Below, in pieces: positions 1 to 64,000 of a stretch of DNA of 64,000 bases. Made by a program: the position numbers and the translations under genes. This DNA comes from Paraprevotella xylaniphila YIT 11841 (GTDB lineage Bacteria > Bacteroidota > Bacteroidia > Bacteroidales > Bacteroidaceae), in contig NZ_GL883837.1 in assembly GCF_000205165.1 (NCBI RefSeq), positions 85,082 through 149,081 of the forward strand. The letters run 5' to 3'. Positions within the stretch are counted from its first letter, which is position 1, and each line of letters starts with the position of its first letter. The notes beneath the pieces were generated by a model, which made no database searches, was not told where the DNA came from, and was given only the letters and a program-made list of their open reading frames with translations.

Positions 1-2231
1 GCAGCAGACTCCGAACTGTTCACCGTGATGGCATTGCCTTCGATGGCAACCTTCACGCCTGCCAGCTTCTCCGGAACTTGGATGCCGGCCTCATACCCGT
101 CTGTCACGGTGACTTCCGCCGTCGTGAAACCACTGGCCAAATAGGCATAGTTCACCGCCTGCACACCCACGGTATAGCTGCCGGCCGGCAATTTCTCGAA
201 CATATAGAAGCACGAACCCTCATCCATGGAATAGTTTACGGCATACGCACCGAACATGCTATAAGCCAACTGCTTGCCGGTTTCCGTATTGGCCGGGACC
301 AACATACGGACGACACCGGTCTCATTGTTGCGGATATACACATTGTGGACTGCCACATTGCCATTGCTCAAATAAGCAGCAGGCCATTTCACCATTACCT
401 GACCTTTTTCGGCAGCCTCGGCCGTCACTTCAGCAGGCGCATCAGGATAAACCGGCTCATAATCGGTTTCATTGTAGCTGATGATAAAGTTGTCCGTACC
501 GGCTTCGTAACCGCTTGAAATGAGATCCAACTTGCCATCATTGTCCACATCCCCGAAGTTACCTGCGACCGGATGGTCGTCATCCCATTGCCACATAAAT
601 CCTCCAAATATGTCGTTGCTCCAATAATCAAAACCATAAGAAGTATAAAGCCCGACACTACCTCCTTCGCTTACATCAAAAACCCTGCAATAGTCCCATC
701 GGTTTCCATCAGGCTTCAACGCATCCGAACGTCCGCGATGGTATACATCCGGCACATCATCACCATTGAAGTCCCCATAGAAGAAACCACTGTTCCCACA
801 ACCGGTCATACCCACAATATTCACCTTCTCCTCATAAAAGCTGAACACAGAGCCTTCAACCGGCGTGTTAATCAGACAGAGGGTTTCAGGTACACCCGTC
901 CGTGATTTACCGCAAATCATAAGATCCATCAAACCATCTTGGTTATAGTCCGTAGCCATCATTACTAAATTCTCCGTAGCCCAAGCTGTGAAAACATCTT
1001 CCAACGTACCTTTGGTTTCGAGTCCCAATCCTGCCAATATCTCCTGAGCAGCTGGAATCAACTGGTCTGTCACATCTTTGAACGTGCCGTCCTTTTGGTT
1101 ATGGTAAAAGCGGATTTCGTCCCCTCCGGGTTCGGCACCGACATCTCCCATGTCTGTACCGTCAGCATATCCGGTAACTACAATATCCAACCAACCGTCA
1201 TTGTCCATGTCAAGAAAAGCCACAGACCCGTGGCTTAAAGGCTTAGCCTTCATGGTAGGTTGGTCTTGCAAGTACACGCTCTTGATGGATTCACCGGTTT
1301 CCGGATTGTCACTCACACCAGTTTCTTCCCATAAGCCACGCCGGTTCACTTCTTTGTCAAAAGGCAAGGCCTCAAATACATTTTGCACTTCAAAACGTTT
1401 ACCTTCCACATTCCGAAGCAATCTCATGAAACGGCCATTCACATCCATGCCCGTTATCAAAAGGTCTACAAAACCATCCTTGTCATAATCACCGGTCACC
1501 ACGGAAGTAAAGGCATTCTCTTCATTAAACTTATTGAAATCTCCTCTTTTTGGATTCTCCGAGAACTTCATGGAACCGAGGGTTTCGTCCTCTACTTCTT
1601 CAAACCGTCCGTTCCCTAAGTTCTTTACCAACTTATACCCTTGGACATCCCCGACCTCTCCCGGATGAAGGACCAAATAATCCACCAAGCCGTCTGCATT
1701 GAAATCAATGGGTTGCGAACCGGCACTCCAAGCTGTCTCGGGCAATCCGTTTTTCGTCCCCATATAATTTTCATGTTCTGTCACTATGGTATCATTCACG
1801 GGATTTCCTTCATCGTCCAACACCGGTGCCAGTTCTTCTATGATTTTATTCCCTTCACCGTCCAATACAAAATCCCCCTGATTGTCTTTCATCCATATCG
1901 TATCTATTTTCTGTACGATCGTAGAGTCGTAAGTAATCTCCATTATCGGTTCATAATCAGCAAGAAATTCTCTTCCGCCCAATCCTTTCGCAAAAACGGG
2001 CCTGGTCTGCCATCCTTGCGATTGCCGACGGCCATCCAACCACAAGTCGTTGATTCCATCATTGTCGAAATCACCAACCTTGGGAGTAGCATTACTATTT
2101 GCCCACCCATATTCTTCCCTAAACGTCATATCACGCGTGAACGTGATCGGGTTGTCCTGAGCCTGCACTTCACCAACTGAAGTCAACAATGCCGCGCTAA
2201 ACAACATTCCTTTAAAAGTCCTCTTTTTCAT
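1..2231 (-). CDS. FG-GAP/VCBS seven-bladed propeller protein, module 1 (3' end outside window)
   Basis: The reading frame opens at the ATG at 2231 and stays open to the window edge (743 codons); by comparison with the two paralogues at 27110-31861 only about 40 residues are missing. It begins with a Sec signal peptide without a lipobox cysteine. Seven calcium-binding type repeats (D-x-D-x-D-G-x-x-D, for example DFDNDGINDL, DYDKDGFVDL, DVDNDGKLDL) predict one integrin-alpha-like seven-bladed propeller. A fibronectin-III-like segment follows, and then the start of a small C-terminal domain. It is the last visible gene of module 1, 41 nt after the SusD gene. Unlike its paralogues it has no frameshift between blades 1 and 2. 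The role is inferred to be extracellular glycan or protein binding; no enzyme motif is seen. Confidence 0.85.
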   Translation of the reverse strand, partial: MKKRTFKGMLFSAALLTSVGEVQAQDNPITFTRDMTFREEYGWANSNATPKVGDFDNDGINDLWLDGRRQSQGWQTRPVFAKGLGGREFLADYEPIMEITYDSTIVQKIDTIWMKDNQGDFVLDGEGNKIIEELAPVLDDEGNPVNDTIVTEHENYMGTKNGLPETAWSAGSQPIDFNADGLVDYLVLHPGEVGDVQGYKLVKNLGNGRFEEVEDETLGSMKFSENPKRGDFNKFNEENAFTSVVTGDYDKDGFVDLLITGMDVNGRFMRLLRNVEGKRFEVQNVFEALPFDKEVNRRGLWEETGVSDNPETGESIKSVYLQDQPTMKAKPLSHGSVAFLDMDNDGWLDIVVTGYADGTDMGDVGAEPGGDEIRFYHNQKDGTFKDVTDQLIPAAQEILAGLGLETKGTLEDVFTAWATENLVMMATDYNQDGLMDLMICGKSRTGVPETLCLINTPVEGSVFSFYEEKVNIVGMTGCGNSGFFYGDFNGDDVPDVYHRGRSDALKPDGNRWDYCRVFDVSEGGSVGLYTSYGFDYWSNDIFGGFMWQWDDDHPVAGNFGDVDNDGKLDLISSGYEAGTDNFIISYNETDYEPVYPDAPAEVTAEAAEKGQVMVKWPAAYLSNGNVAVHNVYIRNNETGVVRMLVPANTETGKQLAYSMFGAYAVNYSMDEGSCFYMFEKLPAGSYTVGVQAVNYAYLASGFTTAEVTVTDGYEAGIQVPEKLAGVKVAIEGNAITVNSSESA

Positions 2232-2272
2232 AATTATATCTTTGGGTTAAACACTGCTTGTACCTATATGCT

Positions 2273-4006
2273 TCATTTCAAGTACCAACGCTCCTCTTCC
2301 ATCAAGGCTTGCTCCATTCTTTCCGCATTTTCTCCGAAACGTTCGGAAACCTTTTTAGCCATATAAGCCGGATATTGGTTACGATGGCGGGCCACCCTCA
2401 ACAGATCAAAGAACCTATTGCCTTCAAAGCATGTCTCTGCCGCCATCTCGTCCACGATACGGTCTTCCACAAACAAGATGGAATCTTCCAACGTTCCGGC
2501 CGAAGTTTCCGTATTGAAATCCGGGATGATATAAAATTCATTATCGTACGGAATCCCGTTTCCCCTCCCACGAGTGGCCGTACCTACGTTGTCAGCAAAG
2601 ATGTCTTCCGTAAAATCCGTGTATATTTCCCCTTTGCGTTCACTCTGTTTCACCCGGTTGGGATTCTCAATCGTCGTGGCATTCAATCCATATTTCAAAA
2701 CCGCAAAAGCCATTGTCGGTTTCCCCAAACGGTTCAAGGCTTCAGCCAAACGGAGGTAAACATGGGAAACACGGTATAAAGGCAAAGTCCGCTGCAGGTA
2801 TAATCCCCCCAAAGCCTCATTTTCGGGGTCGCTTCCACCTGTCACAATAGTTTTGTCCATATTGCTAAATTTGCATATATATGTAGCAGCGACATTGTTT
2901 AATGTCATTGAACCATAGGCTGAAGCAATTACCGAACCACCGGAAAGGACCGCCTGTCCACGCAGGTCTCCGTCACAGTATCCTGACACGGTAGGCTTTC
3001 CTTCCACTCCTACTACATATAAAGCTTCCGCCATGTCTTCCACAAAAGATTGCGCCGGAGCTATAAAAGCCTTGTCATTGTAAGACCAACGCAACAACAA
3101 CGGATGATAGTCTTTCGGATTTGAACTGTAAACCAATGAAGATACAACTTCATTGGTTGCATAACTCAATCCAGATGTATGCATAAAATACGAAAAGCCC
3201 TTACGGGATATGTCAAGCCATGCATTACGATACATCGCCGTCACCGTCAGTTCCCGTTCCTTTATCAGCCTGTAATACGCAGTGGCCGCATCCGCATATT
3301 GGTTCAAGAACAGGTATAAATCACCTAAGAGCATATCCACCGGAATAAATACCTTGTCAAGATTCAAACCGTCCACAGAACCGTAGTTCAAATCCCTGAC
3401 CCCGATATAGGGTTTCAAGTCTTCTATCAGAAGCTCTGCCAACTGCTCTTGGTTCTTCTGTGGATAATCTTTCAAACTGGCTTCCAAATCCAAAACCGGA
3501 GTTTCAATCCAACTGACCTCACCGCAAAGCAACGCCAACTGCCAATAGGTCCATGCCCGTATCACCTTGATTTGCGCGAATTCAGGTATCATGACCTTGT
3601 CCTCGTAATCGACCAAAGTCGTATCCATGTGGGCTATGGCATAATTGCAATTATTGATGACCTGATAATAATCATTCATCATCTTATATGGGTTGGAAGC
3701 AGAAACCTCAAACCGGGATATTTCCTGAAGGTCCACATCCGCATTGGCCGTGGCCTCCATCAAATCGCCACGTAATTCCCCCATCAGTACATACCTATCT
3801 CCTAACCTCTGAATTTGGGCCAATATCCCCATGATGGAATACAGCGAATCATTGGGAGAATCCAACCGGTTCCCCGACTCAAAAACGACCGAAGTCGAAT
3901 CTGTCTCAAACATGTCGGAACAAGCCGTAGGTACAAATAACCCCAAGCAAATCCATGCTCCCCAAACCGTCTTCATGTTCTTTATATTCATCTTCATAAC
4001 CGACAT
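2273..4006 (-). CDS. SusD/RagB-like surface glycan-binding lipoprotein (second SusD of module 1)
   Basis: A 577-residue SusD-like lipoprotein. A signal peptide ends at a lipobox-like cysteine (C29, followed by SDMFETD), and the acidic residues after the cysteine fit the Bacteroidetes surface-export signal. Family marks are the helical segment KVIRAWTYWQLALL and the C-terminal motif CFEGNRFFDLLR. SusD proteins form the lid of a SusC outer-membrane transporter and bind glycan. Only 7 nt separate it from the SusC gene upstream, which is presumably its partner. Several in-frame ATGs (4006, 3997, 3991, 3976) could start it; I keep the longest. Its closest relative in the window is the SusD at 31865-33673. 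Confidence 0.93.
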   Translation of the reverse strand: MSVMKMNIKNMKTVWGAWICLGLFVPTACSDMFETDSTSVVFESGNRLDSPNDSLYSIMGILAQIQRLGDRYVLMGELRGDLMEATANADVDLQEISRFEVSASNPYKMMNDYYQVINNCNYAIAHMDTTLVDYEDKVMIPEFAQIKVIRAWTYWQLALLCGEVSWIETPVLDLEASLKDYPQKNQEQLAELLIEDLKPYIGVRDLNYGSVDGLNLDKVFIPVDMLLGDLYLFLNQYADAATAYYRLIKERELTVTAMYRNAWLDISRKGFSYFMHTSGLSYATNEVVSSLVYSSNPKDYHPLLLRWSYNDKAFIAPAQSFVEDMAEALYVVGVEGKPTVSGYCDGDLRGQAVLSGGSVIASAYGSMTLNNVAATYICKFSNMDKTIVTGGSDPENEALGGLYLQRTLPLYRVSHVYLRLAEALNRLGKPTMAFAVLKYGLNATTIENPNRVKQSERKGEIYTDFTEDIFADNVGTATRGRGNGIPYDNEFYIIPDFNTETSAGTLEDSILFVEDRIVDEMAAETCFEGNRFFDLLRVARHRNQYPAYMAKKVSERFGENAERMEQALMEEERWYLK

Positions 4007-4013
4007 TTTTACA

Positions 4014-7000
4014 TTATAAATTGATATTCACACCTAATTGGAAAGACCTGGACTGAGGGGTCAATCCTCCGTCAATGCCCTGTTCCAATACAGATGTACT
4101 ATAAGAAAACTCCGGATCTACACCCAAATATTTCGTCAACGTACAAACGTTGTTCACGGCTGCCCACACGGAAAGGCTTTGAATAAAATTCTGCCGCATC
4201 GGGACATGGTAAGTAAGCATCAAACGTTTGAACTTCAAATACGACGCATCTTCTATCCAACGATCCGAAAAGCGTGAGTTCCCCATAGGGTCATCATAAG
4301 TAGCACGAGGAATATCCGTTTGCTGCCCATTGGCCATCCATCTGTTTTCCATGGAGACAGACTGGTTATACAAACTCTTTCCCGACTCCAAACTGGCACG
4401 CAAGGCATTATAAGCGTCATTCCCCAACGAATAAGTAAACAATGCTCCCAACTCCAGGTTCTTCCATTGGAAATTCAGGTCGAAGTTTCCGTAAATGTCC
4501 GGATTCGGATCACCTATTACCACCCGGTCCTCCTCATTGATGATTCCATCCTTTTTCACATCTACGAAGCGTATATCGCCGGCTTGGAAGGGCACGCGCT
4601 GTCCAGAAGAAGAAAGAATGGCCAGACCGGCTTCTGCCGCTTCCTGCGAAGTAGAGTAGACCCCGTCCGTAAGATAACCATAAAATACACCAACCGGACG
4701 ACCGACTTCTGTCAGCACTTGTCCGTCACATACTTCGGTAATGAAACTTCCATTTTCCAAGGATGTCACCTCGTTTTTATAATGTCCGACTGTCGCCCCG
4801 ATGTTTAATTTAAAGTCACGCATATCCAACGCCCGGACTTTCACGGCGACTTCCAAACCATTATTCTTCAATTCCCCGTTATTGTCCCAAAAGTATTCCA
4901 ACCCCGCTTCATCGTTCAACGGCCTGCGTGTCACCAAGTCTTTAGTGCGAGAGAAAAAGACATCGGCATTCACAGCCAAACGATTCGAAAACATACTAAA
5001 ATCCAGACCGATATTGGTTCTTGCCGTTGTTTCCCATTTCAATTTCTCATTGCCGATATTAGCCAAAACCAACCCCGTGGCATCTTTAACAAAAGACGTA
5101 GACGTAAAATAACTCCTATTGGCGAAAAGCGGAAGGTTGTCGTTGCCCGACATGGTATAAGCCACACGAACTTTAAGATTATTGACGAAATCCACATTCC
5201 GCATGAACTTTTCCGATGAAACCAACCAAGCCCCAGAGACAGACGGGAAATAGCCCCAGGAAACACCAAATAAATCCAATCCTCCGGCTTCGCGGCCAAA
5301 ACGCGAAGACGTTTCCAAAGACATGCCTACATTGAAAAAGTAACGGTGCCGGTAAGCATAATCCGCATTAAAATACCAAGCCGTGTTCCGGTCCGTATAT
5401 TCATGACCGGTCAACGTGCGAAGGTCGCTGTTTGTATTGGAAAGCGCGGTCATATAGTCGTTTCCCGTATTATACCCTTGCCCCATGGTATAACGATAAT
5501 AAGTATTGTAGAAACGGCCTCCTATACGCGCATTCAAATCATGCCGCCAGTCTTTCAGAATCTGCCATGCCAAATAACCGTCCACCGACATAGAAGTCTG
5601 CCGGGCCATAAGGTTACGCACTTCATTCAATGCCGTGGCGTAAATCTCTCCCCTATCATTATACAACGGCTCATTGGAAACACCGGCATCCGGGATAAAG
5701 AGGTTTTCATTTTCTTTATCATAAGAAATCCCGAACAAAGCGGCAACTTCCAAACGGTCCGTTATCTGATAGCTCGGTCTTAAGTTCAAATTAAAACGAT
5801 ATTTATCCAACTCGGGAACATCTTCGCCTGTCAACGCCAAGGGGTTGCCGACATTCAGTTCGTCGACATCCGTCAAACGCCCGCTGAACGTCCCATTGTC
5901 GTTGTACTGCCACGGAGCATACAACGGGGATTTCACCAATGACAGGAAATAAGGCGAACGCATGCCGTCCAATCCTTCAAAGACAACCTTATGCCCTGTT
6001 TGCGCATAAGAAATGTCGGTCTGGATTTTAAAATCCTCCGTCAATTTGATATCTGAATTAAAACGTACGTTCAAACGGTTGAAACTCGTTCCGTCTATGT
6101 TCCCGTCGTTCTTGGCATATCCCAAGGAAAAACGATACAATGCTATATCATCTCCACCGGCCACCGAAACGCCATAGTTTTGGATAAAAGATGTCTTGTT
6201 GATTTCATTCGTCCATTTCGTATCGTTGTGTACCGCACGGTAAAACGAACGGGTCGGGTCGTCATTGGTAAACTGGAATCCCTCAACCTCATCACGTTTC
6301 ATGCCGGACATGATATCTGTCGCATAACGCCGATAGGCTGCCGCCCCCATCAGAGGCAGACTTTCAAAAGGTGTCTGAAATCCCATTGAAATATTTGCTT
6401 CTATCTGGGTGGCCATTTCACGTGCACGTTTCGTGTCTATCAGTACTACGCCGTTTGCCCCCTTGGCTCCCCAGACCGCAGAACCGTTCTTTAAAATCGT
6501 GACTTTCTCAATATCCGAAGGGTCAAGCAAGGTCAAAGGGTTATTATAATAATTGTCCACAGCACTGGCTACTTGATCCTGCATCTGCCATATCACGCCA
6601 TCCACCACGAATAGGGGTTGGGCAGAAAGGTTCACGGAATTATATCCCCTGATAAAGAATGAGGAGCTGCTACCGGGATCCCCCGAGTGGGAAATAGCAC
6701 GCAACTGGCCGTTTAACAACGATGTCATGTCATCGGTCATGCTCAAAGTTCCGGATGTAAACCCATCCACCACGGCTTCACCGTCCGACACCGACATTCC
6801 GTCGTCATAGTACGCATGTCCGGATACCGTAAACAATGACACATCGACTTCATTGCGCCCTTTCACCGGCACGACTTGCCTTGAATATCCGGGTGCCTCT
6901 ACATAAAGTGCTACCGACAAGTCCGGCACTCCAATCTCATAATTTCCGTTCTCATCCGTCATGGCAGAAACATTCAGGTTAGGGGTCGTCACACGTGCGC

Positions 7001-7196
7001 CGGCAAATCCCTTTTTCGTCACAGCATCTATTATCCGTCCTTTCACTTTATAGGGCATGTCCGTTTTCTCCGTCCTCACCGAAACACTATCATTTTTTCC
7101 CAAATCCTGTGCTACGGCAAGCTCCGACAACACGACAAGTCCCATCACGGCACTTATCACTTTTACTGAATGGTATTTTGATATATTAGTCATCAT
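4014..7196 (-). CDS. SusC/RagA-like TonB-dependent transporter (second SusC of module 1)
   Basis: A 1060-residue outer-membrane transporter. In order it has a signal peptide, a carboxypeptidase-regulatory-like domain (about 50-115), a plug (about 165-260, with FFIRGYNSVNLSAQPLFVVD and VTILKNGSAVWGAKGANGV), and a long 22-strand-type barrel ending in the aromatic-poor C-terminus LGVNINL. The stretch between the first domain and the plug lacks an obvious TonB box and the usual ALQGRVAG-type motif; it reads SLLNGQLRAI instead. SusC proteins import oligosaccharides through the outer membrane using TonB energy. It pairs with the SusD gene 7 nt downstream and is clearly paralogous to the SusC at 33673-36861. 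Confidence 0.95.
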   Translation of the reverse strand: MMTNISKYHSVKVISAVMGLVVLSELAVAQDLGKNDSVSVRTEKTDMPYKVKGRIIDAVTKKGFAGARVTTPNLNVSAMTDENGNYEIGVPDLSVALYVEAPGYSRQVVPVKGRNEVDVSLFTVSGHAYYDDGMSVSDGEAVVDGFTSGTLSMTDDMTSLLNGQLRAISHSGDPGSSSSFFIRGYNSVNLSAQPLFVVDGVIWQMQDQVASAVDNYYNNPLTLLDPSDIEKVTILKNGSAVWGAKGANGVVLIDTKRAREMATQIEANISMGFQTPFESLPLMGAAAYRRYATDIMSGMKRDEVEGFQFTNDDPTRSFYRAVHNDTKWTNEINKTSFIQNYGVSVAGGDDIALYRFSLGYAKNDGNIDGTSFNRLNVRFNSDIKLTEDFKIQTDISYAQTGHKVVFEGLDGMRSPYFLSLVKSPLYAPWQYNDNGTFSGRLTDVDELNVGNPLALTGEDVPELDKYRFNLNLRPSYQITDRLEVAALFGISYDKENENLFIPDAGVSNEPLYNDRGEIYATALNEVRNLMARQTSMSVDGYLAWQILKDWRHDLNARIGGRFYNTYYRYTMGQGYNTGNDYMTALSNTNSDLRTLTGHEYTDRNTAWYFNADYAYRHRYFFNVGMSLETSSRFGREAGGLDLFGVSWGYFPSVSGAWLVSSEKFMRNVDFVNNLKVRVAYTMSGNDNLPLFANRSYFTSTSFVKDATGLVLANIGNEKLKWETTARTNIGLDFSMFSNRLAVNADVFFSRTKDLVTRRPLNDEAGLEYFWDNNGELKNNGLEVAVKVRALDMRDFKLNIGATVGHYKNEVTSLENGSFITEVCDGQVLTEVGRPVGVFYGYLTDGVYSTSQEAAEAGLAILSSSGQRVPFQAGDIRFVDVKKDGIINEEDRVVIGDPNPDIYGNFDLNFQWKNLELGALFTYSLGNDAYNALRASLESGKSLYNQSVSMENRWMANGQQTDIPRATYDDPMGNSRFSDRWIEDASYLKFKRLMLTYHVPMRQNFIQSLSVWAAVNNVCTLTKYLGVDPEFSYSTSVLEQGIDGGLTPQSRSFQLGVNINL

Positions 7197-7216
7197 ACTT
7201 ACGCTTTAATGAGTTT

Positions 7217-8797
7217 CTAATTATTTTTTGCAGGAACGAACCTGATACGGTCTATCCTAAACCGCCGTACATACTTTACATTCAACTCCGATGGTGACAC
7301 GTTAGTCTTAATCTCCAATGTTGTCTTCGGGGATATCTCATTCACCTTGTCGGCGTTGTCTTCATCCAAATACCACATTGCATCGTAAAAATCGGAGGTC
7401 GGGAATTGATATGCGCTCCACACTTTCACCGTCTTCATATAGACATCTCCCACGCTGTCTCCTCCAACAATCAGTTCCTCGTCATTTTTCCCCTGACGGC
7501 TTTCATATTTAGTCCTACCGTTTTCCTGTTCCACCTTCATCCTATAAGACAGACAAGTCTTTTCCGTCGCACGGCTGTTGCCGTCAATCGCAGGAGGAAC
7601 GAAATCGACATAAATATCATATTGGGTAGCCAATACATTGGGAATATCGAATGTCACGCCCGGATTCAAGGAAGACCCGGACACTTCCAGGTAACTGTTT
7701 TCACTAATCCCCTTTACCACACTGGTTCCGTCAACATCCCGTACATAGGCTGAAGTACCTGAAGCCGTAACCAAACGTCGGTCAAGATCTTCACCTTCCA
7801 CTATTATAGGCTGGTTCCACACACACGTATCATCCAGATGGAGATTCCCGTCAGCCAAAAACATCAAGCCGTTGGAAGCCGGTTCTTGCCGATACCCGGC
7901 AAAATAATCTTTCGTATTCCGTATGACGCTTCCGGTTACAGTGACCAACGAATCAGCACTTCCGGGATCTGTTATCCGACCGCCGAAGGTCAATCCATAC
8001 ACAATGGCCTGCCCAGTCTGCACTCTCGTGATAGAATCCGCCACAGCCTCATCGACATTATAAACTTTGAAATAAGGACTGACTTGCTCATACGCCTTAT
8101 CCCAAGCCTCATTGTCCGGCAAGATCATGGTGTAGACGGAATCTTCATCGTGAATCCATCCTATCCCATAATAATAATTCTGCAACAGCCGGTTATAGTC
8201 CCTAAAAACAGAGTCCTTCTGACTGCTCTCTCCCGAAACATAGATTTTCTCCGAGAACTGGTTTATAAAGTCATATATCTTTGAATAATTCTCTTGAGTG
8301 GAAATATACTCCCAAAAGTTATAACGATAAGGGATCGTGTCGTTCAACTTGTGCAAGACTCCGTTTTGTGCCAATATATCCTTCTGCACAATGGATATGC
8401 CGTTGAATACATCTGCCGACTCGTACGACATGACCTTTCCATCCAACATGTATATGGACTTCCCGGCTTCTGTCGCAGTCGAATTGGAATAACGGGCTAT
8501 ATGATTCTTTACCATCCGTTGCAACGCCGCCTCGTCATCCATGTCCACAGAAGACAGTGCTTCATCGACAGGTGCCCAAACCGTGTAAGTCTGTGTCGAG
8601 CCCAACAAAGAGTCCGCACCCGTCTTCATCAGGATTTGACTGAACTTGGTCAACTGGCTATCATTAAGAATCATATCCATTAAACTTACCTCAGGGATGC
8701 TTCCGTTACGGCTGTAATGTTCATCCCAATCATCGTTACAAGAAACGATTGAACCTCCGATGCCTAATATCAGGCAAATTATACCTTTATATCTCAT
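7217..8797 (-). CDS. FAS1 (fasciclin) domain surface lipoprotein with C-terminal beta-sandwich, module 1
   Basis: A 526-residue lipoprotein with cysteine C20 followed by NDDWDE, which fits surface export. Two FAS1 domains can be traced by their closing motifs: about 36-160 (NGVLHKLNDTIPY) and about 161-325 (NGLMFLADG). The C-terminal 200 residues end in RFRIDRIRFVP, the pattern of a galactose-binding-like beta-sandwich. FAS1 domains mediate adhesion or ligand binding; no catalytic motif is seen. It lies 20 nt before the second SusC of the module and 16 nt after the other two-domain FAS1 gene, so it is probably an accessory subunit of the SusCD complex or a binding protein. Its orthologous neighbour in module 2 is at 36890-38461. 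Confidence 0.88.
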   Translation of the reverse strand: MRYKGIICLILGIGGSIVSCNDDWDEHYSRNGSIPEVSLMDMILNDSQLTKFSQILMKTGADSLLGSTQTYTVWAPVDEALSSVDMDDEAALQRMVKNHIARYSNSTATEAGKSIYMLDGKVMSYESADVFNGISIVQKDILAQNGVLHKLNDTIPYRYNFWEYISTQENYSKIYDFINQFSEKIYVSGESSQKDSVFRDYNRLLQNYYYGIGWIHDEDSVYTMILPDNEAWDKAYEQVSPYFKVYNVDEAVADSITRVQTGQAIVYGLTFGGRITDPGSADSLVTVTGSVIRNTKDYFAGYRQEPASNGLMFLADGNLHLDDTCVWNQPIIVEGEDLDRRLVTASGTSAYVRDVDGTSVVKGISENSYLEVSGSSLNPGVTFDIPNVLATQYDIYVDFVPPAIDGNSRATEKTCLSYRMKVEQENGRTKYESRQGKNDEELIVGGDSVGDVYMKTVKVWSAYQFPTSDFYDAMWYLDEDNADKVNEISPKTTLEIKTNVSPSELNVKYVRRFRIDRIRFVPAKNN

Positions 8798-8813
8798 ACG
8801 TCCATTTCCTTAT

Positions 8814-10682
8814 TTAATCACGTCCTTCATCCCTAATCATATCCGTAGGAATAAATTCAATATAGTCTAATTGAAAACCACGCCCCTTAAAGTCCACACT
8901 CCTTGCACGGAACGTATGCGCTCCATATTCCTCAAAGTGATACTGTCCCACGATGTAACGCAAAGCAAAGCTTACATCGCGCATGGGCACATTATCCCAT
9001 CCTCCATGCCAATACCATAGAGCTTCCGGTGCTTTCATGTATCCCCGGTTACGCATCATCTTGTCATTCTCTACCCCGTCGTCATTGGTTTCGCTGTCCT
9101 TTACCCAACCCACGCGAGGGTCATCACCGTTGATTCTCAAATCCACAGGAGTACCTGCAATATTCCCGTCCACATACATCTGCCCCATTCCACGCGTACC
9201 GCCGGAGTTATAACCGATACGCATTTCATAGTCACCGGGAGGCAACGGAATCATACGCAACGTAAAATCATAGCTTTCCTGCATCACCAATTCGTCCCCT
9301 TGATAATCGGCCCAAGAATCTTCTGCCTGAAACACACAAACTCCCGCATCATTATAAGTGAAATACTCTCCACAGAATTCAGGCGTCACCGTATATCCGC
9401 TTGTACCCTCCGGGCGCGTACTGCTATAACACTTCCAACGTATATTGTTGTTCGTCAGATGAGGTATGCAAGCAAAGAAGTCGAAACGGATTCTTTCATG
9501 CAGCACATCCTTCTCCATGACTTCTTCGTCATATACCAATATGCCGTCCAAAGTATGTATGAAACCGTTGATCGCATCTACGTTGCTTTCCTTCTCAATC
9601 ACCCTTAACGAAGTATTATCGCTGTTTTTGGCATTGAGCCTGTTGCCGGCCTTGATTTTTATCAAACGATAAGTGTACATCGTCTCATAATACTCCGTCC
9701 GTTCATTGGCATAATCGGGATTAGTCGTTTCACCCGTGTATAAAAACGAGTTGGTGGCCATTTGGCGGTTCAGCATGTGATAGGCTATAAAACGGTTCAA
9801 AGGATTGTTTTTGCTTTTATAGTTTCCCAAATCTTCCGAACCATAATACGTCCTGGCATAATTCTCCATGCTGGAAAGGTCCGTTATCCCATTTTGTTTC
9901 AGCAGTTCATCCGGCTCACAAAACAACGTATAACCTAACTTCAGTTTTTCCGGCACAGCCAATACCAACCCGATTATCTGGTACCGATCCGTATTAAAAC
10001 TATTCACATAATCAGGGTCATAAAGCTCCGTCATTTCATCCGCCCAACCGGAAGCCTCGTAGGCTTCGGCCCAAAGTTCAAACCCTCCGTGTGCCTTCAG
10101 CGTCTCCAACAAAGTCTTCTCGGAAGGTTCGATAACTTCATCTACAATATGGACAACCCCGTTATGCACTTCGTGGTCCCCACTGATAAGCGTAGACTTT
10201 TCATTGACGTAAATACGCCGTTCTTCCCCTTCCTTACCGAAGGATATAAGTAAATACCGGTCTGACAACGTGGGTTCAGACAATGCGCCTTCTTCAAATT
10301 CATCCACTAAGATTTCTTTGGTCGCATTACGTATGACACTGTTATAGACAATCTTCTGCTTCTGTTCCGAACTCAGGCCGTCCCATGACAGGCCCTTTTC
10401 TGTCAGATATTTATTAATCGCATCATTCGTAGGCGCAAAACAGGTAAAATGCCCGTACACTTCCAACAAAGCCGTTTCCCCACACTCATCCATTAGTTTA
10501 TAGAAGAGGGACAACTCCGGAGTCTTCTCACAGAACGAAGCCACAGTCTCTCCCGTAAAAGTGTACATCGCATCTTCCTTGATATCATCGCTGTTGCAGG
10601 ATGACAGACCGCCGACACAAGCAAACAGCAAACCCACTGCCCATGCTTTAATGGCTGACAAATATCTTTTATCCATATCCAT
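8814..10682 (-). CDS. FAS1 domain surface lipoprotein with larger C-terminal beta-sandwich, module 1
   Basis: A 622-residue lipoprotein with cysteine C29 in GLSSC, followed by NSDDIK. FAS1 domain 1 is about 48-195 (closing motif NGVVHIVDEVIEP) and domain 2 about 196-400 (NGFIHTLDGILVY). A C-terminal region of about 210 residues (LPPGDYEMRIGYNSGGTRG to FQLDYIEFIP) resembles a carbohydrate-binding beta-sandwich ending in the common DYIEF pattern. It starts 5 nt after the SusD gene, so the two are cotranscribed. Function beyond ligand binding at the cell surface is not known; the paralogue in module 2 is at 38486-40366. Confidence 0.88.
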   Translation of the reverse strand: MDMDKRYLSAIKAWAVGLLFACVGGLSSCNSDDIKEDAMYTFTGETVASFCEKTPELSLFYKLMDECGETALLEVYGHFTCFAPTNDAINKYLTEKGLSWDGLSSEQKQKIVYNSVIRNATKEILVDEFEEGALSEPTLSDRYLLISFGKEGEERRIYVNEKSTLISGDHEVHNGVVHIVDEVIEPSEKTLLETLKAHGGFELWAEAYEASGWADEMTELYDPDYVNSFNTDRYQIIGLVLAVPEKLKLGYTLFCEPDELLKQNGITDLSSMENYARTYYGSEDLGNYKSKNNPLNRFIAYHMLNRQMATNSFLYTGETTNPDYANERTEYYETMYTYRLIKIKAGNRLNAKNSDNTSLRVIEKESNVDAINGFIHTLDGILVYDEEVMEKDVLHERIRFDFFACIPHLTNNNIRWKCYSSTRPEGTSGYTVTPEFCGEYFTYNDAGVCVFQAEDSWADYQGDELVMQESYDFTLRMIPLPPGDYEMRIGYNSGGTRGMGQMYVDGNIAGTPVDLRINGDDPRVGWVKDSETNDDGVENDKMMRNRGYMKAPEALWYWHGGWDNVPMRDVSFALRYIVGQYHFEEYGAHTFRARSVDFKGRGFQLDYIEFIPTDMIRDEGRD

Positions 10683-10687
10683 AATTT

Positions 10688-12232
10688 TCAGTTTTTAGAA
10701 ATATCTTCAGAAGCCATATAAAACCTATTCTGTACCAACAATGGATTCACCCGAAGCTCCTCTTCGTGAATAGGAAGGTAAATGGCATCCTTATCGTCAA
10801 GTTTACTTCTCACAGTTGTCTCGTCCAAACTCATAGACGTATATTTGCGCATCAAATAAGTATTTACGATATTCGTGGGAGACCCTTCCCTGCGCATACG
10901 CCGCACAAGGTCGAAATAGCGCTTCCCTTCAAAAAGGAACTCACGCTGACGTTCGTCGAAGACCAGGTTACGGACTTCCGACTGGTTCGTGTATTTCCCT
11001 TTCAAACTGCCTTCCTCCAAGTCCGGATGGGCACGGTCATAGGTATATGAAACCAAGTCCACGGCCTCTTCCAGATTGGCAGCACCACCGATTTCAGCCA
11101 ATGCTTCGGCCTTCATCAGGTAGACATCCGGAAGCCTGTAAAAAATCCAGTTGTTCGACCCGTCTCCAAAGCTGAACAGCGGGTTTTCATAATCCTGTGC
11201 ACTGCAATATGCCACATATTTTTTTATGGAATACAAGCCATCGCCAGCATATCCTTGTACGTGCCTTAAATCCAGTCCTCCGAAGAAATCCGAACCGGCA
11301 CTCAAATCGTAGGCCGACAACAAGGCATTCACGTCCGTTCCTCCGTAAAAAGTCCGGACCGCCCCGTTCTGCGTATTATTATCGAACTGCAATTCCCAAA
11401 TACTTTCATCCGAGTTTCCACTGTAAAACAAAGCATTAGAGAAATTGGACGAAGGCAACAAAGTCAGGGGATTATCCCTCGATGCCAATATCTTATCACA
11501 GTAAGCCACGCAGTTCTCATAATCATTCAACCATAAATACATGTCGGCCAGTAAAGCCCAAACCGCCTTTTGTGTAACCCTACCTTTATTATAACCTTCA
11601 TTGTCCGGATATTCTTTCACCGCAAAGTCTTCTATGGACTTCAAATCGGTAATCAAAGTATCCAAAATACTTTCACAAGAAGATTGTGCCACCTCATAAG
11701 CACGCGTATCATCAAGGTAAGGCTCCTCCACGTATGGGACATTATTAAACGCCCGCACCAAAGTGAAATAACAAAAGGCACGTATGGTCTTGGCTTCTGC
11801 CAAATATTGCTTCAGATGAGCCTCCGTGAAATCAGAATCATACTCACGTACCACAGGAGCATTCTTGATTAAGGTATTGCAGATATTTATCACGGTATAT
11901 ACCTCGCCCCATTTTACGTATCCGTTAGCGGCGTTGATATTGGCATTTAAGATATACCCCAAATCGGTATCCGAACCCGTCCCCGGCACTACATTGTCCG
12001 AACGGACTTCTCCCCACACGATAAGCCGCCTCATAAAGCCGTCTTCGTTCATCGCCCTGTAACAAGCCCCGACTCCACTCAGCACGTCCTGCTCATCTTT
12101 CCAAAAATCCTCTGCCACCATTTCCGACTGGGGCAGCAAAGTAAACCAATCGTCACAAGCCACTGTCATTCCCAAAACAGGAAGCAAGAATAAAGCACGT
12201 ATTTTCAAAAAAAACTTTTTCATTTCTACCAT
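10688..12232 (-). CDS. SusD/RagB-like surface glycan-binding lipoprotein (first SusD of module 1)
   Basis: A 514-residue SusD-like lipoprotein with lipid cysteine C26 (GMTVAC) followed by DDWF. The typical SusD motifs AEAKTIRAFCYFTLVRAFNNVPY and ERQREFLFEGKRYFDLVRR are present. The ATG at 12232 is used here; the in-frame ATG three codons later (MKKFF) is an equally good start. It lies 8 nt after the SusC gene at 12241-15540, its probable partner. It belongs to a different SusD subgroup from the second SusD of the module (577 residues), and its counterpart in module 2 is at 40363-41925. Confidence 0.94.
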   Translation of the reverse strand: MVEMKKFFLKIRALFLLPVLGMTVACDDWFTLLPQSEMVAEDFWKDEQDVLSGVGACYRAMNEDGFMRRLIVWGEVRSDNVVPGTGSDTDLGYILNANINAANGYVKWGEVYTVINICNTLIKNAPVVREYDSDFTEAHLKQYLAEAKTIRAFCYFTLVRAFNNVPYVEEPYLDDTRAYEVAQSSCESILDTLITDLKSIEDFAVKEYPDNEGYNKGRVTQKAVWALLADMYLWLNDYENCVAYCDKILASRDNPLTLLPSSNFSNALFYSGNSDESIWELQFDNNTQNGAVRTFYGGTDVNALLSAYDLSAGSDFFGGLDLRHVQGYAGDGLYSIKKYVAYCSAQDYENPLFSFGDGSNNWIFYRLPDVYLMKAEALAEIGGAANLEEAVDLVSYTYDRAHPDLEEGSLKGKYTNQSEVRNLVFDERQREFLFEGKRYFDLVRRMRREGSPTNIVNTYLMRKYTSMSLDETTVRSKLDDKDAIYLPIHEEELRVNPLLVQNRFYMASEDISKN

Positions 12233-12240
12233 TTTTTAAG

Positions 12241-15200
12241 TTAAATGCCCACCGTTAAACCGAAAGTAAAGTAACGGGAACGCGGAGTCCTGTTCTTATC
12301 CTCGCTCACTCCTATATTATTAGGTGATATTTCCGGATCTGCCCCCGTATATTTGGTCACGGTCAAGAGGTTATTCAAGGTCAAAGACAAGTTCAACGTA
12401 TTCAGATGAGCCTTTTTCAACATCTTCGGATCGAAAGAATAGCTCAACGTCAACTGTTTGAAACGCAGGAACGAACCATCTTCCACAAAACGGTCACTGC
12501 CCAGATAGTTATAACCGTACTGATAAAGCGCACGGGGAATTTCCGTCATGTCGCCATCCTTGCGCCAACGCCAGTTCGTTGCGATGGACTGGTTATTGGT
12601 GGAGTACATGTTTTCTGCATCCATGCGCCCGTAATTGATGATTTTTCCACCTACACGGTAATTGAAGAACATGTTCAATGTCAGTCGCTTCCAACGCAAC
12701 GTCGCTCCAAATCCCCCGTCAAACTTCGGATTGGAATTACCCAGATACACGATATCCAGTTCGTCTATGGTACCGTCATGGTTGACATCTTCATAAATGG
12801 CATCTCCTCCACGGAAACGGTAAGCATTTGAAGTCCCGTAGGCAAAATACATGGGGATGGTTTCCCCTTTTCCGTCCAAGACCACATTTCCATTCTCGTC
12901 GCGTACGACCGGAGCCGTAGCGTTTGGATTATCGGGCTGATATTTATCATATTGGTATACGCCTTTATACCTGAAACCATATATGGAACCGAAAGAGTTG
13001 TTAATCTGCAAGCGGGTCAAGTATCCTCCATTGGTATAGTTGAAATCCGGATTGTAATTATTCAGCACATTCTCGTCCAACTCAATGATGGTATTCACAT
13101 AATTGGAGAAGTTAAGGCTCAAGTCCAAAGCCCAGTCTCCACGCTTCACCATGTTATTGGTACTGAACTCCAACTCCCAACCGTCGTTGTCCATCGTTCC
13201 CGCATTGACATACGACACCGACCCGAATCCGGTGGAAGAAGGAATCTTCTGGTCCTTAAACAACAAATCTTCCGTACGGCGATGGTAGACATTGGCCACC
13301 AGTTTGTAACGCCAGTCGAACAAGGTCAGGTCCACGCCCAAGTTATAAGAAGTAGAACGCTCCCATTTCAAGTTCGTCAGTTGCAATGAAGAGGGCTTGA
13401 TGGCGGGCAAGTCGATATAATTCGAACCGTAACTGTTGTAGCGGCTTAAATACAAATATTCATAATCCGGCCGGTTACCCGTCACGCCCCAACCCAAACG
13501 TAAGGCAAACTCAGACATCCAGTTGTCGGCAAAGTCCATGAATTTCTCTTCGGAAATAAGCCACTTTCCGGAAACAGCCGGGAAAAATCCCCACCGATTG
13601 CCGGGGCCGAAGCGGGAACTGCCGTCCCAACGGGCGGTCAAGTCCAGAATATAACGGTCCAACAGGAAATAATGCCCACGGAACAGGAAGGCCATGTTGC
13701 GCCCTTCGCTCTTCCCACTGTTAAACGTATTCAAGTGTCCCTCGGAAGTCACATCCGTCCCCACAGTAGAAGCCAAACCGTACCGTTCAAACTCCTGGTA
13801 CTGGGAGTTTGATATATCCATCTGCCAACCGGCATACAACATCAAAGACTGCCGCTCCCCGAGGTCCGGTTGCCAAGTGATATTATGGTCTGTATAAATG
13901 GATACGGCCTCAGACTCCTTACTATAAGACTTGTTCACGCTTCCATCGTTCCAGTTCTTGGACGTGGTTTCACGTGGCAGGAACTTCGTATCCTTCACGT
14001 TCTCCGAATCGAACTTGACATAACCGGCATAACGCAACTTGGCGGTGCCCGCCGGATCCAGGAAATCATACTGCAAACGTAATGTCGGCATGATACGCAT
14101 GTTCGTCTGTTGGTACGAAGCCAAGTATCCCATCGCTACAGGGTTCTTCAAATCCCTTTGGTCGTCATTCAACTGGGTATTTTGCGCGATATTAAAATAG
14201 ACATCCGTATTGTTCCCGTTCTTGTCTTGCCGGAAGACAGAAGCGTTTGGCATCTTCTTACGGGCGACGTCCAACAGGTTTCCGCCCTCCTCATTGTTCT
14301 TGTCATTGTCCGTGTAAGTGATGGCAAATTCCGTAAAGAACTTCAGACGGGAGGACACGGCATACTCCAAGTTCATCCGGTTGGAAAAGCGGTGCAGCTC
14401 CTGCCCGATGATGGTACCCGTCTGCTTGTAGTATCCGAAAGAAGCCCTGAACTTCGCCTTTTCACCTCCTCCGCTGACCGAAAGGTTATGGTCGTGCGTA
14501 AAGCCGTATTTGGAAACTTCGTCCACCCAATCTGTATTGTTGTTGAAGTTCTCAAAGTCCTGGGCTGTCCCGTACGCATTCACAAACTGCGCCTTGTCGT
14601 AACTATATTCCGGGATATTGCAATCTTCCTGGTTCCGGTTGAAGTAAGCCTGCTTCATCAGCATCGTATAATCGTCGCCATTCAGCAATTTGGTGCCTTC
14701 AGGCTGCTCCGACCCCGAGAAACGGTAAGAATAACTCACCCGTGTAGGTCCCGTCACACCTTTTTTCGTCGTAATATCAATCACACCATTGGCTCCGCGA
14801 GACCCCCAGATAGCTGCTGCCGCACCGTCCTTCAACACCGTAATCTCTTCTATATCGTCCGGACTGATGCACAGTAAGGAAGCAAATTGTTCCTGGTCGG
14901 CCGAAGCAAAGTCGAAAGAAGCGTCGATATTGCTTTCAAAGGGGATACCATTCAACAGAATCAAAGGTTGCGAATTGGAATTGATGGAAGTGATACCACG
15001 GATACGCATCACGGAACCACTGCCCAAGTCTCCCGAGTTCGCCACAATGTCCAGTCCGGCAATACGCCCCTGCAAGGCATCGTCGATGGAAGCCACAGAC
15101 ACCCCTTCGATAGCTTTCGTGTTAAACTTCTGCATGGCTCCGGAATATTCCCGTTCCGGTATGGCCAAACCGCCTCCTCCCACTAATTTGGAGGCTTTCA

Positions 15201-15540
15201 CAGTGACTTCCTTCATCACGTTCTGCGATTCCAGTTTCACATCGAACCTGCGTTTGTTCCCTATGGGCAAGGTCAATTTCTTATACCCGACAAAAGAAAA
15301 ATTCAAGGAGTTGTTGGGGTTCTTGATCTTCAAAGAAAAGTTCCCGTTGAAATCGGTCAAAGCCGAAGAGTAAATACGGCCATTCTTGTCTTGTTCTATC
15401 ACGGTAGCCCCGATAAAGCCTTCAGGTTCGTCTTCCGCATACACCTTTCCGGTCACTATCACGCCTCCGTTTTGGGCAAACAGCCCATTGTGAAAGAAAA
15501 GCAATGCAAACCACAATAATATAGCATATACCTTATTCAT
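12241..15540 (-). CDS. SusC/RagA-like TonB-dependent transporter (first SusC of module 1)
   Basis: A 1099-residue outer-membrane transporter with a signal peptide ending at LFAQ. A carboxypeptidase-regulatory-like domain (about 28-110) leads to a TonB-box-like strand MKEVTVKASK (about 110-119). The plug follows with DALQGRIAGLDIV, MRIRGITSINSNSQPLILLNG and ITVLKDGAAAAIWGSRGANGV, and then a full barrel ends in FTFGLTVGI. It should import an oligosaccharide together with the SusD 8 nt downstream. It is closely related along its whole length to the SusC at 41946-45263 and only distantly to the other SusC in its own module. Confidence 0.96.
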   Translation of the reverse strand: MNKVYAILLWFALLFFHNGLFAQNGGVIVTGKVYAEDEPEGFIGATVIEQDKNGRIYSSALTDFNGNFSLKIKNPNNSLNFSFVGYKKLTLPIGNKRRFDVKLESQNVMKEVTVKASKLVGGGGLAIPEREYSGAMQKFNTKAIEGVSVASIDDALQGRIAGLDIVANSGDLGSGSVMRIRGITSINSNSQPLILLNGIPFESNIDASFDFASADQEQFASLLCISPDDIEEITVLKDGAAAAIWGSRGANGVIDITTKKGVTGPTRVSYSYRFSGSEQPEGTKLLNGDDYTMLMKQAYFNRNQEDCNIPEYSYDKAQFVNAYGTAQDFENFNNNTDWVDEVSKYGFTHDHNLSVSGGGEKAKFRASFGYYKQTGTIIGQELHRFSNRMNLEYAVSSRLKFFTEFAITYTDNDKNNEEGGNLLDVARKKMPNASVFRQDKNGNNTDVYFNIAQNTQLNDDQRDLKNPVAMGYLASYQQTNMRIMPTLRLQYDFLDPAGTAKLRYAGYVKFDSENVKDTKFLPRETTSKNWNDGSVNKSYSKESEAVSIYTDHNITWQPDLGERQSLMLYAGWQMDISNSQYQEFERYGLASTVGTDVTSEGHLNTFNSGKSEGRNMAFLFRGHYFLLDRYILDLTARWDGSSRFGPGNRWGFFPAVSGKWLISEEKFMDFADNWMSEFALRLGWGVTGNRPDYEYLYLSRYNSYGSNYIDLPAIKPSSLQLTNLKWERSTSYNLGVDLTLFDWRYKLVANVYHRRTEDLLFKDQKIPSSTGFGSVSYVNAGTMDNDGWELEFSTNNMVKRGDWALDLSLNFSNYVNTIIELDENVLNNYNPDFNYTNGGYLTRLQINNSFGSIYGFRYKGVYQYDKYQPDNPNATAPVVRDENGNVVLDGKGETIPMYFAYGTSNAYRFRGGDAIYEDVNHDGTIDELDIVYLGNSNPKFDGGFGATLRWKRLTLNMFFNYRVGGKIINYGRMDAENMYSTNNQSIATNWRWRKDGDMTEIPRALYQYGYNYLGSDRFVEDGSFLRFKQLTLSYSFDPKMLKKAHLNTLNLSLTLNNLLTVTKYTGADPEISPNNIGVSEDKNRTPRSRYFTFGLTVGI

Positions 15541-15557
15541 AATCTTTTATTTAAAGT

Positions 15558-18215
15558 CTATTTTTGATAATTAATCGCATGGTCCACCAAATGCAATACA
15601 GCTTTTGACGAAGATAAGATTTGAGTGGCCAACGTATAGTCGTTGTCGTTCACGATATAGTCACGGGTCAATACATTATAATCCTCTTGATTCGATGTGA
15701 TGACCTTGGCTTGTTGTTTTTCTCCGTTCCCGTTTTCCGGCTCGAAAGTGATGCCGCTACCGTCACTGCTCGCTTTGACATACACAAAGATTCCCTTATC
15801 ATCCCGCGCGGCGGTCGGATAAGCCTTGCCTTGGTAAGAAACTCCGCTCACCGGCAACATGCCGTCTATAAAATGGAAGCGCAGGAAGTTCAACAAGTAG
15901 CGTGTCCAATCTGCTTTTACATCCAAATCCGCCTGGGCACTGATTTCGTCCCATGTATGCAGGTCGGGGTCGTCACGGAAAGCCTCTTCCAAGGCAGCAC
16001 GCGTAGGCACCAGGACGGTATAGCGGAAATTATTAAAGGAAGTCACTACCGGTCCTATGCCGGACATCTTGCTGTTCTCCCCCTCGGAAGTCTCAAAAAT
16101 CGGCTCTATGTCTTTATAGTCTTCGTTATCGGCCAAAGACAAAAAGACATCGTCATTCCCGACCAACAAATCAAAAAATGCACGATAATCTTCATTGGCA
16201 GTCATCGTATAATAGACCGACTTGAAAGGGTCCTGCAATATCCGGTCGATAAAGAATGTACGGCCATTGTCCATCTCATACCGTGCTTTCCTGTGGTCTT
16301 TCTCCAAAGTAACAACCTCTGCCTCAGGTAACCCTAATTCCATGTCACCGCCTCCTTGGACTTTCACCTGCTCGCCTGTTCCGGAAAGCGCGAGCACGGA
16401 GCCGCCCTTTGTCAGCACATACGGCAAAGTGCCCTCATCGATGAAACCGGAAAGCGGTTCGTCTTCATTATCGGCCACCACGATGTGCATGTCCAATATG
16501 TCTTGCAAGCGGTTGGCGACCTCTTCTGCCCCTTCCGTATCCAAGGCATCAGCCCCGACTGTCCGCAAAAGAGTTCCTTTCGAGCCGTCTTCGTTCGTGT
16601 CGTACACGTCCGCAACGACCTTTCCCATCTTCACATAAAAAGACCAGATTTCCCGCTTGTCTACTCCTTCATTCGCCCAAAGCGCCCACGTGATGGGATC
16701 CCGGTAGTTCGCCATGGCATCGTCTGTCGGGACAAGCAAGTTGTATTGGTTATCCATGGAGCGCAGGTAAAGGTGGTATTTCAGGTTATTCACGTCATCC
16801 ATGTCATCATTTTTAATGGCCGCAGACATGGTGGTTGTCGTGTCGGCCGTCAACACCGGACCGTACACGGCCTGATAATCCACGGGCGGATAAACCTTAT
16901 CCGTCATATACACGATACCGTTGCATGCGATGTATGCCTTTTGTACATCCTCTTCCTTCACAGACATCTCAAAACCGGCATTATCCGTCATGATATCCCA
17001 ATTATGAGGCAAGGAGGTCAAGAAAGACAAACGCTGATGGTTTTGCAGGAAAACCGAAATGACATTCGTAGGCACCTCGTCCCATCCGGCGTAAGAATCC
17101 CGTAAGAACTGTCCGCGCGGCGATTCCCAATAATCTTTCATGGCCGCGTCGGAAGGGACGAACATGACCCCCATGTCCGTATTCCCGCCATACACATTAT
17201 TCGACGGGTCGAAAGCCAATGTCCCGTACCCCGTAATATCCACCTTGCCCTCCGGGTCGGAAGAAAAATCCGTCAGGTTAAAGTAACGCTTCACAAACAC
17301 GGAATCACTGATATTCCCCGCCCCGTAATAAGCCTTCACGGCATCGTCCACGCTCCCGTCATAATAAGGATAAGCAAACTTTTCCATCAGACCCGCAAAA
17401 GTGTGCATCCCCGCCGTCGAATTGATGACTTCCGACATATTGGGGGCGGGAGCCACTACGTCGTCCGCAATATGCAAATAACCGTTCTTGCAGGTCACGT
17501 CCTTCCGATTGGATTCCACATGCGCGTCATTCACATAAAACCCTTGAGTGTCATAGGGCTTGCCTTCCTCACCTTTCATGATTACCGCCCAATCGGCTTC
17601 TGTCAGGCCGGAAGTCGAAAAGAATTCCGGTGTCCAATATAATGCCATTTTAGAACCGTTGTCAGCCAAATAAGCTCCCTTACGTTCGCGGAAACGATTC
17701 CAAAAAGCAGTCTTCGGCAACGCGTCCGGCTTCACAAAAGAAATACTGTCTAAATAAGAGGCAGACGTTGCACGCCTCAAAGCGATGCCTTCCCCAATCC
17801 CCTGGTCGTTTGAAGAAACATTGGCCAACATGTGACTCAAGTAAGTCATATTCAGCATAGAGGAATTGAACAAATAACGCTTTTCCGAAGCCGACATCTT
17901 GTGAATCAGTGCCGGCCCGTCGCCTGTAAGTCCCTTTGAAAGGAAATAACGGGAAAAAGCCTCGTCATTAGCCGGAAACATGGTCTTACTCCCTGTAAGC
18001 CTCAAGGTCTCCTTATATCCCAAATCGTTCACTAACGCCAAATAGCAGTCAAACTGTCCGCTCGACTCCAAATATTCATAAATATTGGCACCTAACCAAC
18101 TCGGCTCCTCATTATCGTAAATATAGTCATCCTTGCATGAATTCAACAAAGGAAAGCCTAACACGATGTATAGGCACCACCTCATGACCTGCTTTACATT
18201 TCTTTCCGCATGCAT
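15558..18215 (-). CDS. Large four-domain FAS1 lipoprotein, first gene of module 1
   Basis: An 885-residue lipoprotein with cysteine C27 (PLLNSC) followed by KDDYIYD, matching the lysine-plus-acidic surface-export signal. Four FAS1-type units are suggested by their closing motifs: NGYLHIADDVV (near 255), NGIVYMTDKVYPP (near 450), FFIDRILQD (near 650) and AVLHLVDHAINYQ at the C-terminus. No catalytic or sugar-binding signature is recognised. It is the promoter-proximal gene of the module, 17 nt before the first SusC. Function is inferred to be surface capture of a glycan or glycoprotein, or scaffolding of the two SusCD pairs. Paralogue: 45286-47907. Confidence 0.88.
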   Translation of the reverse strand: MHAERNVKQVMRWCLYIVLGFPLLNSCKDDYIYDNEEPSWLGANIYEYLESSGQFDCYLALVNDLGYKETLRLTGSKTMFPANDEAFSRYFLSKGLTGDGPALIHKMSASEKRYLFNSSMLNMTYLSHMLANVSSNDQGIGEGIALRRATSASYLDSISFVKPDALPKTAFWNRFRERKGAYLADNGSKMALYWTPEFFSTSGLTEADWAVIMKGEEGKPYDTQGFYVNDAHVESNRKDVTCKNGYLHIADDVVAPAPNMSEVINSTAGMHTFAGLMEKFAYPYYDGSVDDAVKAYYGAGNISDSVFVKRYFNLTDFSSDPEGKVDITGYGTLAFDPSNNVYGGNTDMGVMFVPSDAAMKDYWESPRGQFLRDSYAGWDEVPTNVISVFLQNHQRLSFLTSLPHNWDIMTDNAGFEMSVKEEDVQKAYIACNGIVYMTDKVYPPVDYQAVYGPVLTADTTTTMSAAIKNDDMDDVNNLKYHLYLRSMDNQYNLLVPTDDAMANYRDPITWALWANEGVDKREIWSFYVKMGKVVADVYDTNEDGSKGTLLRTVGADALDTEGAEEVANRLQDILDMHIVVADNEDEPLSGFIDEGTLPYVLTKGGSVLALSGTGEQVKVQGGGDMELGLPEAEVVTLEKDHRKARYEMDNGRTFFIDRILQDPFKSVYYTMTANEDYRAFFDLLVGNDDVFLSLADNEDYKDIEPIFETSEGENSKMSGIGPVVTSFNNFRYTVLVPTRAALEEAFRDDPDLHTWDEISAQADLDVKADWTRYLLNFLRFHFIDGMLPVSGVSYQGKAYPTAARDDKGIFVYVKASSDGSGITFEPENGNGEKQQAKVITSNQEDYNVLTRDYIVNDNDYTLATQILSSSKAVLHLVDHAINYQK

Positions 18216-18283
18216 CTGTTTAGTATTAGAGATTTATACTTTTTAATATTTCACACCGCCTACTTTTCTTCCTTTCGGCAATA

Positions 18284-18331
18284 CAAATTTAGCGGATATT
18301 AGGTCATTTGGAAATAGACAGATGCATCAAA
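18284..18331 (-). promoter_or_regulatory. Promoter of module 1 with operator-like decamer
   Basis: On the minus strand TAAATTTG (18291-18284) matches the Bacteroides -7 consensus TAnnTTTG, with TTTC 19 nt upstream in place of the -33 TTTG. Thirty nt upstream of the -7 box lies TTTGATGCAT (18331-18322), a decamer that recurs in nearly the same position at other promoters in this window. The leader to the first FAS1 gene would be about 60-70 nt. Confidence 0.55.
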
Positions 18332-19123
18332 ATTTAAAAAATACAGTTCATAGCAGCAACAAACACCCGTATCGGCCCCGTCATAACGCAAATAATACCG
18401 TATGAGAATTAAATGTTTCTCTTTTAGCTCTCATGAGTGTGTCATTTACACTTTACAACAAAAGAGCGCGAATCGTTTAGCTCTTTTAACGGTTCCATCG
18501 TTTTTCATTTTCTTCTGCTCCGGCAAATACACGCGCCGTCTCCTTATCATCTGCCAAATATCACAACGTCATCCTTTTCGAGTTCCGGCAGACAAAATGA
18601 AAGGAGAACAGGACTTATTGGAATAAAGAAAAGCACGGCATAAAGCTGTTCCATACGTTTTCCTGCACATTCTTGAATACAGATTTTTACAATTCAGGAT
18701 CTATTTTTTATTTTGTTAAGCAAAATTGCGAATCAATCTCAGCCAAACGAAAAACCGTTTGGCTGAAAAAACACTTTTTTTCTCCGCACGTCATTCCGGC
18801 AACCTCTGCACACCGGCTGAAAAACGGCCTGAAAACGGGACACAAACGTACGCTTCCGGGGCGTTTTTCCTCTATTTGGGACATTTCCGTCAACAAAAAA
18901 CAAATATCAAGATGACGGAAAAACACCGCCATACGTTTACACCTCAACCATTCACACGCGGTAAAATCAGGCATCCGGAAGACTCCGTGACAAGCCAAAG
19001 CCGCATATCGCTGACCATACGCTTCCACCTCCTTGCACGAGAATCGAATATTTCCAGAAGACTCCGGCCGAGGGGACGGATACAGCAATCTCGCCCCCCT
19101 GACATTGACATTCTGACAAAATG
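18332..19123. other. Gene-poor intergenic region with stem-loops
   Basis: About 0.8 kb without a supportable gene. The open frames here show no signal peptide, domain or ribosome site. It holds a stem-loop with 11-bp arms (18739-18766, around TCAGCCAAACG) with no uridine run directly after it on either strand, and a shorter repeat AAAAGAGC/GCTCTTTT (18460-18487). A small RNA is possible but nothing proves it. Confidence 0.4.
18739..18766. repeat. Perfect stem-loop in the intergenic region upstream of module 1
   Basis: The arms TCAGCCAAACG and CGTTTGGCTGA pair perfectly around a short A-rich loop. The T-rich flank begins only after a further stretch of A residues, so it is not a standard terminator on either strand. 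Confidence 0.5.
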
Positions 19124-19164
19124 AAAATCCGGTTCCCATGCCCCAAAAAGGACATGAGAACCGG
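19124..19164 (-). terminator. Intrinsic terminator after the SGNH hydrolase gene
   Basis: On the minus strand CCGGTTCTCATGTCC pairs with GGGGCATGGGAACCGG around a T5 loop, followed by ATTTTCATTTTG. It lies about 30 nt after the stop codon at 19195 and so ends the enzyme-block transcript before module 1. Confidence 0.7.
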
Positions 19165-19194
19165 ACGCTTATAAAAATAACCTTTACTACCGCT

Positions 19195-19878
19195 CTACTT
19201 CGTCTTCGGCAAAGCCTCCTCCACGACTTTGGCCACTTGCCGGGCCAAGGCATCGAATCCGGCATCCACGGGATGCGTTCCGTCTCCCCCGGCATAATAT
19301 TCGGGATGGTCTGCCACAACGCTCCACAAGTCGTTGACCTCGATGCCCTGCGACTTCACATATTCCGTCGCGATGGCATTACGGGCCTTCATACGCTCCG
19401 TGATAGGGGCAAACTCCTTCATCCCTTCACCTTGGCGTACCGGCGTGATCGTGGCCCAAATCAGTTTGGCATCGGGCGCATACTTCCTGAGCAACGCCAC
19501 ATACTCGGGAAAAGCTTTTGCATACTCTTCCTCCGTATAATCAAAACCGTGCAGGCCGTTGTTGAAATGAATCACGTCGAAGTGGTTGTGCTTCAGTATG
19601 GCCTCCACCTCGTCGAGCAAGGCAGGGTCGCCCACACTCTTCGAACCGGAAAGCCGCCCCACGTAGGCTTTGCCTTCCAACAACTTTTCGACTTTGGGGT
19701 GATACCCTCTCGTGATGGAGTTGCCGAGCAACAGGACGTGAGGCTTGTCCGTCTGGTTGGCACCCGTCAACCAGACATCGGACCATTCGATGTATTCGCG
19801 GGCAATATGTTCCTGTGCCCCGGCGGGAACGCAGAAACACATAAGGCCACTTAAAATTATCGAAAACAATGCTTTCAT
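19195..19878 (-). CDS. SGNH/GDSL-family hydrolase, probable carbohydrate esterase
   Basis: A 227-residue protein with a signal peptide ending at PAGAQ. Block I reads LLLGNSITRGY with the nucleophile candidate S54; the usual Asp of GDS is Asn here, as in many bacterial SGNH esterases. Block III is represented by FNNGLHG, and block V by GGDGTHP with D199 and H202 as the other triad candidates. Families of this type remove acetyl or other acyl groups from glycans in the periplasm or outside. It is the last gene of a minus-strand unit, 12 nt after the 706-residue clan GH-D enzyme, which suggests they act on the same substrate. The acyl substrate is unknown. Confidence 0.88.
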   Translation of the reverse strand: MKALFSIILSGLMCFCVPAGAQEHIAREYIEWSDVWLTGANQTDKPHVLLLGNSITRGYHPKVEKLLEGKAYVGRLSGSKSVGDPALLDEVEAILKHNHFDVIHFNNGLHGFDYTEEEYAKAFPEYVALLRKYAPDAKLIWATITPVRQGEGMKEFAPITERMKARNAIATEYVKSQGIEVNDLWSVVADHPEYYAGGDGTHPVDAGFDALARQVAKVVEEALPKTK

Positions 19879-19890
19879 GACCGGTATTCC

Positions 19891-22011
19891 TTATTTTTTC
19901 AAGAAACGGTAAATCTTGGCATCCTTGCCCGGCACGTCGTAGGACAGACCGTCCTTGCCGACTTTCACGTCAGCACCGCTCCACAACTCCTTTACCGAGG
20001 AGAAAGAAGACGGGGAAAGCCCCAAACGCTCCAAAGCCACCTTACCGGCAATCTGGTTGTCTTTATAGTTCACGACAGACACATACAAATACTTTTCCGT
20101 ATCCAAGACGAAACAGTTCTCCGCTCCGTCGCCCTTGTCGTTGTATTCGCGATAGCCATACACCGGACGGGCCGAACGTCCGAAATCCGCCATTTCGTTC
20201 ACGTCCTTGTTCATCAAAATCTTTTGGGCGCGTTCGCGGGAAAGTTTGGCATCCCCACGTCCGGACTTGTCCTCCAAGCTGTAATTGTCCGACACCAATA
20301 CCATCCCCGACACGGCCCCGTTGGTGATACGGGCACGGTTCTCGCCTTCCGTTTCCTTCTCCGCATCGTTTCCTACCAGCACGAGATGGTCCGGGTCGTT
20401 ATATTGGTAAAACTCATTCGTCCACCAACCGCCCGACACGGCGTTCAGGCTGTATTCCGACTGTCCGATCTTGCCCCAAGTGTCGCAAGCGATGCGGCGT
20501 GAGTTCCCGTACTGATAAGGGAATATCGGAGCGATGGAAAGGGCGATGAACATCGGTTCGCCTTTGTCCACCTCGCTGATGAAGTGGGAGAAACCTTCGT
20601 TATAAGCCTCCACGGCCGTGGTCACGTCCTTATTATAATAGGAGTCGGCCTGCACCATACCGTTGCTGGTAAAGTCCACTTTCAGGTATTCAAATCCCTC
20701 TTTTTTCTTGTTCTGCACTTCACGGCTGATAAATTCCTTCGTTCCGGGATGCGTGGGGTCGAGGCAATACGCGCCGTCCAACTTGGCCGGTTTGCCGTTC
20801 ACCTTAATCACACATTCATACCCCGTATACTGGCTGCCTTCGCAAATCTTCCTGTACAACATGTCTTCGTTCCACCACAGGCAGAAAGGCGTGACGTACG
20901 AACCGGGCACCTGCCCGTTCTTCTTCACCACTTCCGAGAACCGGGTACGTTGTTCGCTGTTCATGCCATCCCATGCATCAATGCTCATCACGTTGATGCC
21001 TTGGCTGTTGCAAAATCCATTCGGTTTCAATGTCTCTTTGAAGTATTCGGATACGGCCACGTCCACATCATAGCTGTTCTTGTCCGACATCACGCCCCAG
21101 CTCTGCCAACCGAAAGGCGTGCCGCGCTTCCATGTCTTACGCATGGGCTGCACCAAAGTATTAGCCCGGGCATATTCCTCCATTCCATTGCGCCAATCGG
21201 AAAAAGCCCCGATGAACATCAATGCCGAACGCACTTCCGGCCCTTTTACCTTTCCATGCGGCAGCTCGTCGCGCGTCTCCTTATTTGAAACCCCGGAGAA
21301 CACCTTCAACGCTTCCACGCGGCTGTCGCCCGAAGCTTTCACCTCCACGGCACTCTTCCAACGGTTATGCTCCACCGAACCCAACACGATGCCCCGGCGG
21401 CTCTCTCCCGCATAAAGCGCGGAAACCTCGTAAGAGGTCATGTCGCCTGCCAGACGGTTCTTATGGTAACGTACGAAACCGTCATTGTCGAAAGGAATCT
21501 TCAACATGCGGTTCGTCTGCGCCGGAGCATACAGGTCGTAAGGCGTAGCCACCGCCACGGGCGCAAGGTAGTTGGAACGAAGGGAGGCATCCCCTTTCAG
21601 CACCACGTCCGTCAACACGTAATCCCGTCCTTCATACACGTAAAACTCTTGTGTAAGGGTCACGTCATCGCCACTGGCAGGCGATGAGAAGACAAACGCA
21701 TGGCACGTCCCCTTTCCAAAGGCATCGTTCACCGTACGCTTCTGGTAGTCGGCCTCCGCACACGAAGCCGAACTGATACGGAAACCGTCCTTGCCATGGA
21801 TGTCGTACGTAGCCTCCGGCACAGAACCCATGAACACGGGCCGGTAAGCCTTCCCGCCGTTATACTCCACATTGAATTGTTTCCCATTCTCCACGTACGT
21901 GATGCGCAAATCTCCCGCCTTGATGACCACATCTTCTGCCATAGCCGCCATGGCCGGGAACAGGCATGCACACCACATCGTACAAATCACTCCTTTCTTT
22001 CTCATTTTCAT
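19891..22011 (-). CDS. Clan GH-D (GH27/GH36-like) alpha-galactosidase-type glycoside hydrolase
   Basis: A 706-residue secreted enzyme (signal peptide ending near AMAE). An N-terminal beta-sandwich (about 25-290) precedes a TIM barrel. In the barrel EYLKVDFTSNG offers D446 as nucleophile and IACDTWGKIG offers D510 as acid/base, the two-aspartate arrangement of clan GH-D. A small C-terminal beta domain ends in KIYRFLKK. Such enzymes usually release alpha-linked galactose, but the family and linkage cannot be fixed by eye. It is a tandem paralogue of the gene just upstream (19 nt apart) and lacks that protein's extra C-terminal sorting-like domain. Confidence 0.82.
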   Translation of the reverse strand: MKMRKKGVICTMWCACLFPAMAAMAEDVVIKAGDLRITYVENGKQFNVEYNGGKAYRPVFMGSVPEATYDIHGKDGFRISSASCAEADYQKRTVNDAFGKGTCHAFVFSSPASGDDVTLTQEFYVYEGRDYVLTDVVLKGDASLRSNYLAPVAVATPYDLYAPAQTNRMLKIPFDNDGFVRYHKNRLAGDMTSYEVSALYAGESRRGIVLGSVEHNRWKSAVEVKASGDSRVEALKVFSGVSNKETRDELPHGKVKGPEVRSALMFIGAFSDWRNGMEEYARANTLVQPMRKTWKRGTPFGWQSWGVMSDKNSYDVDVAVSEYFKETLKPNGFCNSQGINVMSIDAWDGMNSEQRTRFSEVVKKNGQVPGSYVTPFCLWWNEDMLYRKICEGSQYTGYECVIKVNGKPAKLDGAYCLDPTHPGTKEFISREVQNKKKEGFEYLKVDFTSNGMVQADSYYNKDVTTAVEAYNEGFSHFISEVDKGEPMFIALSIAPIFPYQYGNSRRIACDTWGKIGQSEYSLNAVSGGWWTNEFYQYNDPDHLVLVGNDAEKETEGENRARITNGAVSGMVLVSDNYSLEDKSGRGDAKLSRERAQKILMNKDVNEMADFGRSARPVYGYREYNDKGDGAENCFVLDTEKYLYVSVVNYKDNQIAGKVALERLGLSPSSFSSVKELWSGADVKVGKDGLSYDVPGKDAKIYRFLKK

Positions 22012-22030
22012 ATAATTATTTCACAATCTT

Positions 22031-24436
22031 TTAATATACCAAAGTTTTGCAGACTTCTTTCGTTCCATCAGCATAGTGAATCCTCACCAGAGCCATACCG
22101 TTGAAATGTGGCAAGTCCAATTCCATTTGGGTACGACCTGACAAGTCTCTCGTACCGTTCAGACGTCCCTGCATATCATAGACCTCTATGCGATTCATAT
22201 CTTTACCGGAATAAACCATCAAACGCTTTCCTCCGAGGGGTACGACTTTCGTTCGAACCATTGCTTCATTTTCCATGTCTTTCACTCCACTGCCTCCCGT
22301 TTTCTTAAAGCGGTACACACGTACATCTTTCTCTGGAACACTATACGGTAAGTTCCCGTCCACTTTTATCAATTCATTCGTCCAAAGCTCACGCACTTCG
22401 GAAAAAGCATCGGAAGAAATATCCAGTAAATCCAATGGAATATTACCCGAAAGCTCATTTTTCTGATAATTGAACACCGCTACGTACAGATATTTATCGT
22501 TATCGAACATGAAGAAATTTTCCGCTCCGTCCGCATTTCCGTTATACTCCTTGTAACCATATACCGGACGGAAAGAACGTCCCATGTCTGCCATCTCATT
22601 GATGTCCTTGTTCAGCATCACGGTCTGCGCCACTTCACGCGACCGTTCCGCCCAACCTTGCCCCGAACGGTCGTTCAGGCTGAAGTTGTCCGCCACGAGC
22701 ATCATGCCCGTCACAGCCCCGTTGGTATAGCGGGCGCGGTTCTCGCCAATAGTATTGTTCAACTGGTCCTTGTTCCCCACCAACACCAAATGGTCGGGGT
22801 CGTTATATTGGAAAAGACGGTCGGTCCACCATCCGCCTGAGATGGCGTTCATACTGAATTCCGTCTGTTCGATAGACCCCCATGTGTCACACGCGATGCG
22901 CCGGGAGTTCGCATATTGGTAAGGAAAGAGCGGAGCGATGGAAAAAGCGGCAAACATGCCATACTTATCCATTTGACGGTGGATGTAATCCATTCCCTCG
23001 CTATAAGCGGCCACCGCCGTAGTCACCCCCGGGTTATAATAAGAATCAGCTTGTATGATGCCGCAATTCACAAAGTCCATTTTGATATACTTGAACCCAT
23101 ACGAATATTGCGTACGTATGAAATTCGCCATGGCACTTTTCGTATAAGGATGCGTAGGATCCATACAATACGCACCGTCATACCAAATCGGTTTGCCATT
23201 AGCCTTGAGCACGACATCCCAACGCGTCCACTTCGTCCCGTCGGAAGCCGTACCTAACACATCGTCCCAATTGGGGTTCTCCCCACTCCACATGGAGAAC
23301 GGCGTACTGTAACACCCTACCATTTGGTTTTTCTTCTTACATTGGTTGATAAAGTTCAAATGCTCCACATTGCTCATTCCATCGCCTGCGTCAAGGCTAA
23401 AAATAATATTCCCTTGGCTGTTGCAAAAGCCCGCCGGAGTCAGCACGTCATGGTAATAATCTGAAATTTCCACATCCGTGGCATAAGAGTTCTTGCTTTC
23501 CAACACCCCCCAACTCTGCCATCCGAAGGGCGTGCCGTATGTCCAGGTCTCGGTACGCGGTGCCACAAGGTTGTTGGCATCGGCAAATGTCTCCATCCCC
23601 ACGCGCCAATCATCGAAATATCCCACGAACATACGGGCAGAGGTCACGACCGGCCCTTTCACCTTGCCATGAGGAATGGCATCACGCGTTTCTGAAGTCG
23701 ACACACCGGAATATACACGAAGTTCGTTCACGCTCCCGTTATTCGACAAGTTGGCACTGACGGCACTCTTCCATAAATCATGATCCACAGACCCTAAAAC
23801 CAACCCTTCCCGGCTCTTCCCCTCGTAAAGCGCAGAAACCTCGTACGAAATGACTTCACCACTCATCTTGTATTTTCCGTAACGCCCGAAAGCATCATTG
23901 TCGAACGGCACTTTCAACATGCGGTTACCATCATCGGACATGTAAAGCGTATAATTTGCGTCCACAGAGACAGGAGCCAAATAGTTGCTTCGGATAGCGG
24001 CATTCCCCTCCACAGAAAGGTCCGTCAGCATGTAATCCAAGCCGGGATAAATATAAAAACGTTGCTTCATCGTCACTTCATCACCATTGTCCGGACGGCT
24101 GAACGTAAACGTATAGCATTTGCCCGTACCGAATTCATTATCCACCGCCTCTTCCGCACGGGCCACGTCGGCAAACGAAGCCGTTGTCACTTCACGTGCC
24201 ACCCCTTCGGCATTATCATAACGGGCGACCGAAGCCGAATGGTTCACGACACACTTCCGCGCAGCCCCCCCTTCGTCCAGTACGTTGATACGGAAAGCCT
24301 TCTCGCTTTCCATATAAGTGATTTTCCACATCCCGTCCGCCACGACGATATCATCGGCCTGCGAAACAGCCGGCACGGTCCACAAGGACAAGAGGAACAT
24401 TTTTTTGATAAGTGTAATATCCAATCTTTTTTTCAT
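22031..24436 (-). CDS. Clan GH-D alpha-galactosidase-type glycoside hydrolase with C-terminal sorting-like domain
   Basis: An 801-residue secreted enzyme, paralogous along its length to the 706-residue gene downstream. The signal peptide ends at VSQA. An N-terminal beta-sandwich is followed by a TIM barrel with FKYIKMDFVN (D454, nucleophile candidate) and IACDTWGSIE (D517, acid/base candidate). After the catalytic part come about 85 extra residues (EVYDMQGRL to CKTLVY) that resemble a type IX secretion C-terminal sorting domain. It opens the three-gene unit GH-D, GH-D, SGNH. No convincing promoter was found in front of it, but a terminator separates it from the GH3 gene. Confidence 0.82.
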   Translation of the reverse strand: MKKRLDITLIKKMFLLSLWTVPAVSQADDIVVADGMWKITYMESEKAFRINVLDEGGAARKCVVNHSASVARYDNAEGVAREVTTASFADVARAEEAVDNEFGTGKCYTFTFSRPDNGDEVTMKQRFYIYPGLDYMLTDLSVEGNAAIRSNYLAPVSVDANYTLYMSDDGNRMLKVPFDNDAFGRYGKYKMSGEVISYEVSALYEGKSREGLVLGSVDHDLWKSAVSANLSNNGSVNELRVYSGVSTSETRDAIPHGKVKGPVVTSARMFVGYFDDWRVGMETFADANNLVAPRTETWTYGTPFGWQSWGVLESKNSYATDVEISDYYHDVLTPAGFCNSQGNIIFSLDAGDGMSNVEHLNFINQCKKKNQMVGCYSTPFSMWSGENPNWDDVLGTASDGTKWTRWDVVLKANGKPIWYDGAYCMDPTHPYTKSAMANFIRTQYSYGFKYIKMDFVNCGIIQADSYYNPGVTTAVAAYSEGMDYIHRQMDKYGMFAAFSIAPLFPYQYANSRRIACDTWGSIEQTEFSMNAISGGWWTDRLFQYNDPDHLVLVGNKDQLNNTIGENRARYTNGAVTGMMLVADNFSLNDRSGQGWAERSREVAQTVMLNKDINEMADMGRSFRPVYGYKEYNGNADGAENFFMFDNDKYLYVAVFNYQKNELSGNIPLDLLDISSDAFSEVRELWTNELIKVDGNLPYSVPEKDVRVYRFKKTGGSGVKDMENEAMVRTKVVPLGGKRLMVYSGKDMNRIEVYDMQGRLNGTRDLSGRTQMELDLPHFNGMALVRIHYADGTKEVCKTLVY

Positions 24437-24547
24437 TGCTATTTTATCTAAGATTTAATTTTCCCAAACATTACATTCACGGCCACAAAGAGACTAAAAA
24501 AAACAGAGAAGCCGCAAGAATTACGGCGCAAAAAATAGAAAAAATGC

Positions 24548-24584
24548 TTCAGGCCGCTTCTTCCAAAGAAAAAAGCGGCCTGAA
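24548..24584 (-). terminator. Intrinsic terminator after the GH3 gene
   Basis: The arms TTCAGGCCGCTT and AAGCGGCCTGAA form a perfect 12-bp stem 8 nt after the GH3 stop codon. On the minus strand the hairpin is followed by GCATTTTTTC. It separates GH3 from the GH-D/GH-D/SGNH unit. Confidence 0.75.
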
Positions 24585-24591
24585 AAGGAAT

Positions 24592-26865
24592 TTATTTCAC
24601 CACAATGGTTTTCCGGAACACAATATTGTCGGATGCCCGCCCTATCTGAATTTCCACATCACCGGGTTCCACGACGCGTTTCAGATATTCGTTACAGAAA
24701 GACAACTCTTCAATGGGCATTTCCAACTCCACTTCCACTTCTTTGCCTGCCGGTACCTCCACTTTCTTAAAAGCCTTGAGCTGCTGCACCGGCTGTGAAA
24801 CGGAAGCGACGAGGTCATGCACATACAGTTGTACGACCTCCTTCCCGTCACGTTTACCCGTATTCTTCACTTTGACCTTGGCTTTCAATTTTCCATTTGC
24901 CGAGAACACGGTATCGTTCAGGCTGAAATCACTATACTCAAAATTCGTATAACTCAATCCGTACCCGAAATTCCACAAGGCATAAGGTTTGTCGAACACG
25001 TAATGGCCGTTAGGCTCATCCAGACTTCCACCCTTGTCGAACACCGTTTCGCGGTCAGTCCGATAATAATTATAATAACACGGCGTATTACCGGTACTGC
25101 GCGGGAAAGAGACATTCAAACGACCGGAAGGATTCACCTTGCCCAACAATACATCGGCCATGGCATTCCCCTGCTGCTCGCCGCCATAAAACTGCAACAC
25201 TACGGCATCGGCATTCTCCTTGGCCCAAGTCATGACCAAAGGCTTACCGGTTATCAGCACCACCACTACTGGCTTGCCTGTCGCTTTCACCGCTTTCAAC
25301 AAATCCAACTGCTTGCCAGGCAACTCTAACGAAGAAAGGTCGAACCCTTCTCCCGAAGTCACTTTGTTGGCCTTGGCATTCCGCCCTAACCAAAGACTAC
25401 GCGTACCCACAGCCACGATGGCAATATCACTTTTACGGGCCAACTCCACGGCGGCAGCGATACCGTCTTCTTTCTGGCTCCACCAATCACAACCGTCCAA
25501 CTGGTTCACCTGTACCTTCTGTCCCAACGCATTCTTCAAGCCGTCGAACAACGTGACACACTCATGATGGTCGGCATTGACCCATCCATAATCACCGGCC
25601 ACACCGTAATTGCTGTTCGGGCCCAACAAAGCGATAGATTTGTAACGCGACAAATCCAAAGGAAGGATATTGTTCTTATTCTCCAACAAGACGATACTTT
25701 CGTCCGCCACAGCCTTGGCTAAAGCCACATGCTCTTTGCTACGTACCACTTTGTCCACCTTGGCCGGATCAATGGCATCCTCGCCTTCATCGAAAAGGCC
25801 GAGTTTGAACTTGGCTTCCAGTATCCGCCGACAAGCCCGGTCGATATAGTACTCATCCAACTGCCCTTTCTTCACCTGCTCCTCCAGTGTCTGATAAGCC
25901 CAATCCCATACATCCATATCGATACCGGCGATAATGGCCTTACGGGCCGCTTCTTCGGAAGTGGCCACGGCCTGATGGAACACTTTCAAACGGTCTACAG
26001 CTCCCCAGTCGGAATACACATACCCTTTAAAGCCTAACTCCCCGCGCAGGAAGTCTGTCATATAATAAGCCGAATGCGTCATCGGCACACCATCATAAGC
26101 ACTATAACAACTCATGACCGACACGGGATCGGCATTGCGGATGACTTTCGCAAAAGGATAAGCATACAAGTTACGCAACTCTCGCTCCCCCCCGGCCACA
26201 TAAGCACAATTCAGACCTCCCGTCGGTGTACCATGAGCCACAAAATGTTTGGGCATTGCGCCTACGCCTTCCGTTTGCGAACCACGCACGAAGGAAGTGC
26301 CCATCTCGCCAATCAGGAACGGGTCTTCACCGAAAGTCTCTTCCACACGCCCCCAACGGAGTTCACGCGCAATGTCGAGCACAGGACATTGCAACTGCCG
26401 GATACCTATCACATGAGCTTCCCGGCCGATGGCTTCGGCCATATCCTCCACCAAATCAGGGTTGAAAGTGGACCCTTGCGCAATAGCCTGTGGAAATATC
26501 GTGCACCCATCCTGCAATACCCCATTGATGCCTTCCACGGTAATCAAGGCCGGAATCCCCCACAGTGTCCGTGTACGGAGATGATGTTGGAGTTTTTTAA
26601 ACAGTTCGGCTGCTTCTTTCGCCGTCTTGCTCATCTCATGCATCGTACCTGTACTCTCCTTATAATGGCTTTCCACGGCATTAATGTCACTGTTGGAATT
26701 GTTTTGCAGTTGCAAGACCTTCTCATGCAAAGTCATGCGCCTCAGCAAATCTTCCACCCGTTCTTCCACGGGCAATGAGGCATCTTGGTAGCGTGGCTTC
26801 TCTTCAGCCACAGATGGTAAGGTGCCGCAAATCAACAACGCGGCAAATAAGAACTTTTTTTTCAT
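24592..26865 (-). CDS. GH3 family glycoside hydrolase (beta-glucosidase/beta-xylosidase type)
   Basis: A 757-residue protein of typical three-domain GH3 build. A signal peptide (ends at SVAEE) precedes the N-terminal TIM barrel with the conserved ETFGEDPFLIG and MPKHFVAHG segments. The nucleophile candidate is D286 in YVYSDWGAV. The alpha/beta sandwich follows with the SGEGFDLSSLELPG segment, and then the fibronectin-III-like C-terminal domain (GKEVVQLYVHD). It hydrolyses terminal beta-linked sugars, probably in the periplasm. It has its own promoter and terminator and stands alone between module 2 and the GH-D unit. The exact sugar specificity is open. Confidence 0.95.
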   Translation of the reverse strand: MKKKFLFAALLICGTLPSVAEEKPRYQDASLPVEERVEDLLRRMTLHEKVLQLQNNSNSDINAVESHYKESTGTMHEMSKTAKEAAELFKKLQHHLRTRTLWGIPALITVEGINGVLQDGCTIFPQAIAQGSTFNPDLVEDMAEAIGREAHVIGIRQLQCPVLDIARELRWGRVEETFGEDPFLIGEMGTSFVRGSQTEGVGAMPKHFVAHGTPTGGLNCAYVAGGERELRNLYAYPFAKVIRNADPVSVMSCYSAYDGVPMTHSAYYMTDFLRGELGFKGYVYSDWGAVDRLKVFHQAVATSEEAARKAIIAGIDMDVWDWAYQTLEEQVKKGQLDEYYIDRACRRILEAKFKLGLFDEGEDAIDPAKVDKVVRSKEHVALAKAVADESIVLLENKNNILPLDLSRYKSIALLGPNSNYGVAGDYGWVNADHHECVTLFDGLKNALGQKVQVNQLDGCDWWSQKEDGIAAAVELARKSDIAIVAVGTRSLWLGRNAKANKVTSGEGFDLSSLELPGKQLDLLKAVKATGKPVVVVLITGKPLVMTWAKENADAVVLQFYGGEQQGNAMADVLLGKVNPSGRLNVSFPRSTGNTPCYYNYYRTDRETVFDKGGSLDEPNGHYVFDKPYALWNFGYGLSYTNFEYSDFSLNDTVFSANGKLKAKVKVKNTGKRDGKEVVQLYVHDLVASVSQPVQQLKAFKKVEVPAGKEVEVELEMPIEELSFCNEYLKRVVEPGDVEIQIGRASDNIVFRKTIVVK

Positions 26866-26907
26866 TTTTTATCGTCCAACTTATTGAGTAAATAAATCAT
26901 AAACATG

Positions 26908-26955
26908 CAAAAATAACATTCTTTCGGTCGTCTGATGAAATAAGTTTGCTCCAAA
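26908..26955 (-). promoter_or_regulatory. Promoter of the GH3 gene with operator-like decamer
   Basis: On the minus strand TATTTTTG (26915-26908) fits the -7 consensus TAnnTTTG. TTTGGAGCAA (26955-26946) matches the shared decamer TTTGANGCAT at 8 of 10 positions and lies 30 nt upstream of the -7 box, the same distance as in module 1. The leader is about 40 nt. Confidence 0.45.
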
Positions 26956-27025
26956 AAGCAACGGTTTTGGCGCAAGCCAAACGGGACTACCCCGGCATCC
27001 CGGAGCATTCGTCCTTACGTTCCAA

Positions 27026-27064
27026 GAAAAAGGCCCGGACGACCTTCACAGGCCATCCGAGCCC
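27026..27064 (-). terminator. Intrinsic terminator at the end of module 2
   Basis: On the minus strand GGGCTCGGATGGCC pairs imperfectly with GGTCGTCCGGGCC and is followed by TTTTTC. It lies about 45 nt after the stop codon of the last propeller gene. Confidence 0.65.
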
Positions 27065-27109
27065 AACAACCTAACCTAATTCACAGTTAATCACTTAAAC
27101 TGTGCTTCT

Positions 27110-29427
27110 TTATTTTACAATCTTGGCCACTTTGTCACCGGCTTCCACCACGAATACGCCCTTACCGTTCACCGTAATGGCTTCATTGGTTCTGCCTGAA
27201 CCGACTTCAGAGCCTTGCATATTGTAAATATTCACTTGTACATCTTCGTCAGTTACTACCGTCAGCACGTCACCATCCACAACCACTTTCAAAGCCGCAG
27301 AAGTTGACATCGGTTTTACGCCATCAGCCCCTTCCGCCACCGTAACATCCGTCGTAACGAACGGAGTGGCAGCATAAGCGTAGTTCACGGCTTGCACACC
27401 CACTGTATAATCACCTGCCGGTAATTTGTCGAAAGTGTAATATTGATAATCTTCCGCATAAGTAGTCGCATACGTCCCAAACATCTGATAAGACAACTGT
27501 TTGCCCGTCTCTATGTTAGCCGGGACCAAAATACGGAACATGCTCCCGTCCTTACTCCGTGCATACACATTGTACATGGCTTTATTTCCATTCCCCATTT
27601 CCGAGCGGTCCCATTTCAGGGTAATGTAACCTTTTCCGGTTTCCGCTTCTATGATTTCCGGCTCATCGGGCATAATGACTTCCGCACCCTCCGTCACGTT
27701 ATAACTGGGAATCGCATCATCAGCCTTATCCGTCCAATCCGTACACATGATATCCAACAAACCATCTCCGTTCACATCCCCAAAAGTCGCATCCATGGTC
27801 TGTCCATCACCATCGCTTTGAGGAATTCGTGCCCCATAGCATTCTGCCGTCCAATAATCGGCATATTGCGGATAGCCATAAGCACCAACCTGCCCTTCGC
27901 TAATACTGAACAAACGGCTCCATGAATAAGCCTGACCGAATTTCTCAGGCACGGACTCGTCTTGGCAAATTTCGTCACAACAACCACGTTGATAGAAATC
28001 GGGAATGTCGTCCCCATTGAAATCGGCAAACATAACGCCCAATTTCGCCACCGTATGTGCAGGAAGAATACCTGTAGGCCATTCTTCCACAGACGCATAA
28101 TCTTCACCCATGCCGAACGTCAAATAACTCGAGAAACGTGGCCTGCCTCCCGCAACAGCCCCATGAATCCACAAATCCATCTTACCGTCCTGGTCAAAGT
28201 CGGTAGCCAACATCAAACCGGAATCCATTCCCCAGGCCGAGAAGACATCCCTTACCTCATAATTCGCATCTCGCGCAATACCCAACATATCCAAAATACC
28301 CTGAGCAGCCCCGACAAATCTGTCTGTCACATCTTGGAACTCTCCATTTTGCAGGTTACGATAAAAACGGATTTCATCTCCTCCAATCTCTACTCCGACC
28401 AACTTACCCTCTGTACCGTCAGCCCAACCTGTAGACACAATATCCAACCAACCGTCGTTGTCGAAATCTATAAATGCCACCGAACCATGAGACAAAGGCT
28501 TAGCCTGCATTGTCGGTTCCTCGGTATATTCGCCTTCTACCGTCGTACCGGTTTCCGGGTCATATATGCTTTCTCCCAATTTATATAACCCCTTCCGGTT
28601 GGGTTCTTTGTCAAATGGCAGAGGATGGAACACGTTCACATTCTCAAAACGCTCCCCGTTCACGTTACGGAACAACTTGACAAAACGCCCCTCCGTAGGA
28701 GCCTGTCCTGTAATCAACAAATCTGTATAACCGTCACGGTCATAATCCCCGGTCACTAAAGACGCATACTGTGAACCTTCATTAAAGAGGAAATTATCAT
28801 CGCCGGTATAATTAAATGCAGCCAACGCCGCATCTTCCACAGTCTCGAACTGTCCTCCGCCTAAATTTTTCACCAATGTGTAACGGGGATTCAATCCTGA
28901 CATGTTTCCACCTTGATTTAAGGTTATAAAATCCACCAACCCGTCGGAATTAAAATCAAAAGGTTGGCTTCCGAAGCCACGAAGAGAAACAGGCAGTCCG
29001 TTCTTCATACCTACAAACTTCTCGGTCACAATGGTATCCATCACGACCTTGCCGTCCAATATGGAATCCTGCAACTCATACGAACCGTCTTCGTGCCATA
29101 TCGTATCAAAGAATAGACTTTTTCGTACGTTGTCTCATAGTCAAAGATGGCTTCCAAATTAGCAGAAAAAGCACCATCCCCATTGGAACGGGCCAACACG
29201 CCGCGACATGCCCAACCGTTTTCACAGGATGTACCTCCGTAATACACGTCCATGAAACCGTCATTATCGAAGTCGGCCACAATAGGGCATCCACGATGCA
29301 CGGGCCATCCCACTTGGTCGCGGAAGTCCCGATTCTGTTCAAACGTTACACGCTGTGCCTCGGCTGCCTGACACAAGGCTAAAGCCGCACAACAAGTCAA
29401 CACTGTTTTAAAAGTAGCATTTTTCAT
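27110..29427 (-). pseudogene. FG-GAP/VCBS seven-bladed propeller protein split by a -1 frameshift (second copy in module 2)
   Basis: Two overlapping frames, 29427-29041 and 29074-27110, together encode a protein of about 770 residues like the intact gene at 1-2231. The first frame carries a Sec signal peptide without lipobox (LCQAAEA) and blade 1 (DFDNDGFMDV). The second carries blades 2-7 (DFNSDGLVDF to DVNGDGLLDI), a fibronectin-III-like domain and a C-terminal VYNMQG domain. Adding one A to the A5 run at 29123-29119 (minus strand) would restore one frame through TTYEKSLFFDTIWHEDG. The same lesion occurs in the neighbouring paralogue. It may be a broken gene, a phase-variable homopolymer, a recoding site or a sequence error; the 654-codon remainder shows no other decay. 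Confidence 0.75.
28992..29151. repeat. 160-bp near-identical tract shared by two propeller genes (copy 1)
   Basis: It matches 31411-31570 with 3 differences in 160 positions by direct reading; the last 100 positions (29052-29151) are identical. Sequence on both sides diverges sharply. The tract contains the shared frameshift site, which suggests recent gene conversion. Confidence 0.85.
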
Positions 29428-29462
29428 GTCTTCTGTATTTTTATTCGTTTAAAGTTATTTTC

Positions 29463-29500
29463 GAAAGACCCGGACTGCCTTCTAAGGCCGCCCGGGCCTT
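29463..29500 (-). terminator. GC-rich hairpin between the two propeller genes of module 2
   Basis: On the minus strand GGCCCGGGCGGCCTT pairs imperfectly with AGGCAGTCCGGGTC, followed by TTTCG. The uridine run is weak, so it may act as a partial terminator or as an RNA-stabilising structure. A hairpin of similar sequence follows the second propeller gene. Confidence 0.4.
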
Positions 29501-29531
29501 CATTCACATTCAATCACTATAACCGTTTTAC

Positions 29532-31861
29532 TTATTTCACGACCTTGACGGCCTCATTTCCGGCCTTTACCACGAATACGCCCTTGCCATTTACGGTAAT
29601 GGGTTCATTCGTCATTCCCGAAGCTACCTCGGCACCTTGCATGTTATAGACATTCACCGAGATATCACTAGCACTCGTCACAACAATAGCATCACCATTG
29701 ACAATGACCTGCATACCCCGTGCCACAGACTGCGAAGACACACCCACATAATCACTCTCCGTCACAGACACCTCGGTCGTGGTCCATGCCGTAGCCTGAT
29801 AAGCATAATTCACAGCCTGCACCCCCACGATGTAATCACCCACAGGAAGCTTGTCAAAGACATAAGAAGCTGCCCCATCCTCATTACCTGTATTCACATA
29901 ACAACCAAACATAGCATAAGCCAACTGCTTTCCAGTCTCAAGGTTAGCCGGAACCACCATGCGCAGCGCACCGCTTTGCTTGTCCTGTATATAAAGGTTG
30001 AACATGGCCGGATTGCCATTGTTCATATCCGAAGCTTCCCATTCCACAGTTACACGTCCTTTCTCCGGAGTAACATTCACTTCACCCACTTCCTCCGGAG
30101 CATAAAATTCCACTCCGGTCTTATTCCAACTGATAACCTGTTGGTCGTTACGCCCATTGTCCGGACTTCCTGTATAATCTGAAGTGAGAAGCTCCATATT
30201 ATAATCGTTATCAAAATCTCCGAAGTTGTTCACGCTCGGCTCGCTTTTGGCCAGATAACCGCCAAACACCTCATTGCTTTCATCATTGAAGAAATAGGTA
30301 TTATAAACCGTACTATTATCGCTTAAATCCACAAAACGCCCCCATCCTGCGGCTTCTCCTGTGGCAGGATTGACCTTGGAAGTCCATCCGTTGGTCATAT
30401 AGTCCGGATAATCATCCCCATTCAAATCCACACAAATGAAACGATAGCAGGATGCCATGGCGGCCGGAGTAATATCGGTGGGGATTTCTTCAAACCGGAA
30501 ACCGTTTTCATCCGATATGTTTCTCAGTTGGTTAGATTGCTTTAACGTACGGGTACCACCCCAACCCCAAGAGCATCCCTGTGTGCCTAACTGCATCAGG
30601 TCGGTACGTCCGTCCTGATCAAAGTCCAACGCGAGGGTAATGCCTTCTTCGCATCCCCAGGCACGGAACACATCAGCCATTGTACCATCCACGGTCATAC
30701 CATAAGTATTCAACACCGTACTGGCCGCTTCAATAAGCGAAGGAGAATTTGTCACATCCTGAAACTCGCCATTCTGTAGGTTCTTGTAGAAACGGATCTG
30801 GTTACCGGTGATTTCCCCCATATTCTCACGCGCCTCTGCATATCCTGTCACAACCACGTCCAACCAACTATCACCATCCAAATCAATGAACACGACAGAA
30901 CCGTGGGACATTTGCATAGGTTTCAGCGTAGGCTTGTCTATATATGCTCCCGGAACATCCGCACCGGTCTCAGGATCTGTTGTATCTTCGAGTTGTTCAT
31001 AGATTCCTTTTTTAGTCAGTTCCTCATCGAATGGCAGCGGATGGAAAACCCGCGCTTCCTCGAAATGGTCACCGTTCACATTACGCAATAACATCGTATA
31101 ACGTCCTGCAGGCCCATTACCGCAAAGCAACACATCCGTGAAACCATCCTTATCATAATCCCCCGTCACCAATGAACCGTAAGGGCTATTCTCATTAAAT
31201 TTGTCACCATTGGTATTAGAAGACAATCCACCTATACTAGAAAGAACCGGATCCTCCAACACCTCAAACTGCCAATCTCCCTTATTGATGACCAATACAT
31301 AACCTTGCGATGTGCCGGTATCATTTCCACCGGTATTAAGAATAATGAAGTCCACCAAACCGTCATTATTGAAATCAATGGGCTGGCTACCTTGCCCGAA
31401 CGCCGTGCGCGGCAGTCCGTTCTTCATGCCTACAAACTTCTCGGTCACAATAGTATCCATCACGACCTTACCGTCCAATATGGAATCCTGCAACTCATAC
31501 GAACCGTCTTCGTGCCATATCGTATCAAAGAATAGACTTTTTCGTACGTTGTCTCATAGTCAAAGATGGCATCCGTAACCCCTTCAAACTGACCGTCGCC
31601 CAAGTTCTTGACCAACACGCCACGCGACTGCCAACCTTTGTTCTCGGAAGTTCCGTTCAAGTACATGTCCATCCATCCGTCATTGTTGAAGTCGGCCACA
31701 AAAGCCCGGCTCCGATGACTCGGCCATCCGCCCATATCACCCAACGTGAAGTCTGCCTCAAACGTCAGAGGGTCTTGTGCCTGCAACCCTTGGACACCAG
31801 TCAAGGCCGCAGCTCCCAACATCATTTTAACTACTAGTTTTCTCATATTTGCTAAAATCAT
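29532..31861 (-). pseudogene. FG-GAP/VCBS seven-bladed propeller protein split by a -1 frameshift (first copy in module 2)
   Basis: Frames 31861-31460 and 31493-29532 together encode a protein of about 775 residues. The first part has a signal peptide without lipobox (GLQAQ; the ATG at 31846 is an alternative start) and blade 1 (DFNNDGWMDM). The second has blades 2-7 (DFNNDGLVDF, DYDKDGFTDV, DLDGDSWLDV, DFDQDGRTDL, DLNGDDYPDY and the degenerate DFDNDYNMEL), a fibronectin-III-like region and the C-terminal VYNMQG domain. The frame is lost at an A5 run (31542-31538, minus strand) between blades 1 and 2. The gene starts 3 nt after the SusD stop, so it is part of the operon. The second frame alone has no signal peptide and would lack a blade. 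Confidence 0.75.
31411..31570. repeat. 160-bp near-identical tract shared by two propeller genes (copy 2)
   Basis: Partner of 28992-29151, with 3 differences in 160 positions, and it carries the same A5 run and frame break. Neighbouring sequence in the two genes is only moderately similar. Confidence 0.85.
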
Positions 31862-31864
31862 TTA

Positions 31865-33673
31865 TTACTTTAAAAACCATTCACTTTCATCCATCAGACG
31901 GGCTTTGACGGCCTCGCCCCCATTTCCAAAACGGGCTGCCACTTTCTCTGCTGCATAAGCCGGCCAACGCCCACGGTGGCGTGCAATACGCATCAAATCG
32001 AAGAAACGGCTGCCTTCGAAAGCGGTCTCTGCGGCCATTTCATCAATGATACGGTCTTCTACATATTCGATAGAATCAGCCTTGGCGGCAGCCAAACGGA
32101 TGGGGTCTTTGGAAACCACCACCGTATCTTTTTCCTCTCCCGTCTCACCGTCTACCACCTTGATGGTATCATACGGTGTATAATCCGGGATGAGATAATC
32201 CGAGGTAGGAAAGCCTATGGCCCGCCCACGCCCACGGGTTGCCGTACCTACATTATTATCGTAGGAATCGGACGTAAAGTCCAAAAACATTTCCCCCGTG
32301 CGTTCAGATGCCGGAATCCTCGTCGTATTGGCCAAATTTGTCTTGTTCAAGCCGTATGCCAAGACAGCAAAAGCCGTAGCCGGACGCCCGTAACGGTTGA
32401 TGGCCTCAGCCAAACGCAAGTAAACCTGTGAAGTACGGTATACCGGCAGATTACGTACATAACGCAATCCTCCCAACGCTTCATTTTCCGGATCCTCCAC
32501 TCCGCCAGATGTGGACAAGGAATAGAATTTATCAATAAGCGTACCCTTATAATCCCCCAAACCATCGGTAGTATAAGACACAGAAGAAGTTGTACCATTC
32601 GAGAACTCAAACAGCCCACGTAAATCCCCAGTAAAGAATCCCTGTATACGGGTGGTATTTTCGGCGGCATAGTAATGTGACACACGTGACATCCAATCCA
32701 CAAAAGAAGTTGTAGGTACAATCGAAGGCACTTCATTGTATGACCAACGTACCAACTGTGGGTGGTAGGCATCGGGACGGGAACTGTACACCAAAGAAGA
32801 AAGTAATTCATTGGAACCTGTATTCACATAAGCTGATATCCAAGCTGCAGACCCACCCGTACGAGCCGTATTCGTCCAATAGTTACCATAAGAACTTGTC
32901 AATGTCAGCTTACGTTTGTCTATCAGACGGTAATATGCCGTAGCAGCTTCCGCATAACGTCCCAAGAAAAGATACAAGTCGCCCAATACCATATCTACGG
33001 GGAGGAACATCTTGCGCGAATCGAAATTGTCTATCGTCCCATAATCCAAGGCACGTACACCTATATATGGTGTCAAATCATCAATCAGCAGCTGTGCCAA
33101 ATCTTCAAGCCCCTTCTGCGGATACTCCTTGAGTGCGGCCTCCAAGCTCAACACGGGTTCTTCAATCCAACTGACTTTCCCGGCCGCCAAGGCCAGTTGC
33201 CAATAGGTCCAAGCCCGTATCACTTTGATTTGCGCATATTCGGGAATCATAACCTTGTCTTCGTAAAACACGATATTCGTGTCCATCTTCGCTATGGCAT
33301 AATTACAGTTGTTAATAATATTGTAATAATCATAGAACGAAGCATACTCGTTATCCGACGAGACCTTGAAATTGGAAATCTCCTGAATATCCACTTTTGC
33401 ATCCTCGGTCGCTTCCATCAGGTCGCCGCGCAACTCGCCCAACAGCACATAGCGGTCGCCCAAACGTTGCACCTGCGAAAGAATACCCAACACGGAATAG
33501 AGAGAGTCATTAGGAGAATCCAAACGGTTGTCCTCCTCAAAACCTACCGTAGTAGAATCTGTCTCCATCATATCCGTACAGGCGGGGAAAGCTGCCATGC
33601 AAGCACAAACGACACCCACAGCTTTCATATAGTTTTTGATAAATGTCTTCATATTCACTTTCTTATTTTGCAT
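31865..33673 (-). CDS. SusD/RagB-like surface glycan-binding lipoprotein (second SusD of module 2)
   Basis: A 602-residue SusD-like lipoprotein with lipid cysteine C32 (AAFPAC) followed by TDMMETD. It has the motifs KVIRAWTYWQLALA and AFEGSRFFDLMR. The ATG at 33673 overlaps the stop codon of the SusC gene by one base (TAATG), implying translational coupling; the ATG at 33652 is an alternative start. Compared with its module 1 paralogue (577 residues) it has a short charged insertion near residue 520 (VVDGETGEEKDTVVVSKD). Confidence 0.93.
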   Translation of the reverse strand: MQNKKVNMKTFIKNYMKAVGVVCACMAAFPACTDMMETDSTTVGFEEDNRLDSPNDSLYSVLGILSQVQRLGDRYVLLGELRGDLMEATEDAKVDIQEISNFKVSSDNEYASFYDYYNIINNCNYAIAKMDTNIVFYEDKVMIPEYAQIKVIRAWTYWQLALAAGKVSWIEEPVLSLEAALKEYPQKGLEDLAQLLIDDLTPYIGVRALDYGTIDNFDSRKMFLPVDMVLGDLYLFLGRYAEAATAYYRLIDKRKLTLTSSYGNYWTNTARTGGSAAWISAYVNTGSNELLSSLVYSSRPDAYHPQLVRWSYNEVPSIVPTTSFVDWMSRVSHYYAAENTTRIQGFFTGDLRGLFEFSNGTTSSVSYTTDGLGDYKGTLIDKFYSLSTSGGVEDPENEALGGLRYVRNLPVYRTSQVYLRLAEAINRYGRPATAFAVLAYGLNKTNLANTTRIPASERTGEMFLDFTSDSYDNNVGTATRGRGRAIGFPTSDYLIPDYTPYDTIKVVDGETGEEKDTVVVSKDPIRLAAAKADSIEYVEDRIIDEMAAETAFEGSRFFDLMRIARHRGRWPAYAAEKVAARFGNGGEAVKARLMDESEWFLK

Positions 33674-36600
33674 TACAAATTCAATTTCACCCCAATCTGG
33701 AACGAACGCGACTGTGGCACCAACCCTGCATCCACACCTTGGTAAAGCACGGACTGACTGTATGAAAATTCAGGATCCGTACCCAAATACTTCGTCAGCG
33801 TGCAAAGATTGTTCACTGCCGCCCATACCGATATTCCTTGCAAGAATGAGGTAGAACGTACGGGAACACGGTAAGACAACATCAGGCGTTTAAATTTCAA
33901 ATAGGACGCGTCCTCAATCCAACGGTCTGAGAAACGGGCATTCCCCATCGGGTCATCAAAAGTGGCACGAGGAATATCTGTCACTTGGCCATCTGCCATC
34001 CAACGGTTCTCCATAGCTATGCTTTGGTTGGACAAACTGCTGCCCGACTCCAAGTTGGCACGCAAAGCATTATAGGCATCATTACCCAAAGAATAAGTAA
34101 AGAGTGCCCCCAACTCCAAATCACGCCAACGGAAGTTCAAATTGAAGTTACCATAGATGTCCGGATTCGGGTCACCGATGATCACACGATCATCTTCCCC
34201 GATGATACCGTCCTTAGAATGATCCACGAAACGCATGTCACCGGCCGAGAAAGGAATACGCTGCCCCGAAGAAGAAAGAATGGCAAGCCCGGCATCTGCC
34301 GCCTCTTGTGCTGTGGCATACACCCCGTCGGTCTGGTAACCATAGAACACGCCCACCGGCTGTCCTTCTGTAGTCAATACCGTTCCTCCGGCCAATTCCG
34401 TAGTGAAACTGCCATTGGGCAAGGATGTAATTTTATTCTTATAATGGCCTACGGTCAACCCTATATTGAACTTGAAATCTTTCGTATCCACGATACGGGC
34501 ATTAGCCGCAATTTCAAATCCCTGATTTTCCATTTCGCCATTATTGTCATAATAATACTGCAAACCAGCCTCTTCGTTCAAGGAACGGAGCGTCACCAGA
34601 TCTTTCGTTTTGGAATAGAAATAGTCGATGTTCATGCTCAAACGATTGGACAGGATACTAAAGTCCAATCCTACGTTAGCCCGACCTGTAGTTTCCCACT
34701 TCAACTTTTCATTCCCGATATTGCTCAAAACAATTCCCGTCGCATCATTAGCCACCAAAGAAGATGTGAAATAAGTACGGTTGGCATAAACAGGCAAATT
34801 ACCGTTACCGGCCATCGTATAAGCCACACGCAACTTCAGATTGTCAATGAAGTCCACGTTGCGCATAAACTTCTCGGAAGAAATAAGCCAGGCTCCGCTG
34901 ACCGACGGGAAATATCCCCACGACACACCGCATAAGTCTATACCTCCGGCTTCGTTACCAAAACGAGAAGAAGTCTCCATCGACATACCCAAGTTCAGGA
35001 AATACTTGTTCATAAAACCATAATCCGCATTCAAATACCAAGACATGTTACGGTCCATGTATTCCGTCCCGAAAAGATAACGCAAATCACTTGTCGTATT
35101 GGACAAAGCTGTCATATAGTCGGAGCCCGTATTGTACCCTTGGCCGTATGTATACTTGAAATAGTCGTTATAAAAACGATAGCCCAAGGCTGCGGACAGA
35201 TTATGCCGGTACCCTTTCAGGATGTCCCATTTTAAATAGGCATCAAGCGAAAGGGAAGTCTGCCGGGCCATAGAGCTGCGAACTTCATTCAACGCCGTAG
35301 CGTACACTTCACCCAAACTATTGTAAAGCGGTTCGTTCGCTATGCCTGCATCGGGAATAAACAAGTCTTCATTTTCCTTATCATAAGAAAAACCGAAAAG
35401 CGCGGCAGCCTCCAAACGGTCGGTAATCTGGTAAGTCGGACGCAAGTTCAATGTAAAACGGTATTTATCAAGCGTCGGCATATTATCTTTCTCCAACAGA
35501 GCCAACGGATTACCATAATTCAACTCATCCACATCCGTCAAACGGCCGCTCAAAGAACCACTTTCATTATATTGATAAGGAGAATAAAGCGGCGACTTTA
35601 CCAATGCAAGGTAATACGGTGAACGCATCCGGTCCAATCCGTCAAAAGTCACCTTATGTCCAGTTTGCGTATAAGCAATGTCGAACAATATCTTGAATTC
35701 GTCTGTCAACTTGATGTCTGAATTGAAGCGCACATTCAGGCGATCGAACTTTGTTCCATCTATGTTTCCATTATTTTGGGCATATCCCAAGGAGAAACGG
35801 TAAAGAGCTATGTCATCACCACCCGACACAGATATACCATAATTTTGGATAAAAGCCGTTTTGTTGATTTCATCCATCCAGTCGGTATTATTATGCACCG
35901 CACGGTAAAAAGACCGCGAAGGGTCATCGTTCGTAAACTGGAAATCTTCCACTTCATGCCTATCCATACCAGACATGACATCAGTGGCATAGCGACGGTA
36001 AGCATCAGCTCCCATCACAGGCATAGTCTCAAAAGGTGTTTGGAATCCAAAAGAAATATTAGCATCTATCTTCGTTGCCATCTCTCCGGCACGCTTGGTT
36101 TGAATCAACACCACACCATTCGCCCCTCGTGCCCCCCAAATAGCCGAACCGTTCTTCAACACCGTTACCTTGTCTATATCCGACGGGTCAAGCAAAGTCA
36201 GCGGGTTATTGTAATATCCGTCCACGGTAGAAATGCCCTCCTCATGAGACTGCCATACCACACCATCGACCACGAACAATGGTTGGGAAGACAGATTCAA
36301 AGAATTATAACCACGTACAAAATAGGAAGCACTCGCCCCGGGTTCACCCGAACGGGCAGAAGTACGCATCTGGCCGGCCAATAAGGAATTCATATCTTCC
36401 GTCATGCTTAACGCACCGGAAGTAAAGCCATCTACCGCAACCCGTCCGTCTGACACGGACATTTCGTCGTCATAATAAGAATGCCCCGGTACGGTATAGA
36501 GCGACACGTTTACCTCCGTCCGCCCCTTGACAGCCACCACTTGACGGGAATACCCCGGCGCATCCACATAGAGAGGCACCCGCAAATCGGGCAAACCAAT

Positions 36601-36861
36601 CTCGTACTCACCTTTTTCATCGGTCATGGCCGACACATTCACATTCGGGGTCGTGATACGGGCACCGGCAAAACCTTGCCCAGTCACGGCATCCACAACC
36701 CGGCCTTTCACATGGTAAGGCATCCGGACCTTTTCTGCCTGCCCGGCCTTTACCGAATCTGCGGGAACCGGCTCCTGGGCCTGCAATGCAAAAGAGAAGA
36801 AAGCCAATCCGGCCATCGTTCCCGTAAGTTTCAACAAATAAGAATTAAATATAGAATACAT
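33673..36861 (-). CDS. SusC/RagA-like TonB-dependent transporter (second SusC of module 2)
   Basis: A 1062-residue transporter, paralogous along its length to the SusC at 4014-7196. A signal peptide (ends at LQAQ), a carboxypeptidase-regulatory-like domain (about 50-115), a plug (YFVRGYNSLNLSSQPLFVVD and VTVLKNGSAIWGARGANGV) and a full barrel ending in QIGVKLNL follow in order. As in its paralogue, the segment before the plug has no clear TonB box. It is translationally coupled to the SusD that follows. Confidence 0.95.
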   Translation of the reverse strand: MYSIFNSYLLKLTGTMAGLAFFSFALQAQEPVPADSVKAGQAEKVRMPYHVKGRVVDAVTGQGFAGARITTPNVNVSAMTDEKGEYEIGLPDLRVPLYVDAPGYSRQVVAVKGRTEVNVSLYTVPGHSYYDDEMSVSDGRVAVDGFTSGALSMTEDMNSLLAGQMRTSARSGEPGASASYFVRGYNSLNLSSQPLFVVDGVVWQSHEEGISTVDGYYNNPLTLLDPSDIDKVTVLKNGSAIWGARGANGVVLIQTKRAGEMATKIDANISFGFQTPFETMPVMGADAYRRYATDVMSGMDRHEVEDFQFTNDDPSRSFYRAVHNNTDWMDEINKTAFIQNYGISVSGGDDIALYRFSLGYAQNNGNIDGTKFDRLNVRFNSDIKLTDEFKILFDIAYTQTGHKVTFDGLDRMRSPYYLALVKSPLYSPYQYNESGSLSGRLTDVDELNYGNPLALLEKDNMPTLDKYRFTLNLRPTYQITDRLEAAALFGFSYDKENEDLFIPDAGIANEPLYNSLGEVYATALNEVRSSMARQTSLSLDAYLKWDILKGYRHNLSAALGYRFYNDYFKYTYGQGYNTGSDYMTALSNTTSDLRYLFGTEYMDRNMSWYLNADYGFMNKYFLNLGMSMETSSRFGNEAGGIDLCGVSWGYFPSVSGAWLISSEKFMRNVDFIDNLKLRVAYTMAGNGNLPVYANRTYFTSSLVANDATGIVLSNIGNEKLKWETTGRANVGLDFSILSNRLSMNIDYFYSKTKDLVTLRSLNEEAGLQYYYDNNGEMENQGFEIAANARIVDTKDFKFNIGLTVGHYKNKITSLPNGSFTTELAGGTVLTTEGQPVGVFYGYQTDGVYATAQEAADAGLAILSSSGQRIPFSAGDMRFVDHSKDGIIGEDDRVIIGDPNPDIYGNFNLNFRWRDLELGALFTYSLGNDAYNALRANLESGSSLSNQSIAMENRWMADGQVTDIPRATFDDPMGNARFSDRWIEDASYLKFKRLMLSYRVPVRSTSFLQGISVWAAVNNLCTLTKYLGTDPEFSYSQSVLYQGVDAGLVPQSRSFQIGVKLNL

Positions 36862-36889
36862 AACTCATCATGCTTTAAGGATTAACAAA

Positions 36890-38461
36890 TCAAGGTACAG
36901 GCACGAAACGAATCCGGTCGACACGGAAACGGCGACGATACTTCACATTCACTTCCGAAGCTTTCACATTGGTACGGATACGGAATGTCGTACGTACTTT
37001 CACATCGTCCGTGGAATTATCCTCATCCATGAACCACATACCATCATAATAATTGGCTGCGGGCAGTTCCAATGCTTCCCAAACTTTCAAAGTCTTCACT
37101 TTGTTGTCGCCTACACTGTCTCCTCCGATAATCAAATCCGGATCGTCATCATCGTCACGCGAGATATTGGCAGTACCATTCTTGTCAGCGCGCGGATAGA
37201 CCAATCGGAACTCCAACCGCGTTTTTTCCTCGGCCAAAGCGACTCCGTCAATGACGGGGGGAACAAAATCCACATATACGTCGTATTTACCGGCCAAAAT
37301 CTGAGGTATCTCAAAAGTAACTTCCGCTGTTCCCGTAGCATTGGTCACCTCCAGATAACTATTGTTGCTCACACCCTGCACGGCACTGTTGGCATCCGTA
37401 TTGCGCACATAGGCACTTGTACTGGTACTCGTAGTACGACCGTTCAAATACTCGGCTTCCACTAAAATTTCTTTATTCCATGTACAAGTGTCATCTAAAA
37501 CCAAATCTCCTTTCGCCAAGTACATCAACCCGTTGGAACCATCCAGTTTCGTATAAGGCGCAAAATAACGGCCTGTCTGATAAATCACATTTCCCGTAAC
37601 TGTCACCAAAGAATCCTTTGATGCCGGGTCATCAACCCTTCCCCTGAATGTCAAACCGTTCAGGATAGCCTGCCCCGTCTGTACATCACGAATCGAATCA
37701 GCCACAGCCTCGTCCGCATTATACGTCGTAAAATAAGGACTGATATGAGCATAGGCTTTGTCCCAAGCTTCGTTGTCCGGCAGAATCATGGTATAAAGCG
37801 AGTCTTCATCATCAATATGGCCAATACCATAATAATAATTATAAAGCATCGGATTGTAATCCACAAACACCGAATCCGTTCCGACGCTGGCTGATGCATC
37901 ATACCTCTTTTCTATAAAACGGTTGATGAACTCATACACCTTGGAATATTCAGGATAAACGGACATATATTCATAGAAATTATAACGGTAAGGAATGGTG
38001 TCGCTCAGTTTGTGCAGAATACCATTAACCGCCCGCTCATTACCTTCCTCCAAAGCCGTCCCATTGAAAGAACCCGTCCCGTCATACGCCATACGTTTAC
38101 CGTTTAACATATAGATGTACTTCCCCGGCTGAGTGGAAGTAGGGTTGCTGTAACGGGCGATATGATTACTTACCAGGCGTTCCAATGCAGCTCGGTCTGT
38201 CATGTCTACATTCGCCAAGGCCTCGTTTACCGGCGCCCACACAGTATAAGTCTGGTTAGATGCAAGCAAGCTATCCGCCCCCGTCTTTTCCACTATTTGG
38301 GCGAAAGTACTCAACGATGCGTCATTACGGAGCAAAGCCATCAGGCTGACCTGAGGCACACTACCATTCAAGTCGTAATGCGCATCCCACTCGTCGTTAC
38401 AGGAAACAAACAACGCCGCCCCCGATAACAAACAGATGATTCCTTTATTTATTTGTTTCAT
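36890..38461 (-). CDS. FAS1 domain surface lipoprotein with C-terminal beta-sandwich, module 2
   Basis: A 523-residue lipoprotein with cysteine C21 (ALFVSC) followed by NDEWDA. It has two FAS1 domains (about 36-160, closing NGILHKLSDTIPY; about 161-325, closing NGLMYLAKG), then a beta-sandwich of about 200 residues ending in RFRVDRIRFVP. It closely follows the 526-residue protein of module 1, and the order relative to the second SusC is the same (28 nt gap). Probably a surface binding or accessory subunit; no enzyme motif. Confidence 0.88.
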   Translation of the reverse strand: MKQINKGIICLLSGAALFVSCNDEWDAHYDLNGSVPQVSLMALLRNDASLSTFAQIVEKTGADSLLASNQTYTVWAPVNEALANVDMTDRAALERLVSNHIARYSNPTSTQPGKYIYMLNGKRMAYDGTGSFNGTALEEGNERAVNGILHKLSDTIPYRYNFYEYMSVYPEYSKVYEFINRFIEKRYDASASVGTDSVFVDYNPMLYNYYYGIGHIDDEDSLYTMILPDNEAWDKAYAHISPYFTTYNADEAVADSIRDVQTGQAILNGLTFRGRVDDPASKDSLVTVTGNVIYQTGRYFAPYTKLDGSNGLMYLAKGDLVLDDTCTWNKEILVEAEYLNGRTTSTSTSAYVRNTDANSAVQGVSNNSYLEVTNATGTAEVTFEIPQILAGKYDVYVDFVPPVIDGVALAEEKTRLEFRLVYPRADKNGTANISRDDDDDPDLIIGGDSVGDNKVKTLKVWEALELPAANYYDGMWFMDEDNSTDDVKVRTTFRIRTNVKASEVNVKYRRRFRVDRIRFVPVP

Positions 38462-38485
38462 TTGTTCTTACTTTCTTAATAGTTA

Positions 38486-40366
38486 TTACAAGCGATCCTC
38501 ATCACGAATCATATCCACTGGAATAAACTCGAAATAGTCGATGGAAAACTCACGACCTGCGAAATCCACACTACGCATACGCAACTTATGTGCCCCATAA
38601 TCTTGGAAACTATACTGGTTCACAATATAACGCAAAGCCTTATACCAATCCCTAAGCGGAATGTTATCATGTGCATACCAACAAGATTCAGGTGCCTTCA
38701 TGTACCCCAAATTACGCATCATCTTATCATTTTCCACTCCATCGTCCGCAGTCGATTCATCAGCCACCCATCCCGTACGGGCATCGCCTTGCACGTCTCC
38801 GATTTTTAAATCGACAGGCGTCCCTGTGATAATCCCATCAAAATAGATTTGTCCCATTCCACGCCATCCTTCGGCATTATAGCCGATACGGAACTCCCAA
38901 TTTCCAGGCGGAATAGGCAACAAGCGCAAAGTGAAGTCATAATTGTCCTTCATATTGATCTCGTCACCTTGGAAAGCCGCCCATCCTTGGCTTCCCCACA
39001 TCAGGCATGAGCAAGCATCGTTAAATGTAAAATACTCCCCACAATAATCCGGAGTGACCGTATAACCATTTGCATCGGAAATATCCACATTATGCCAACG
39101 AATATTATTGTTAGTCAACTGCGGAGGTAGTGACATGGCATCGAAACGAATACGTTTGTGCAATACATCATTACGCATTACCGCGTCGTCATACACCAAT
39201 ATATTCTTCAGCGTATGGATGTAACCATTCAATGCTTCGATGTTGCTATTCGCCTCGTCTATGCCCACGTAATCTCCATTGGATTGTTGGTTAATCTTAT
39301 TACCGGCCTTGATTTCCATGATGCGATAAGTGTACATGGTTTCATAATATTCCACCAGTTTATCCGCATACGTCGGATTAATCAACGCCGCCGGCGTATC
39401 AAACACCATGTCATTCGTGGCCATCTGACGGTTCAGCAAGTGATAAGCGACGAAACGATGTAACGGATTCTTCTCGCTCCTATAATTACCCAAATCCTCA
39501 GAACCGTAATACGTACGGGCATAGTTCTCCAAACTTACCAAAATCTCTTCGCGAGTATTACCCGTAATTCCTGCCTGCTTCAACAATTCATCCGGCTCGC
39601 AAAAAGCAGTCCAACCATAACGGCGGCTCGTCGGCACATGCAACTTATAGTCGCCATATTGATACATATCCGACCCATAAGTATTCACATAACTTTCATC
39701 ATAAAGTTTCTCCATTCCTTCGTTCAAACCGGAAGCCTCATAAGCCATAGCCCATATAGTCAGGTTCTCGTTATTTTGCATCACCTCCAAAAGGGTCATT
39801 TCTGAAGGTTGGATAACCTTGTCCACCACATGGATTACTCCGTTATGCACTTCCTGATCCAAACGTTCCACACGAGCCTGCCCGTTTACCCAAATCTCCC
39901 GTCTGTTATCTGCCGAAGTTGTAAACGAAAGAATCAAATGACGCTCAGATAAAGTCATAGAAGACAAAGAACCGGCAACAAACTCCTGTGAAGTATATTC
40001 CGCAGTACCTCTAATCACACAGTTGTACACAATCTTTTGCGCCTCCTCTGCCGGAATGTCGTCCAAAGACTTATTGTTTGCCGACAAATAAGCAGCAATG
40101 GCGTCATTATTGGGCACAAAACAAGTATAATGGCCATAAACCTCCAATAAGGCATCCGCCCCACACTTGGTTATCAATTGGTAAAAATCCGACAATTCGG
40201 GGTCGTTCTGGCAAAATGAAGCTACCGTCTCTCCCGTAAACGTGTACATGGCATCAGCATCAATATCATCGCTATCGCAAGACACCTGTACGCCTGAGAG
40301 GCATAAGACCGCTACCGACCACAGCCCCCACTTAAATAATTTATGTATATTGTTCATAATCGTCAA
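38486..40366 (-). CDS. FAS1 domain surface lipoprotein with larger C-terminal beta-sandwich, module 2
   Basis: A 626-residue lipoprotein with cysteine C30 (GVQVSC) followed by DSDDID. It has two FAS1 domains (closing motifs NGVIHVVDKVIQP near 195 and NGYIHTLKNILVY near 405) and a C-terminal beta-sandwich ending in FSIDYFEFIP. The ATG at 40366 overlaps the SusD stop by four bases (ATGA), favouring coupling; the in-frame ATG at 40357 (MNNIH) is an alternative start. Counterpart of 8814-10682. Confidence 0.88.
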   Translation of the reverse strand: MTIMNNIHKLFKWGLWSVAVLCLSGVQVSCDSDDIDADAMYTFTGETVASFCQNDPELSDFYQLITKCGADALLEVYGHYTCFVPNNDAIAAYLSANNKSLDDIPAEEAQKIVYNCVIRGTAEYTSQEFVAGSLSSMTLSERHLILSFTTSADNRREIWVNGQARVERLDQEVHNGVIHVVDKVIQPSEMTLLEVMQNNENLTIWAMAYEASGLNEGMEKLYDESYVNTYGSDMYQYGDYKLHVPTSRRYGWTAFCEPDELLKQAGITGNTREEILVSLENYARTYYGSEDLGNYRSEKNPLHRFVAYHLLNRQMATNDMVFDTPAALINPTYADKLVEYYETMYTYRIMEIKAGNKINQQSNGDYVGIDEANSNIEALNGYIHTLKNILVYDDAVMRNDVLHKRIRFDAMSLPPQLTNNNIRWHNVDISDANGYTVTPDYCGEYFTFNDACSCLMWGSQGWAAFQGDEINMKDNYDFTLRLLPIPPGNWEFRIGYNAEGWRGMGQIYFDGIITGTPVDLKIGDVQGDARTGWVADESTADDGVENDKMMRNLGYMKAPESCWYAHDNIPLRDWYKALRYIVNQYSFQDYGAHKLRMRSVDFAGREFSIDYFEFIPVDMIRDEDRL

Positions 40367-41925
40367 TTTTTAGAAATATCGTCCGAAGTTTTATAAAATG
40401 CGTTTTGTTCCAGCAAGGAGTTCAAACGTAATTCATCCTGATGAATAGGCATATAAATGGCTTCTTTGTCGTTAATCTTACTGAGTACTGTACTTTGGTT
40501 TAAACTCATAGCCACATATTTACGTAGCAAGTATGTGTTAACCAAAGCCGTCACATTACCTTCACGACGTGCCCGACGCACAATGTCAAAATAACGCTTG
40601 CCTTCAAAAAGGAATTCACGCTGACGTTCATCGAAAACCAAATCGCGAACCGCTGATTGCGGAGTAGAGGCGGGATATTGCACTTTTAAACTTCCAGATT
40701 CCAAATCAGGGTGCGCCCTGTCATAAGTATAAGAAACCATGTCCACGGCACCGGCAATGTCCCCCAACTCGACCAAAGCCTCGGCCTTCATCAAGTACAC
40801 GTCGGCCAAACGGTAAACAATCCAATTGGACTCATTATTCCCGTATTGGAAATTATTGGACTTTACCTCTTCAAAATCCGTAGCATAACAATAAGACGTA
40901 TATTTCTTAATCATATATAACCCGTCCTCTACATAAGACTGGGCACGGCGCATATCCAAGCCGTCCCACCAATCCTCTCCATTCTGTCCGTCGAAATCAA
41001 GCGAAGACAGCAACGGGGAAGAGTTATTGGAACTTCCATAAAACGTGTTGACCGCCCCATTGGTCGTATTGGGATCGAACTGCAATTCCCAAATACTTTC
41101 ATCGGAATTTCCAGTTGCCGGGCCAAACACCGTATTAAAATAGGTATCAGCAGGTAAAAGAGCCAACGGATTTGTCGCCGTGGTCAGAATCTTATTGCAA
41201 TAGTCTACACATTGACGATAATTCCCCCTCCACAAACTCATATCAGCAATCAAAGCCCAAATAGCCTTCTGCGTTACTCGCCCACGGGTATAGGCCGTGT
41301 TTTCACCATATTCTGTCACGGCCACATTTTCTACAGTCTTTAAGTCACGAATCAAAGTATCCAAGACATTCTCAAACGGAGTTTGTCCGACTTGAAATCT
41401 TTGCGTGTCGTCCACATAAGGCGTTTCCATATAAGGTATGTCCTTAAACGTGCGTGCCAACGTAAAATAACAGAATGCTCGGATTCCCTTGGCTTCTGCC
41501 AAATATTGGTTCAAGTCTTCCTCCGTAAAGTCCGCATCGCGTTCCCTCACCATTGGTGCGTTTTGAATCACCGTATTACAATAGTTAATGACCGTATAAA
41601 AATCATTCCACTTGCAATAGCTGTTGGCCTCGTTCAGGTTAGCATTCAGGATATAACCGATTTCCGTATCCGTCCCCAAACCATTTATCACATTATCAGA
41701 ACGTAATTCACCCCATACAACCAAACGGCGCATGAAGCCGTCTTCCAACATAGCCCTATAACAGGCCCCCACGGCACTTTTCACGTCTTGCTCATCTTTC
41801 CAAAAGTCCTCGGCCACCATCTCGGACTGCGGCATAATGCCAAACCAGTCATCACAGGAAGCCGTGACACCCAAGAAAGGCAAACTTAGGAAGAAGACAC
41901 CTATTTTATATATATACTTTTTCAT
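40363..41925 (-). CDS. SusD/RagB-like surface glycan-binding lipoprotein (first SusD of module 2)
   Basis: A 520-residue SusD-like lipoprotein with lipid cysteine C24 (GVTASC) followed by DDWFGI. The motifs AEAKGIRAFCYFTLARTFKDIPY and ERQREFLFEGKRYFDIVRR are diagnostic. It lies 20 nt after the first SusC of module 2 and overlaps the next FAS1 gene. Its nearest relative in the window is the 514-residue SusD of module 1, not the other SusD of its own module. Confidence 0.94.
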   Translation of the reverse strand: MKKYIYKIGVFFLSLPFLGVTASCDDWFGIMPQSEMVAEDFWKDEQDVKSAVGACYRAMLEDGFMRRLVVWGELRSDNVINGLGTDTEIGYILNANLNEANSYCKWNDFYTVINYCNTVIQNAPMVRERDADFTEEDLNQYLAEAKGIRAFCYFTLARTFKDIPYMETPYVDDTQRFQVGQTPFENVLDTLIRDLKTVENVAVTEYGENTAYTRGRVTQKAIWALIADMSLWRGNYRQCVDYCNKILTTATNPLALLPADTYFNTVFGPATGNSDESIWELQFDPNTTNGAVNTFYGSSNNSSPLLSSLDFDGQNGEDWWDGLDMRRAQSYVEDGLYMIKKYTSYCYATDFEEVKSNNFQYGNNESNWIVYRLADVYLMKAEALVELGDIAGAVDMVSYTYDRAHPDLESGSLKVQYPASTPQSAVRDLVFDERQREFLFEGKRYFDIVRRARREGNVTALVNTYLLRKYVAMSLNQSTVLSKINDKEAIYMPIHQDELRLNSLLEQNAFYKTSDDISKN

Positions 41926-41945
41926 CTCACATTTATTTTTAAAGG

Positions 41946-44900
41946 TTAAATACCTACGGTCAGGCCAAATGTAAAGTAGCGTGAACGCGGTGTACGATTC
42001 TTGTCCTCGCTCACCCCGATATTGTTCGGTGAAATTTCAGGATCTGCACCGGTATATTTAGTTATTGTAAACATGTTGTTCAATGTCAAGGAAAGATTGA
42101 GAGTATTCAGATGTGCCTTTTTCAACAACTTCGGATCGAAAGAGTAATTCAATGTCAATTGCTTCAAACGTAGAAAAGAACCATCTTCTACAAAGCGATC
42201 ACTACCCAACCAGTTATATCCACTCTGGAAAAGAGCACGCGGGATTTCCGTCATATCCCCATCCTTGCGCCAACGCCAGTTCGTGGACACGGACTGATTC
42301 TCCGTGTTGTACATGCTCTCGGAATACATCCGTCCGTAATTAATAATCTTACCCCCCACGCGATAGTTGAAGAACACATTCAAGGAAAGGCGTTTCCAAC
42401 GGATGGTCGTACCGAAACCACCATCGAATTTCGGGTTGGAGTTACCCAAATACACGATGTCCAATTCGTCTATCGTACCATCATGGTTAATATCTTCATA
42501 AATTGCATCTCCCCCACGGAAACGGTATTCATTCGTCGTTCCGTATGCGAAATACATCGGGATGGGGTCACCGGAACCATCCAACACCACATTGCCATTG
42601 GCATCACGCACCACCGGTGCCGTGGCATCCGGCTTATCCGGTTGGTAAGTATCGTATTGGTACACGCCCTTATACCGGAAGCCATAAATGGAACCGAAAG
42701 AGTTATTCACTTGGAAACGGTTCAAGTAAGACCCGTTCGAGTAGTTGAAGTCCGCATTATAGTTATGCAACACATTCTCATCCAAGTCAATAATGGTGTT
42801 CACATAGTTCGAAAAGTTCAAACTTAAATCTACAGACCAATCGCCACGCTTCACCATGTTGTTCGTGCTGAACTCTATTTCCCAACCATCATTGTCCATC
42901 GTACCGCCATTGATATAGGATATGGAGCCGAATCCCGTTGAAGACGGGATGGACTGGTCCTTGAACAACAAGTCATCCGTACGACGGTGGTATACGTTCG
43001 CCACCAAACGGTAACGCCAGTCGAAAAGGCTCAAGTCCACACCCAAGTTATAAGAAGTAGAACGCTCCCATTTCAAGTCTGTCAACTGCAAAGAGGCAGG
43101 TTTGATAGCCGGAATGTCAATGTAGCTCGTCCCGAAACTATTGTAACGGGCATAATGCAAGTACTCGTAGTCCGGACGGTTACCAGTCACACCATAACTC
43201 AAACGCAAGGCAAACTCATCCATCCAGTCATCCGCAAAATCAAAGAATTTCTCTTCTGAGATAAGCCATTTCACCGATGCAGAAGGGAAGAAGCCCCAAC
43301 GGTTACCTGGTCCGAAACGCGTACTGCCATCCCAACGTGCAGTCACATCGAACACGTAACGGTCAAGCAGGAAATAATGGCCCTGCAAAAGGAAAGCCAT
43401 ATTGCGCCCCTCGCTCCGCTCGCTCTTGAACGTATTCAGATGCCCCAAGTTGGTCACGTCCGTAGCCGAAGTGGAAGCTAGCCCGTAACGTTCAAACTCT
43501 TGGTTCCTGGAATTGGCCATGTCCATTTCCCATTTCCCGTAAAGCATCAGGGAATGTGCCTCTGGAAGCTTGGGCTGCCATGTCAAATCATGAGCCGTGT
43601 AGATAGAAAAAGCTTCGCTCTCCTTTCCGTATGCCTTGTTCACGCTCCCGTCGTTCCAATTCTTGGATGTCGTCTCACGCGGCAAGAACTTGGTATCCTT
43701 GACATTTTCAGAGTCGAATTTGATATAACCCGAGTAACGGAGTTTGGCTTCGCCTGCGGGATCCAAAAAGTCATATTGCAAACGCAAGGTGGGCATGATA
43801 CGCATGCTTGTCTGTTGATAAGAAGCCAAATTACCGATAGCCACGGGATTACGCAAATTCTTTTGGGCATCATCCAACTGCGAATTTTGCGCTATATTGA
43901 AATAAACATCCGTGTTATTTCCATTGGCATCCTGCCGGAAAATCGAAGCATTCGGCATGCGCTTGCGGGCAATGTTCAAAAGATTGTCCTCACCGTAAGG
44001 GTCATCCGTATAGTTCTTGTCATTATCCGTATAAGTGATGGAAAAATCCGCTGAAAACATCATCCGCGAACTTACGTTGTAGTCCAAATTCATACGGTTG
44101 GAGAAACGGGTCATTTCCTGGCCGATAATGGTACCCGTCTGGTTATAATAACCGAACGAAGCACGGAATTTGGCCTTATCACCACCACCGCTCACCGAAA
44201 GGTTGTGGTCGTGGGTAAAACCATGCTTGATGACCTCATCCATCCAATCCGTATTGTTGTTAAAGTTCTCAAAATCCTGAGCCGTTCCGTATGCAGAAAT
44301 GAACTGTGAACGGTCATAGCTAAACTCTGGGATATTGCAATCTTGTTGGGCACGATTGAAATAAGCCTGTTTCATGAGCATCGTGTAATCATCGCCATTG
44401 AGCAATTCCGTACCCTTCGGCTGGGTATAACCTGAAAAACGATAGGAATAGCTTACACGTGTAGGTCCTGTCGCACCCTTCTTTGTCCGGATGTCAATCA
44501 CACCATTGGCACCGCGGCTTCCCCAAATGGCCGCCGCCGCACCGTCTTTCAAGACTGTGATTTCTTCGATGTCATCCGGACTGATACACAACAAGGAGGC
44601 AAACTCTTCCTGGTCGGCCGAAGCGAAGTCGAACGAATCGTCGATATTACTTTCAAAAGGAATACCGTTCAGCAAGATAAGCGGCTGTGAATTGGAATTG
44701 ATAGAAGTGATACCACGGATACGCATCACCGTGCCACTACCCAAGTCACCCGAATTGGCCACAATATCCAAGCCCGCGATACGTCCTTGCAAGGCATCGT
44801 CAATGGAAGGCACGGACACCCCTTCGATGGCTTTCGTATTAAACTTCTGCATCGCACCGGAATATTCCCGCTCGGGAATAGCCAACGCACCGCCACCTGT

Positions 44901-45263
44901 CACCAACTTAGATGCTTTGACCTGCACTTCTTTCAGCACATTCTGTGTCTCTAATTTCACATCAAACTTCCGTGTCGCCCCAATAGGCAAGGTCTTACGT
45001 TTATAACCCACAAACGAAAAGTTCAAAGAATGGGACGGGTCTTTCACCTTTAATGAAAAGTTTCCGTTAAAATCCGTCAGGGCAGATGAATATATACGTC
45101 CGTTCTTGTCCTGCTCCACGACGGTGGCTCCGATGAAACCATCAGGTTCATCATCGGCATAAACCTTACCGGTGACAATTACGCCACCGCTTTGGGCATA
45201 GGCAGCTCCCCCTAAAAGGAAGAAAGCCAACCACAATACCACTGATTTTATCTTATTTTCCAT
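41946..45263 (-). CDS. SusC/RagA-like TonB-dependent transporter (first SusC of module 2)
   Basis: A 1105-residue transporter. A signal peptide (ends at AYAQ), a carboxypeptidase-regulatory-like domain, a TonB-box-like strand LKEVQVKASK (about 111), a plug with DALQGRIAGLDIV and ITVLKDGAAAAIWGSRGANGV, and a full barrel ending FTFGLTVGI follow in order. It is strongly similar along its length to the 1099-residue SusC of module 1, with divergence largely at synonymous positions, so the duplication is not recent. It pairs with the SusD 20 nt downstream. Confidence 0.96.
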   Translation of the reverse strand: MENKIKSVVLWLAFFLLGGAAYAQSGGVIVTGKVYADDEPDGFIGATVVEQDKNGRIYSSALTDFNGNFSLKVKDPSHSLNFSFVGYKRKTLPIGATRKFDVKLETQNVLKEVQVKASKLVTGGGALAIPEREYSGAMQKFNTKAIEGVSVPSIDDALQGRIAGLDIVANSGDLGSGTVMRIRGITSINSNSQPLILLNGIPFESNIDDSFDFASADQEEFASLLCISPDDIEEITVLKDGAAAAIWGSRGANGVIDIRTKKGATGPTRVSYSYRFSGYTQPKGTELLNGDDYTMLMKQAYFNRAQQDCNIPEFSYDRSQFISAYGTAQDFENFNNNTDWMDEVIKHGFTHDHNLSVSGGGDKAKFRASFGYYNQTGTIIGQEMTRFSNRMNLDYNVSSRMMFSADFSITYTDNDKNYTDDPYGEDNLLNIARKRMPNASIFRQDANGNNTDVYFNIAQNSQLDDAQKNLRNPVAIGNLASYQQTSMRIMPTLRLQYDFLDPAGEAKLRYSGYIKFDSENVKDTKFLPRETTSKNWNDGSVNKAYGKESEAFSIYTAHDLTWQPKLPEAHSLMLYGKWEMDMANSRNQEFERYGLASTSATDVTNLGHLNTFKSERSEGRNMAFLLQGHYFLLDRYVFDVTARWDGSTRFGPGNRWGFFPSASVKWLISEEKFFDFADDWMDEFALRLSYGVTGNRPDYEYLHYARYNSFGTSYIDIPAIKPASLQLTDLKWERSTSYNLGVDLSLFDWRYRLVANVYHRRTDDLLFKDQSIPSSTGFGSISYINGGTMDNDGWEIEFSTNNMVKRGDWSVDLSLNFSNYVNTIIDLDENVLHNYNADFNYSNGSYLNRFQVNNSFGSIYGFRYKGVYQYDTYQPDKPDATAPVVRDANGNVVLDGSGDPIPMYFAYGTTNEYRFRGGDAIYEDINHDGTIDELDIVYLGNSNPKFDGGFGTTIRWKRLSLNVFFNYRVGGKIINYGRMYSESMYNTENQSVSTNWRWRKDGDMTEIPRALFQSGYNWLGSDRFVEDGSFLRLKQLTLNYSFDPKLLKKAHLNTLNLSLTLNNMFTITKYTGADPEISPNNIGVSEDKNRTPRSRYFTFGLTVGI

Positions 45264-45285
45264 AACCTATCTGATTATTTTTTTA

Positions 45286-47907
45286 TTAACGATAGTCTAC
45301 TACATGATCCACCAAGTGGATGACTGCGTGAGAAGAAGCCGTAATTTGCGTAGCCGCCTTATAGTCGCTATTATTTACGATATAATCACGCGTAAATACA
45401 TTATAATTATTCTCGTCCCCCGTCACCACATGAGCCTGTGTTCCCGTGTTCTCGGAAGTAAACGTCAACTGGTTGCCATTTCCCGATACATTCAAGTACA
45501 CAAAATGGTTGTTTTCATCACGGGCAGCCGTGGCATACGAACCATTATAAGAAATGCCGTCCCCCATGGGAAGGATACCGTCCACGAAATGGTAACGCAG
45601 GAAGTTCAGCAAGTAAAGCGTCTTTGCTTTTTTCTTGGCCGGATCGGTTTCAGCCGCAATCCGCTCCCAAGTCCATAATTCCGGGTCTTCGGCAAAAGCC
45701 TTGTCCAAGGCTTCTTTAGTGGGAACCAATACCGTATAACGGAAGTTGTTGAACGAAGTAACAATAGGACCAAGCCCAGATGAAGAAGTCGTTACATCCA
45801 AATCAAAAATAGGCTCCACGTCCTCATCCTCTTCAAAATAAGCCCATACACGTTCGTCGCCCTGCAGCAATTGATAGAAAGCCGCATAGGCCTCGTGTGT
45901 CTCAGCATCAGCCATCGTGTAATACACCGACTTATAAGAATCCTGCAAAATACGGTCGATAAAGAACGTATGCCCGTTGGTCATTTCATAACGTGCGGGA
46001 TTACCATCTTCCAACGCAACCACATGAGCCGAAGGCCATCCCATTTCTACATCACCGAGCCCTTTGACCGACAACGCGCTGCCAACGCCTTCTGCCTGCA
46101 ACACGGCACCGCCTTTAGTCAGGAAATAAGGCTGAGTGCCTTCATCCATATAACCGGAAAGAGGCTCTGTTTCATCATTGGCCACAACAATGTGCATGTC
46201 CAACAAATCTTGTAACCGATCGTTTACTTGATTCCGCTCATCCCCCGTTTCATCATCCAACGTACGAAGGAGTTCTCCTTTGTTTCCATTTTCATCCACG
46301 GCATACACATCGGCTACGACACGCCCCATGTACACCCGGAACGACCATATTTCACGATTGTCGATCTGTTCATTCGCCCAAATGGCCCATGTAATGGGAT
46401 CGCGATAATCAGCCAAAGCTTTATCTGTGGGCACTAACAAATTGTAACGGCTATCAAGCGAACGGAGATAGAAATGGTATTTCAAGTTGTAATCATTGTC
46501 CACATCGTTCTTAATGGCCGGCGACATGATTGTCGTGGAGTCAGAAATCAACACCGGAGCATACACGCTTTGGTAATCCACAGGCGCGAACACTTTGTTG
46601 GTCACATAAATCAATCCGTTGTTTGCCGGAATAGTTTTCACTACATCGTTTTCCGTAATCCCCAACTCGAAACCTGCATTATCAGACATAATGTCCCAAT
46701 TATGCGGCAATGCACCGTTGAACGAACGCTGTTGATGATTCTGCAAAAAAGCAGAAACCACAGTCGTGTACACACTGTCCCACTGTGGAAATTTGTCAGA
46801 AAGGAACTTACCTTCTTCAGATGTCCAATATTCCTGCATGGCCTCATTCGTAGGTACAATCATCACTCCCATATCGCCATTACCGCCATAGGCATGTGAG
46901 GCAGGGTCGTAAAGTAACGTACCATAACCATTGATATCCACTTTGCCTTCCGGGTCAGCATTAAAATCCGTTTGGTTGAAATAACGTTTGACAAACACGG
47001 TAGAATCTTCGTTAAAAATACCACCATATGCAGCCGCCAAATTGGACTGAATCGCCCCGTCATAATATGGGAAAGAGAACATGTCCAACAATTCAGCAAA
47101 CTGAGAAACCTCAGGAGTAGAAGTGATAACTTCTGCCATGTTCGGCAAAGGTGTCACCACACCGTCGGCCAAATGCAAATAACCGTTCTTGCAAGTCACA
47201 TCCTTGTTCTGTGCCTGCACGTGAATACCATTCACATAGAAACCGCTTGCGTCCCAAGGCATTCCCCACCCTTTGGAAATTACATTCCAATCGGACTCCG
47301 TAAGGTTGATTCGAGAAAAATACTGAGGCGTAAAGAATACCGACATTCGGTTTCCATTATCTGCCAAAAAAGTACCTCCTTTTCTTTCAAAACGCTTCCA
47401 AAAACTTGTCTTTGGCATATCCGCATAAGAAACATAAGGAACCGTGTCCAGTAGAGTCGCAGATGAAGTCCTACGCACAGCAGTACCTTCGCTCAAACCA
47501 TCTGCATCAGAGGTGATGTTTGCCAACATATTGCTCAAATATGCCATGTTAAGCATTGTGGAATTGAACAAATAGCGTTTCTGCGAAGCCGGAAGATTAT
47601 GTACGAAATCTGCCCCGCCGCCATGCATTCCATTTTCACGGAAATAATCGGCAAAAGCCTCATCGGTAGCAGGAAACAGAGTCTTGCTACCCGTGCGGCG
47701 CAATGTCTCTTCATAACCCAAGTCTTTCACGAGTGCCAAATAGCTCGTGTACTGACCGCTTTTCTCCAAATACTCGTAGATATTCTCACCCAACCAAGCA
47801 GGAGCCTCGTCATCATAGATGTAGTCATCCTTGCACGAACTGAACAAAGACAAGCACACCGCAGCACAAAGGCAAGCGTTCAGGTTATTCATCTTATGTT
47901 TTCTCAT
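45286..47907 (-). CDS. Large four-domain FAS1 lipoprotein, first gene of module 2
   Basis: An 873-residue lipoprotein with cysteine C25 (LFSSC) followed by KDDYIYDD. Four FAS1-like units close with NGYLHLADGVV, NGLIYVTNKVFAP, FFIDRILQD and AVIHLVDHVVDYR. It is the first gene of the module 2 operon, 22 nt before SusC, and the counterpart of 15558-18215. The in-frame ATG at 47892 (MNNLN) could also start it. The role is inferred to be surface binding or scaffolding; no catalytic site is visible. Confidence 0.88.
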   Translation of the reverse strand: MRKHKMNNLNACLCAAVCLSLFSSCKDDYIYDDEAPAWLGENIYEYLEKSGQYTSYLALVKDLGYEETLRRTGSKTLFPATDEAFADYFRENGMHGGGADFVHNLPASQKRYLFNSTMLNMAYLSNMLANITSDADGLSEGTAVRRTSSATLLDTVPYVSYADMPKTSFWKRFERKGGTFLADNGNRMSVFFTPQYFSRINLTESDWNVISKGWGMPWDASGFYVNGIHVQAQNKDVTCKNGYLHLADGVVTPLPNMAEVITSTPEVSQFAELLDMFSFPYYDGAIQSNLAAAYGGIFNEDSTVFVKRYFNQTDFNADPEGKVDINGYGTLLYDPASHAYGGNGDMGVMIVPTNEAMQEYWTSEEGKFLSDKFPQWDSVYTTVVSAFLQNHQQRSFNGALPHNWDIMSDNAGFELGITENDVVKTIPANNGLIYVTNKVFAPVDYQSVYAPVLISDSTTIMSPAIKNDVDNDYNLKYHFYLRSLDSRYNLLVPTDKALADYRDPITWAIWANEQIDNREIWSFRVYMGRVVADVYAVDENGNKGELLRTLDDETGDERNQVNDRLQDLLDMHIVVANDETEPLSGYMDEGTQPYFLTKGGAVLQAEGVGSALSVKGLGDVEMGWPSAHVVALEDGNPARYEMTNGHTFFIDRILQDSYKSVYYTMADAETHEAYAAFYQLLQGDERVWAYFEEDEDVEPIFDLDVTTSSSGLGPIVTSFNNFRYTVLVPTKEALDKAFAEDPELWTWERIAAETDPAKKKAKTLYLLNFLRYHFVDGILPMGDGISYNGSYATAARDENNHFVYLNVSGNGNQLTFTSENTGTQAHVVTGDENNYNVFTRDYIVNNSDYKAATQITASSHAVIHLVDHVVDYR

Positions 47908-48102
47908 ATCTTATTAATTAATAAACTGCTCATTTAAGGAAAGTCTGGATTGCCATAAATAGGCCTTCTGACATATAGCGTACGACCCACATGGTATTGC
48001 ATTTAGCACTCAGACACAATAAAGATGTCAAGGAGTTCCATGATATTATTTTTAACAGTCCGACAATGCCACAGCACGTACCTTTTCCTTTTTATCCTGA
48101 TA

Positions 48103-48170
48103 CAAAAGTAAGCACAAAGAAGCCATACAGAAGACAAAAATGCGTCAAAAAACGAAATTCATGCTTCAAA
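48103..48170 (-). promoter_or_regulatory. Promoter of module 2 with tandem operator-like decamers
   Basis: On the minus strand TACTTTTG (48110-48103) fits the -7 consensus. TTTGACGCAT (48149-48140) ends 29 nt upstream of it, and a second copy, TTTGAAGCAT (48170-48161), lies exactly 21 bp further upstream in the same direction. Direct repeats two helical turns apart are typical of AraC-family operators. The leader is about 190 nt. Confidence 0.6.
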
Positions 48171-48410
48171 ATAGGCTGAAAAACACAATAACGCACGTTT
48201 TTACCATTTTCTCACGCAACAAAGACTGTTAACTTCCCCAAGCATTAACGTTAAGTGTTTTCTCAACACTTTATAACACCTCCAAACCGAGATTTCTGTA
48301 TTCTTAACACTCACAAGGAAGCACCGGATTAACGCCAACCACACAACCACAGGACACGACCTTGGCCGTCGCCTCCAGACATAAAATCAAAATGTAACTT
48401 CTGCCCCATC

Positions 48411-48464
48411 GAGAATCCGATATTTCCGCCCGACACCAAGGCCAGACGGAAATATCGGATTCTC
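48411..48464. repeat. Perfect 18-bp inverted repeat with 18-nt loop
   Basis: The arms GAGAATCCGATATTTCCG (48411-48428) and its exact complement (48447-48464) would form a strong hairpin. Neither flank has a uridine run, so a plain terminator is unlikely. Confidence 0.7.
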
Positions 48465-48712
48465 ACGCATCGGGATTTTATCATTTTGAAAAGGAGAAGG
48501 AAGAAGCGGCGACATTCCGCAATGGACAAAATCCTGTTTGTCCGTACACGAAAAAAACAATGAAAGCATTCTATCGCTTCCACGAACATTTTGCACTCCG
48601 TTTTTCAAGGATTTTTTTGGCCAAATAGAAGAAAAAAGCAAGGATACCCCAACCAGAATCTCCTTTTCCTTCACAAAAACATCATCTCTTGCGGCAGACA
48701 TCCCCAAATTGT

Positions 48713-48760
48713 GCGGCAAATGATTTTTCGCTTTGCTCCAAATGAAAAATCGCTTGCCGC
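48713..48760. repeat. Imperfect 17-bp inverted repeat
   Basis: GCGGCAAATGATTTTTC (48713-48729) pairs with GAAAAATCGCTTGCCGC (48744-48760) with two mismatches. The sequence CTTGCGGCA also occurs alone just upstream (48689-48697). Confidence 0.6.
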
Positions 48761-48901
48761 AAGAAAAACACTTAAAATGAGGAAAAGGAAGGAAAAACGG
48801 GATTTTTCACCACTGATTTCCGTATCAGGCCAATATATTTCCGCCTAAATCAGCGTCTCCAAAAAGATTAGAAAGACCTTTCTGCTAACTTTCCGGCATA
48901 G

Positions 48902-48942
48902 AAAAGCCGCATCCTGTTGCAAAAAGACAGGATACGGCTTTT
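48902..48942 (-). terminator. Intrinsic terminator after the GH92 gene
   Basis: AAAAGCCGCATCCTGT pairs with GACAGGATACGGCTTTT with one mismatch, about 45 nt after the GH92 stop codon. On the minus strand the 3' arm ends in GGCTTTTC, and the T and A runs on both sides would let it work in either direction. Confidence 0.7.
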
Positions 48943-48988
48943 TACCACCTTGGCTGCACCCTACACGGAAACAGCCGACATCACGGCA

Positions 48989-51214
48989 TTACCGCAAATC
49001 CAAAATCTTGCCTTTGGGCTTGGCCGTCAACTCAAACTCCAACGTGCCCCCCTTCATGATGTCTGCATGCTTCAGCACATAACCGTCCAGTTTACGCCCG
49101 TTCAACCTTATGGACTTCACATAGACCGCGCCAACCCCGCCCTTACGCTTCACAACGATGGCGAACTTCTTTCCACCGGGCAGCATGATTTCCGCATGGT
49201 CCACCGTGGGGCTTCCTATCACATACTCTCCCGATGCCGGGTTTACCGGATAGAAACCGAGGGCAGAGAAGACATACCAGGCCGACATCTCGCCGCAGTC
49301 GTCGTTGCCCGCATAACCGGAAGAAGAAGTGTTGTACAAGGTACGTTTGATATGGTCCACCAACTGTTGGGTCTTGGCCGGTTGGCCGGCCATGGCATAA
49401 AGATAGGCCACGTGATGGCTAGGTTCATTGCCATGGGCATACAGGCCTACGAAACCGGAAGCATTATCGTTTTTCTCTCCACTCGTCTGGTCGGAAGTAA
49501 AGAACTCGTCCAACCGCTTGCAGAAAGCGTCTTCACCACCCGTCAGTCCAATCAAATCCGGAATGTTTTGCGGCACATACCAATAATATTGCCATCCGTT
49601 CCCTTCCGTAAAAGGATATCCCCCGTTTGCCCCATATTTATAGGGGTCGAAAGGCAATATCCATTCGCCCTTACTGTTCTTGGGTTGGAAGAATTTCGTC
49701 TCGGGATGATGCAGGTTGCGGTAGTAGGCCGAACGCTTCATAAAGAACTCATAGTCCTTGGCCTTATTCAAATGCTTGGCCAACTGCGCCGCACACCAGT
49801 CGTCGAAGCTCTGTTCCAAGGTGATAGACACCGATTGCGTCTGCAAGTCCTCCGGCATGTAACCGTATTGATCCCAAATCTCGAAAGGGGAATTGAGATG
49901 GGGAGTCGTCAGACTCATTTTCACGGCTTCATACGCTTTGTCCACGTCGATGCCCGGCAGCCCTTTCAAGATGGCATCTGCCACAACGGGCACGGCATGG
50001 TTGCCAATCATGCAATAATTGTCCTGCCCCCACAACTGCCAAACCGGCAGATACCCGTAATAGTCATATTGGCGTATCATGCTGTTCACAAAATCCGTGG
50101 AGCGTTCCGGTTCCAACATCGTATAAAGCGGATGGGCGGCACGGAAAGTATCCCACAAAGAAAAAGTGCTGTAATGTACCTGTCCCACGGGCAGACGGCG
50201 CACGGAATAATCCGCAGCCATATACTCCCCATTCGCGTCGGACATCACATTCGGCTGAATCATAGTATGGTAGAGTGCCGTATAGAATATCTCCTTCTCA
50301 TGCTCCCCGCTCTCTACCTGCATTTTCCCAAGCTCCTTGTTCCAAGCTTCGTATGCCTGCGACTTGATGGCATCGAAAGATTTTCCGTCGGCCTCCGTAC
50401 GCAGGTTCAGACGGGCATTCTCTATCGAGACCGGCGAGATGGCCAGTTTGCATTCCACCACGTCCTGCCGTCCGAAATCGAAGACAGCCTTAAGGTTCGT
50501 GCCGTTCACCACCGCGATGTCCCGGTGCGTCCGGTTGTCGTTCATCATCTCCGAAGCCACGATGGGTTGGGAGAATTCCGCATAGAAGTAGATTTTACGC
50601 AATTTACCCCAACCGGTGATGATGCGGTAACCCTCGATGGCCGACGGTCCTACCTGCCGTATCTGCGCATTGATGACGCGCCGTCCCCAACTGCCTTTGT
50701 TGGCCGAGTGGTCCAAGTCGAGAAATACCTTGGAGGCTTTCTCCTTATTATAATAGGTATAGCGGTGTACGCCTACACGTCCGGTGGCCGTCAGCTCGGC
50801 ATTGATGCTGTCGTCCTGCAACAGCACACGGTAATAGCCCGGCACGGCATCCTCCTTCTCGTGCGTGAACCTCGACTCCTTGCGGTTCTCGTTCATGGGG
50901 AGCATGAGGATGTCGATGAAATCCGAAGCACCCGTCCCGCTCAACCGCGTATGCGAGAAGCCGAAAATCGTCTTGTCGTTATAGTCATATCCCGAAGCCT
51001 GCCCCCAGTCCGGCGCTTCGCGGGTATCCGGCGAGAGCTGCACCATCCCGAAAGGTACGGTGGCACCCGGATAATTGTTTCCACTCAGGCTCTGCGCCAC
51101 CGCGCCCGTTCCGATAAAAGGATCCACATAACGGGCCACATCTTGCGCCGAAACGGCATGCCCCAATCCGCAGAGGGCCAAAGCCCACAAATATTGTTTC
51201 TTCATGATTTCCAT
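48989..51214 (-). CDS. GH92 family alpha-mannosidase
   Basis: A 741-residue secreted enzyme with the GH92 hallmarks. These are YVDPFIGTGAVAQSLSGNNY at the mature N-terminus, FGFSHTRLSGTGASD, and the catalytic-domain motifs AHGNEPSHH (E597, acid candidate) and GYAGNDDCGEMSAWY (D638, D639, E642). GH92 enzymes are calcium-dependent exo-alpha-mannosidases, often acting on N-glycans or fungal mannan. The ATG overlaps the GH95 stop codon (TAATG), implying coupling; the ATG at 51205 (MKKQY) gives a more typical signal peptide. Confidence 0.95.
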   Translation of the reverse strand: MEIMKKQYLWALALCGLGHAVSAQDVARYVDPFIGTGAVAQSLSGNNYPGATVPFGMVQLSPDTREAPDWGQASGYDYNDKTIFGFSHTRLSGTGASDFIDILMLPMNENRKESRFTHEKEDAVPGYYRVLLQDDSINAELTATGRVGVHRYTYYNKEKASKVFLDLDHSANKGSWGRRVINAQIRQVGPSAIEGYRIITGWGKLRKIYFYAEFSQPIVASEMMNDNRTHRDIAVVNGTNLKAVFDFGRQDVVECKLAISPVSIENARLNLRTEADGKSFDAIKSQAYEAWNKELGKMQVESGEHEKEIFYTALYHTMIQPNVMSDANGEYMAADYSVRRLPVGQVHYSTFSLWDTFRAAHPLYTMLEPERSTDFVNSMIRQYDYYGYLPVWQLWGQDNYCMIGNHAVPVVADAILKGLPGIDVDKAYEAVKMSLTTPHLNSPFEIWDQYGYMPEDLQTQSVSITLEQSFDDWCAAQLAKHLNKAKDYEFFMKRSAYYRNLHHPETKFFQPKNSKGEWILPFDPYKYGANGGYPFTEGNGWQYYWYVPQNIPDLIGLTGGEDAFCKRLDEFFTSDQTSGEKNDNASGFVGLYAHGNEPSHHVAYLYAMAGQPAKTQQLVDHIKRTLYNTSSSGYAGNDDCGEMSAWYVFSALGFYPVNPASGEYVIGSPTVDHAEIMLPGGKKFAIVVKRKGGVGAVYVKSIRLNGRKLDGYVLKHADIMKGGTLEFELTAKPKGKILDLR

Positions 51215-53610
51215 TATTTAAGTTCTATCACATCACCTTTTTTCAAATAAGCCACCACGCAACGGTCCCCGTCCAAGTTGGACACCCACTTTTTCCCATT
51301 CAGGCGGATTGCATAATCCTTTCCCTCGGGCACTTGCAGGCGGAACAGGTTGTCCGCCGTGGCCTTCAACGAGGCTTTCACCACCCGGCTATCTTTCCAT
51401 TCTGCCGACACTTCGGCACCGCCTTTCACGCAAAGTCCGGAGAAGCTGCCGTCCTTCCATTCTGTTGGCAAACAGGGCAATATCTCCACATAACCTTCGT
51501 GCGCCTGCACCAGCATTTCGGCCAGTCCGGCGGCACCGGCAGCGTTCCCGTCGAAGATGAACACGTCAAAAGGCGCACCGGCAATGCCTTCCGGAGATAT
51601 GGTCAGCAAGTTTTCACGCGCAAAATCGGTCAGCAAGATGTTCAGGCTCTCTTCTGCCTTGGCCGCATCTTTCAGGCGGGCATAGAAGCATACCATGTTG
51701 GCCCGGCTCCATTCCGTGTCCTCCCACCCCTCGGCAGCCAACCGGTGTTCTATGGTGGTGCGCACGGCTTCCGTCAACTCCGGGTCTTTCCCGTTTGTAA
51801 TCTGGGAGTAAGGATAATAAGCCAACAGGTGTGAGGTATGGCGGTGGTTGGGATGCGCCTCTTCATAGTCCTCATACCATTCGCACAAACCTCCGTAACT
51901 GTTGACACGGAACGGAGGGAATTTGGCCAAAGCCAGGCGCAGGGAGTCGGCAAAATCCTTGTCCACGCCCAAAATGTCGGAAGCCTGCACGCAGGCCGAC
52001 ATGATTTCATGGGCCAACACTCGGTCGCAGGTCGTCATCATGGACGCTCCAAGCTCCCACCCCTGATAGCGGAAAGAATTTTCGGGAGACACGCAGGGGC
52101 CTGTCACCATATAGCCCGTGTTGGGGTCTTCCACCATGTAATCCAACAGGAACTCGGCATTGCCTTTCAACAAAGGATAGGCCGTGCGGCGCAAGTAATC
52201 CTTATCCAACGTGTACTCATATTGCGTCCATAAATGGGTCGCCATCCAAGAACCGGCCAACGGGAACAGTCCCCAGCCCATTCCTTCTGAGGGAGCCGTG
52301 AACCCCCAAACGTTCGCCACGGTATGTGCCGTCCAACCCTTGCAGCCGTAAACCGTGCGGACGGTCTTGGCACCGTGGCGGGCCAAGTCGGCGATGTAGG
52401 TGAACAGCGGGGCATTGCACTCGGCCAAGTTGCCGACGTTGGCCAGCCAATAGTTTTGTTCCGTATTGATATCCAAATGGTAATCGCTTGTCCAACACAT
52501 GTTGCAAGCCAGATTATCATTGAAGAAACCTTGCAAGGCAATGGGCAACGGCGAGTTTTCACGCGAAGAAGCAATGGTCAGGTAACGACCGTATTGGAAG
52601 AACAGGGCCTGCAAGCCGGCATCTTTGTTTCCTTCGCAAAGGGCCTTCCATCTGCGGTCCACCGGAACGGATTTTTTGGAATCGTCGGCCAACTTCAACG
52701 ACACGCGGGCAAACAACGGTGCATAATCCGCCACATGTTCCTCCTTCATCGTTTCGAACGGACGGGCAATGGCTTCCCCTACAGTCTTCTCGCACAATGA
52801 CGCATATTGCCCGTTCTTGTAATCGGTACGCACATCGGCCACGATGGTCACGGCATCCGCATGCTTCACGCGCACCGTCTCTCCCGCAGCTTCCACCTCG
52901 CCGTTGTCTACCTTCACCACGACACGTCCCTGGAATTTCACACCTCCCGTCCCCAATTTAGGAAACAAAGCCTGCCCGTCGAACACCAACAGGTTTCCTT
53001 CCGTGCGCACCTGGGCCGCCGTAATCATCTTCATCCTCATATCAAAAGAAACGGACTGTTTCTTGTCCGCAGTAAAGTGCATCACTACGGCATCTTGGGG
53101 GTTGGAAGAAATATACTCACGTTTGTACTTCGTACCTCCTTTCTTAAAAGAAACCGTCGCCACCGCATTCGTCAAGTCCAACTCACGGCGATAGTCCTCC
53201 ACGCCTCCCTCTTTTCCGGCATAATCAAACTTGATTTTCAAATCGCCAATCGGCAAATGGGTGCCGAAAGAATGCGGCGTTCCCACCAGTTCGCGGCCGG
53301 CAATCCCGTTCCCTTCTATCAGTTTGCCCGCAAAAAACAACTCCCTCAGACTGTCCAACCGTGCCCGCCCGAAAGGCTTCTCCTGATTCGGGTCATATTC
53401 CCCGGCCCACATGCTGGACTCGTTCAGTGCCACCGTCTCCTCGTCCACACCGCCAAAGACCATGGCTCCCACCCGGCCGTTACCGACGGGCAGGGACTTC
53501 ATCCATTCATCCGCAGGAGCATCGTACCATAAACTTGTTTCCTGGGCGGGCAACTGCAATACAGGCACACACGACAGGAAACCCAAAATAAATCTCAGTT
53601 TCTTTTTCAT
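51214..53610 (-). CDS. GH95 family glycoside hydrolase (alpha-L-fucosidase or alpha-L-galactosidase)
   Basis: From the ATG at 53610 the protein has 798 residues. That start is chosen because the longer one (53646) would lie upstream of the likely -7 box and add residues before an ordinary signal peptide (ends near LPAQE). GH95 motifs are LWYDAPADEWMKSLPVGNGR, the catalytic-loop segments INTEQNYW and SPEN, and IFDGNAAGAAGLAEML with the base aspartate. The family removes alpha-1,2-L-fucose or alpha-L-galactose by an inverting mechanism. It is the first gene of a two-gene unit with GH92 and is divergent from the HTCS gene. Confidence 0.94.
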   Translation of the reverse strand: MKKKLRFILGFLSCVPVLQLPAQETSLWYDAPADEWMKSLPVGNGRVGAMVFGGVDEETVALNESSMWAGEYDPNQEKPFGRARLDSLRELFFAGKLIEGNGIAGRELVGTPHSFGTHLPIGDLKIKFDYAGKEGGVEDYRRELDLTNAVATVSFKKGGTKYKREYISSNPQDAVVMHFTADKKQSVSFDMRMKMITAAQVRTEGNLLVFDGQALFPKLGTGGVKFQGRVVVKVDNGEVEAAGETVRVKHADAVTIVADVRTDYKNGQYASLCEKTVGEAIARPFETMKEEHVADYAPLFARVSLKLADDSKKSVPVDRRWKALCEGNKDAGLQALFFQYGRYLTIASSRENSPLPIALQGFFNDNLACNMCWTSDYHLDINTEQNYWLANVGNLAECNAPLFTYIADLARHGAKTVRTVYGCKGWTAHTVANVWGFTAPSEGMGWGLFPLAGSWMATHLWTQYEYTLDKDYLRRTAYPLLKGNAEFLLDYMVEDPNTGYMVTGPCVSPENSFRYQGWELGASMMTTCDRVLAHEIMSACVQASDILGVDKDFADSLRLALAKFPPFRVNSYGGLCEWYEDYEEAHPNHRHTSHLLAYYPYSQITNGKDPELTEAVRTTIEHRLAAEGWEDTEWSRANMVCFYARLKDAAKAEESLNILLTDFARENLLTISPEGIAGAPFDVFIFDGNAAGAAGLAEMLVQAHEGYVEILPCLPTEWKDGSFSGLCVKGGAEVSAEWKDSRVVKASLKATADNLFRLQVPEGKDYAIRLNGKKWVSNLDGDRCVVAYLKKGDVIELK

Positions 53611-53633
53611 ATCATCGGATTGTTTAGTATTCA

Positions 53634-53641
53634 CAAAAATA
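53634..53641 (-). promoter_or_regulatory. -7 element of the GH95 promoter
   Basis: TATTTTTG on the minus strand matches TAnnTTTG. It predicts a leader of only about 15-20 nt before the ATG at 53610. No good -33 element is seen. Confidence 0.4.
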
Positions 53642-53709
53642 CGCACTTCCTCTTAACATAAGTCGCACCTGTATTTCTTATTTTAATAGAAATAGCTCCA
53701 AAAACATAG

Positions 53710-53740
53710 AATAAAGCATGATTTACAATGTTTGAAGCAT
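53710..53740. promoter_or_regulatory. Operator-like repeat between GH95 and the HTCS gene
   Basis: TTTGAAGCAT (53731-53740) is identical to a copy in front of module 2. A partial copy ending in AAGCAT (53710-53719) lies 21 bp away in the same direction. It sits between the divergent GH95 and HTCS promoters and could serve either. Confidence 0.45.
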
Positions 53741-53890
53741 TTATTTCAATCTTCATCACTTTTTGCCACGTCCTCCGGCATCCGTTTTCTCTCGCTCTTC
53801 CTACAGCCCTTGTTTGCCCACACAACAGGCTCCGATAGAAATAAAGCCACAAAATCTGCTATTTTTATCAGGTTTAATCCATATTTTTAC

Positions 53891-53898
53891 TAATTTTG
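53891..53898 (+). promoter_or_regulatory. -7 element of the HTCS promoter
   Basis: TAATTTTG matches TAnnTTTG and leaves a short leader before the ATG at 53922. A matching TTTG at -33 is absent; TTTA at 53873-53876 is too close. Confidence 0.4.
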
Positions 53899-53921
53899 CA
53901 AAAAGTCTAATCACATATATC

Positions 53922-56900
53922 ATGAAAAGGACCCTATTTTTATTATACGCCCTTTGCTTGTTTTGCATAACACCTGCGTATTCGCAAGACCCGCAAGGGT
54001 ATTCTTTCATGCACATCAACAGCGAGACCGGATTGTCGCAAAGCAATGTAAAAGCCATCATACAAGACAGCTATGGCTTTATATGGTTTGGAACTAAAAA
54101 CGGCCTGAACCGTTACGACGGGCAGCGGGTCGTTCAATTCGACTGCAACGACTATGCCCGTCAGCGTAGCAACCAGAATATTTCAACCCTATTCGAAGAC
54201 GACCGGCACATCCTATGGATAGGTACCGACGAAGGAGTCTTCCGGTACGATCCGGCGGCCGACGTATTTACGTTCCTGGATGCTCAAACCGATAAAGGGG
54301 AGACCATCACCACCTGGATTTCCACCATATTAAAAGATGAGAAAGGAAACATCTGGATATGTGCCCCAAGCCAAGGCGTGTTCCGTTACGACGAAAAGAA
54401 ACTTTACCGCTACTCCGATTTTCCCAACGGGTCTTATCCCCATAATATCTGCATCTGCGACAATGGGGACATTTATGCCGTGTCATGGTATACCGGACTT
54501 CTTAAATATGATGCCCACAACCAGAACTTCGTCCAAATAAAAGAAGACGCAAAGGGACGCTCGTTGCTGAACATGGAAATCAACACGCTGAGCCAACAAG
54601 GAGATTTCTTGATTATGAGCATACAAAACGGCGACCTAAAAAAATACAATATCCGGAAAAGCATTTTGGAAGACATTACATTACAAAGCCTGCGACATAC
54701 CTTCACACGGTTCGCCACCGTATATGGAGATGAGATTTATGCCGGCACGTACGACGGCTTATATGTCATCAATGAAAAGGCACGCTCCGTCAAGCACTTC
54801 AGCCAAGACCTGCTCAACCCTTCCGGCCTGGCCGACAATATCGTGTATTCCGCCTACCGCGACCGCGAAGGAGGGTTGTGGATCGGTACGATGTACGGCG
54901 GAGTCAACTATTTGCCCAACAATACCTTCGCTTTCCGGAAGTACCTGCCCGGTTATCAGGAAAGTTCCCTGTCCAGCAAGAGAATCCGTGAACTGGCCGA
55001 GGACGGGCGTGGGAACCTTTGGATAGGGACAGAAGACGCAGGCATTAATGTCATGTCACTCAGCGACCACAAAATTTGGCGTTATCCCCTCCCCCAGGCC
55101 AACTTCAACACCCACATAACGATCGTAGTCAGTGCTTACGGCGACAACATATATTGCAGTCTTTACAAAGACGGGTTGGTGGTCATCGATGACAAAGGCA
55201 AATCGACATTCTATAACTACAATGAACTTCACGTAGGCTCTGGCGGATGCAGCATTTACGCGCTTTATATGGACCGTGAAGGAACGCTTTGGGCCGGTTC
55301 TGACTTCGGTGTATTCTATGCTCCCAAAGGAACCTTTAAATTCATAGCCCTCCCGGAACTGAAAGACCAATGGGTGTTCGACATCTTGCAGGAAAAGAAC
55401 GGAACGTTCTGGTTTGCCACGATGGGAAAAGGCGCATGGAAGTACAATCCCCAGGACAATACATTCAAACATTATACGAATAAGGACGGGACTTCCGACA
55501 AGACCCCATCCCAATCTATCAGTTCCAATTCCATCAGTTCGCTGATGCAGGACAGTAAAGGGAATGTCTGGTTATCCACCGACCGGGGTGGCCTTTGCCG
55601 TTACAATCCGAAGGAAGACAACTTCACAAGGTTTTCTGTGGAAGAAGGCATGCCGGACAACGTAGCCTACAAAGTATTGGAAGACGACTACGGGTATCTA
55701 TGGTTCGGAACCAACAGGGGATTGGTCCGCTTTAAACCCGAAACGAAAGAAATCCGCGTCTTCACCGTACACGACGGCCTGTGCGGTAATCAATTCAATT
55801 ATAAGTCAGCGGTAAAAGGCAGTGACGGCAATTTCTATTTCGGCAGTATAGAAGGCTTGATTTCCTTTAATCCTAATATCAAGGAACAGACAGCCCCCGT
55901 ACCTCCCATTTACATCACGCGCTTCTCCATCTTCAATGAAGAAGTGACGGTGCACACGCCCGGTTCTCCTCTCAAACAGAGCATCATCGGGACGGATAAG
56001 ATAGTATTGCCTTACAATCAGGCCAATATCAGCCTTGACATAGCTTTGCTGTCCTATTCGACTTCGCAGACCAATGAATACTTCTATAAACTGGAACCTG
56101 TCGACAAACAATGGATACGTACGAGAACAGAAAACAGTATATCCTACGCCAATCTGTCACCGGGCAAGTATATCCTGCACCTACGTGCCACCACGAACGG
56201 AGGCACACCGGAAACCACCCAATATGCGACCCGTTCGCTGACCATAGTCATCTTACCGCCTTGGTATGCTTCCACATGGGCATACATCATTTATGCCTTA
56301 TTGGGAATTTGTGCGTTCGGCGGTTGGTTCTACTGGTACCGGAAACACAAGAACGAACAATTCTCCGAACAACAGAAACTGTTTGAAATAGAAAAGGAGA
56401 AAGAACTCAATCAGAACAAGGTAGAGTTCTTCACGGAAATAGCACATGAAATCCGCACCCCGTTGACCCTAATCAACGGGCCGTTGGAAATCATACAGGA
56501 AATGCACATTCAGGACGAGAAACTGAACAAGAACCTGAATGTCATTGCCACCAATACCAAACGGTTGCTTAACTTGGCTTCGCAGTTGCTCGACTTCCAA
56601 AAGATGGGTGCCAATAAACTGACCTTGAATTACGAAGTCGTGAACATATCCGAATTACTGCAAGAGACAGTCAACCGTTTCGAGCCGACTTTCACCCATC
56701 AACATAAAGAGCTGAAAGTAGAGAATTTCGAAAACGACATCATCGCTTATATCGACAAAGAAGCCATCACCAAGATACTGAGCAACCTGCTTAATAACGC
56801 CTTGAAATACGGCAATGAGCATATTTCGGTCAATTTGAGCAAATATGATGGCAACTTCTCGGTCAGCGTATGCAGCGACGGAGCCAAAATACCCGAAGAG

Positions 56901-57995
56901 AAAGCAGAGCAGATATTCGAACCGTTCTTCCAAGGGGAAGAGAAAAAGAAAGAAAAACAAGGTGTCGGCATCGGCCTGGCCTTGGCACGCTCTTTGGCTT
57001 TGCTGCATAAGGGGACGCTCATGCTCGACACGCGTCAACCCGCCAATACCTTCGTATTGACCATTCCCCTCAATATGGAGGATATGATGGCCAACGGAAA
57101 CAAACCGTTCAGCCAAGCCGACCTTCCGCTCAACGAAACCACTTCGGCCGACGAAAACACAAAGGGAAACGTCATCCTCATCGTCGAAGACGAAGACAGC
57201 ATCCGCAATTTCATGAAAGAAAGGCTTTCGCCGCTCTTCATCGTGGAAACGGCATCTAATGGAAAGGACGCGCTCGACACCATACGGAAAGAACACATAG
57301 ACCTCGTCATCAGCGATGTCATGATGCCGGAAATGAACGGTTATGAACTCTGTACCGCCATCAAGTCGGACATCAACCTATGCCATATCCCTATTATATT
57401 CCTTACGGCCAAGAATGATATAGACAGCAAAGTCAAGGGGCTGAAGGTCGGGGCTGAAGCCTACATTGAGAAACCGTTCTCATACGATTATTTAAAGGCA
57501 CAGATCCTGTCCCTCCTCAATAACCGGCAGAAAGAACGCGAGGCATTCTCCAAACGGCCGTTCTTCCCCGTACAGAACATGCAAATGAGCAAAGAAGACG
57601 AAGTATTCATGAACAAGGTCATCGAAGTCATCAATGCCAACATGGAAGACGAAACGTTCAACGTAGAACGTATGGCTGAAGCATTGTGCCTGAGCCGTTC
57701 AAGCCTGCTACGTAAAATCAAGACATTGTTCAACATGTCTCCGATAGACTTCATCCGGCTGATTCGCCTTAAGAAAGCAGCCGAGCTTATTCAGGACGGG
57801 AAATACCGGGTAGGAGAAATCAGTTACATGGTAGGATTCGGTTCACATTCCTATTTCAGCAAACTTTTCTTCAAACAGTTCGGCATGACACCCAAAGATT
57901 TCGAGCAACAAATCGCGAGCACGCGCAGCAAAGTCCGGAACGTACAAGAAATAAATATAGAAGATTTAATTCAAAATAATAGGGCAAATTCATAA
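53922..57995 (+). CDS. Hybrid two-component system sensor-regulator (HTCS)
   Basis: The start is the ATG at 53922, which gives a clean signal peptide (MKRTLFLLYALCLF) and 1357 residues; an open frame extends upstream to 53763 but crosses the promoter. A periplasmic propeller region (about 20-700) has at least nine repeats of the type LWIGTDEGVFRYDP. It is followed by a Y_Y_Y domain (about 706-780), a membrane helix (about 785-803), a HisKA domain with H842 in AHEIRTPL, a HATPase domain (about 943-1050), a receiver with D1132 in ISDVMMPEMNG, and an AraC-type helix-turn-helix (about 1230-1327). The ATPase G1 box reads SDGAKIP, lacking the second glycine. HTCS proteins bind an oligosaccharide in the periplasm and activate the cognate utilisation genes. 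Confidence 0.96.
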   Translation: MKRTLFLLYALCLFCITPAYSQDPQGYSFMHINSETGLSQSNVKAIIQDSYGFIWFGTKNGLNRYDGQRVVQFDCNDYARQRSNQNISTLFEDDRHILWIGTDEGVFRYDPAADVFTFLDAQTDKGETITTWISTILKDEKGNIWICAPSQGVFRYDEKKLYRYSDFPNGSYPHNICICDNGDIYAVSWYTGLLKYDAHNQNFVQIKEDAKGRSLLNMEINTLSQQGDFLIMSIQNGDLKKYNIRKSILEDITLQSLRHTFTRFATVYGDEIYAGTYDGLYVINEKARSVKHFSQDLLNPSGLADNIVYSAYRDREGGLWIGTMYGGVNYLPNNTFAFRKYLPGYQESSLSSKRIRELAEDGRGNLWIGTEDAGINVMSLSDHKIWRYPLPQANFNTHITIVVSAYGDNIYCSLYKDGLVVIDDKGKSTFYNYNELHVGSGGCSIYALYMDREGTLWAGSDFGVFYAPKGTFKFIALPELKDQWVFDILQEKNGTFWFATMGKGAWKYNPQDNTFKHYTNKDGTSDKTPSQSISSNSISSLMQDSKGNVWLSTDRGGLCRYNPKEDNFTRFSVEEGMPDNVAYKVLEDDYGYLWFGTNRGLVRFKPETKEIRVFTVHDGLCGNQFNYKSAVKGSDGNFYFGSIEGLISFNPNIKEQTAPVPPIYITRFSIFNEEVTVHTPGSPLKQSIIGTDKIVLPYNQANISLDIALLSYSTSQTNEYFYKLEPVDKQWIRTRTENSISYANLSPGKYILHLRATTNGGTPETTQYATRSLTIVILPPWYASTWAYIIYALLGICAFGGWFYWYRKHKNEQFSEQQKLFEIEKEKELNQNKVEFFTEIAHEIRTPLTLINGPLEIIQEMHIQDEKLNKNLNVIATNTKRLLNLASQLLDFQKMGANKLTLNYEVVNISELLQETVNRFEPTFTHQHKELKVENFENDIIAYIDKEAITKILSNLLNNALKYGNEHISVNLSKYDGNFSVSVCSDGAKIPEEKAEQIFEPFFQGEEKKKEKQGVGIGLALARSLALLHKGTLMLDTRQPANTFVLTIPLNMEDMMANGNKPFSQADLPLNETTSADENTKGNVILIVEDEDSIRNFMKERLSPLFIVETASNGKDALDTIRKEHIDLVISDVMMPEMNGYELCTAIKSDINLCHIPIIFLTAKNDIDSKVKGLKVGAEAYIEKPFSYDYLKAQILSLLNNRQKEREAFSKRPFFPVQNMQMSKEDEVFMNKVIEVINANMEDETFNVERMAEALCLSRSSLLRKIKTLFNMSPIDFIRLIRLKKAAELIQDGKYRVGEISYMVGFGSHSYFSKLFFKQFGMTPKDFEQQIASTRSKVRNVQEINIEDLIQNNRANS

Positions 57996-58017
57996 AAGAA
58001 AGTGGAATGCGTCAAAC

Positions 58018-58043
58018 GTAGTATTTTATGAAGTACTACTTTT
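58018..58043 (+). terminator. Small hairpin after the HTCS gene
   Basis: GTAGTA (58018-58023) and TACTAC (58034-58039) pair, followed by TTTT. It is a weak terminator candidate 23 nt after the HTCS stop, and it overlaps the upstream part of the GH2 promoter. Confidence 0.4.
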
Positions 58044-58073
58044 GGTCGGATTATTTTTCATCCTTTACATTTG
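58027..58073 (+). promoter_or_regulatory. Promoter of the GH2-esterase-GH36 unit
   Basis: TTTG (58041-58044) and TACATTTG (58066-58073), 21 nt apart, match both parts of the Bacteroides promoter consensus. TATGAAGTAC (58027-58036) fits the shared decamer TTTGANGCAT at 7 of 10 positions and lies 29 nt before the -7 box. An oppositely oriented ATGCGTCAAA lies at 58007-58016. Confidence 0.5.
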
Positions 58074-58127
58074 CATGGTTAACTTAATAGTTACGATGCA
58101 ATCGATGGAAAATAATCCGACTTTTTT
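58045..58127 (+). terminator. Long inverted repeat with T run after the HTCS gene, enclosing the GH2 -7 box
   Basis: Arm 58045-58062 (GTCGGATTATTTTTCATC) pairs with arm 58104-58121 over 18 bp (one G-U pair). The loop holds a further imperfect stem (TTGCAT/ATGCAA), and T6 follows at 58122. RNA read through from the HTCS gene would contain both arms and could terminate. A transcript starting near 58080 from the inner promoter would carry only the second arm and would escape. Confidence 0.55.
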
Positions 58128-58164
58128 ATAAGTAGTCACTAAATAAAATATTCACTGATCTATT

Positions 58165-61116
58165 ATGAGAACAAAAGAACTATTCGGCCTGTTGCTGTGG
58201 AGCACGTTCGGCTCGTTGCAAGCTTTCGCACAAGTAAGCTATCTGCATAGCGATACTCAGAATGCTGCCTGGACCGTAATGCCCGAAGAAGAAGTAGGAA
58301 AAGACATGTTGCGCCTTACGCAGAACGGCTACCAAAATCCCAAGGCCGTCAAAGCAGTCGTGCCGGGCACGGTTTTTACGTCATACGTGACTGCCGGCCA
58401 AGAAAAAGACCCTAATTTCGGAGACAACATACAGAAAGTCGACCGAAAGAAATACGACCGCAGCTTCTGGTACCGTACGGAATTTAAGATTCCATCCGAT
58501 TTCGACAAAGAAATCATCTGGTTAAACTTCGACGGAATTAACCGCAAAGGTCAAATTTACCTGAATGGAAACCATTTAGGAAACTTAGACGGTTTCATGC
58601 ACCGCGGACATTTCAACGTAACCCAATTAGTAGACCGCAACGGTTCCAACACATTGGCCGTACTGGTGGATATTCCCCGTACTCCTTTGGCCAATCAGGG
58701 AAGCCCCAATTACCTTTCCAGCGGCGGATGGGACTGGATGCCTTACGTTCCAGGACTTAATTCCGGTATCACCGACAAGGTTTGGTTGGAAAATACGGGC
58801 AAAAGCACGATTACCGACCCTTGGATGAGGTCGAAACTCGTCTCCCGTTCCCTCGCAGAGCTTACCCTTCAGGCCGAAGTCACCAATAATGGCGGCTCAC
58901 AAAGCAAAACTACGGTAAAAGGTACCATCACTCCGGGTAACATCACCTTCAGTCAGGAAGTAGATTTGCAAGCCGGAGAGACCAAAACCGTCAAATTCGA
59001 CAAGCGCTATTTCCCGCAAATGGTAGTGAACAACCCTAAACTTTGGTGGCCCAACGGTTACGGAGAACCTCATCTCTATACCTGCCGTTTGGAAGTGGTC
59101 AATGACGGTAAGACCTCGGAAACCGAGGAATTCCGTTTCGGTATCCGTCAATATTCATACGACAAGAAAGGCGGAGTCTTCCATCTTTACATCAATGGCG
59201 TACCTGTTTTCGTCAAAGGCTCTGACTGGGGAATGAGCGAATACATGTTGAGAAGCAACCCTGAACATATCCGCACTTGGGTAAAATTGAACAAGGAAAT
59301 GAACTTCAACATGATTCGCAACTGGTTGGGTTCTGTGACCGAGAAACAATTCTATGAAAGCTGCGACGAACTCGGCATCATGATTTGGGACGATTTCTGG
59401 ATTAACTCCAATCCGAACCTGCCCTACGACCTGAATGCCTTCAACAACAACATGATGGAGAAAATCAAACGTTTCCGCAACCACCCCTCCATCGCGGTAT
59501 GGTGCGGTGACAACGAAGGCACGCCCGAACCGCCCCTTACGGGATGGATGGCGGAAAACATACGCACGTTCGACGGCGGAGACCGTCATTTCCAACCTTG
59601 TTCCAACAACGGTGGCCTGAGCGGCAGCGGCCCTTGGGACGCAAAAGACCAACGTTGGTACTTCACAGCTTATCCGGACTGCAAATCGGGTAGCGGCTTC
59701 ACACGCGGATGGGGCTTCCGCACGGAAATCGGTACAGCTGCAGTACCCAACTATGAAAGCCTCGTGAAATTCATGCCCGAAAAAGACTTGTGGCCCATCA
59801 ACGACATGTGGAACCTCCACTACTTCGGCCAGATGGCTTTCAATGCCGGGCCGGAGCGCCATACGGCGGTCATCGAGAACAGCTACGGCGGCGCGAAGGA
59901 TGCAAAGGAATTCTGTACGAAATCGCAATGGGTGAGTTACGAAAGCAACAAAGCCCTCTATGAAGGTTGGCTCGACCACATGTGGAACGATGCCACAGGA
60001 GTCATGCTCTGGATGAGCGGCGCGTCTTATCCCAGCATGGTTTGGCAGACTTATGACTACTATTATGACCTGACGGGAGCCTATTTCGGCTGTAAACAGG
60101 CTTGCGAACCGGTGCATATCTACTGGAATCCCGTGACGGAGGAAGTAAAGGTAGCCAATACCACGACCAAAGACTATGAAGGGCTGACAGCCGAGGCAAC
60201 CGTGTACAACATGGACGGTAAACCTGTGGCCCGTTACAGTGAAAAAGCTACCGTCAACTCGACTTCCAACGCCGTAGCCCAATGCTTCAAGCTCAAATTC
60301 AATACAGACCGCGACATTTTGTCACTGAATTGCCCGGCATACGCCTCTTCAACCAACCAAGGCGAACCGGCTTTCGTGACCGACGGCAAAGCCGACACCC
60401 GTTGGGCTGCCGTCCGTGCCGATAACGAATGGATTTATGTAGACCTCGGCAGCGAAAAGATGGTAGGCGGCGTACGGTTGAACTGGGAAGCCGCATACGG
60501 AAAGTCTTATAAGATACAAGTTTCCAACGATGCCAAAAGTTGGACAGAAGTCTACAAGACAGAAGAAGGGCGCGAAGGCATCAACGAGGTGTTCTTCCCT
60601 GAAGAAATCAAAGCCCGCTATGTACGTATGCTAGGCATAGAACTGGGTTGGTGGTTCGGTTACTCTTTGTGGAGCATGGACGTATTGAGCGGCACGAAAC
60701 CTTCTGAAGGGCTGAGCGACGTGCATTTCCTCCGCCTGACCCTGAAAGACAAAGAAGGAAAGGTGGTTTCCGAGAACAATTACTGGAGAGGTAATGAACG
60801 TACCAATTTCAATGCCCTCAACCAACTTCCGGGCGTGAAACTGAACGTGTCATCGAAACTGACCCGCAAAAACGGAGAAGCCACAATACAAGCCACCATC
60901 GGACTGCCTAAATCAGCCGATGCCGTAGCTTTCGGCGTGCGCGTGCAAGCCGTCCGCACCTCCGACGGCGAACGCTTGCTCCCGGCCTTGATGAACGACA
61001 ACTACTTCACCTTGGTTCCGGGAGAAAAGAAGAACATCCAAATCACTTTTGACGAGTCGCTCCTACAGGGAGGCTCTTACAAGCTTATCGTTGCACCATA
61101 CAACCAAAACCTATAA
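58165..61116 (+). CDS. GH2-family exo-beta-glycosidase with CBM32-like domain (beta-mannosidase/exo-glucosaminidase type)
   Basis: A 983-residue secreted enzyme with a signal peptide ending at AFAQ. A sugar-binding jelly roll (about 30-220) and an immunoglobulin-like domain precede the TIM barrel. There WCGDNEG gives N450-E451 as acid/base and RTEIG gives E521 as nucleophile, the spacing seen in the beta-mannosidase and exo-beta-D-glucosaminidase branch of GH2. A discoidin/CBM32-like domain lies at about 722-842 (ending YSLWSMDVLSG). A last beta domain follows. It is the first gene of the plus-strand enzyme unit downstream of the HTCS. The true substrate is not certain; beta-mannose and beta-glucosamine are the main candidates. 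Confidence 0.88.
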   Translation: MRTKELFGLLLWSTFGSLQAFAQVSYLHSDTQNAAWTVMPEEEVGKDMLRLTQNGYQNPKAVKAVVPGTVFTSYVTAGQEKDPNFGDNIQKVDRKKYDRSFWYRTEFKIPSDFDKEIIWLNFDGINRKGQIYLNGNHLGNLDGFMHRGHFNVTQLVDRNGSNTLAVLVDIPRTPLANQGSPNYLSSGGWDWMPYVPGLNSGITDKVWLENTGKSTITDPWMRSKLVSRSLAELTLQAEVTNNGGSQSKTTVKGTITPGNITFSQEVDLQAGETKTVKFDKRYFPQMVVNNPKLWWPNGYGEPHLYTCRLEVVNDGKTSETEEFRFGIRQYSYDKKGGVFHLYINGVPVFVKGSDWGMSEYMLRSNPEHIRTWVKLNKEMNFNMIRNWLGSVTEKQFYESCDELGIMIWDDFWINSNPNLPYDLNAFNNNMMEKIKRFRNHPSIAVWCGDNEGTPEPPLTGWMAENIRTFDGGDRHFQPCSNNGGLSGSGPWDAKDQRWYFTAYPDCKSGSGFTRGWGFRTEIGTAAVPNYESLVKFMPEKDLWPINDMWNLHYFGQMAFNAGPERHTAVIENSYGGAKDAKEFCTKSQWVSYESNKALYEGWLDHMWNDATGVMLWMSGASYPSMVWQTYDYYYDLTGAYFGCKQACEPVHIYWNPVTEEVKVANTTTKDYEGLTAEATVYNMDGKPVARYSEKATVNSTSNAVAQCFKLKFNTDRDILSLNCPAYASSTNQGEPAFVTDGKADTRWAAVRADNEWIYVDLGSEKMVGGVRLNWEAAYGKSYKIQVSNDAKSWTEVYKTEEGREGINEVFFPEEIKARYVRMLGIELGWWFGYSLWSMDVLSGTKPSEGLSDVHFLRLTLKDKEGKVVSENNYWRGNERTNFNALNQLPGVKLNVSSKLTRKNGEATIQATIGLPKSADAVAFGVRVQAVRTSDGERLLPALMNDNYFTLVPGEKKNIQITFDESLLQGGSYKLIVAPYNQNL

Positions 61117-61121
61117 ACTTT

Positions 61122-61171
61122 ATCCGGCCGGAGGAGGTGTTTCCGCACGCCTCCCCCGACCGGATGTTTTT
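61122..61171 (+). terminator. Terminator-like hairpin between GH2 and the esterase gene
   Basis: ATCCGGCCGGAGGAGG pairs imperfectly with GCCTCCCCCGACCGGAT and is followed by GTTTTT, just 14 nt before the next ATG. There is no room for a promoter behind it, so it more likely attenuates or stabilises a shared transcript than ends it fully. Confidence 0.5.
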
Positions 61172-61185
61172 AAATGCTTTAAGAC

Positions 61186-63177
61186 ATGAAAATCAAAAAC
61201 ATTACACGTGACATGGGCTTCTGTGCCGTGTTAGCTTGTGCGAGTCTGCAAACGCCGGTTATGGCAAAAGTCACATTGCCCGCTTTCTTCACGAGCAACA
61301 TGATCATCCAACAGAAAACCACCATGACTTTGTTCGGAAAAGCCAAGGCGAACAAGAAAGTAAGCGTGGAAACCAGTTGGAACAACCAACACTATGAAGC
61401 CCAAGCGGACGCAAAAGGCAACTGGCGTATCGAGATCGCAACTCCGGCAGCCGGAGGCCCTTACCGCATCACCCTGTCCGACGGTAAAAAGACCGTATTG
61501 GACAATGTTATGGCGGGCGAAGTCTGGTTCTGTTCCGGACAATCCAACATGGAAATGCCTTTAGCCGGATGGGGAAAAATCAAAAACTACGAACAAGAAA
61601 TCGCAACGGCCGATTACCCCGGCATCCGCCTCTTCCAAGTCAAGAAACACACCTCGGTGGCACCGCTCGACGCCTATCAGGTAGAATCCACCATGGGCGG
61701 TTGGAAAGAATGCTCACCGTCCACGGTTCCGGAGTTTTCTGCCGTGGCTTACCTTTATGCCCGCGAACTGCACCGAAAACTGAACGTACCGGTCGGGGTC
61801 ATCGACTGCACTTGGGGAGGGACACCTGCCGAAGCATGGACCTCGTCCGAATCGCTCAAACAAGTCATGGGTTATCAAAAGAAAGTCGGACAACTGGAAG
61901 CATTGGGCTTCGACCGCGACAAGATCATGGCCGAATACGGAAAAGAACAGGCACAATGGAAAGCCGAACTCAGCAAAGTGGACAAAGGCTTCCAAAATGG
62001 AAAGGAGTGCTGGATTGGCAGTGACTTGGATGACAACGACTGGCAACAAATGGAACTCCCGGGATATTGGGAAGGCAAAGGACTCCCCAATTTCGACGGA
62101 GTGGTGTGGTTCCGCAAGCAAATCGACATTCCATCCGAATGGACAGGTAAAGACTTGCAACTGAATCCCGGCATCATCGACGATGAAGACATCATCTATT
62201 GGAACGGCGAGCAAATCGCCAACGGCGCAGGCTACAACGTACAGCGCCATTACACCGTACCGGGCCGTCTGGTCAAGGCAGGCAAGAACACATTGGCCAT
62301 CAAAGTCAACGACAACGGCGGTGAAGGCGGCATAGCCGGAAAAGCAGAGGACATGAACCTCAAACTGTCGGACAAGGACATGCTCTCTCTGGCCGGGAAC
62401 TGGAAATACCGCGTAGGCTGTTCCTTGGCCGACATGCCTCCCGCTCCGATTTATCCTGAGCATTCCTCTTTCCCTTCCGTACTTTTCAACGGAATGGTAC
62501 ATCCCTGTCTGGAATATCCCATCAAAGGCGTCATCTGGTATCAGGGTTGCAACAACGTGGGACGTGCAGAAGAATATGAAAGCCTCTTCCAAACGCTGAT
62601 TACAGACTGGCGCAAGCAGTTCGGACAACCCGACATGCCATTCTATTTTGTGCAACTGGCCAACTACTTGGACCGCAAGTTGGTACAGGCAGACTCGCCA
62701 TGGGCCGCCCTTCGTGAAGCACAATCCAAAGCGCAGCATCTGGCCCACACCGGAATGGCAGGCAATATCGACATCGGCGAGGCGCATGACATCCATCCCA
62801 AAAACAAACAAGAAGTGGCCCGCCGTTTAGCCGCCATCTCCTTGGCCGACACCTACGGGCAGAAAATACCCGCGCAAGCACCGGTTTACGACAACTACAC
62901 GGTGGGAAGCGACGGCAAGGTCCGTATTTCGTTCACAATCCCCGCCATCGGCGAACGCTTTGAGCAGAACAAAGACATCAAGGGCTTCACCATTGCCGGC
63001 CCCGACCATGTGTTCTACCCCGCCGAGGCCTATACGGACGGCGACGATGTGGTGGTCTACTCGCACTATGTCAAAGTGCCGGTAGCCGTCCGTTACGGAT
63101 GGGCCGATAATCCGGAGTGCACATTGCGCACACCCGGCAATTTCCCCGTGGCTCCTTTCCGTACCGATAATTGGTAA
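61186..63177 (+). CDS. Sialate O-acetylesterase-like carbohydrate esterase (SASA family)
   Basis: A 663-residue secreted SGNH-type esterase with a signal peptide ending near VMAK. The block I motif FCSGQSNMEMPL carries S120, and DIHPKNKQEVARR near the end gives D535 and H537, completing the triad. Between them lies a jelly-roll insertion (about 275-395) typical of the longer members, and the conserved WYQGCNN segment follows. It removes O-acetyl groups from sialic acids or, in many Bacteroidetes, from plant polysaccharides. It lies between GH2 and GH36 in the same direction, so deacetylation probably precedes exo-glycosidase action. Confidence 0.92.
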   Translation: MKIKNITRDMGFCAVLACASLQTPVMAKVTLPAFFTSNMIIQQKTTMTLFGKAKANKKVSVETSWNNQHYEAQADAKGNWRIEIATPAAGGPYRITLSDGKKTVLDNVMAGEVWFCSGQSNMEMPLAGWGKIKNYEQEIATADYPGIRLFQVKKHTSVAPLDAYQVESTMGGWKECSPSTVPEFSAVAYLYARELHRKLNVPVGVIDCTWGGTPAEAWTSSESLKQVMGYQKKVGQLEALGFDRDKIMAEYGKEQAQWKAELSKVDKGFQNGKECWIGSDLDDNDWQQMELPGYWEGKGLPNFDGVVWFRKQIDIPSEWTGKDLQLNPGIIDDEDIIYWNGEQIANGAGYNVQRHYTVPGRLVKAGKNTLAIKVNDNGGEGGIAGKAEDMNLKLSDKDMLSLAGNWKYRVGCSLADMPPAPIYPEHSSFPSVLFNGMVHPCLEYPIKGVIWYQGCNNVGRAEEYESLFQTLITDWRKQFGQPDMPFYFVQLANYLDRKLVQADSPWAALREAQSKAQHLAHTGMAGNIDIGEAHDIHPKNKQEVARRLAAISLADTYGQKIPAQAPVYDNYTVGSDGKVRISFTIPAIGERFEQNKDIKGFTIAGPDHVFYPAEAYTDGDDVVVYSHYVKVPVAVRYGWADNPECTLRTPGNFPVAPFRTDNW

Positions 63178-63215
63178 AAACAATTTTATTCAAAACATAA
63201 ACCATTTGATCATTT

Positions 63216-64000
63216 ATGAAAATCAAATCATTCTTATCACTATGCCTGCTCGCAACGGCATCTACCGTCGCGGCAGACGAGTTCATCAAAATCAACACCG
63301 ACCAGATCGGCATGGTGTTGCGCGTCAAAGACAACGGCCGCCTCTACCAGTCGTACTTGGGCAAACGGTTGGCCAACGACAACGACTTGCAACACCTTCC
63401 GCAAGGCAACGAGGTATACCTCACCCACGGCATGGAAGATTACTTTGAACCGGCCATCGAAGTACACCACAACGATGCCAACCCGTCGCTGCTACTCAAG
63501 CACGTGTCGCACGAGCAAAAGAACATACAGCCGGGTGTGGACGAGACGGTCATCACGATGCAAGACGACAAGTATCCCGTCACAGTGAAGCTCCACTATG
63601 TGTCCTATGCCAAAGAAAACATCATCAAGACTTTTACTGAAATCAGCCATCAGGAGAAGAAGCCTATCCAACTGGAACGCTATGCTTCCGCCATGCTGCA
63701 CTTCAGCCGCCCGGCCTATTACCTCACGGAGTTTTCCGGCGACTGGATTTATGAGGCCACGATGAGCACCACACCGCTGAACTTCGGCAAGAAAGTGCTC
63801 GACACGAAACTGGGCGCACGTGCCAACATGTTCACGCCTCCCATGTTCATCCTCTCGTTGGACAAGGAATCAAACGAAACCGAAGGCGAAGTCATACTCG
63901 GCACGTTGGGCTGGACGGGTAACTTCCGTTTCACATTCGAGGTGGACAACAAGAAAGACCTTCGCGTCATTGCCGGTATCAACCCGTATTTCTCGGAATA
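63216..64000 (+). CDS. GH36 alpha-galactosidase, N-terminal part (3' end outside window)
   Basis: The frame starts at the ATG at 63216, 38 nt after the esterase stop, and is open to the window edge (261 codons visible). After a signal peptide (ends at TVAA) comes the N-terminal supersandwich domain of GH36. Its marks are GNEVYLTHGMEDYFEP, LERYASAMLHF, LGARANMFTPPMFILSLD and VILGTLGWTGNFRFTFE. The catalytic barrel lies beyond the window, so activity cannot be checked. GH36 enzymes release alpha-galactose from side chains. Confidence 0.88.
   Translation, partial: MKIKSFLSLCLLATASTVAADEFIKINTDQIGMVLRVKDNGRLYQSYLGKRLANDNDLQHLPQGNEVYLTHGMEDYFEPAIEVHHNDANPSLLLKHVSHEQKNIQPGVDETVITMQDDKYPVTVKLHYVSYAKENIIKTFTEISHQEKKPIQLERYASAMLHFSRPAYYLTEFSGDWIYEATMSTTPLNFGKKVLDTKLGARANMFTPPMFILSLDKESNETEGEVILGTLGWTGNFRFTFEVDNKKDLRVIAGINPYFSE

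What the first reader, a model, noticed from the sequence alone, without database searches (positions are those of the whole stretch)
1..47907. Duplicated eight-gene module: three FAS1 lipoproteins, two SusCD pairs and FG-GAP propellers, with no enzyme inside
Modules 1-18215 and 27110-47907 keep the identical order FAS1(4 domains)-SusC-SusD-FAS1-FAS1-SusC-SusD-propeller. Within each module the two SusCD pairs belong to different subgroups, and each gene's nearest relative is the same-position gene of the other module. This shows duplication of a whole set, not of single genes. A conserved set with two transporters and three FAS1 lipoproteins suggests one multi-subunit surface machine, or two transporters sharing binding proteins. 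Accessory lipoproteins on SusCD complexes are known; a FAS1-based double SusCD set is not one I recognise.
Basis: partly seen in the sequence, partly recalled or inferred. Interest (0 to 1): 0.72.

Follow-up and report, generated by a model that had tools for sequence, protein, structure and literature searches.

The report
Phylum-wide double SusCD cassette with FAS1
Many Bacteroidota carry a strictly ordered seven-gene surface cassette, in seven copies in this genome, that joins two sugar-importer pairs with three FAS1 adhesion-type lipoproteins; one of the two importers lacks the motif through which such importers are normally powered, which suggests a two-part import machine.

Summary
Observation confirmed, with the unit redefined. 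The window (genus Paraprevotella) holds two modules in the order FAS1x4-SusC1-SusD1-FAS1b-FAS1c-SusC2-SusD2. The core is seven genes; FG-GAP propellers were found only at this locus. The genome has seven copies, six in this order, four of the six sites beside glycan enzymes. The order recurs exactly in 51 of 79 named Bacteroidales loci; 14 others end at a contig end. It also recurs in 8 of 8 strongly matching loci from outside the order.

New result: SusC1 carries a TonB box (86 of 86 rows), SusC2 does not (4 of 68, 3.4 expected by chance). In this genome no further SusC1 or SusC2 exists outside the cassettes. FAS1b and FAS1c are predicted as FAS1 domains plus a CBM-like beta-sandwich.

Best explanation: one glycan-uptake machine in which SusC1D1 is the TonB-driven importer and SusC2D2 with the FAS1 lipoproteins is a non-energised capture and docking partner. 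Physical association is inferred, not shown. The searched open library held no description. New variant of a known kind.

The parts
15558..18215 (-). module 1 FAS1x4: four-FAS1-domain lipoprotein, 885 aa
12241..15540 (-). module 1 SusC1: N-terminal extension, TonB box (KEVTVKAS), plug, barrel; 1099 aa
10688..12232 (-). module 1 SusD1, 514 aa
8814..10682 (-). module 1 FAS1b: FAS1-FAS1 plus CBM-like C-terminal domain, lipoprotein, 622 aa
7217..8797 (-). module 1 FAS1c: FAS1, second FAS1-like domain (by fold; weak by profile), CBM-like C-terminal domain, lipoprotein, 526 aa
4014..7196 (-). module 1 SusC2: SusC-type barrel protein with N-terminal extension and shortened plug match, no TonB box; 1060 aa
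2273..4006 (-). module 1 SusD2, 577 aa
1..2231 (-). FG-GAP propeller, runs out of the window (817 aa in the contig); locus-specific, not core
45286..47907 (-). module 2 FAS1x4, 873 aa
41946..45263 (-). module 2 SusC1 with TonB box, 1105 aa
40363..41925 (-). module 2 SusD1, 520 aa
38486..40366 (-). module 2 FAS1b, 623 or 626 aa depending on the start codon
36890..38461 (-). module 2 FAS1c, 523 aa
33673..36861 (-). module 2 SusC2 without TonB box, 1062 aa
31865..33673 (-). module 2 SusD2, 602 aa
29532..31861 (-). FG-GAP propeller gene in two ORFs overlapping as TGATG; locus-specific
27110..29427 (-). second FG-GAP propeller gene in two ORFs overlapping as TGATG; locus-specific
24592..26865 (-). 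GH3 enzyme between the modules
19891..24436 (-). two proteins (801 and 706 aa) with a weak Melibiase_C match
19195..19878 (-). GDSL-type hydrolase
48989..53646 (-). GH92 and GH95 enzymes upstream of module 2, same strand
53763..57995 (+). hybrid two-component regulator next to the locus

Best explanation
The seven genes encode one outer-membrane glycan-uptake assembly. SusC1 with its lid SusD1 is the TonB-driven importer. SusC2 with SusD2 is a SusC-type barrel and lid that lacks the TonB box and so is not directly energised in the known way; it acts as a partner, perhaps in an asymmetric SusC1D1-SusC2D2 pair in place of the known SusC homodimer. The three lipoproteins are surface glycan-binding and docking subunits: FAS1b and FAS1c carry CBM-like C-terminal sandwiches on FAS1 stalks, FAS1x4 is a FAS1-only arm or bridge. 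The cassette is reused in different PULs, with enzymes and regulator exchanged around it. Shown here: gene order, distribution, co-occurrence in the genomes searched, missing TonB box, predicted folds. Inferred: physical association, glycan binding, loss of direct energising, asymmetry.
For: Same order in 6 of 7 copies in this genome; in the seventh (C65) FAS1b stands upstream, twice. 51 of 79 named loci exact for the six genes within reach. 8 of 8 strongly matching loci outside the order. In the own genome seven SusC1 (1828 bits or more, next 373) and seven SusC2 (1585 or more, next 445), all in cassettes. In 392 genomes of the phylum the SusC2 profile at E<=1e-200 finds the own genome and 7 others, the same 7 that have FAS1x4 matches of 128 bits or more (at most 2 candidates per genome were scored). 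TonB box in 86 of 86 SusC1 rows, 4 of 68 SusC2 rows (3.4 expected by chance, all four inside the N-terminal extension), 9 of 12 other SusC. SusC2 aligned to solved SusC chains lacks the box at its place. FAS1b and FAS1c models match FAS1 tandems and then CBM35, CBM22, CBM6 and a xanthan-binding module. The lipobox cysteine is invariant in 7 of 7 FAS1c, 6 of 6 FAS1x4 and 8 of 8 FAS1b rows, mostly followed by acidic residues. Distances between copies correlate, SusC1-SusC2 r=0.92 and 0.96 with C33a left out. Neighbours include GH10, GH67, GH43, GH28, GH30, GH95, GH115, GH88, GH2 and a rhamnogalacturonan-lyase-type protein.
Against: No evidence of physical contact; linked genes co-inherit, so correlated distances do not prove it, and without C33a those of FAS1c are weak (r 0.08-0.51). 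SusC2 keeps extension, plug and barrel and could be powered by an unknown contact. Outside the family the cassette is patchy (11 of 295 genomes in the order draw at E<=1e-80, own included), so it is not needed for glycan use in general. CBM-like matches are moderate (E about 1e-4 to 1e-6), come without ranges, and stand among matches of similar strength to unrelated beta-sandwich proteins such as Cry2Aa, a phage tailspike and Reelin. The two C-terminal domains do not match each other by profile. C13 and C20 had no recognised glycan enzyme among the neighbours scanned, and neighbours at G450 and G632 include a peptidase, UvrB and a transposase.
Confidence: 0.58

Rival explanations
1. Two independent TonB-dependent importers for different products of one polysaccharide, sharing three binding proteins.
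For: Two complete SusCD pairs of different subgroups; [quoted passage not shown]
Against: SusC2 lacks the TonB box, a motif whose deletion in Bt1763 gave a growth defect like loss of SusD (PMC7782687, passages). Neither subfamily is found outside the cassette in this genome.
Confidence: 0.2
2. An adhesion apparatus: FAS1 lipoproteins bind surfaces, cells or matrix, and the SusCD pairs are passengers.
For: Best fold matches are to the adhesion proteins TGFBIp and periostin; PMC10199937 reads a highly transcribed FAS1 protein of a mussel symbiont as adhesion (passages).
Against: SusC1 is the most conserved part (median identity 48% over 57 loci, against 29-36% for the FAS1 proteins, 38% SusD1 and 36% for the first 420 residues of SusC2). 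Four of the six sites in this genome and most scanned sites elsewhere have glycan enzymes nearby.
Confidence: 0.12
3. SusC2 is TonB-driven through an unrecognised box or by its N-terminal extension.
For: The extension is kept in the SusC2 rows printed, except L109.
Against: No conserved segment seen by eye between signal peptide and extension in the rows printed. The 4 SusC2 hits over threshold lie 87 residues before the plug anchor, inside the extension, where 83 of 86 SusC1 boxes lie at 71-74, and are at chance rate.
Confidence: 0.1

Closest known systems
Levan and dextran utilisomes of Bacteroides thetaiotaomicron (PMC7618045, passages seen)
   Same: SusCD core with surface lipoproteins encoded together; SusC1 and SusC2 are detectably related to solved SusC chains
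   Different: Utilisome is built on a SusC2D2 homodimer with GH and an SGBP with Ig-like domains; here two different SusCD pairs, three FAS1 lipoproteins, no enzyme in the core, one SusC without TonB box
Xus xylan system with tandem SusCD pairs (recalled, not compared by sequence)
   Same: two SusCD pairs in one locus, used for xylan; one cassette here sits beside GH10 and GH67
   Different: no FAS1 lipoproteins recalled there; homology of the SusC proteins not tested
SusCDE complex of Flavobacterium johnsoniae (PMC12611786, passages seen)
   Same: SusC, SusD and a structurally unrelated surface lipoprotein purify as one complex
   Different: single SusCD pair; the terms FAS1 and fasciclin do not occur in its main text
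[quoted passage not shown]
   Same: FAS1 gene drawn in a PUL with SusD
   Different: only an abbreviation in a figure legend; no double pair or cassette described in the section read

Membership tests
Polysaccharide utilisation locus (Sus-like system) | adjacent susC-susD pair | tested here: met
   two pairs per module
Polysaccharide utilisation locus (Sus-like system) | carbohydrate-active enzymes and a regulator in the locus | tested here: met
   met for the window and for C32, C87 and C65; not seen for C13 and C20 in the neighbours scanned (for C20 one gene, a tRNA synthetase)
Polysaccharide utilisation locus (Sus-like system) | induction by and growth on a cognate glycan | not testable with these tools
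   needs culture
TonB-dependent transporter, SusC1 | TonB box before plug and barrel | tested here: met
   box 86 of 86 rows; plug and barrel by Pfam; strand number not tested
TonB-dependent transporter, SusC2 | TonB box before the plug | tested here: not met
   4 of 68 rows against 3.4 by chance, all four outside the place of the box; absent in the alignment to solved SusC
Utilisome (stable SusCD-lipoprotein complex) | co-purifying complex | not testable with these tools
   only single-chain prediction was on hand
FAS1 (fasciclin) domain proteins | FAS1 fold and Pfam match over cut-off | tested here: met
   for all six proteins; fold for FAS1b and FAS1c
Surface glycan-binding protein | surface-export signal after the lipid cysteine | tested here: inconclusive
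   acidic residues after the invariant cysteine in most rows by eye; my automatic count mislocated many cysteines
Surface glycan-binding protein | binds glycan | not tested
   only CBM-like fold matches

The most novel reading that the evidence does not exclude
An asymmetric importer: one TonB-driven SusC1D1 half and one TonB-box-less SusC2D2 half form a hetero-tetramer, with FAS1 lipoproteins as a docking scaffold, conserved across Bacteroidota. Division of labour between a powered and an unpowered barrel would be a new principle for SusCD systems. A second, different double-SusCD set with FAS1 proteins in the same genome (contig C24) also has one SusC without a detected TonB box, which hints at a general rule.
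Probability: 0.38. Interest if true: 0.85.

Novelty: new variant of a known kind. Interest (0 to 1): 0.7.

Why it matters
SusCD transporters are the characteristic glycan uptake route of Bacteroidota, described as TonB-powered homodimers. Here is a cassette kept in order across the phylum that holds 14 of the 23 SusC-type genes which the two profiles find in this genome at E<=1e-20, with one SusC that lacks the power motif and with FAS1 lipoproteins of adhesion-protein type. It would show a second architecture and give FAS1 domains a role in bacterial nutrient uptake. It is testable in culturable species such as Paraprevotella clara or Dysgonomonas.

Tried and rejected
Rejected: FG-GAP propellers as an eighth core gene (no match outside C33 in the fetched stretches). 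Rejected: recent duplication as the source of all copies (the C33 pair is a recent block duplication; the other copies are spread through the Bacteroidales tree). Considered, not established: that the propellers or the genes left of the window are the trypsin-binding proteins 00502 and 00509 of P. clara (PMC9477747, section 7 and passages; its accession NZ_JH376591 is the contig of the matching locus). NCBIfam gave no hit for three P. clara FG-GAP proteins and one further protein beside them, and I could not identify the genes.

My regex count of export signals mislocated cysteines and is not used. A strict TonB-box regex (64 of 82 SusC1 and 15 of 62 SusC2, with 21.6 and 11.3 expected from shuffles; 5 SusC1 and 6 SusC2 rows without an anchor were dropped) was replaced by the weighted test, from which one misassigned row (L039:4392-7922, a non-cassette SusC) was removed. 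The matrix was made from SusC1 boxes, and SusC1 was scored leave-one-out; one P. clara gene is in each set twice (85 and 67 distinct rows), and 44 of the 68 SusC2 rows are N-terminal pieces cut by the locus end. Of the 12 control SusC, 9 pass; L129 (LDELVVVGYG) falls just under the threshold; L131 and L135 do not pass.

Thresholds: at E<=0.001 the FAS1x4 profile also takes in weak FAS1 matches, so 215 of 301 (family) and 70 of 392 (phylum) overstate the cassette; in the phylum draw only 8 loci in 7 other genomes were strong. At most 2-3 candidates per genome were scored, so copies per genome are not counted there. The profiles contain the genome's own seven sequences. The tandem-SusC hits PMC10807430 and PMC11036162 (passages) hold no FAS1 or fasciclin.

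Full report
What is there. The window is C33:85082-149081 of a 3.79 Mb genome. It belongs to the genus Paraprevotella: genome G188, of the same genus, has a contig of 267,121 bases, the length of NZ_JH376591.1 of P. clara YIT 11840, and its SusC1 is identical to the one fetched from that record. Two modules on the minus strand read FAS1x4, SusC1, SusD1, FAS1b, FAS1c, SusC2, SusD2. FG-GAP propeller genes follow each. Between the modules lie GH3, two proteins with a weak Melibiase_C match, and a GDSL hydrolase; GH95 and GH92 lie upstream and an HTCS regulator next to them.

The core is seven genes. A FAS1 search of the whole genome gave 22 matches. ORFs from those regions show seven copies of the cassette: C33 twice, C32, C13, C87, C20 and C65 (the full FAS1x4 of C20, 947 aa). 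Six keep the order; in C65 two FAS1b genes stand upstream of FAS1x4 and none stands between SusD1 and FAS1c. Outside C33 the proteins are about 24-49% identical to the window's. FG-GAP sequences match only C33 within the fetched stretches.

Neighbours differ from copy to copy: GH67, GH10 and an MFS transporter for C32; GH43 enzymes, a GH5/GH43 protein and an HTCS for C87; GH28, GH30 and alginate-lyase-like proteins for C65; no recognised glycan enzyme in the neighbours scanned for C13 and C20, where for C20 only one gene was scanned. The carrier is constant and the enzymes vary, as expected of a transport cassette reused for several glycans (inference).

Distribution. The FAS1x4 profile matched 215 of 301 genomes of the family at E<=0.001, 19 of 30 genera. 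Of the 79, 51 read FAS1x4-SusC1-SusD1-FAS1b-FAS1c-SusC2 exactly; 4 have FAS1b upstream of FAS1x4; 3 have no called FAS1b; 4 have FAS1b in two ORFs or copies (2 of them ending before SusC2); 1 has SusC1 in two ORFs; 15 stop early after a shorter run of the same order, 14 of these at a contig end and one (L090) with another gene after FAS1b; 1 (L052) has no called FAS1x4. SusD2 lay beyond the fetched flank in most of them and was not tested there.

In 392 genomes drawn from the phylum, eight loci in seven other genomes had FAS1x4 matches of 128-172 bits. All eight, from families f4 and f6 in the same class but outside the order, carry the same order; SusD2 is seen in seven, and in the eighth (L103) the stretch ends after SusC2. 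There the first protein is shorter (726-755 aa). A ninth locus (G302, L109) has a reduced, more distant set: FAS1 protein, SusC1, SusD1, FAS1b, a 919 aa SusC2 and a last SusD that scores better with the SusD1 profile; no FAS1c. Twenty neighbours from six of the eight loci were scanned: they include a rhamnogalacturonan-lyase-type protein, GH2, GH115, GH88, GH95, SASA esterases and sugar catabolism genes, but also an M28 peptidase, UvrB and a transposase. At order level 11 of 295 genomes, own included, passed E<=1e-80, so the cassette is common in the family and patchy elsewhere.

The two transporters belong together. In the own genome the SusC1 profile gives seven proteins at 1828 bits or more and then drops to 373; SusC2 gives seven at 1585 or more and then 445. 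All fourteen lie in cassettes. The profiles were made from these sequences, so the informative part is the absence of any further member. In the phylum draw, SusC2 at E<=1e-200 picks the own genome and the same seven others as the FAS1x4 search. Distances between copies in the genome correlate strongly for SusC1 and SusC2, r 0.92 (five modules) and 0.96 (six) with C33a left out. This shows joint inheritance, not contact.

SusC2 lacks a TonB box. SusC1 proteins have a box (KEVTVKA, NEVIVTA, DEVVVVG and the like) after the N-terminal extension; SusC2 proteins do not. With a position-weighted matrix, 86 of 86 SusC1 rows score above the level reached by 5% of shuffled SusC2 regions, 4 of 68 SusC2 rows do (3.4 expected), and 9 of 12 other SusC do. 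In 83 of 86 SusC1 the best site lies 71-74 residues before the plug anchor; the four SusC2 hits lie at 87, inside the extension. In the alignment to solved SusC chains the box of those chains faces SusC2 columns without it. In Bt1763 deletion or alanine replacement of the box gave a growth defect like loss of SusD (PMC7782687, passages), and a review calls the box present in all TonB-dependent transporters (PMC11658791, passages). So SusC2 is, by sequence, not a standard TonB-dependent transporter.

The FAS1 lipoproteins. AlphaFold models of FAS1b (pLDDT 91.1) and FAS1c (90.0), each from 56 aligned rows, match FAS1 tandems of TGFBIp and periostin best. Further down stand the xanthan-binding module MiXBM (6e-6) and CBM35 (2e-4) for FAS1b, and CBM22 (2e-5), CBM6 (2e-4) and MiXBM (5e-4) for FAS1c, among other beta-sandwich proteins of no such function, such as Cry2Aa, a tailspike and Reelin. 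The output gives no ranges; I infer that the CBM matches are to the beta-rich C-terminal part. FAS1x4 has FAS1 profile matches at 44-256, 352-444 (with its start at 260-279), weakly at 484-504 and 570-662, and at 666-881, consistent with four domains. The second domain of FAS1c is FAS1-like by fold but weak by profile. The cysteine of the lipobox is invariant in the aligned rows and mostly followed by acidic residues.

How it most likely works. FAS1b and FAS1c hold the glycan with their CBM-like ends; the FAS1 stalks and FAS1x4 keep them at the barrels; SusD1 loads SusC1, which imports with TonB energy; SusC2D2 is a non-energised partner, perhaps the other half of an asymmetric dimer. The known utilisomes are built on a SusC2D2 homodimer (PMC7618045, passages). 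The last step, asymmetry, is the boldest and is untested.

Prior description. Full-text searches with FAS1 or fasciclin together with SusC, SusD, PUL or TonB terms (in one search, 25 of 153 papers listed), with TonB box and SusC and with tandem SusC and xylan (10 of 11 listed) showed no description of the cassette in what I saw. The nearest are a FAS1 label in a Gramella PUL figure legend (PMC4891872, section 19) and a mussel symbiont with two SusCD pairs on one contig and, mentioned separately, a highly transcribed FAS1 protein (PMC10199937, passages). The library holds open-licence papers only.

Duplication. The SusC1 tree places modules 1 and 2 as sisters, each with a P. clara copy and one from another Paraprevotella bin, with full support. 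P. clara has the same two-module locus with matching genes between. The transporters of the pair are 83% and 73% identical, the lipoproteins 56-64%.

Noticed in passing
window 29532-31861 and 27110-29427: Both FG-GAP propeller genes of module 2 are split at the same place into two ORFs overlapping as TGATG; P. clara has single ORFs of 787 and 775 aa. Shared frameshift or coupled translation.
   Followed up: partly
own genome C24:8399-27792 (L016, L135): A different double SusCD set: SusC of 990 aa without detected TonB box, SusD, weak FAS1 (264 aa, under the Pfam cut-off), DUF5007, SusC with TonB box, SusD, FAS1 (268 aa), DUF5008, M60-like peptidase.
   Followed up: partly
own genome C7:62351-69321 (three), C36:3051-5231, C49:63093-65282, C86:13342-15519: Six FAS1b-like proteins of 723-729 aa with no cassette SusC or SusD match in the fetched stretches; near GH31 and an AraC-type regulator (C7) or GH2 (C86).
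   Followed up: partly
own genome C33:69134-79578, left of the window: Eight co-oriented genes, one (570 aa) a distant relative of the FG-GAP propellers. PMC9477747 names NZ_JH376591, the P. clara contig of this locus, as source of the trypsin-binding protein 00502 of an eight-gene locus 00502-00509; whether this is that locus was not established.
   Followed up: partly
L109 (G302): Reduced variant without FAS1c, with a 919 aa SusC2 that lacks the N-terminal extension as well as a TonB box.
   Followed up: partly
L048: SusC2 and SusD2, then FAS1x4, a 1457 aa protein, and a second FAS1x4 heading another cassette: apparently two cassettes in tandem.
   Followed up: no
L046, L051, L057, L061, L066: Of ten upstream neighbours that I picked, five are Glyco_hydro_cc proteins with an H-type lectin domain and a T9SS tail.
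   Followed up: no
C13:27510-31187, C87:22355-25987, L099:6102-9779: Large proteins of 1210-1225 aa beside cassettes without any Pfam match.
   Followed up: no
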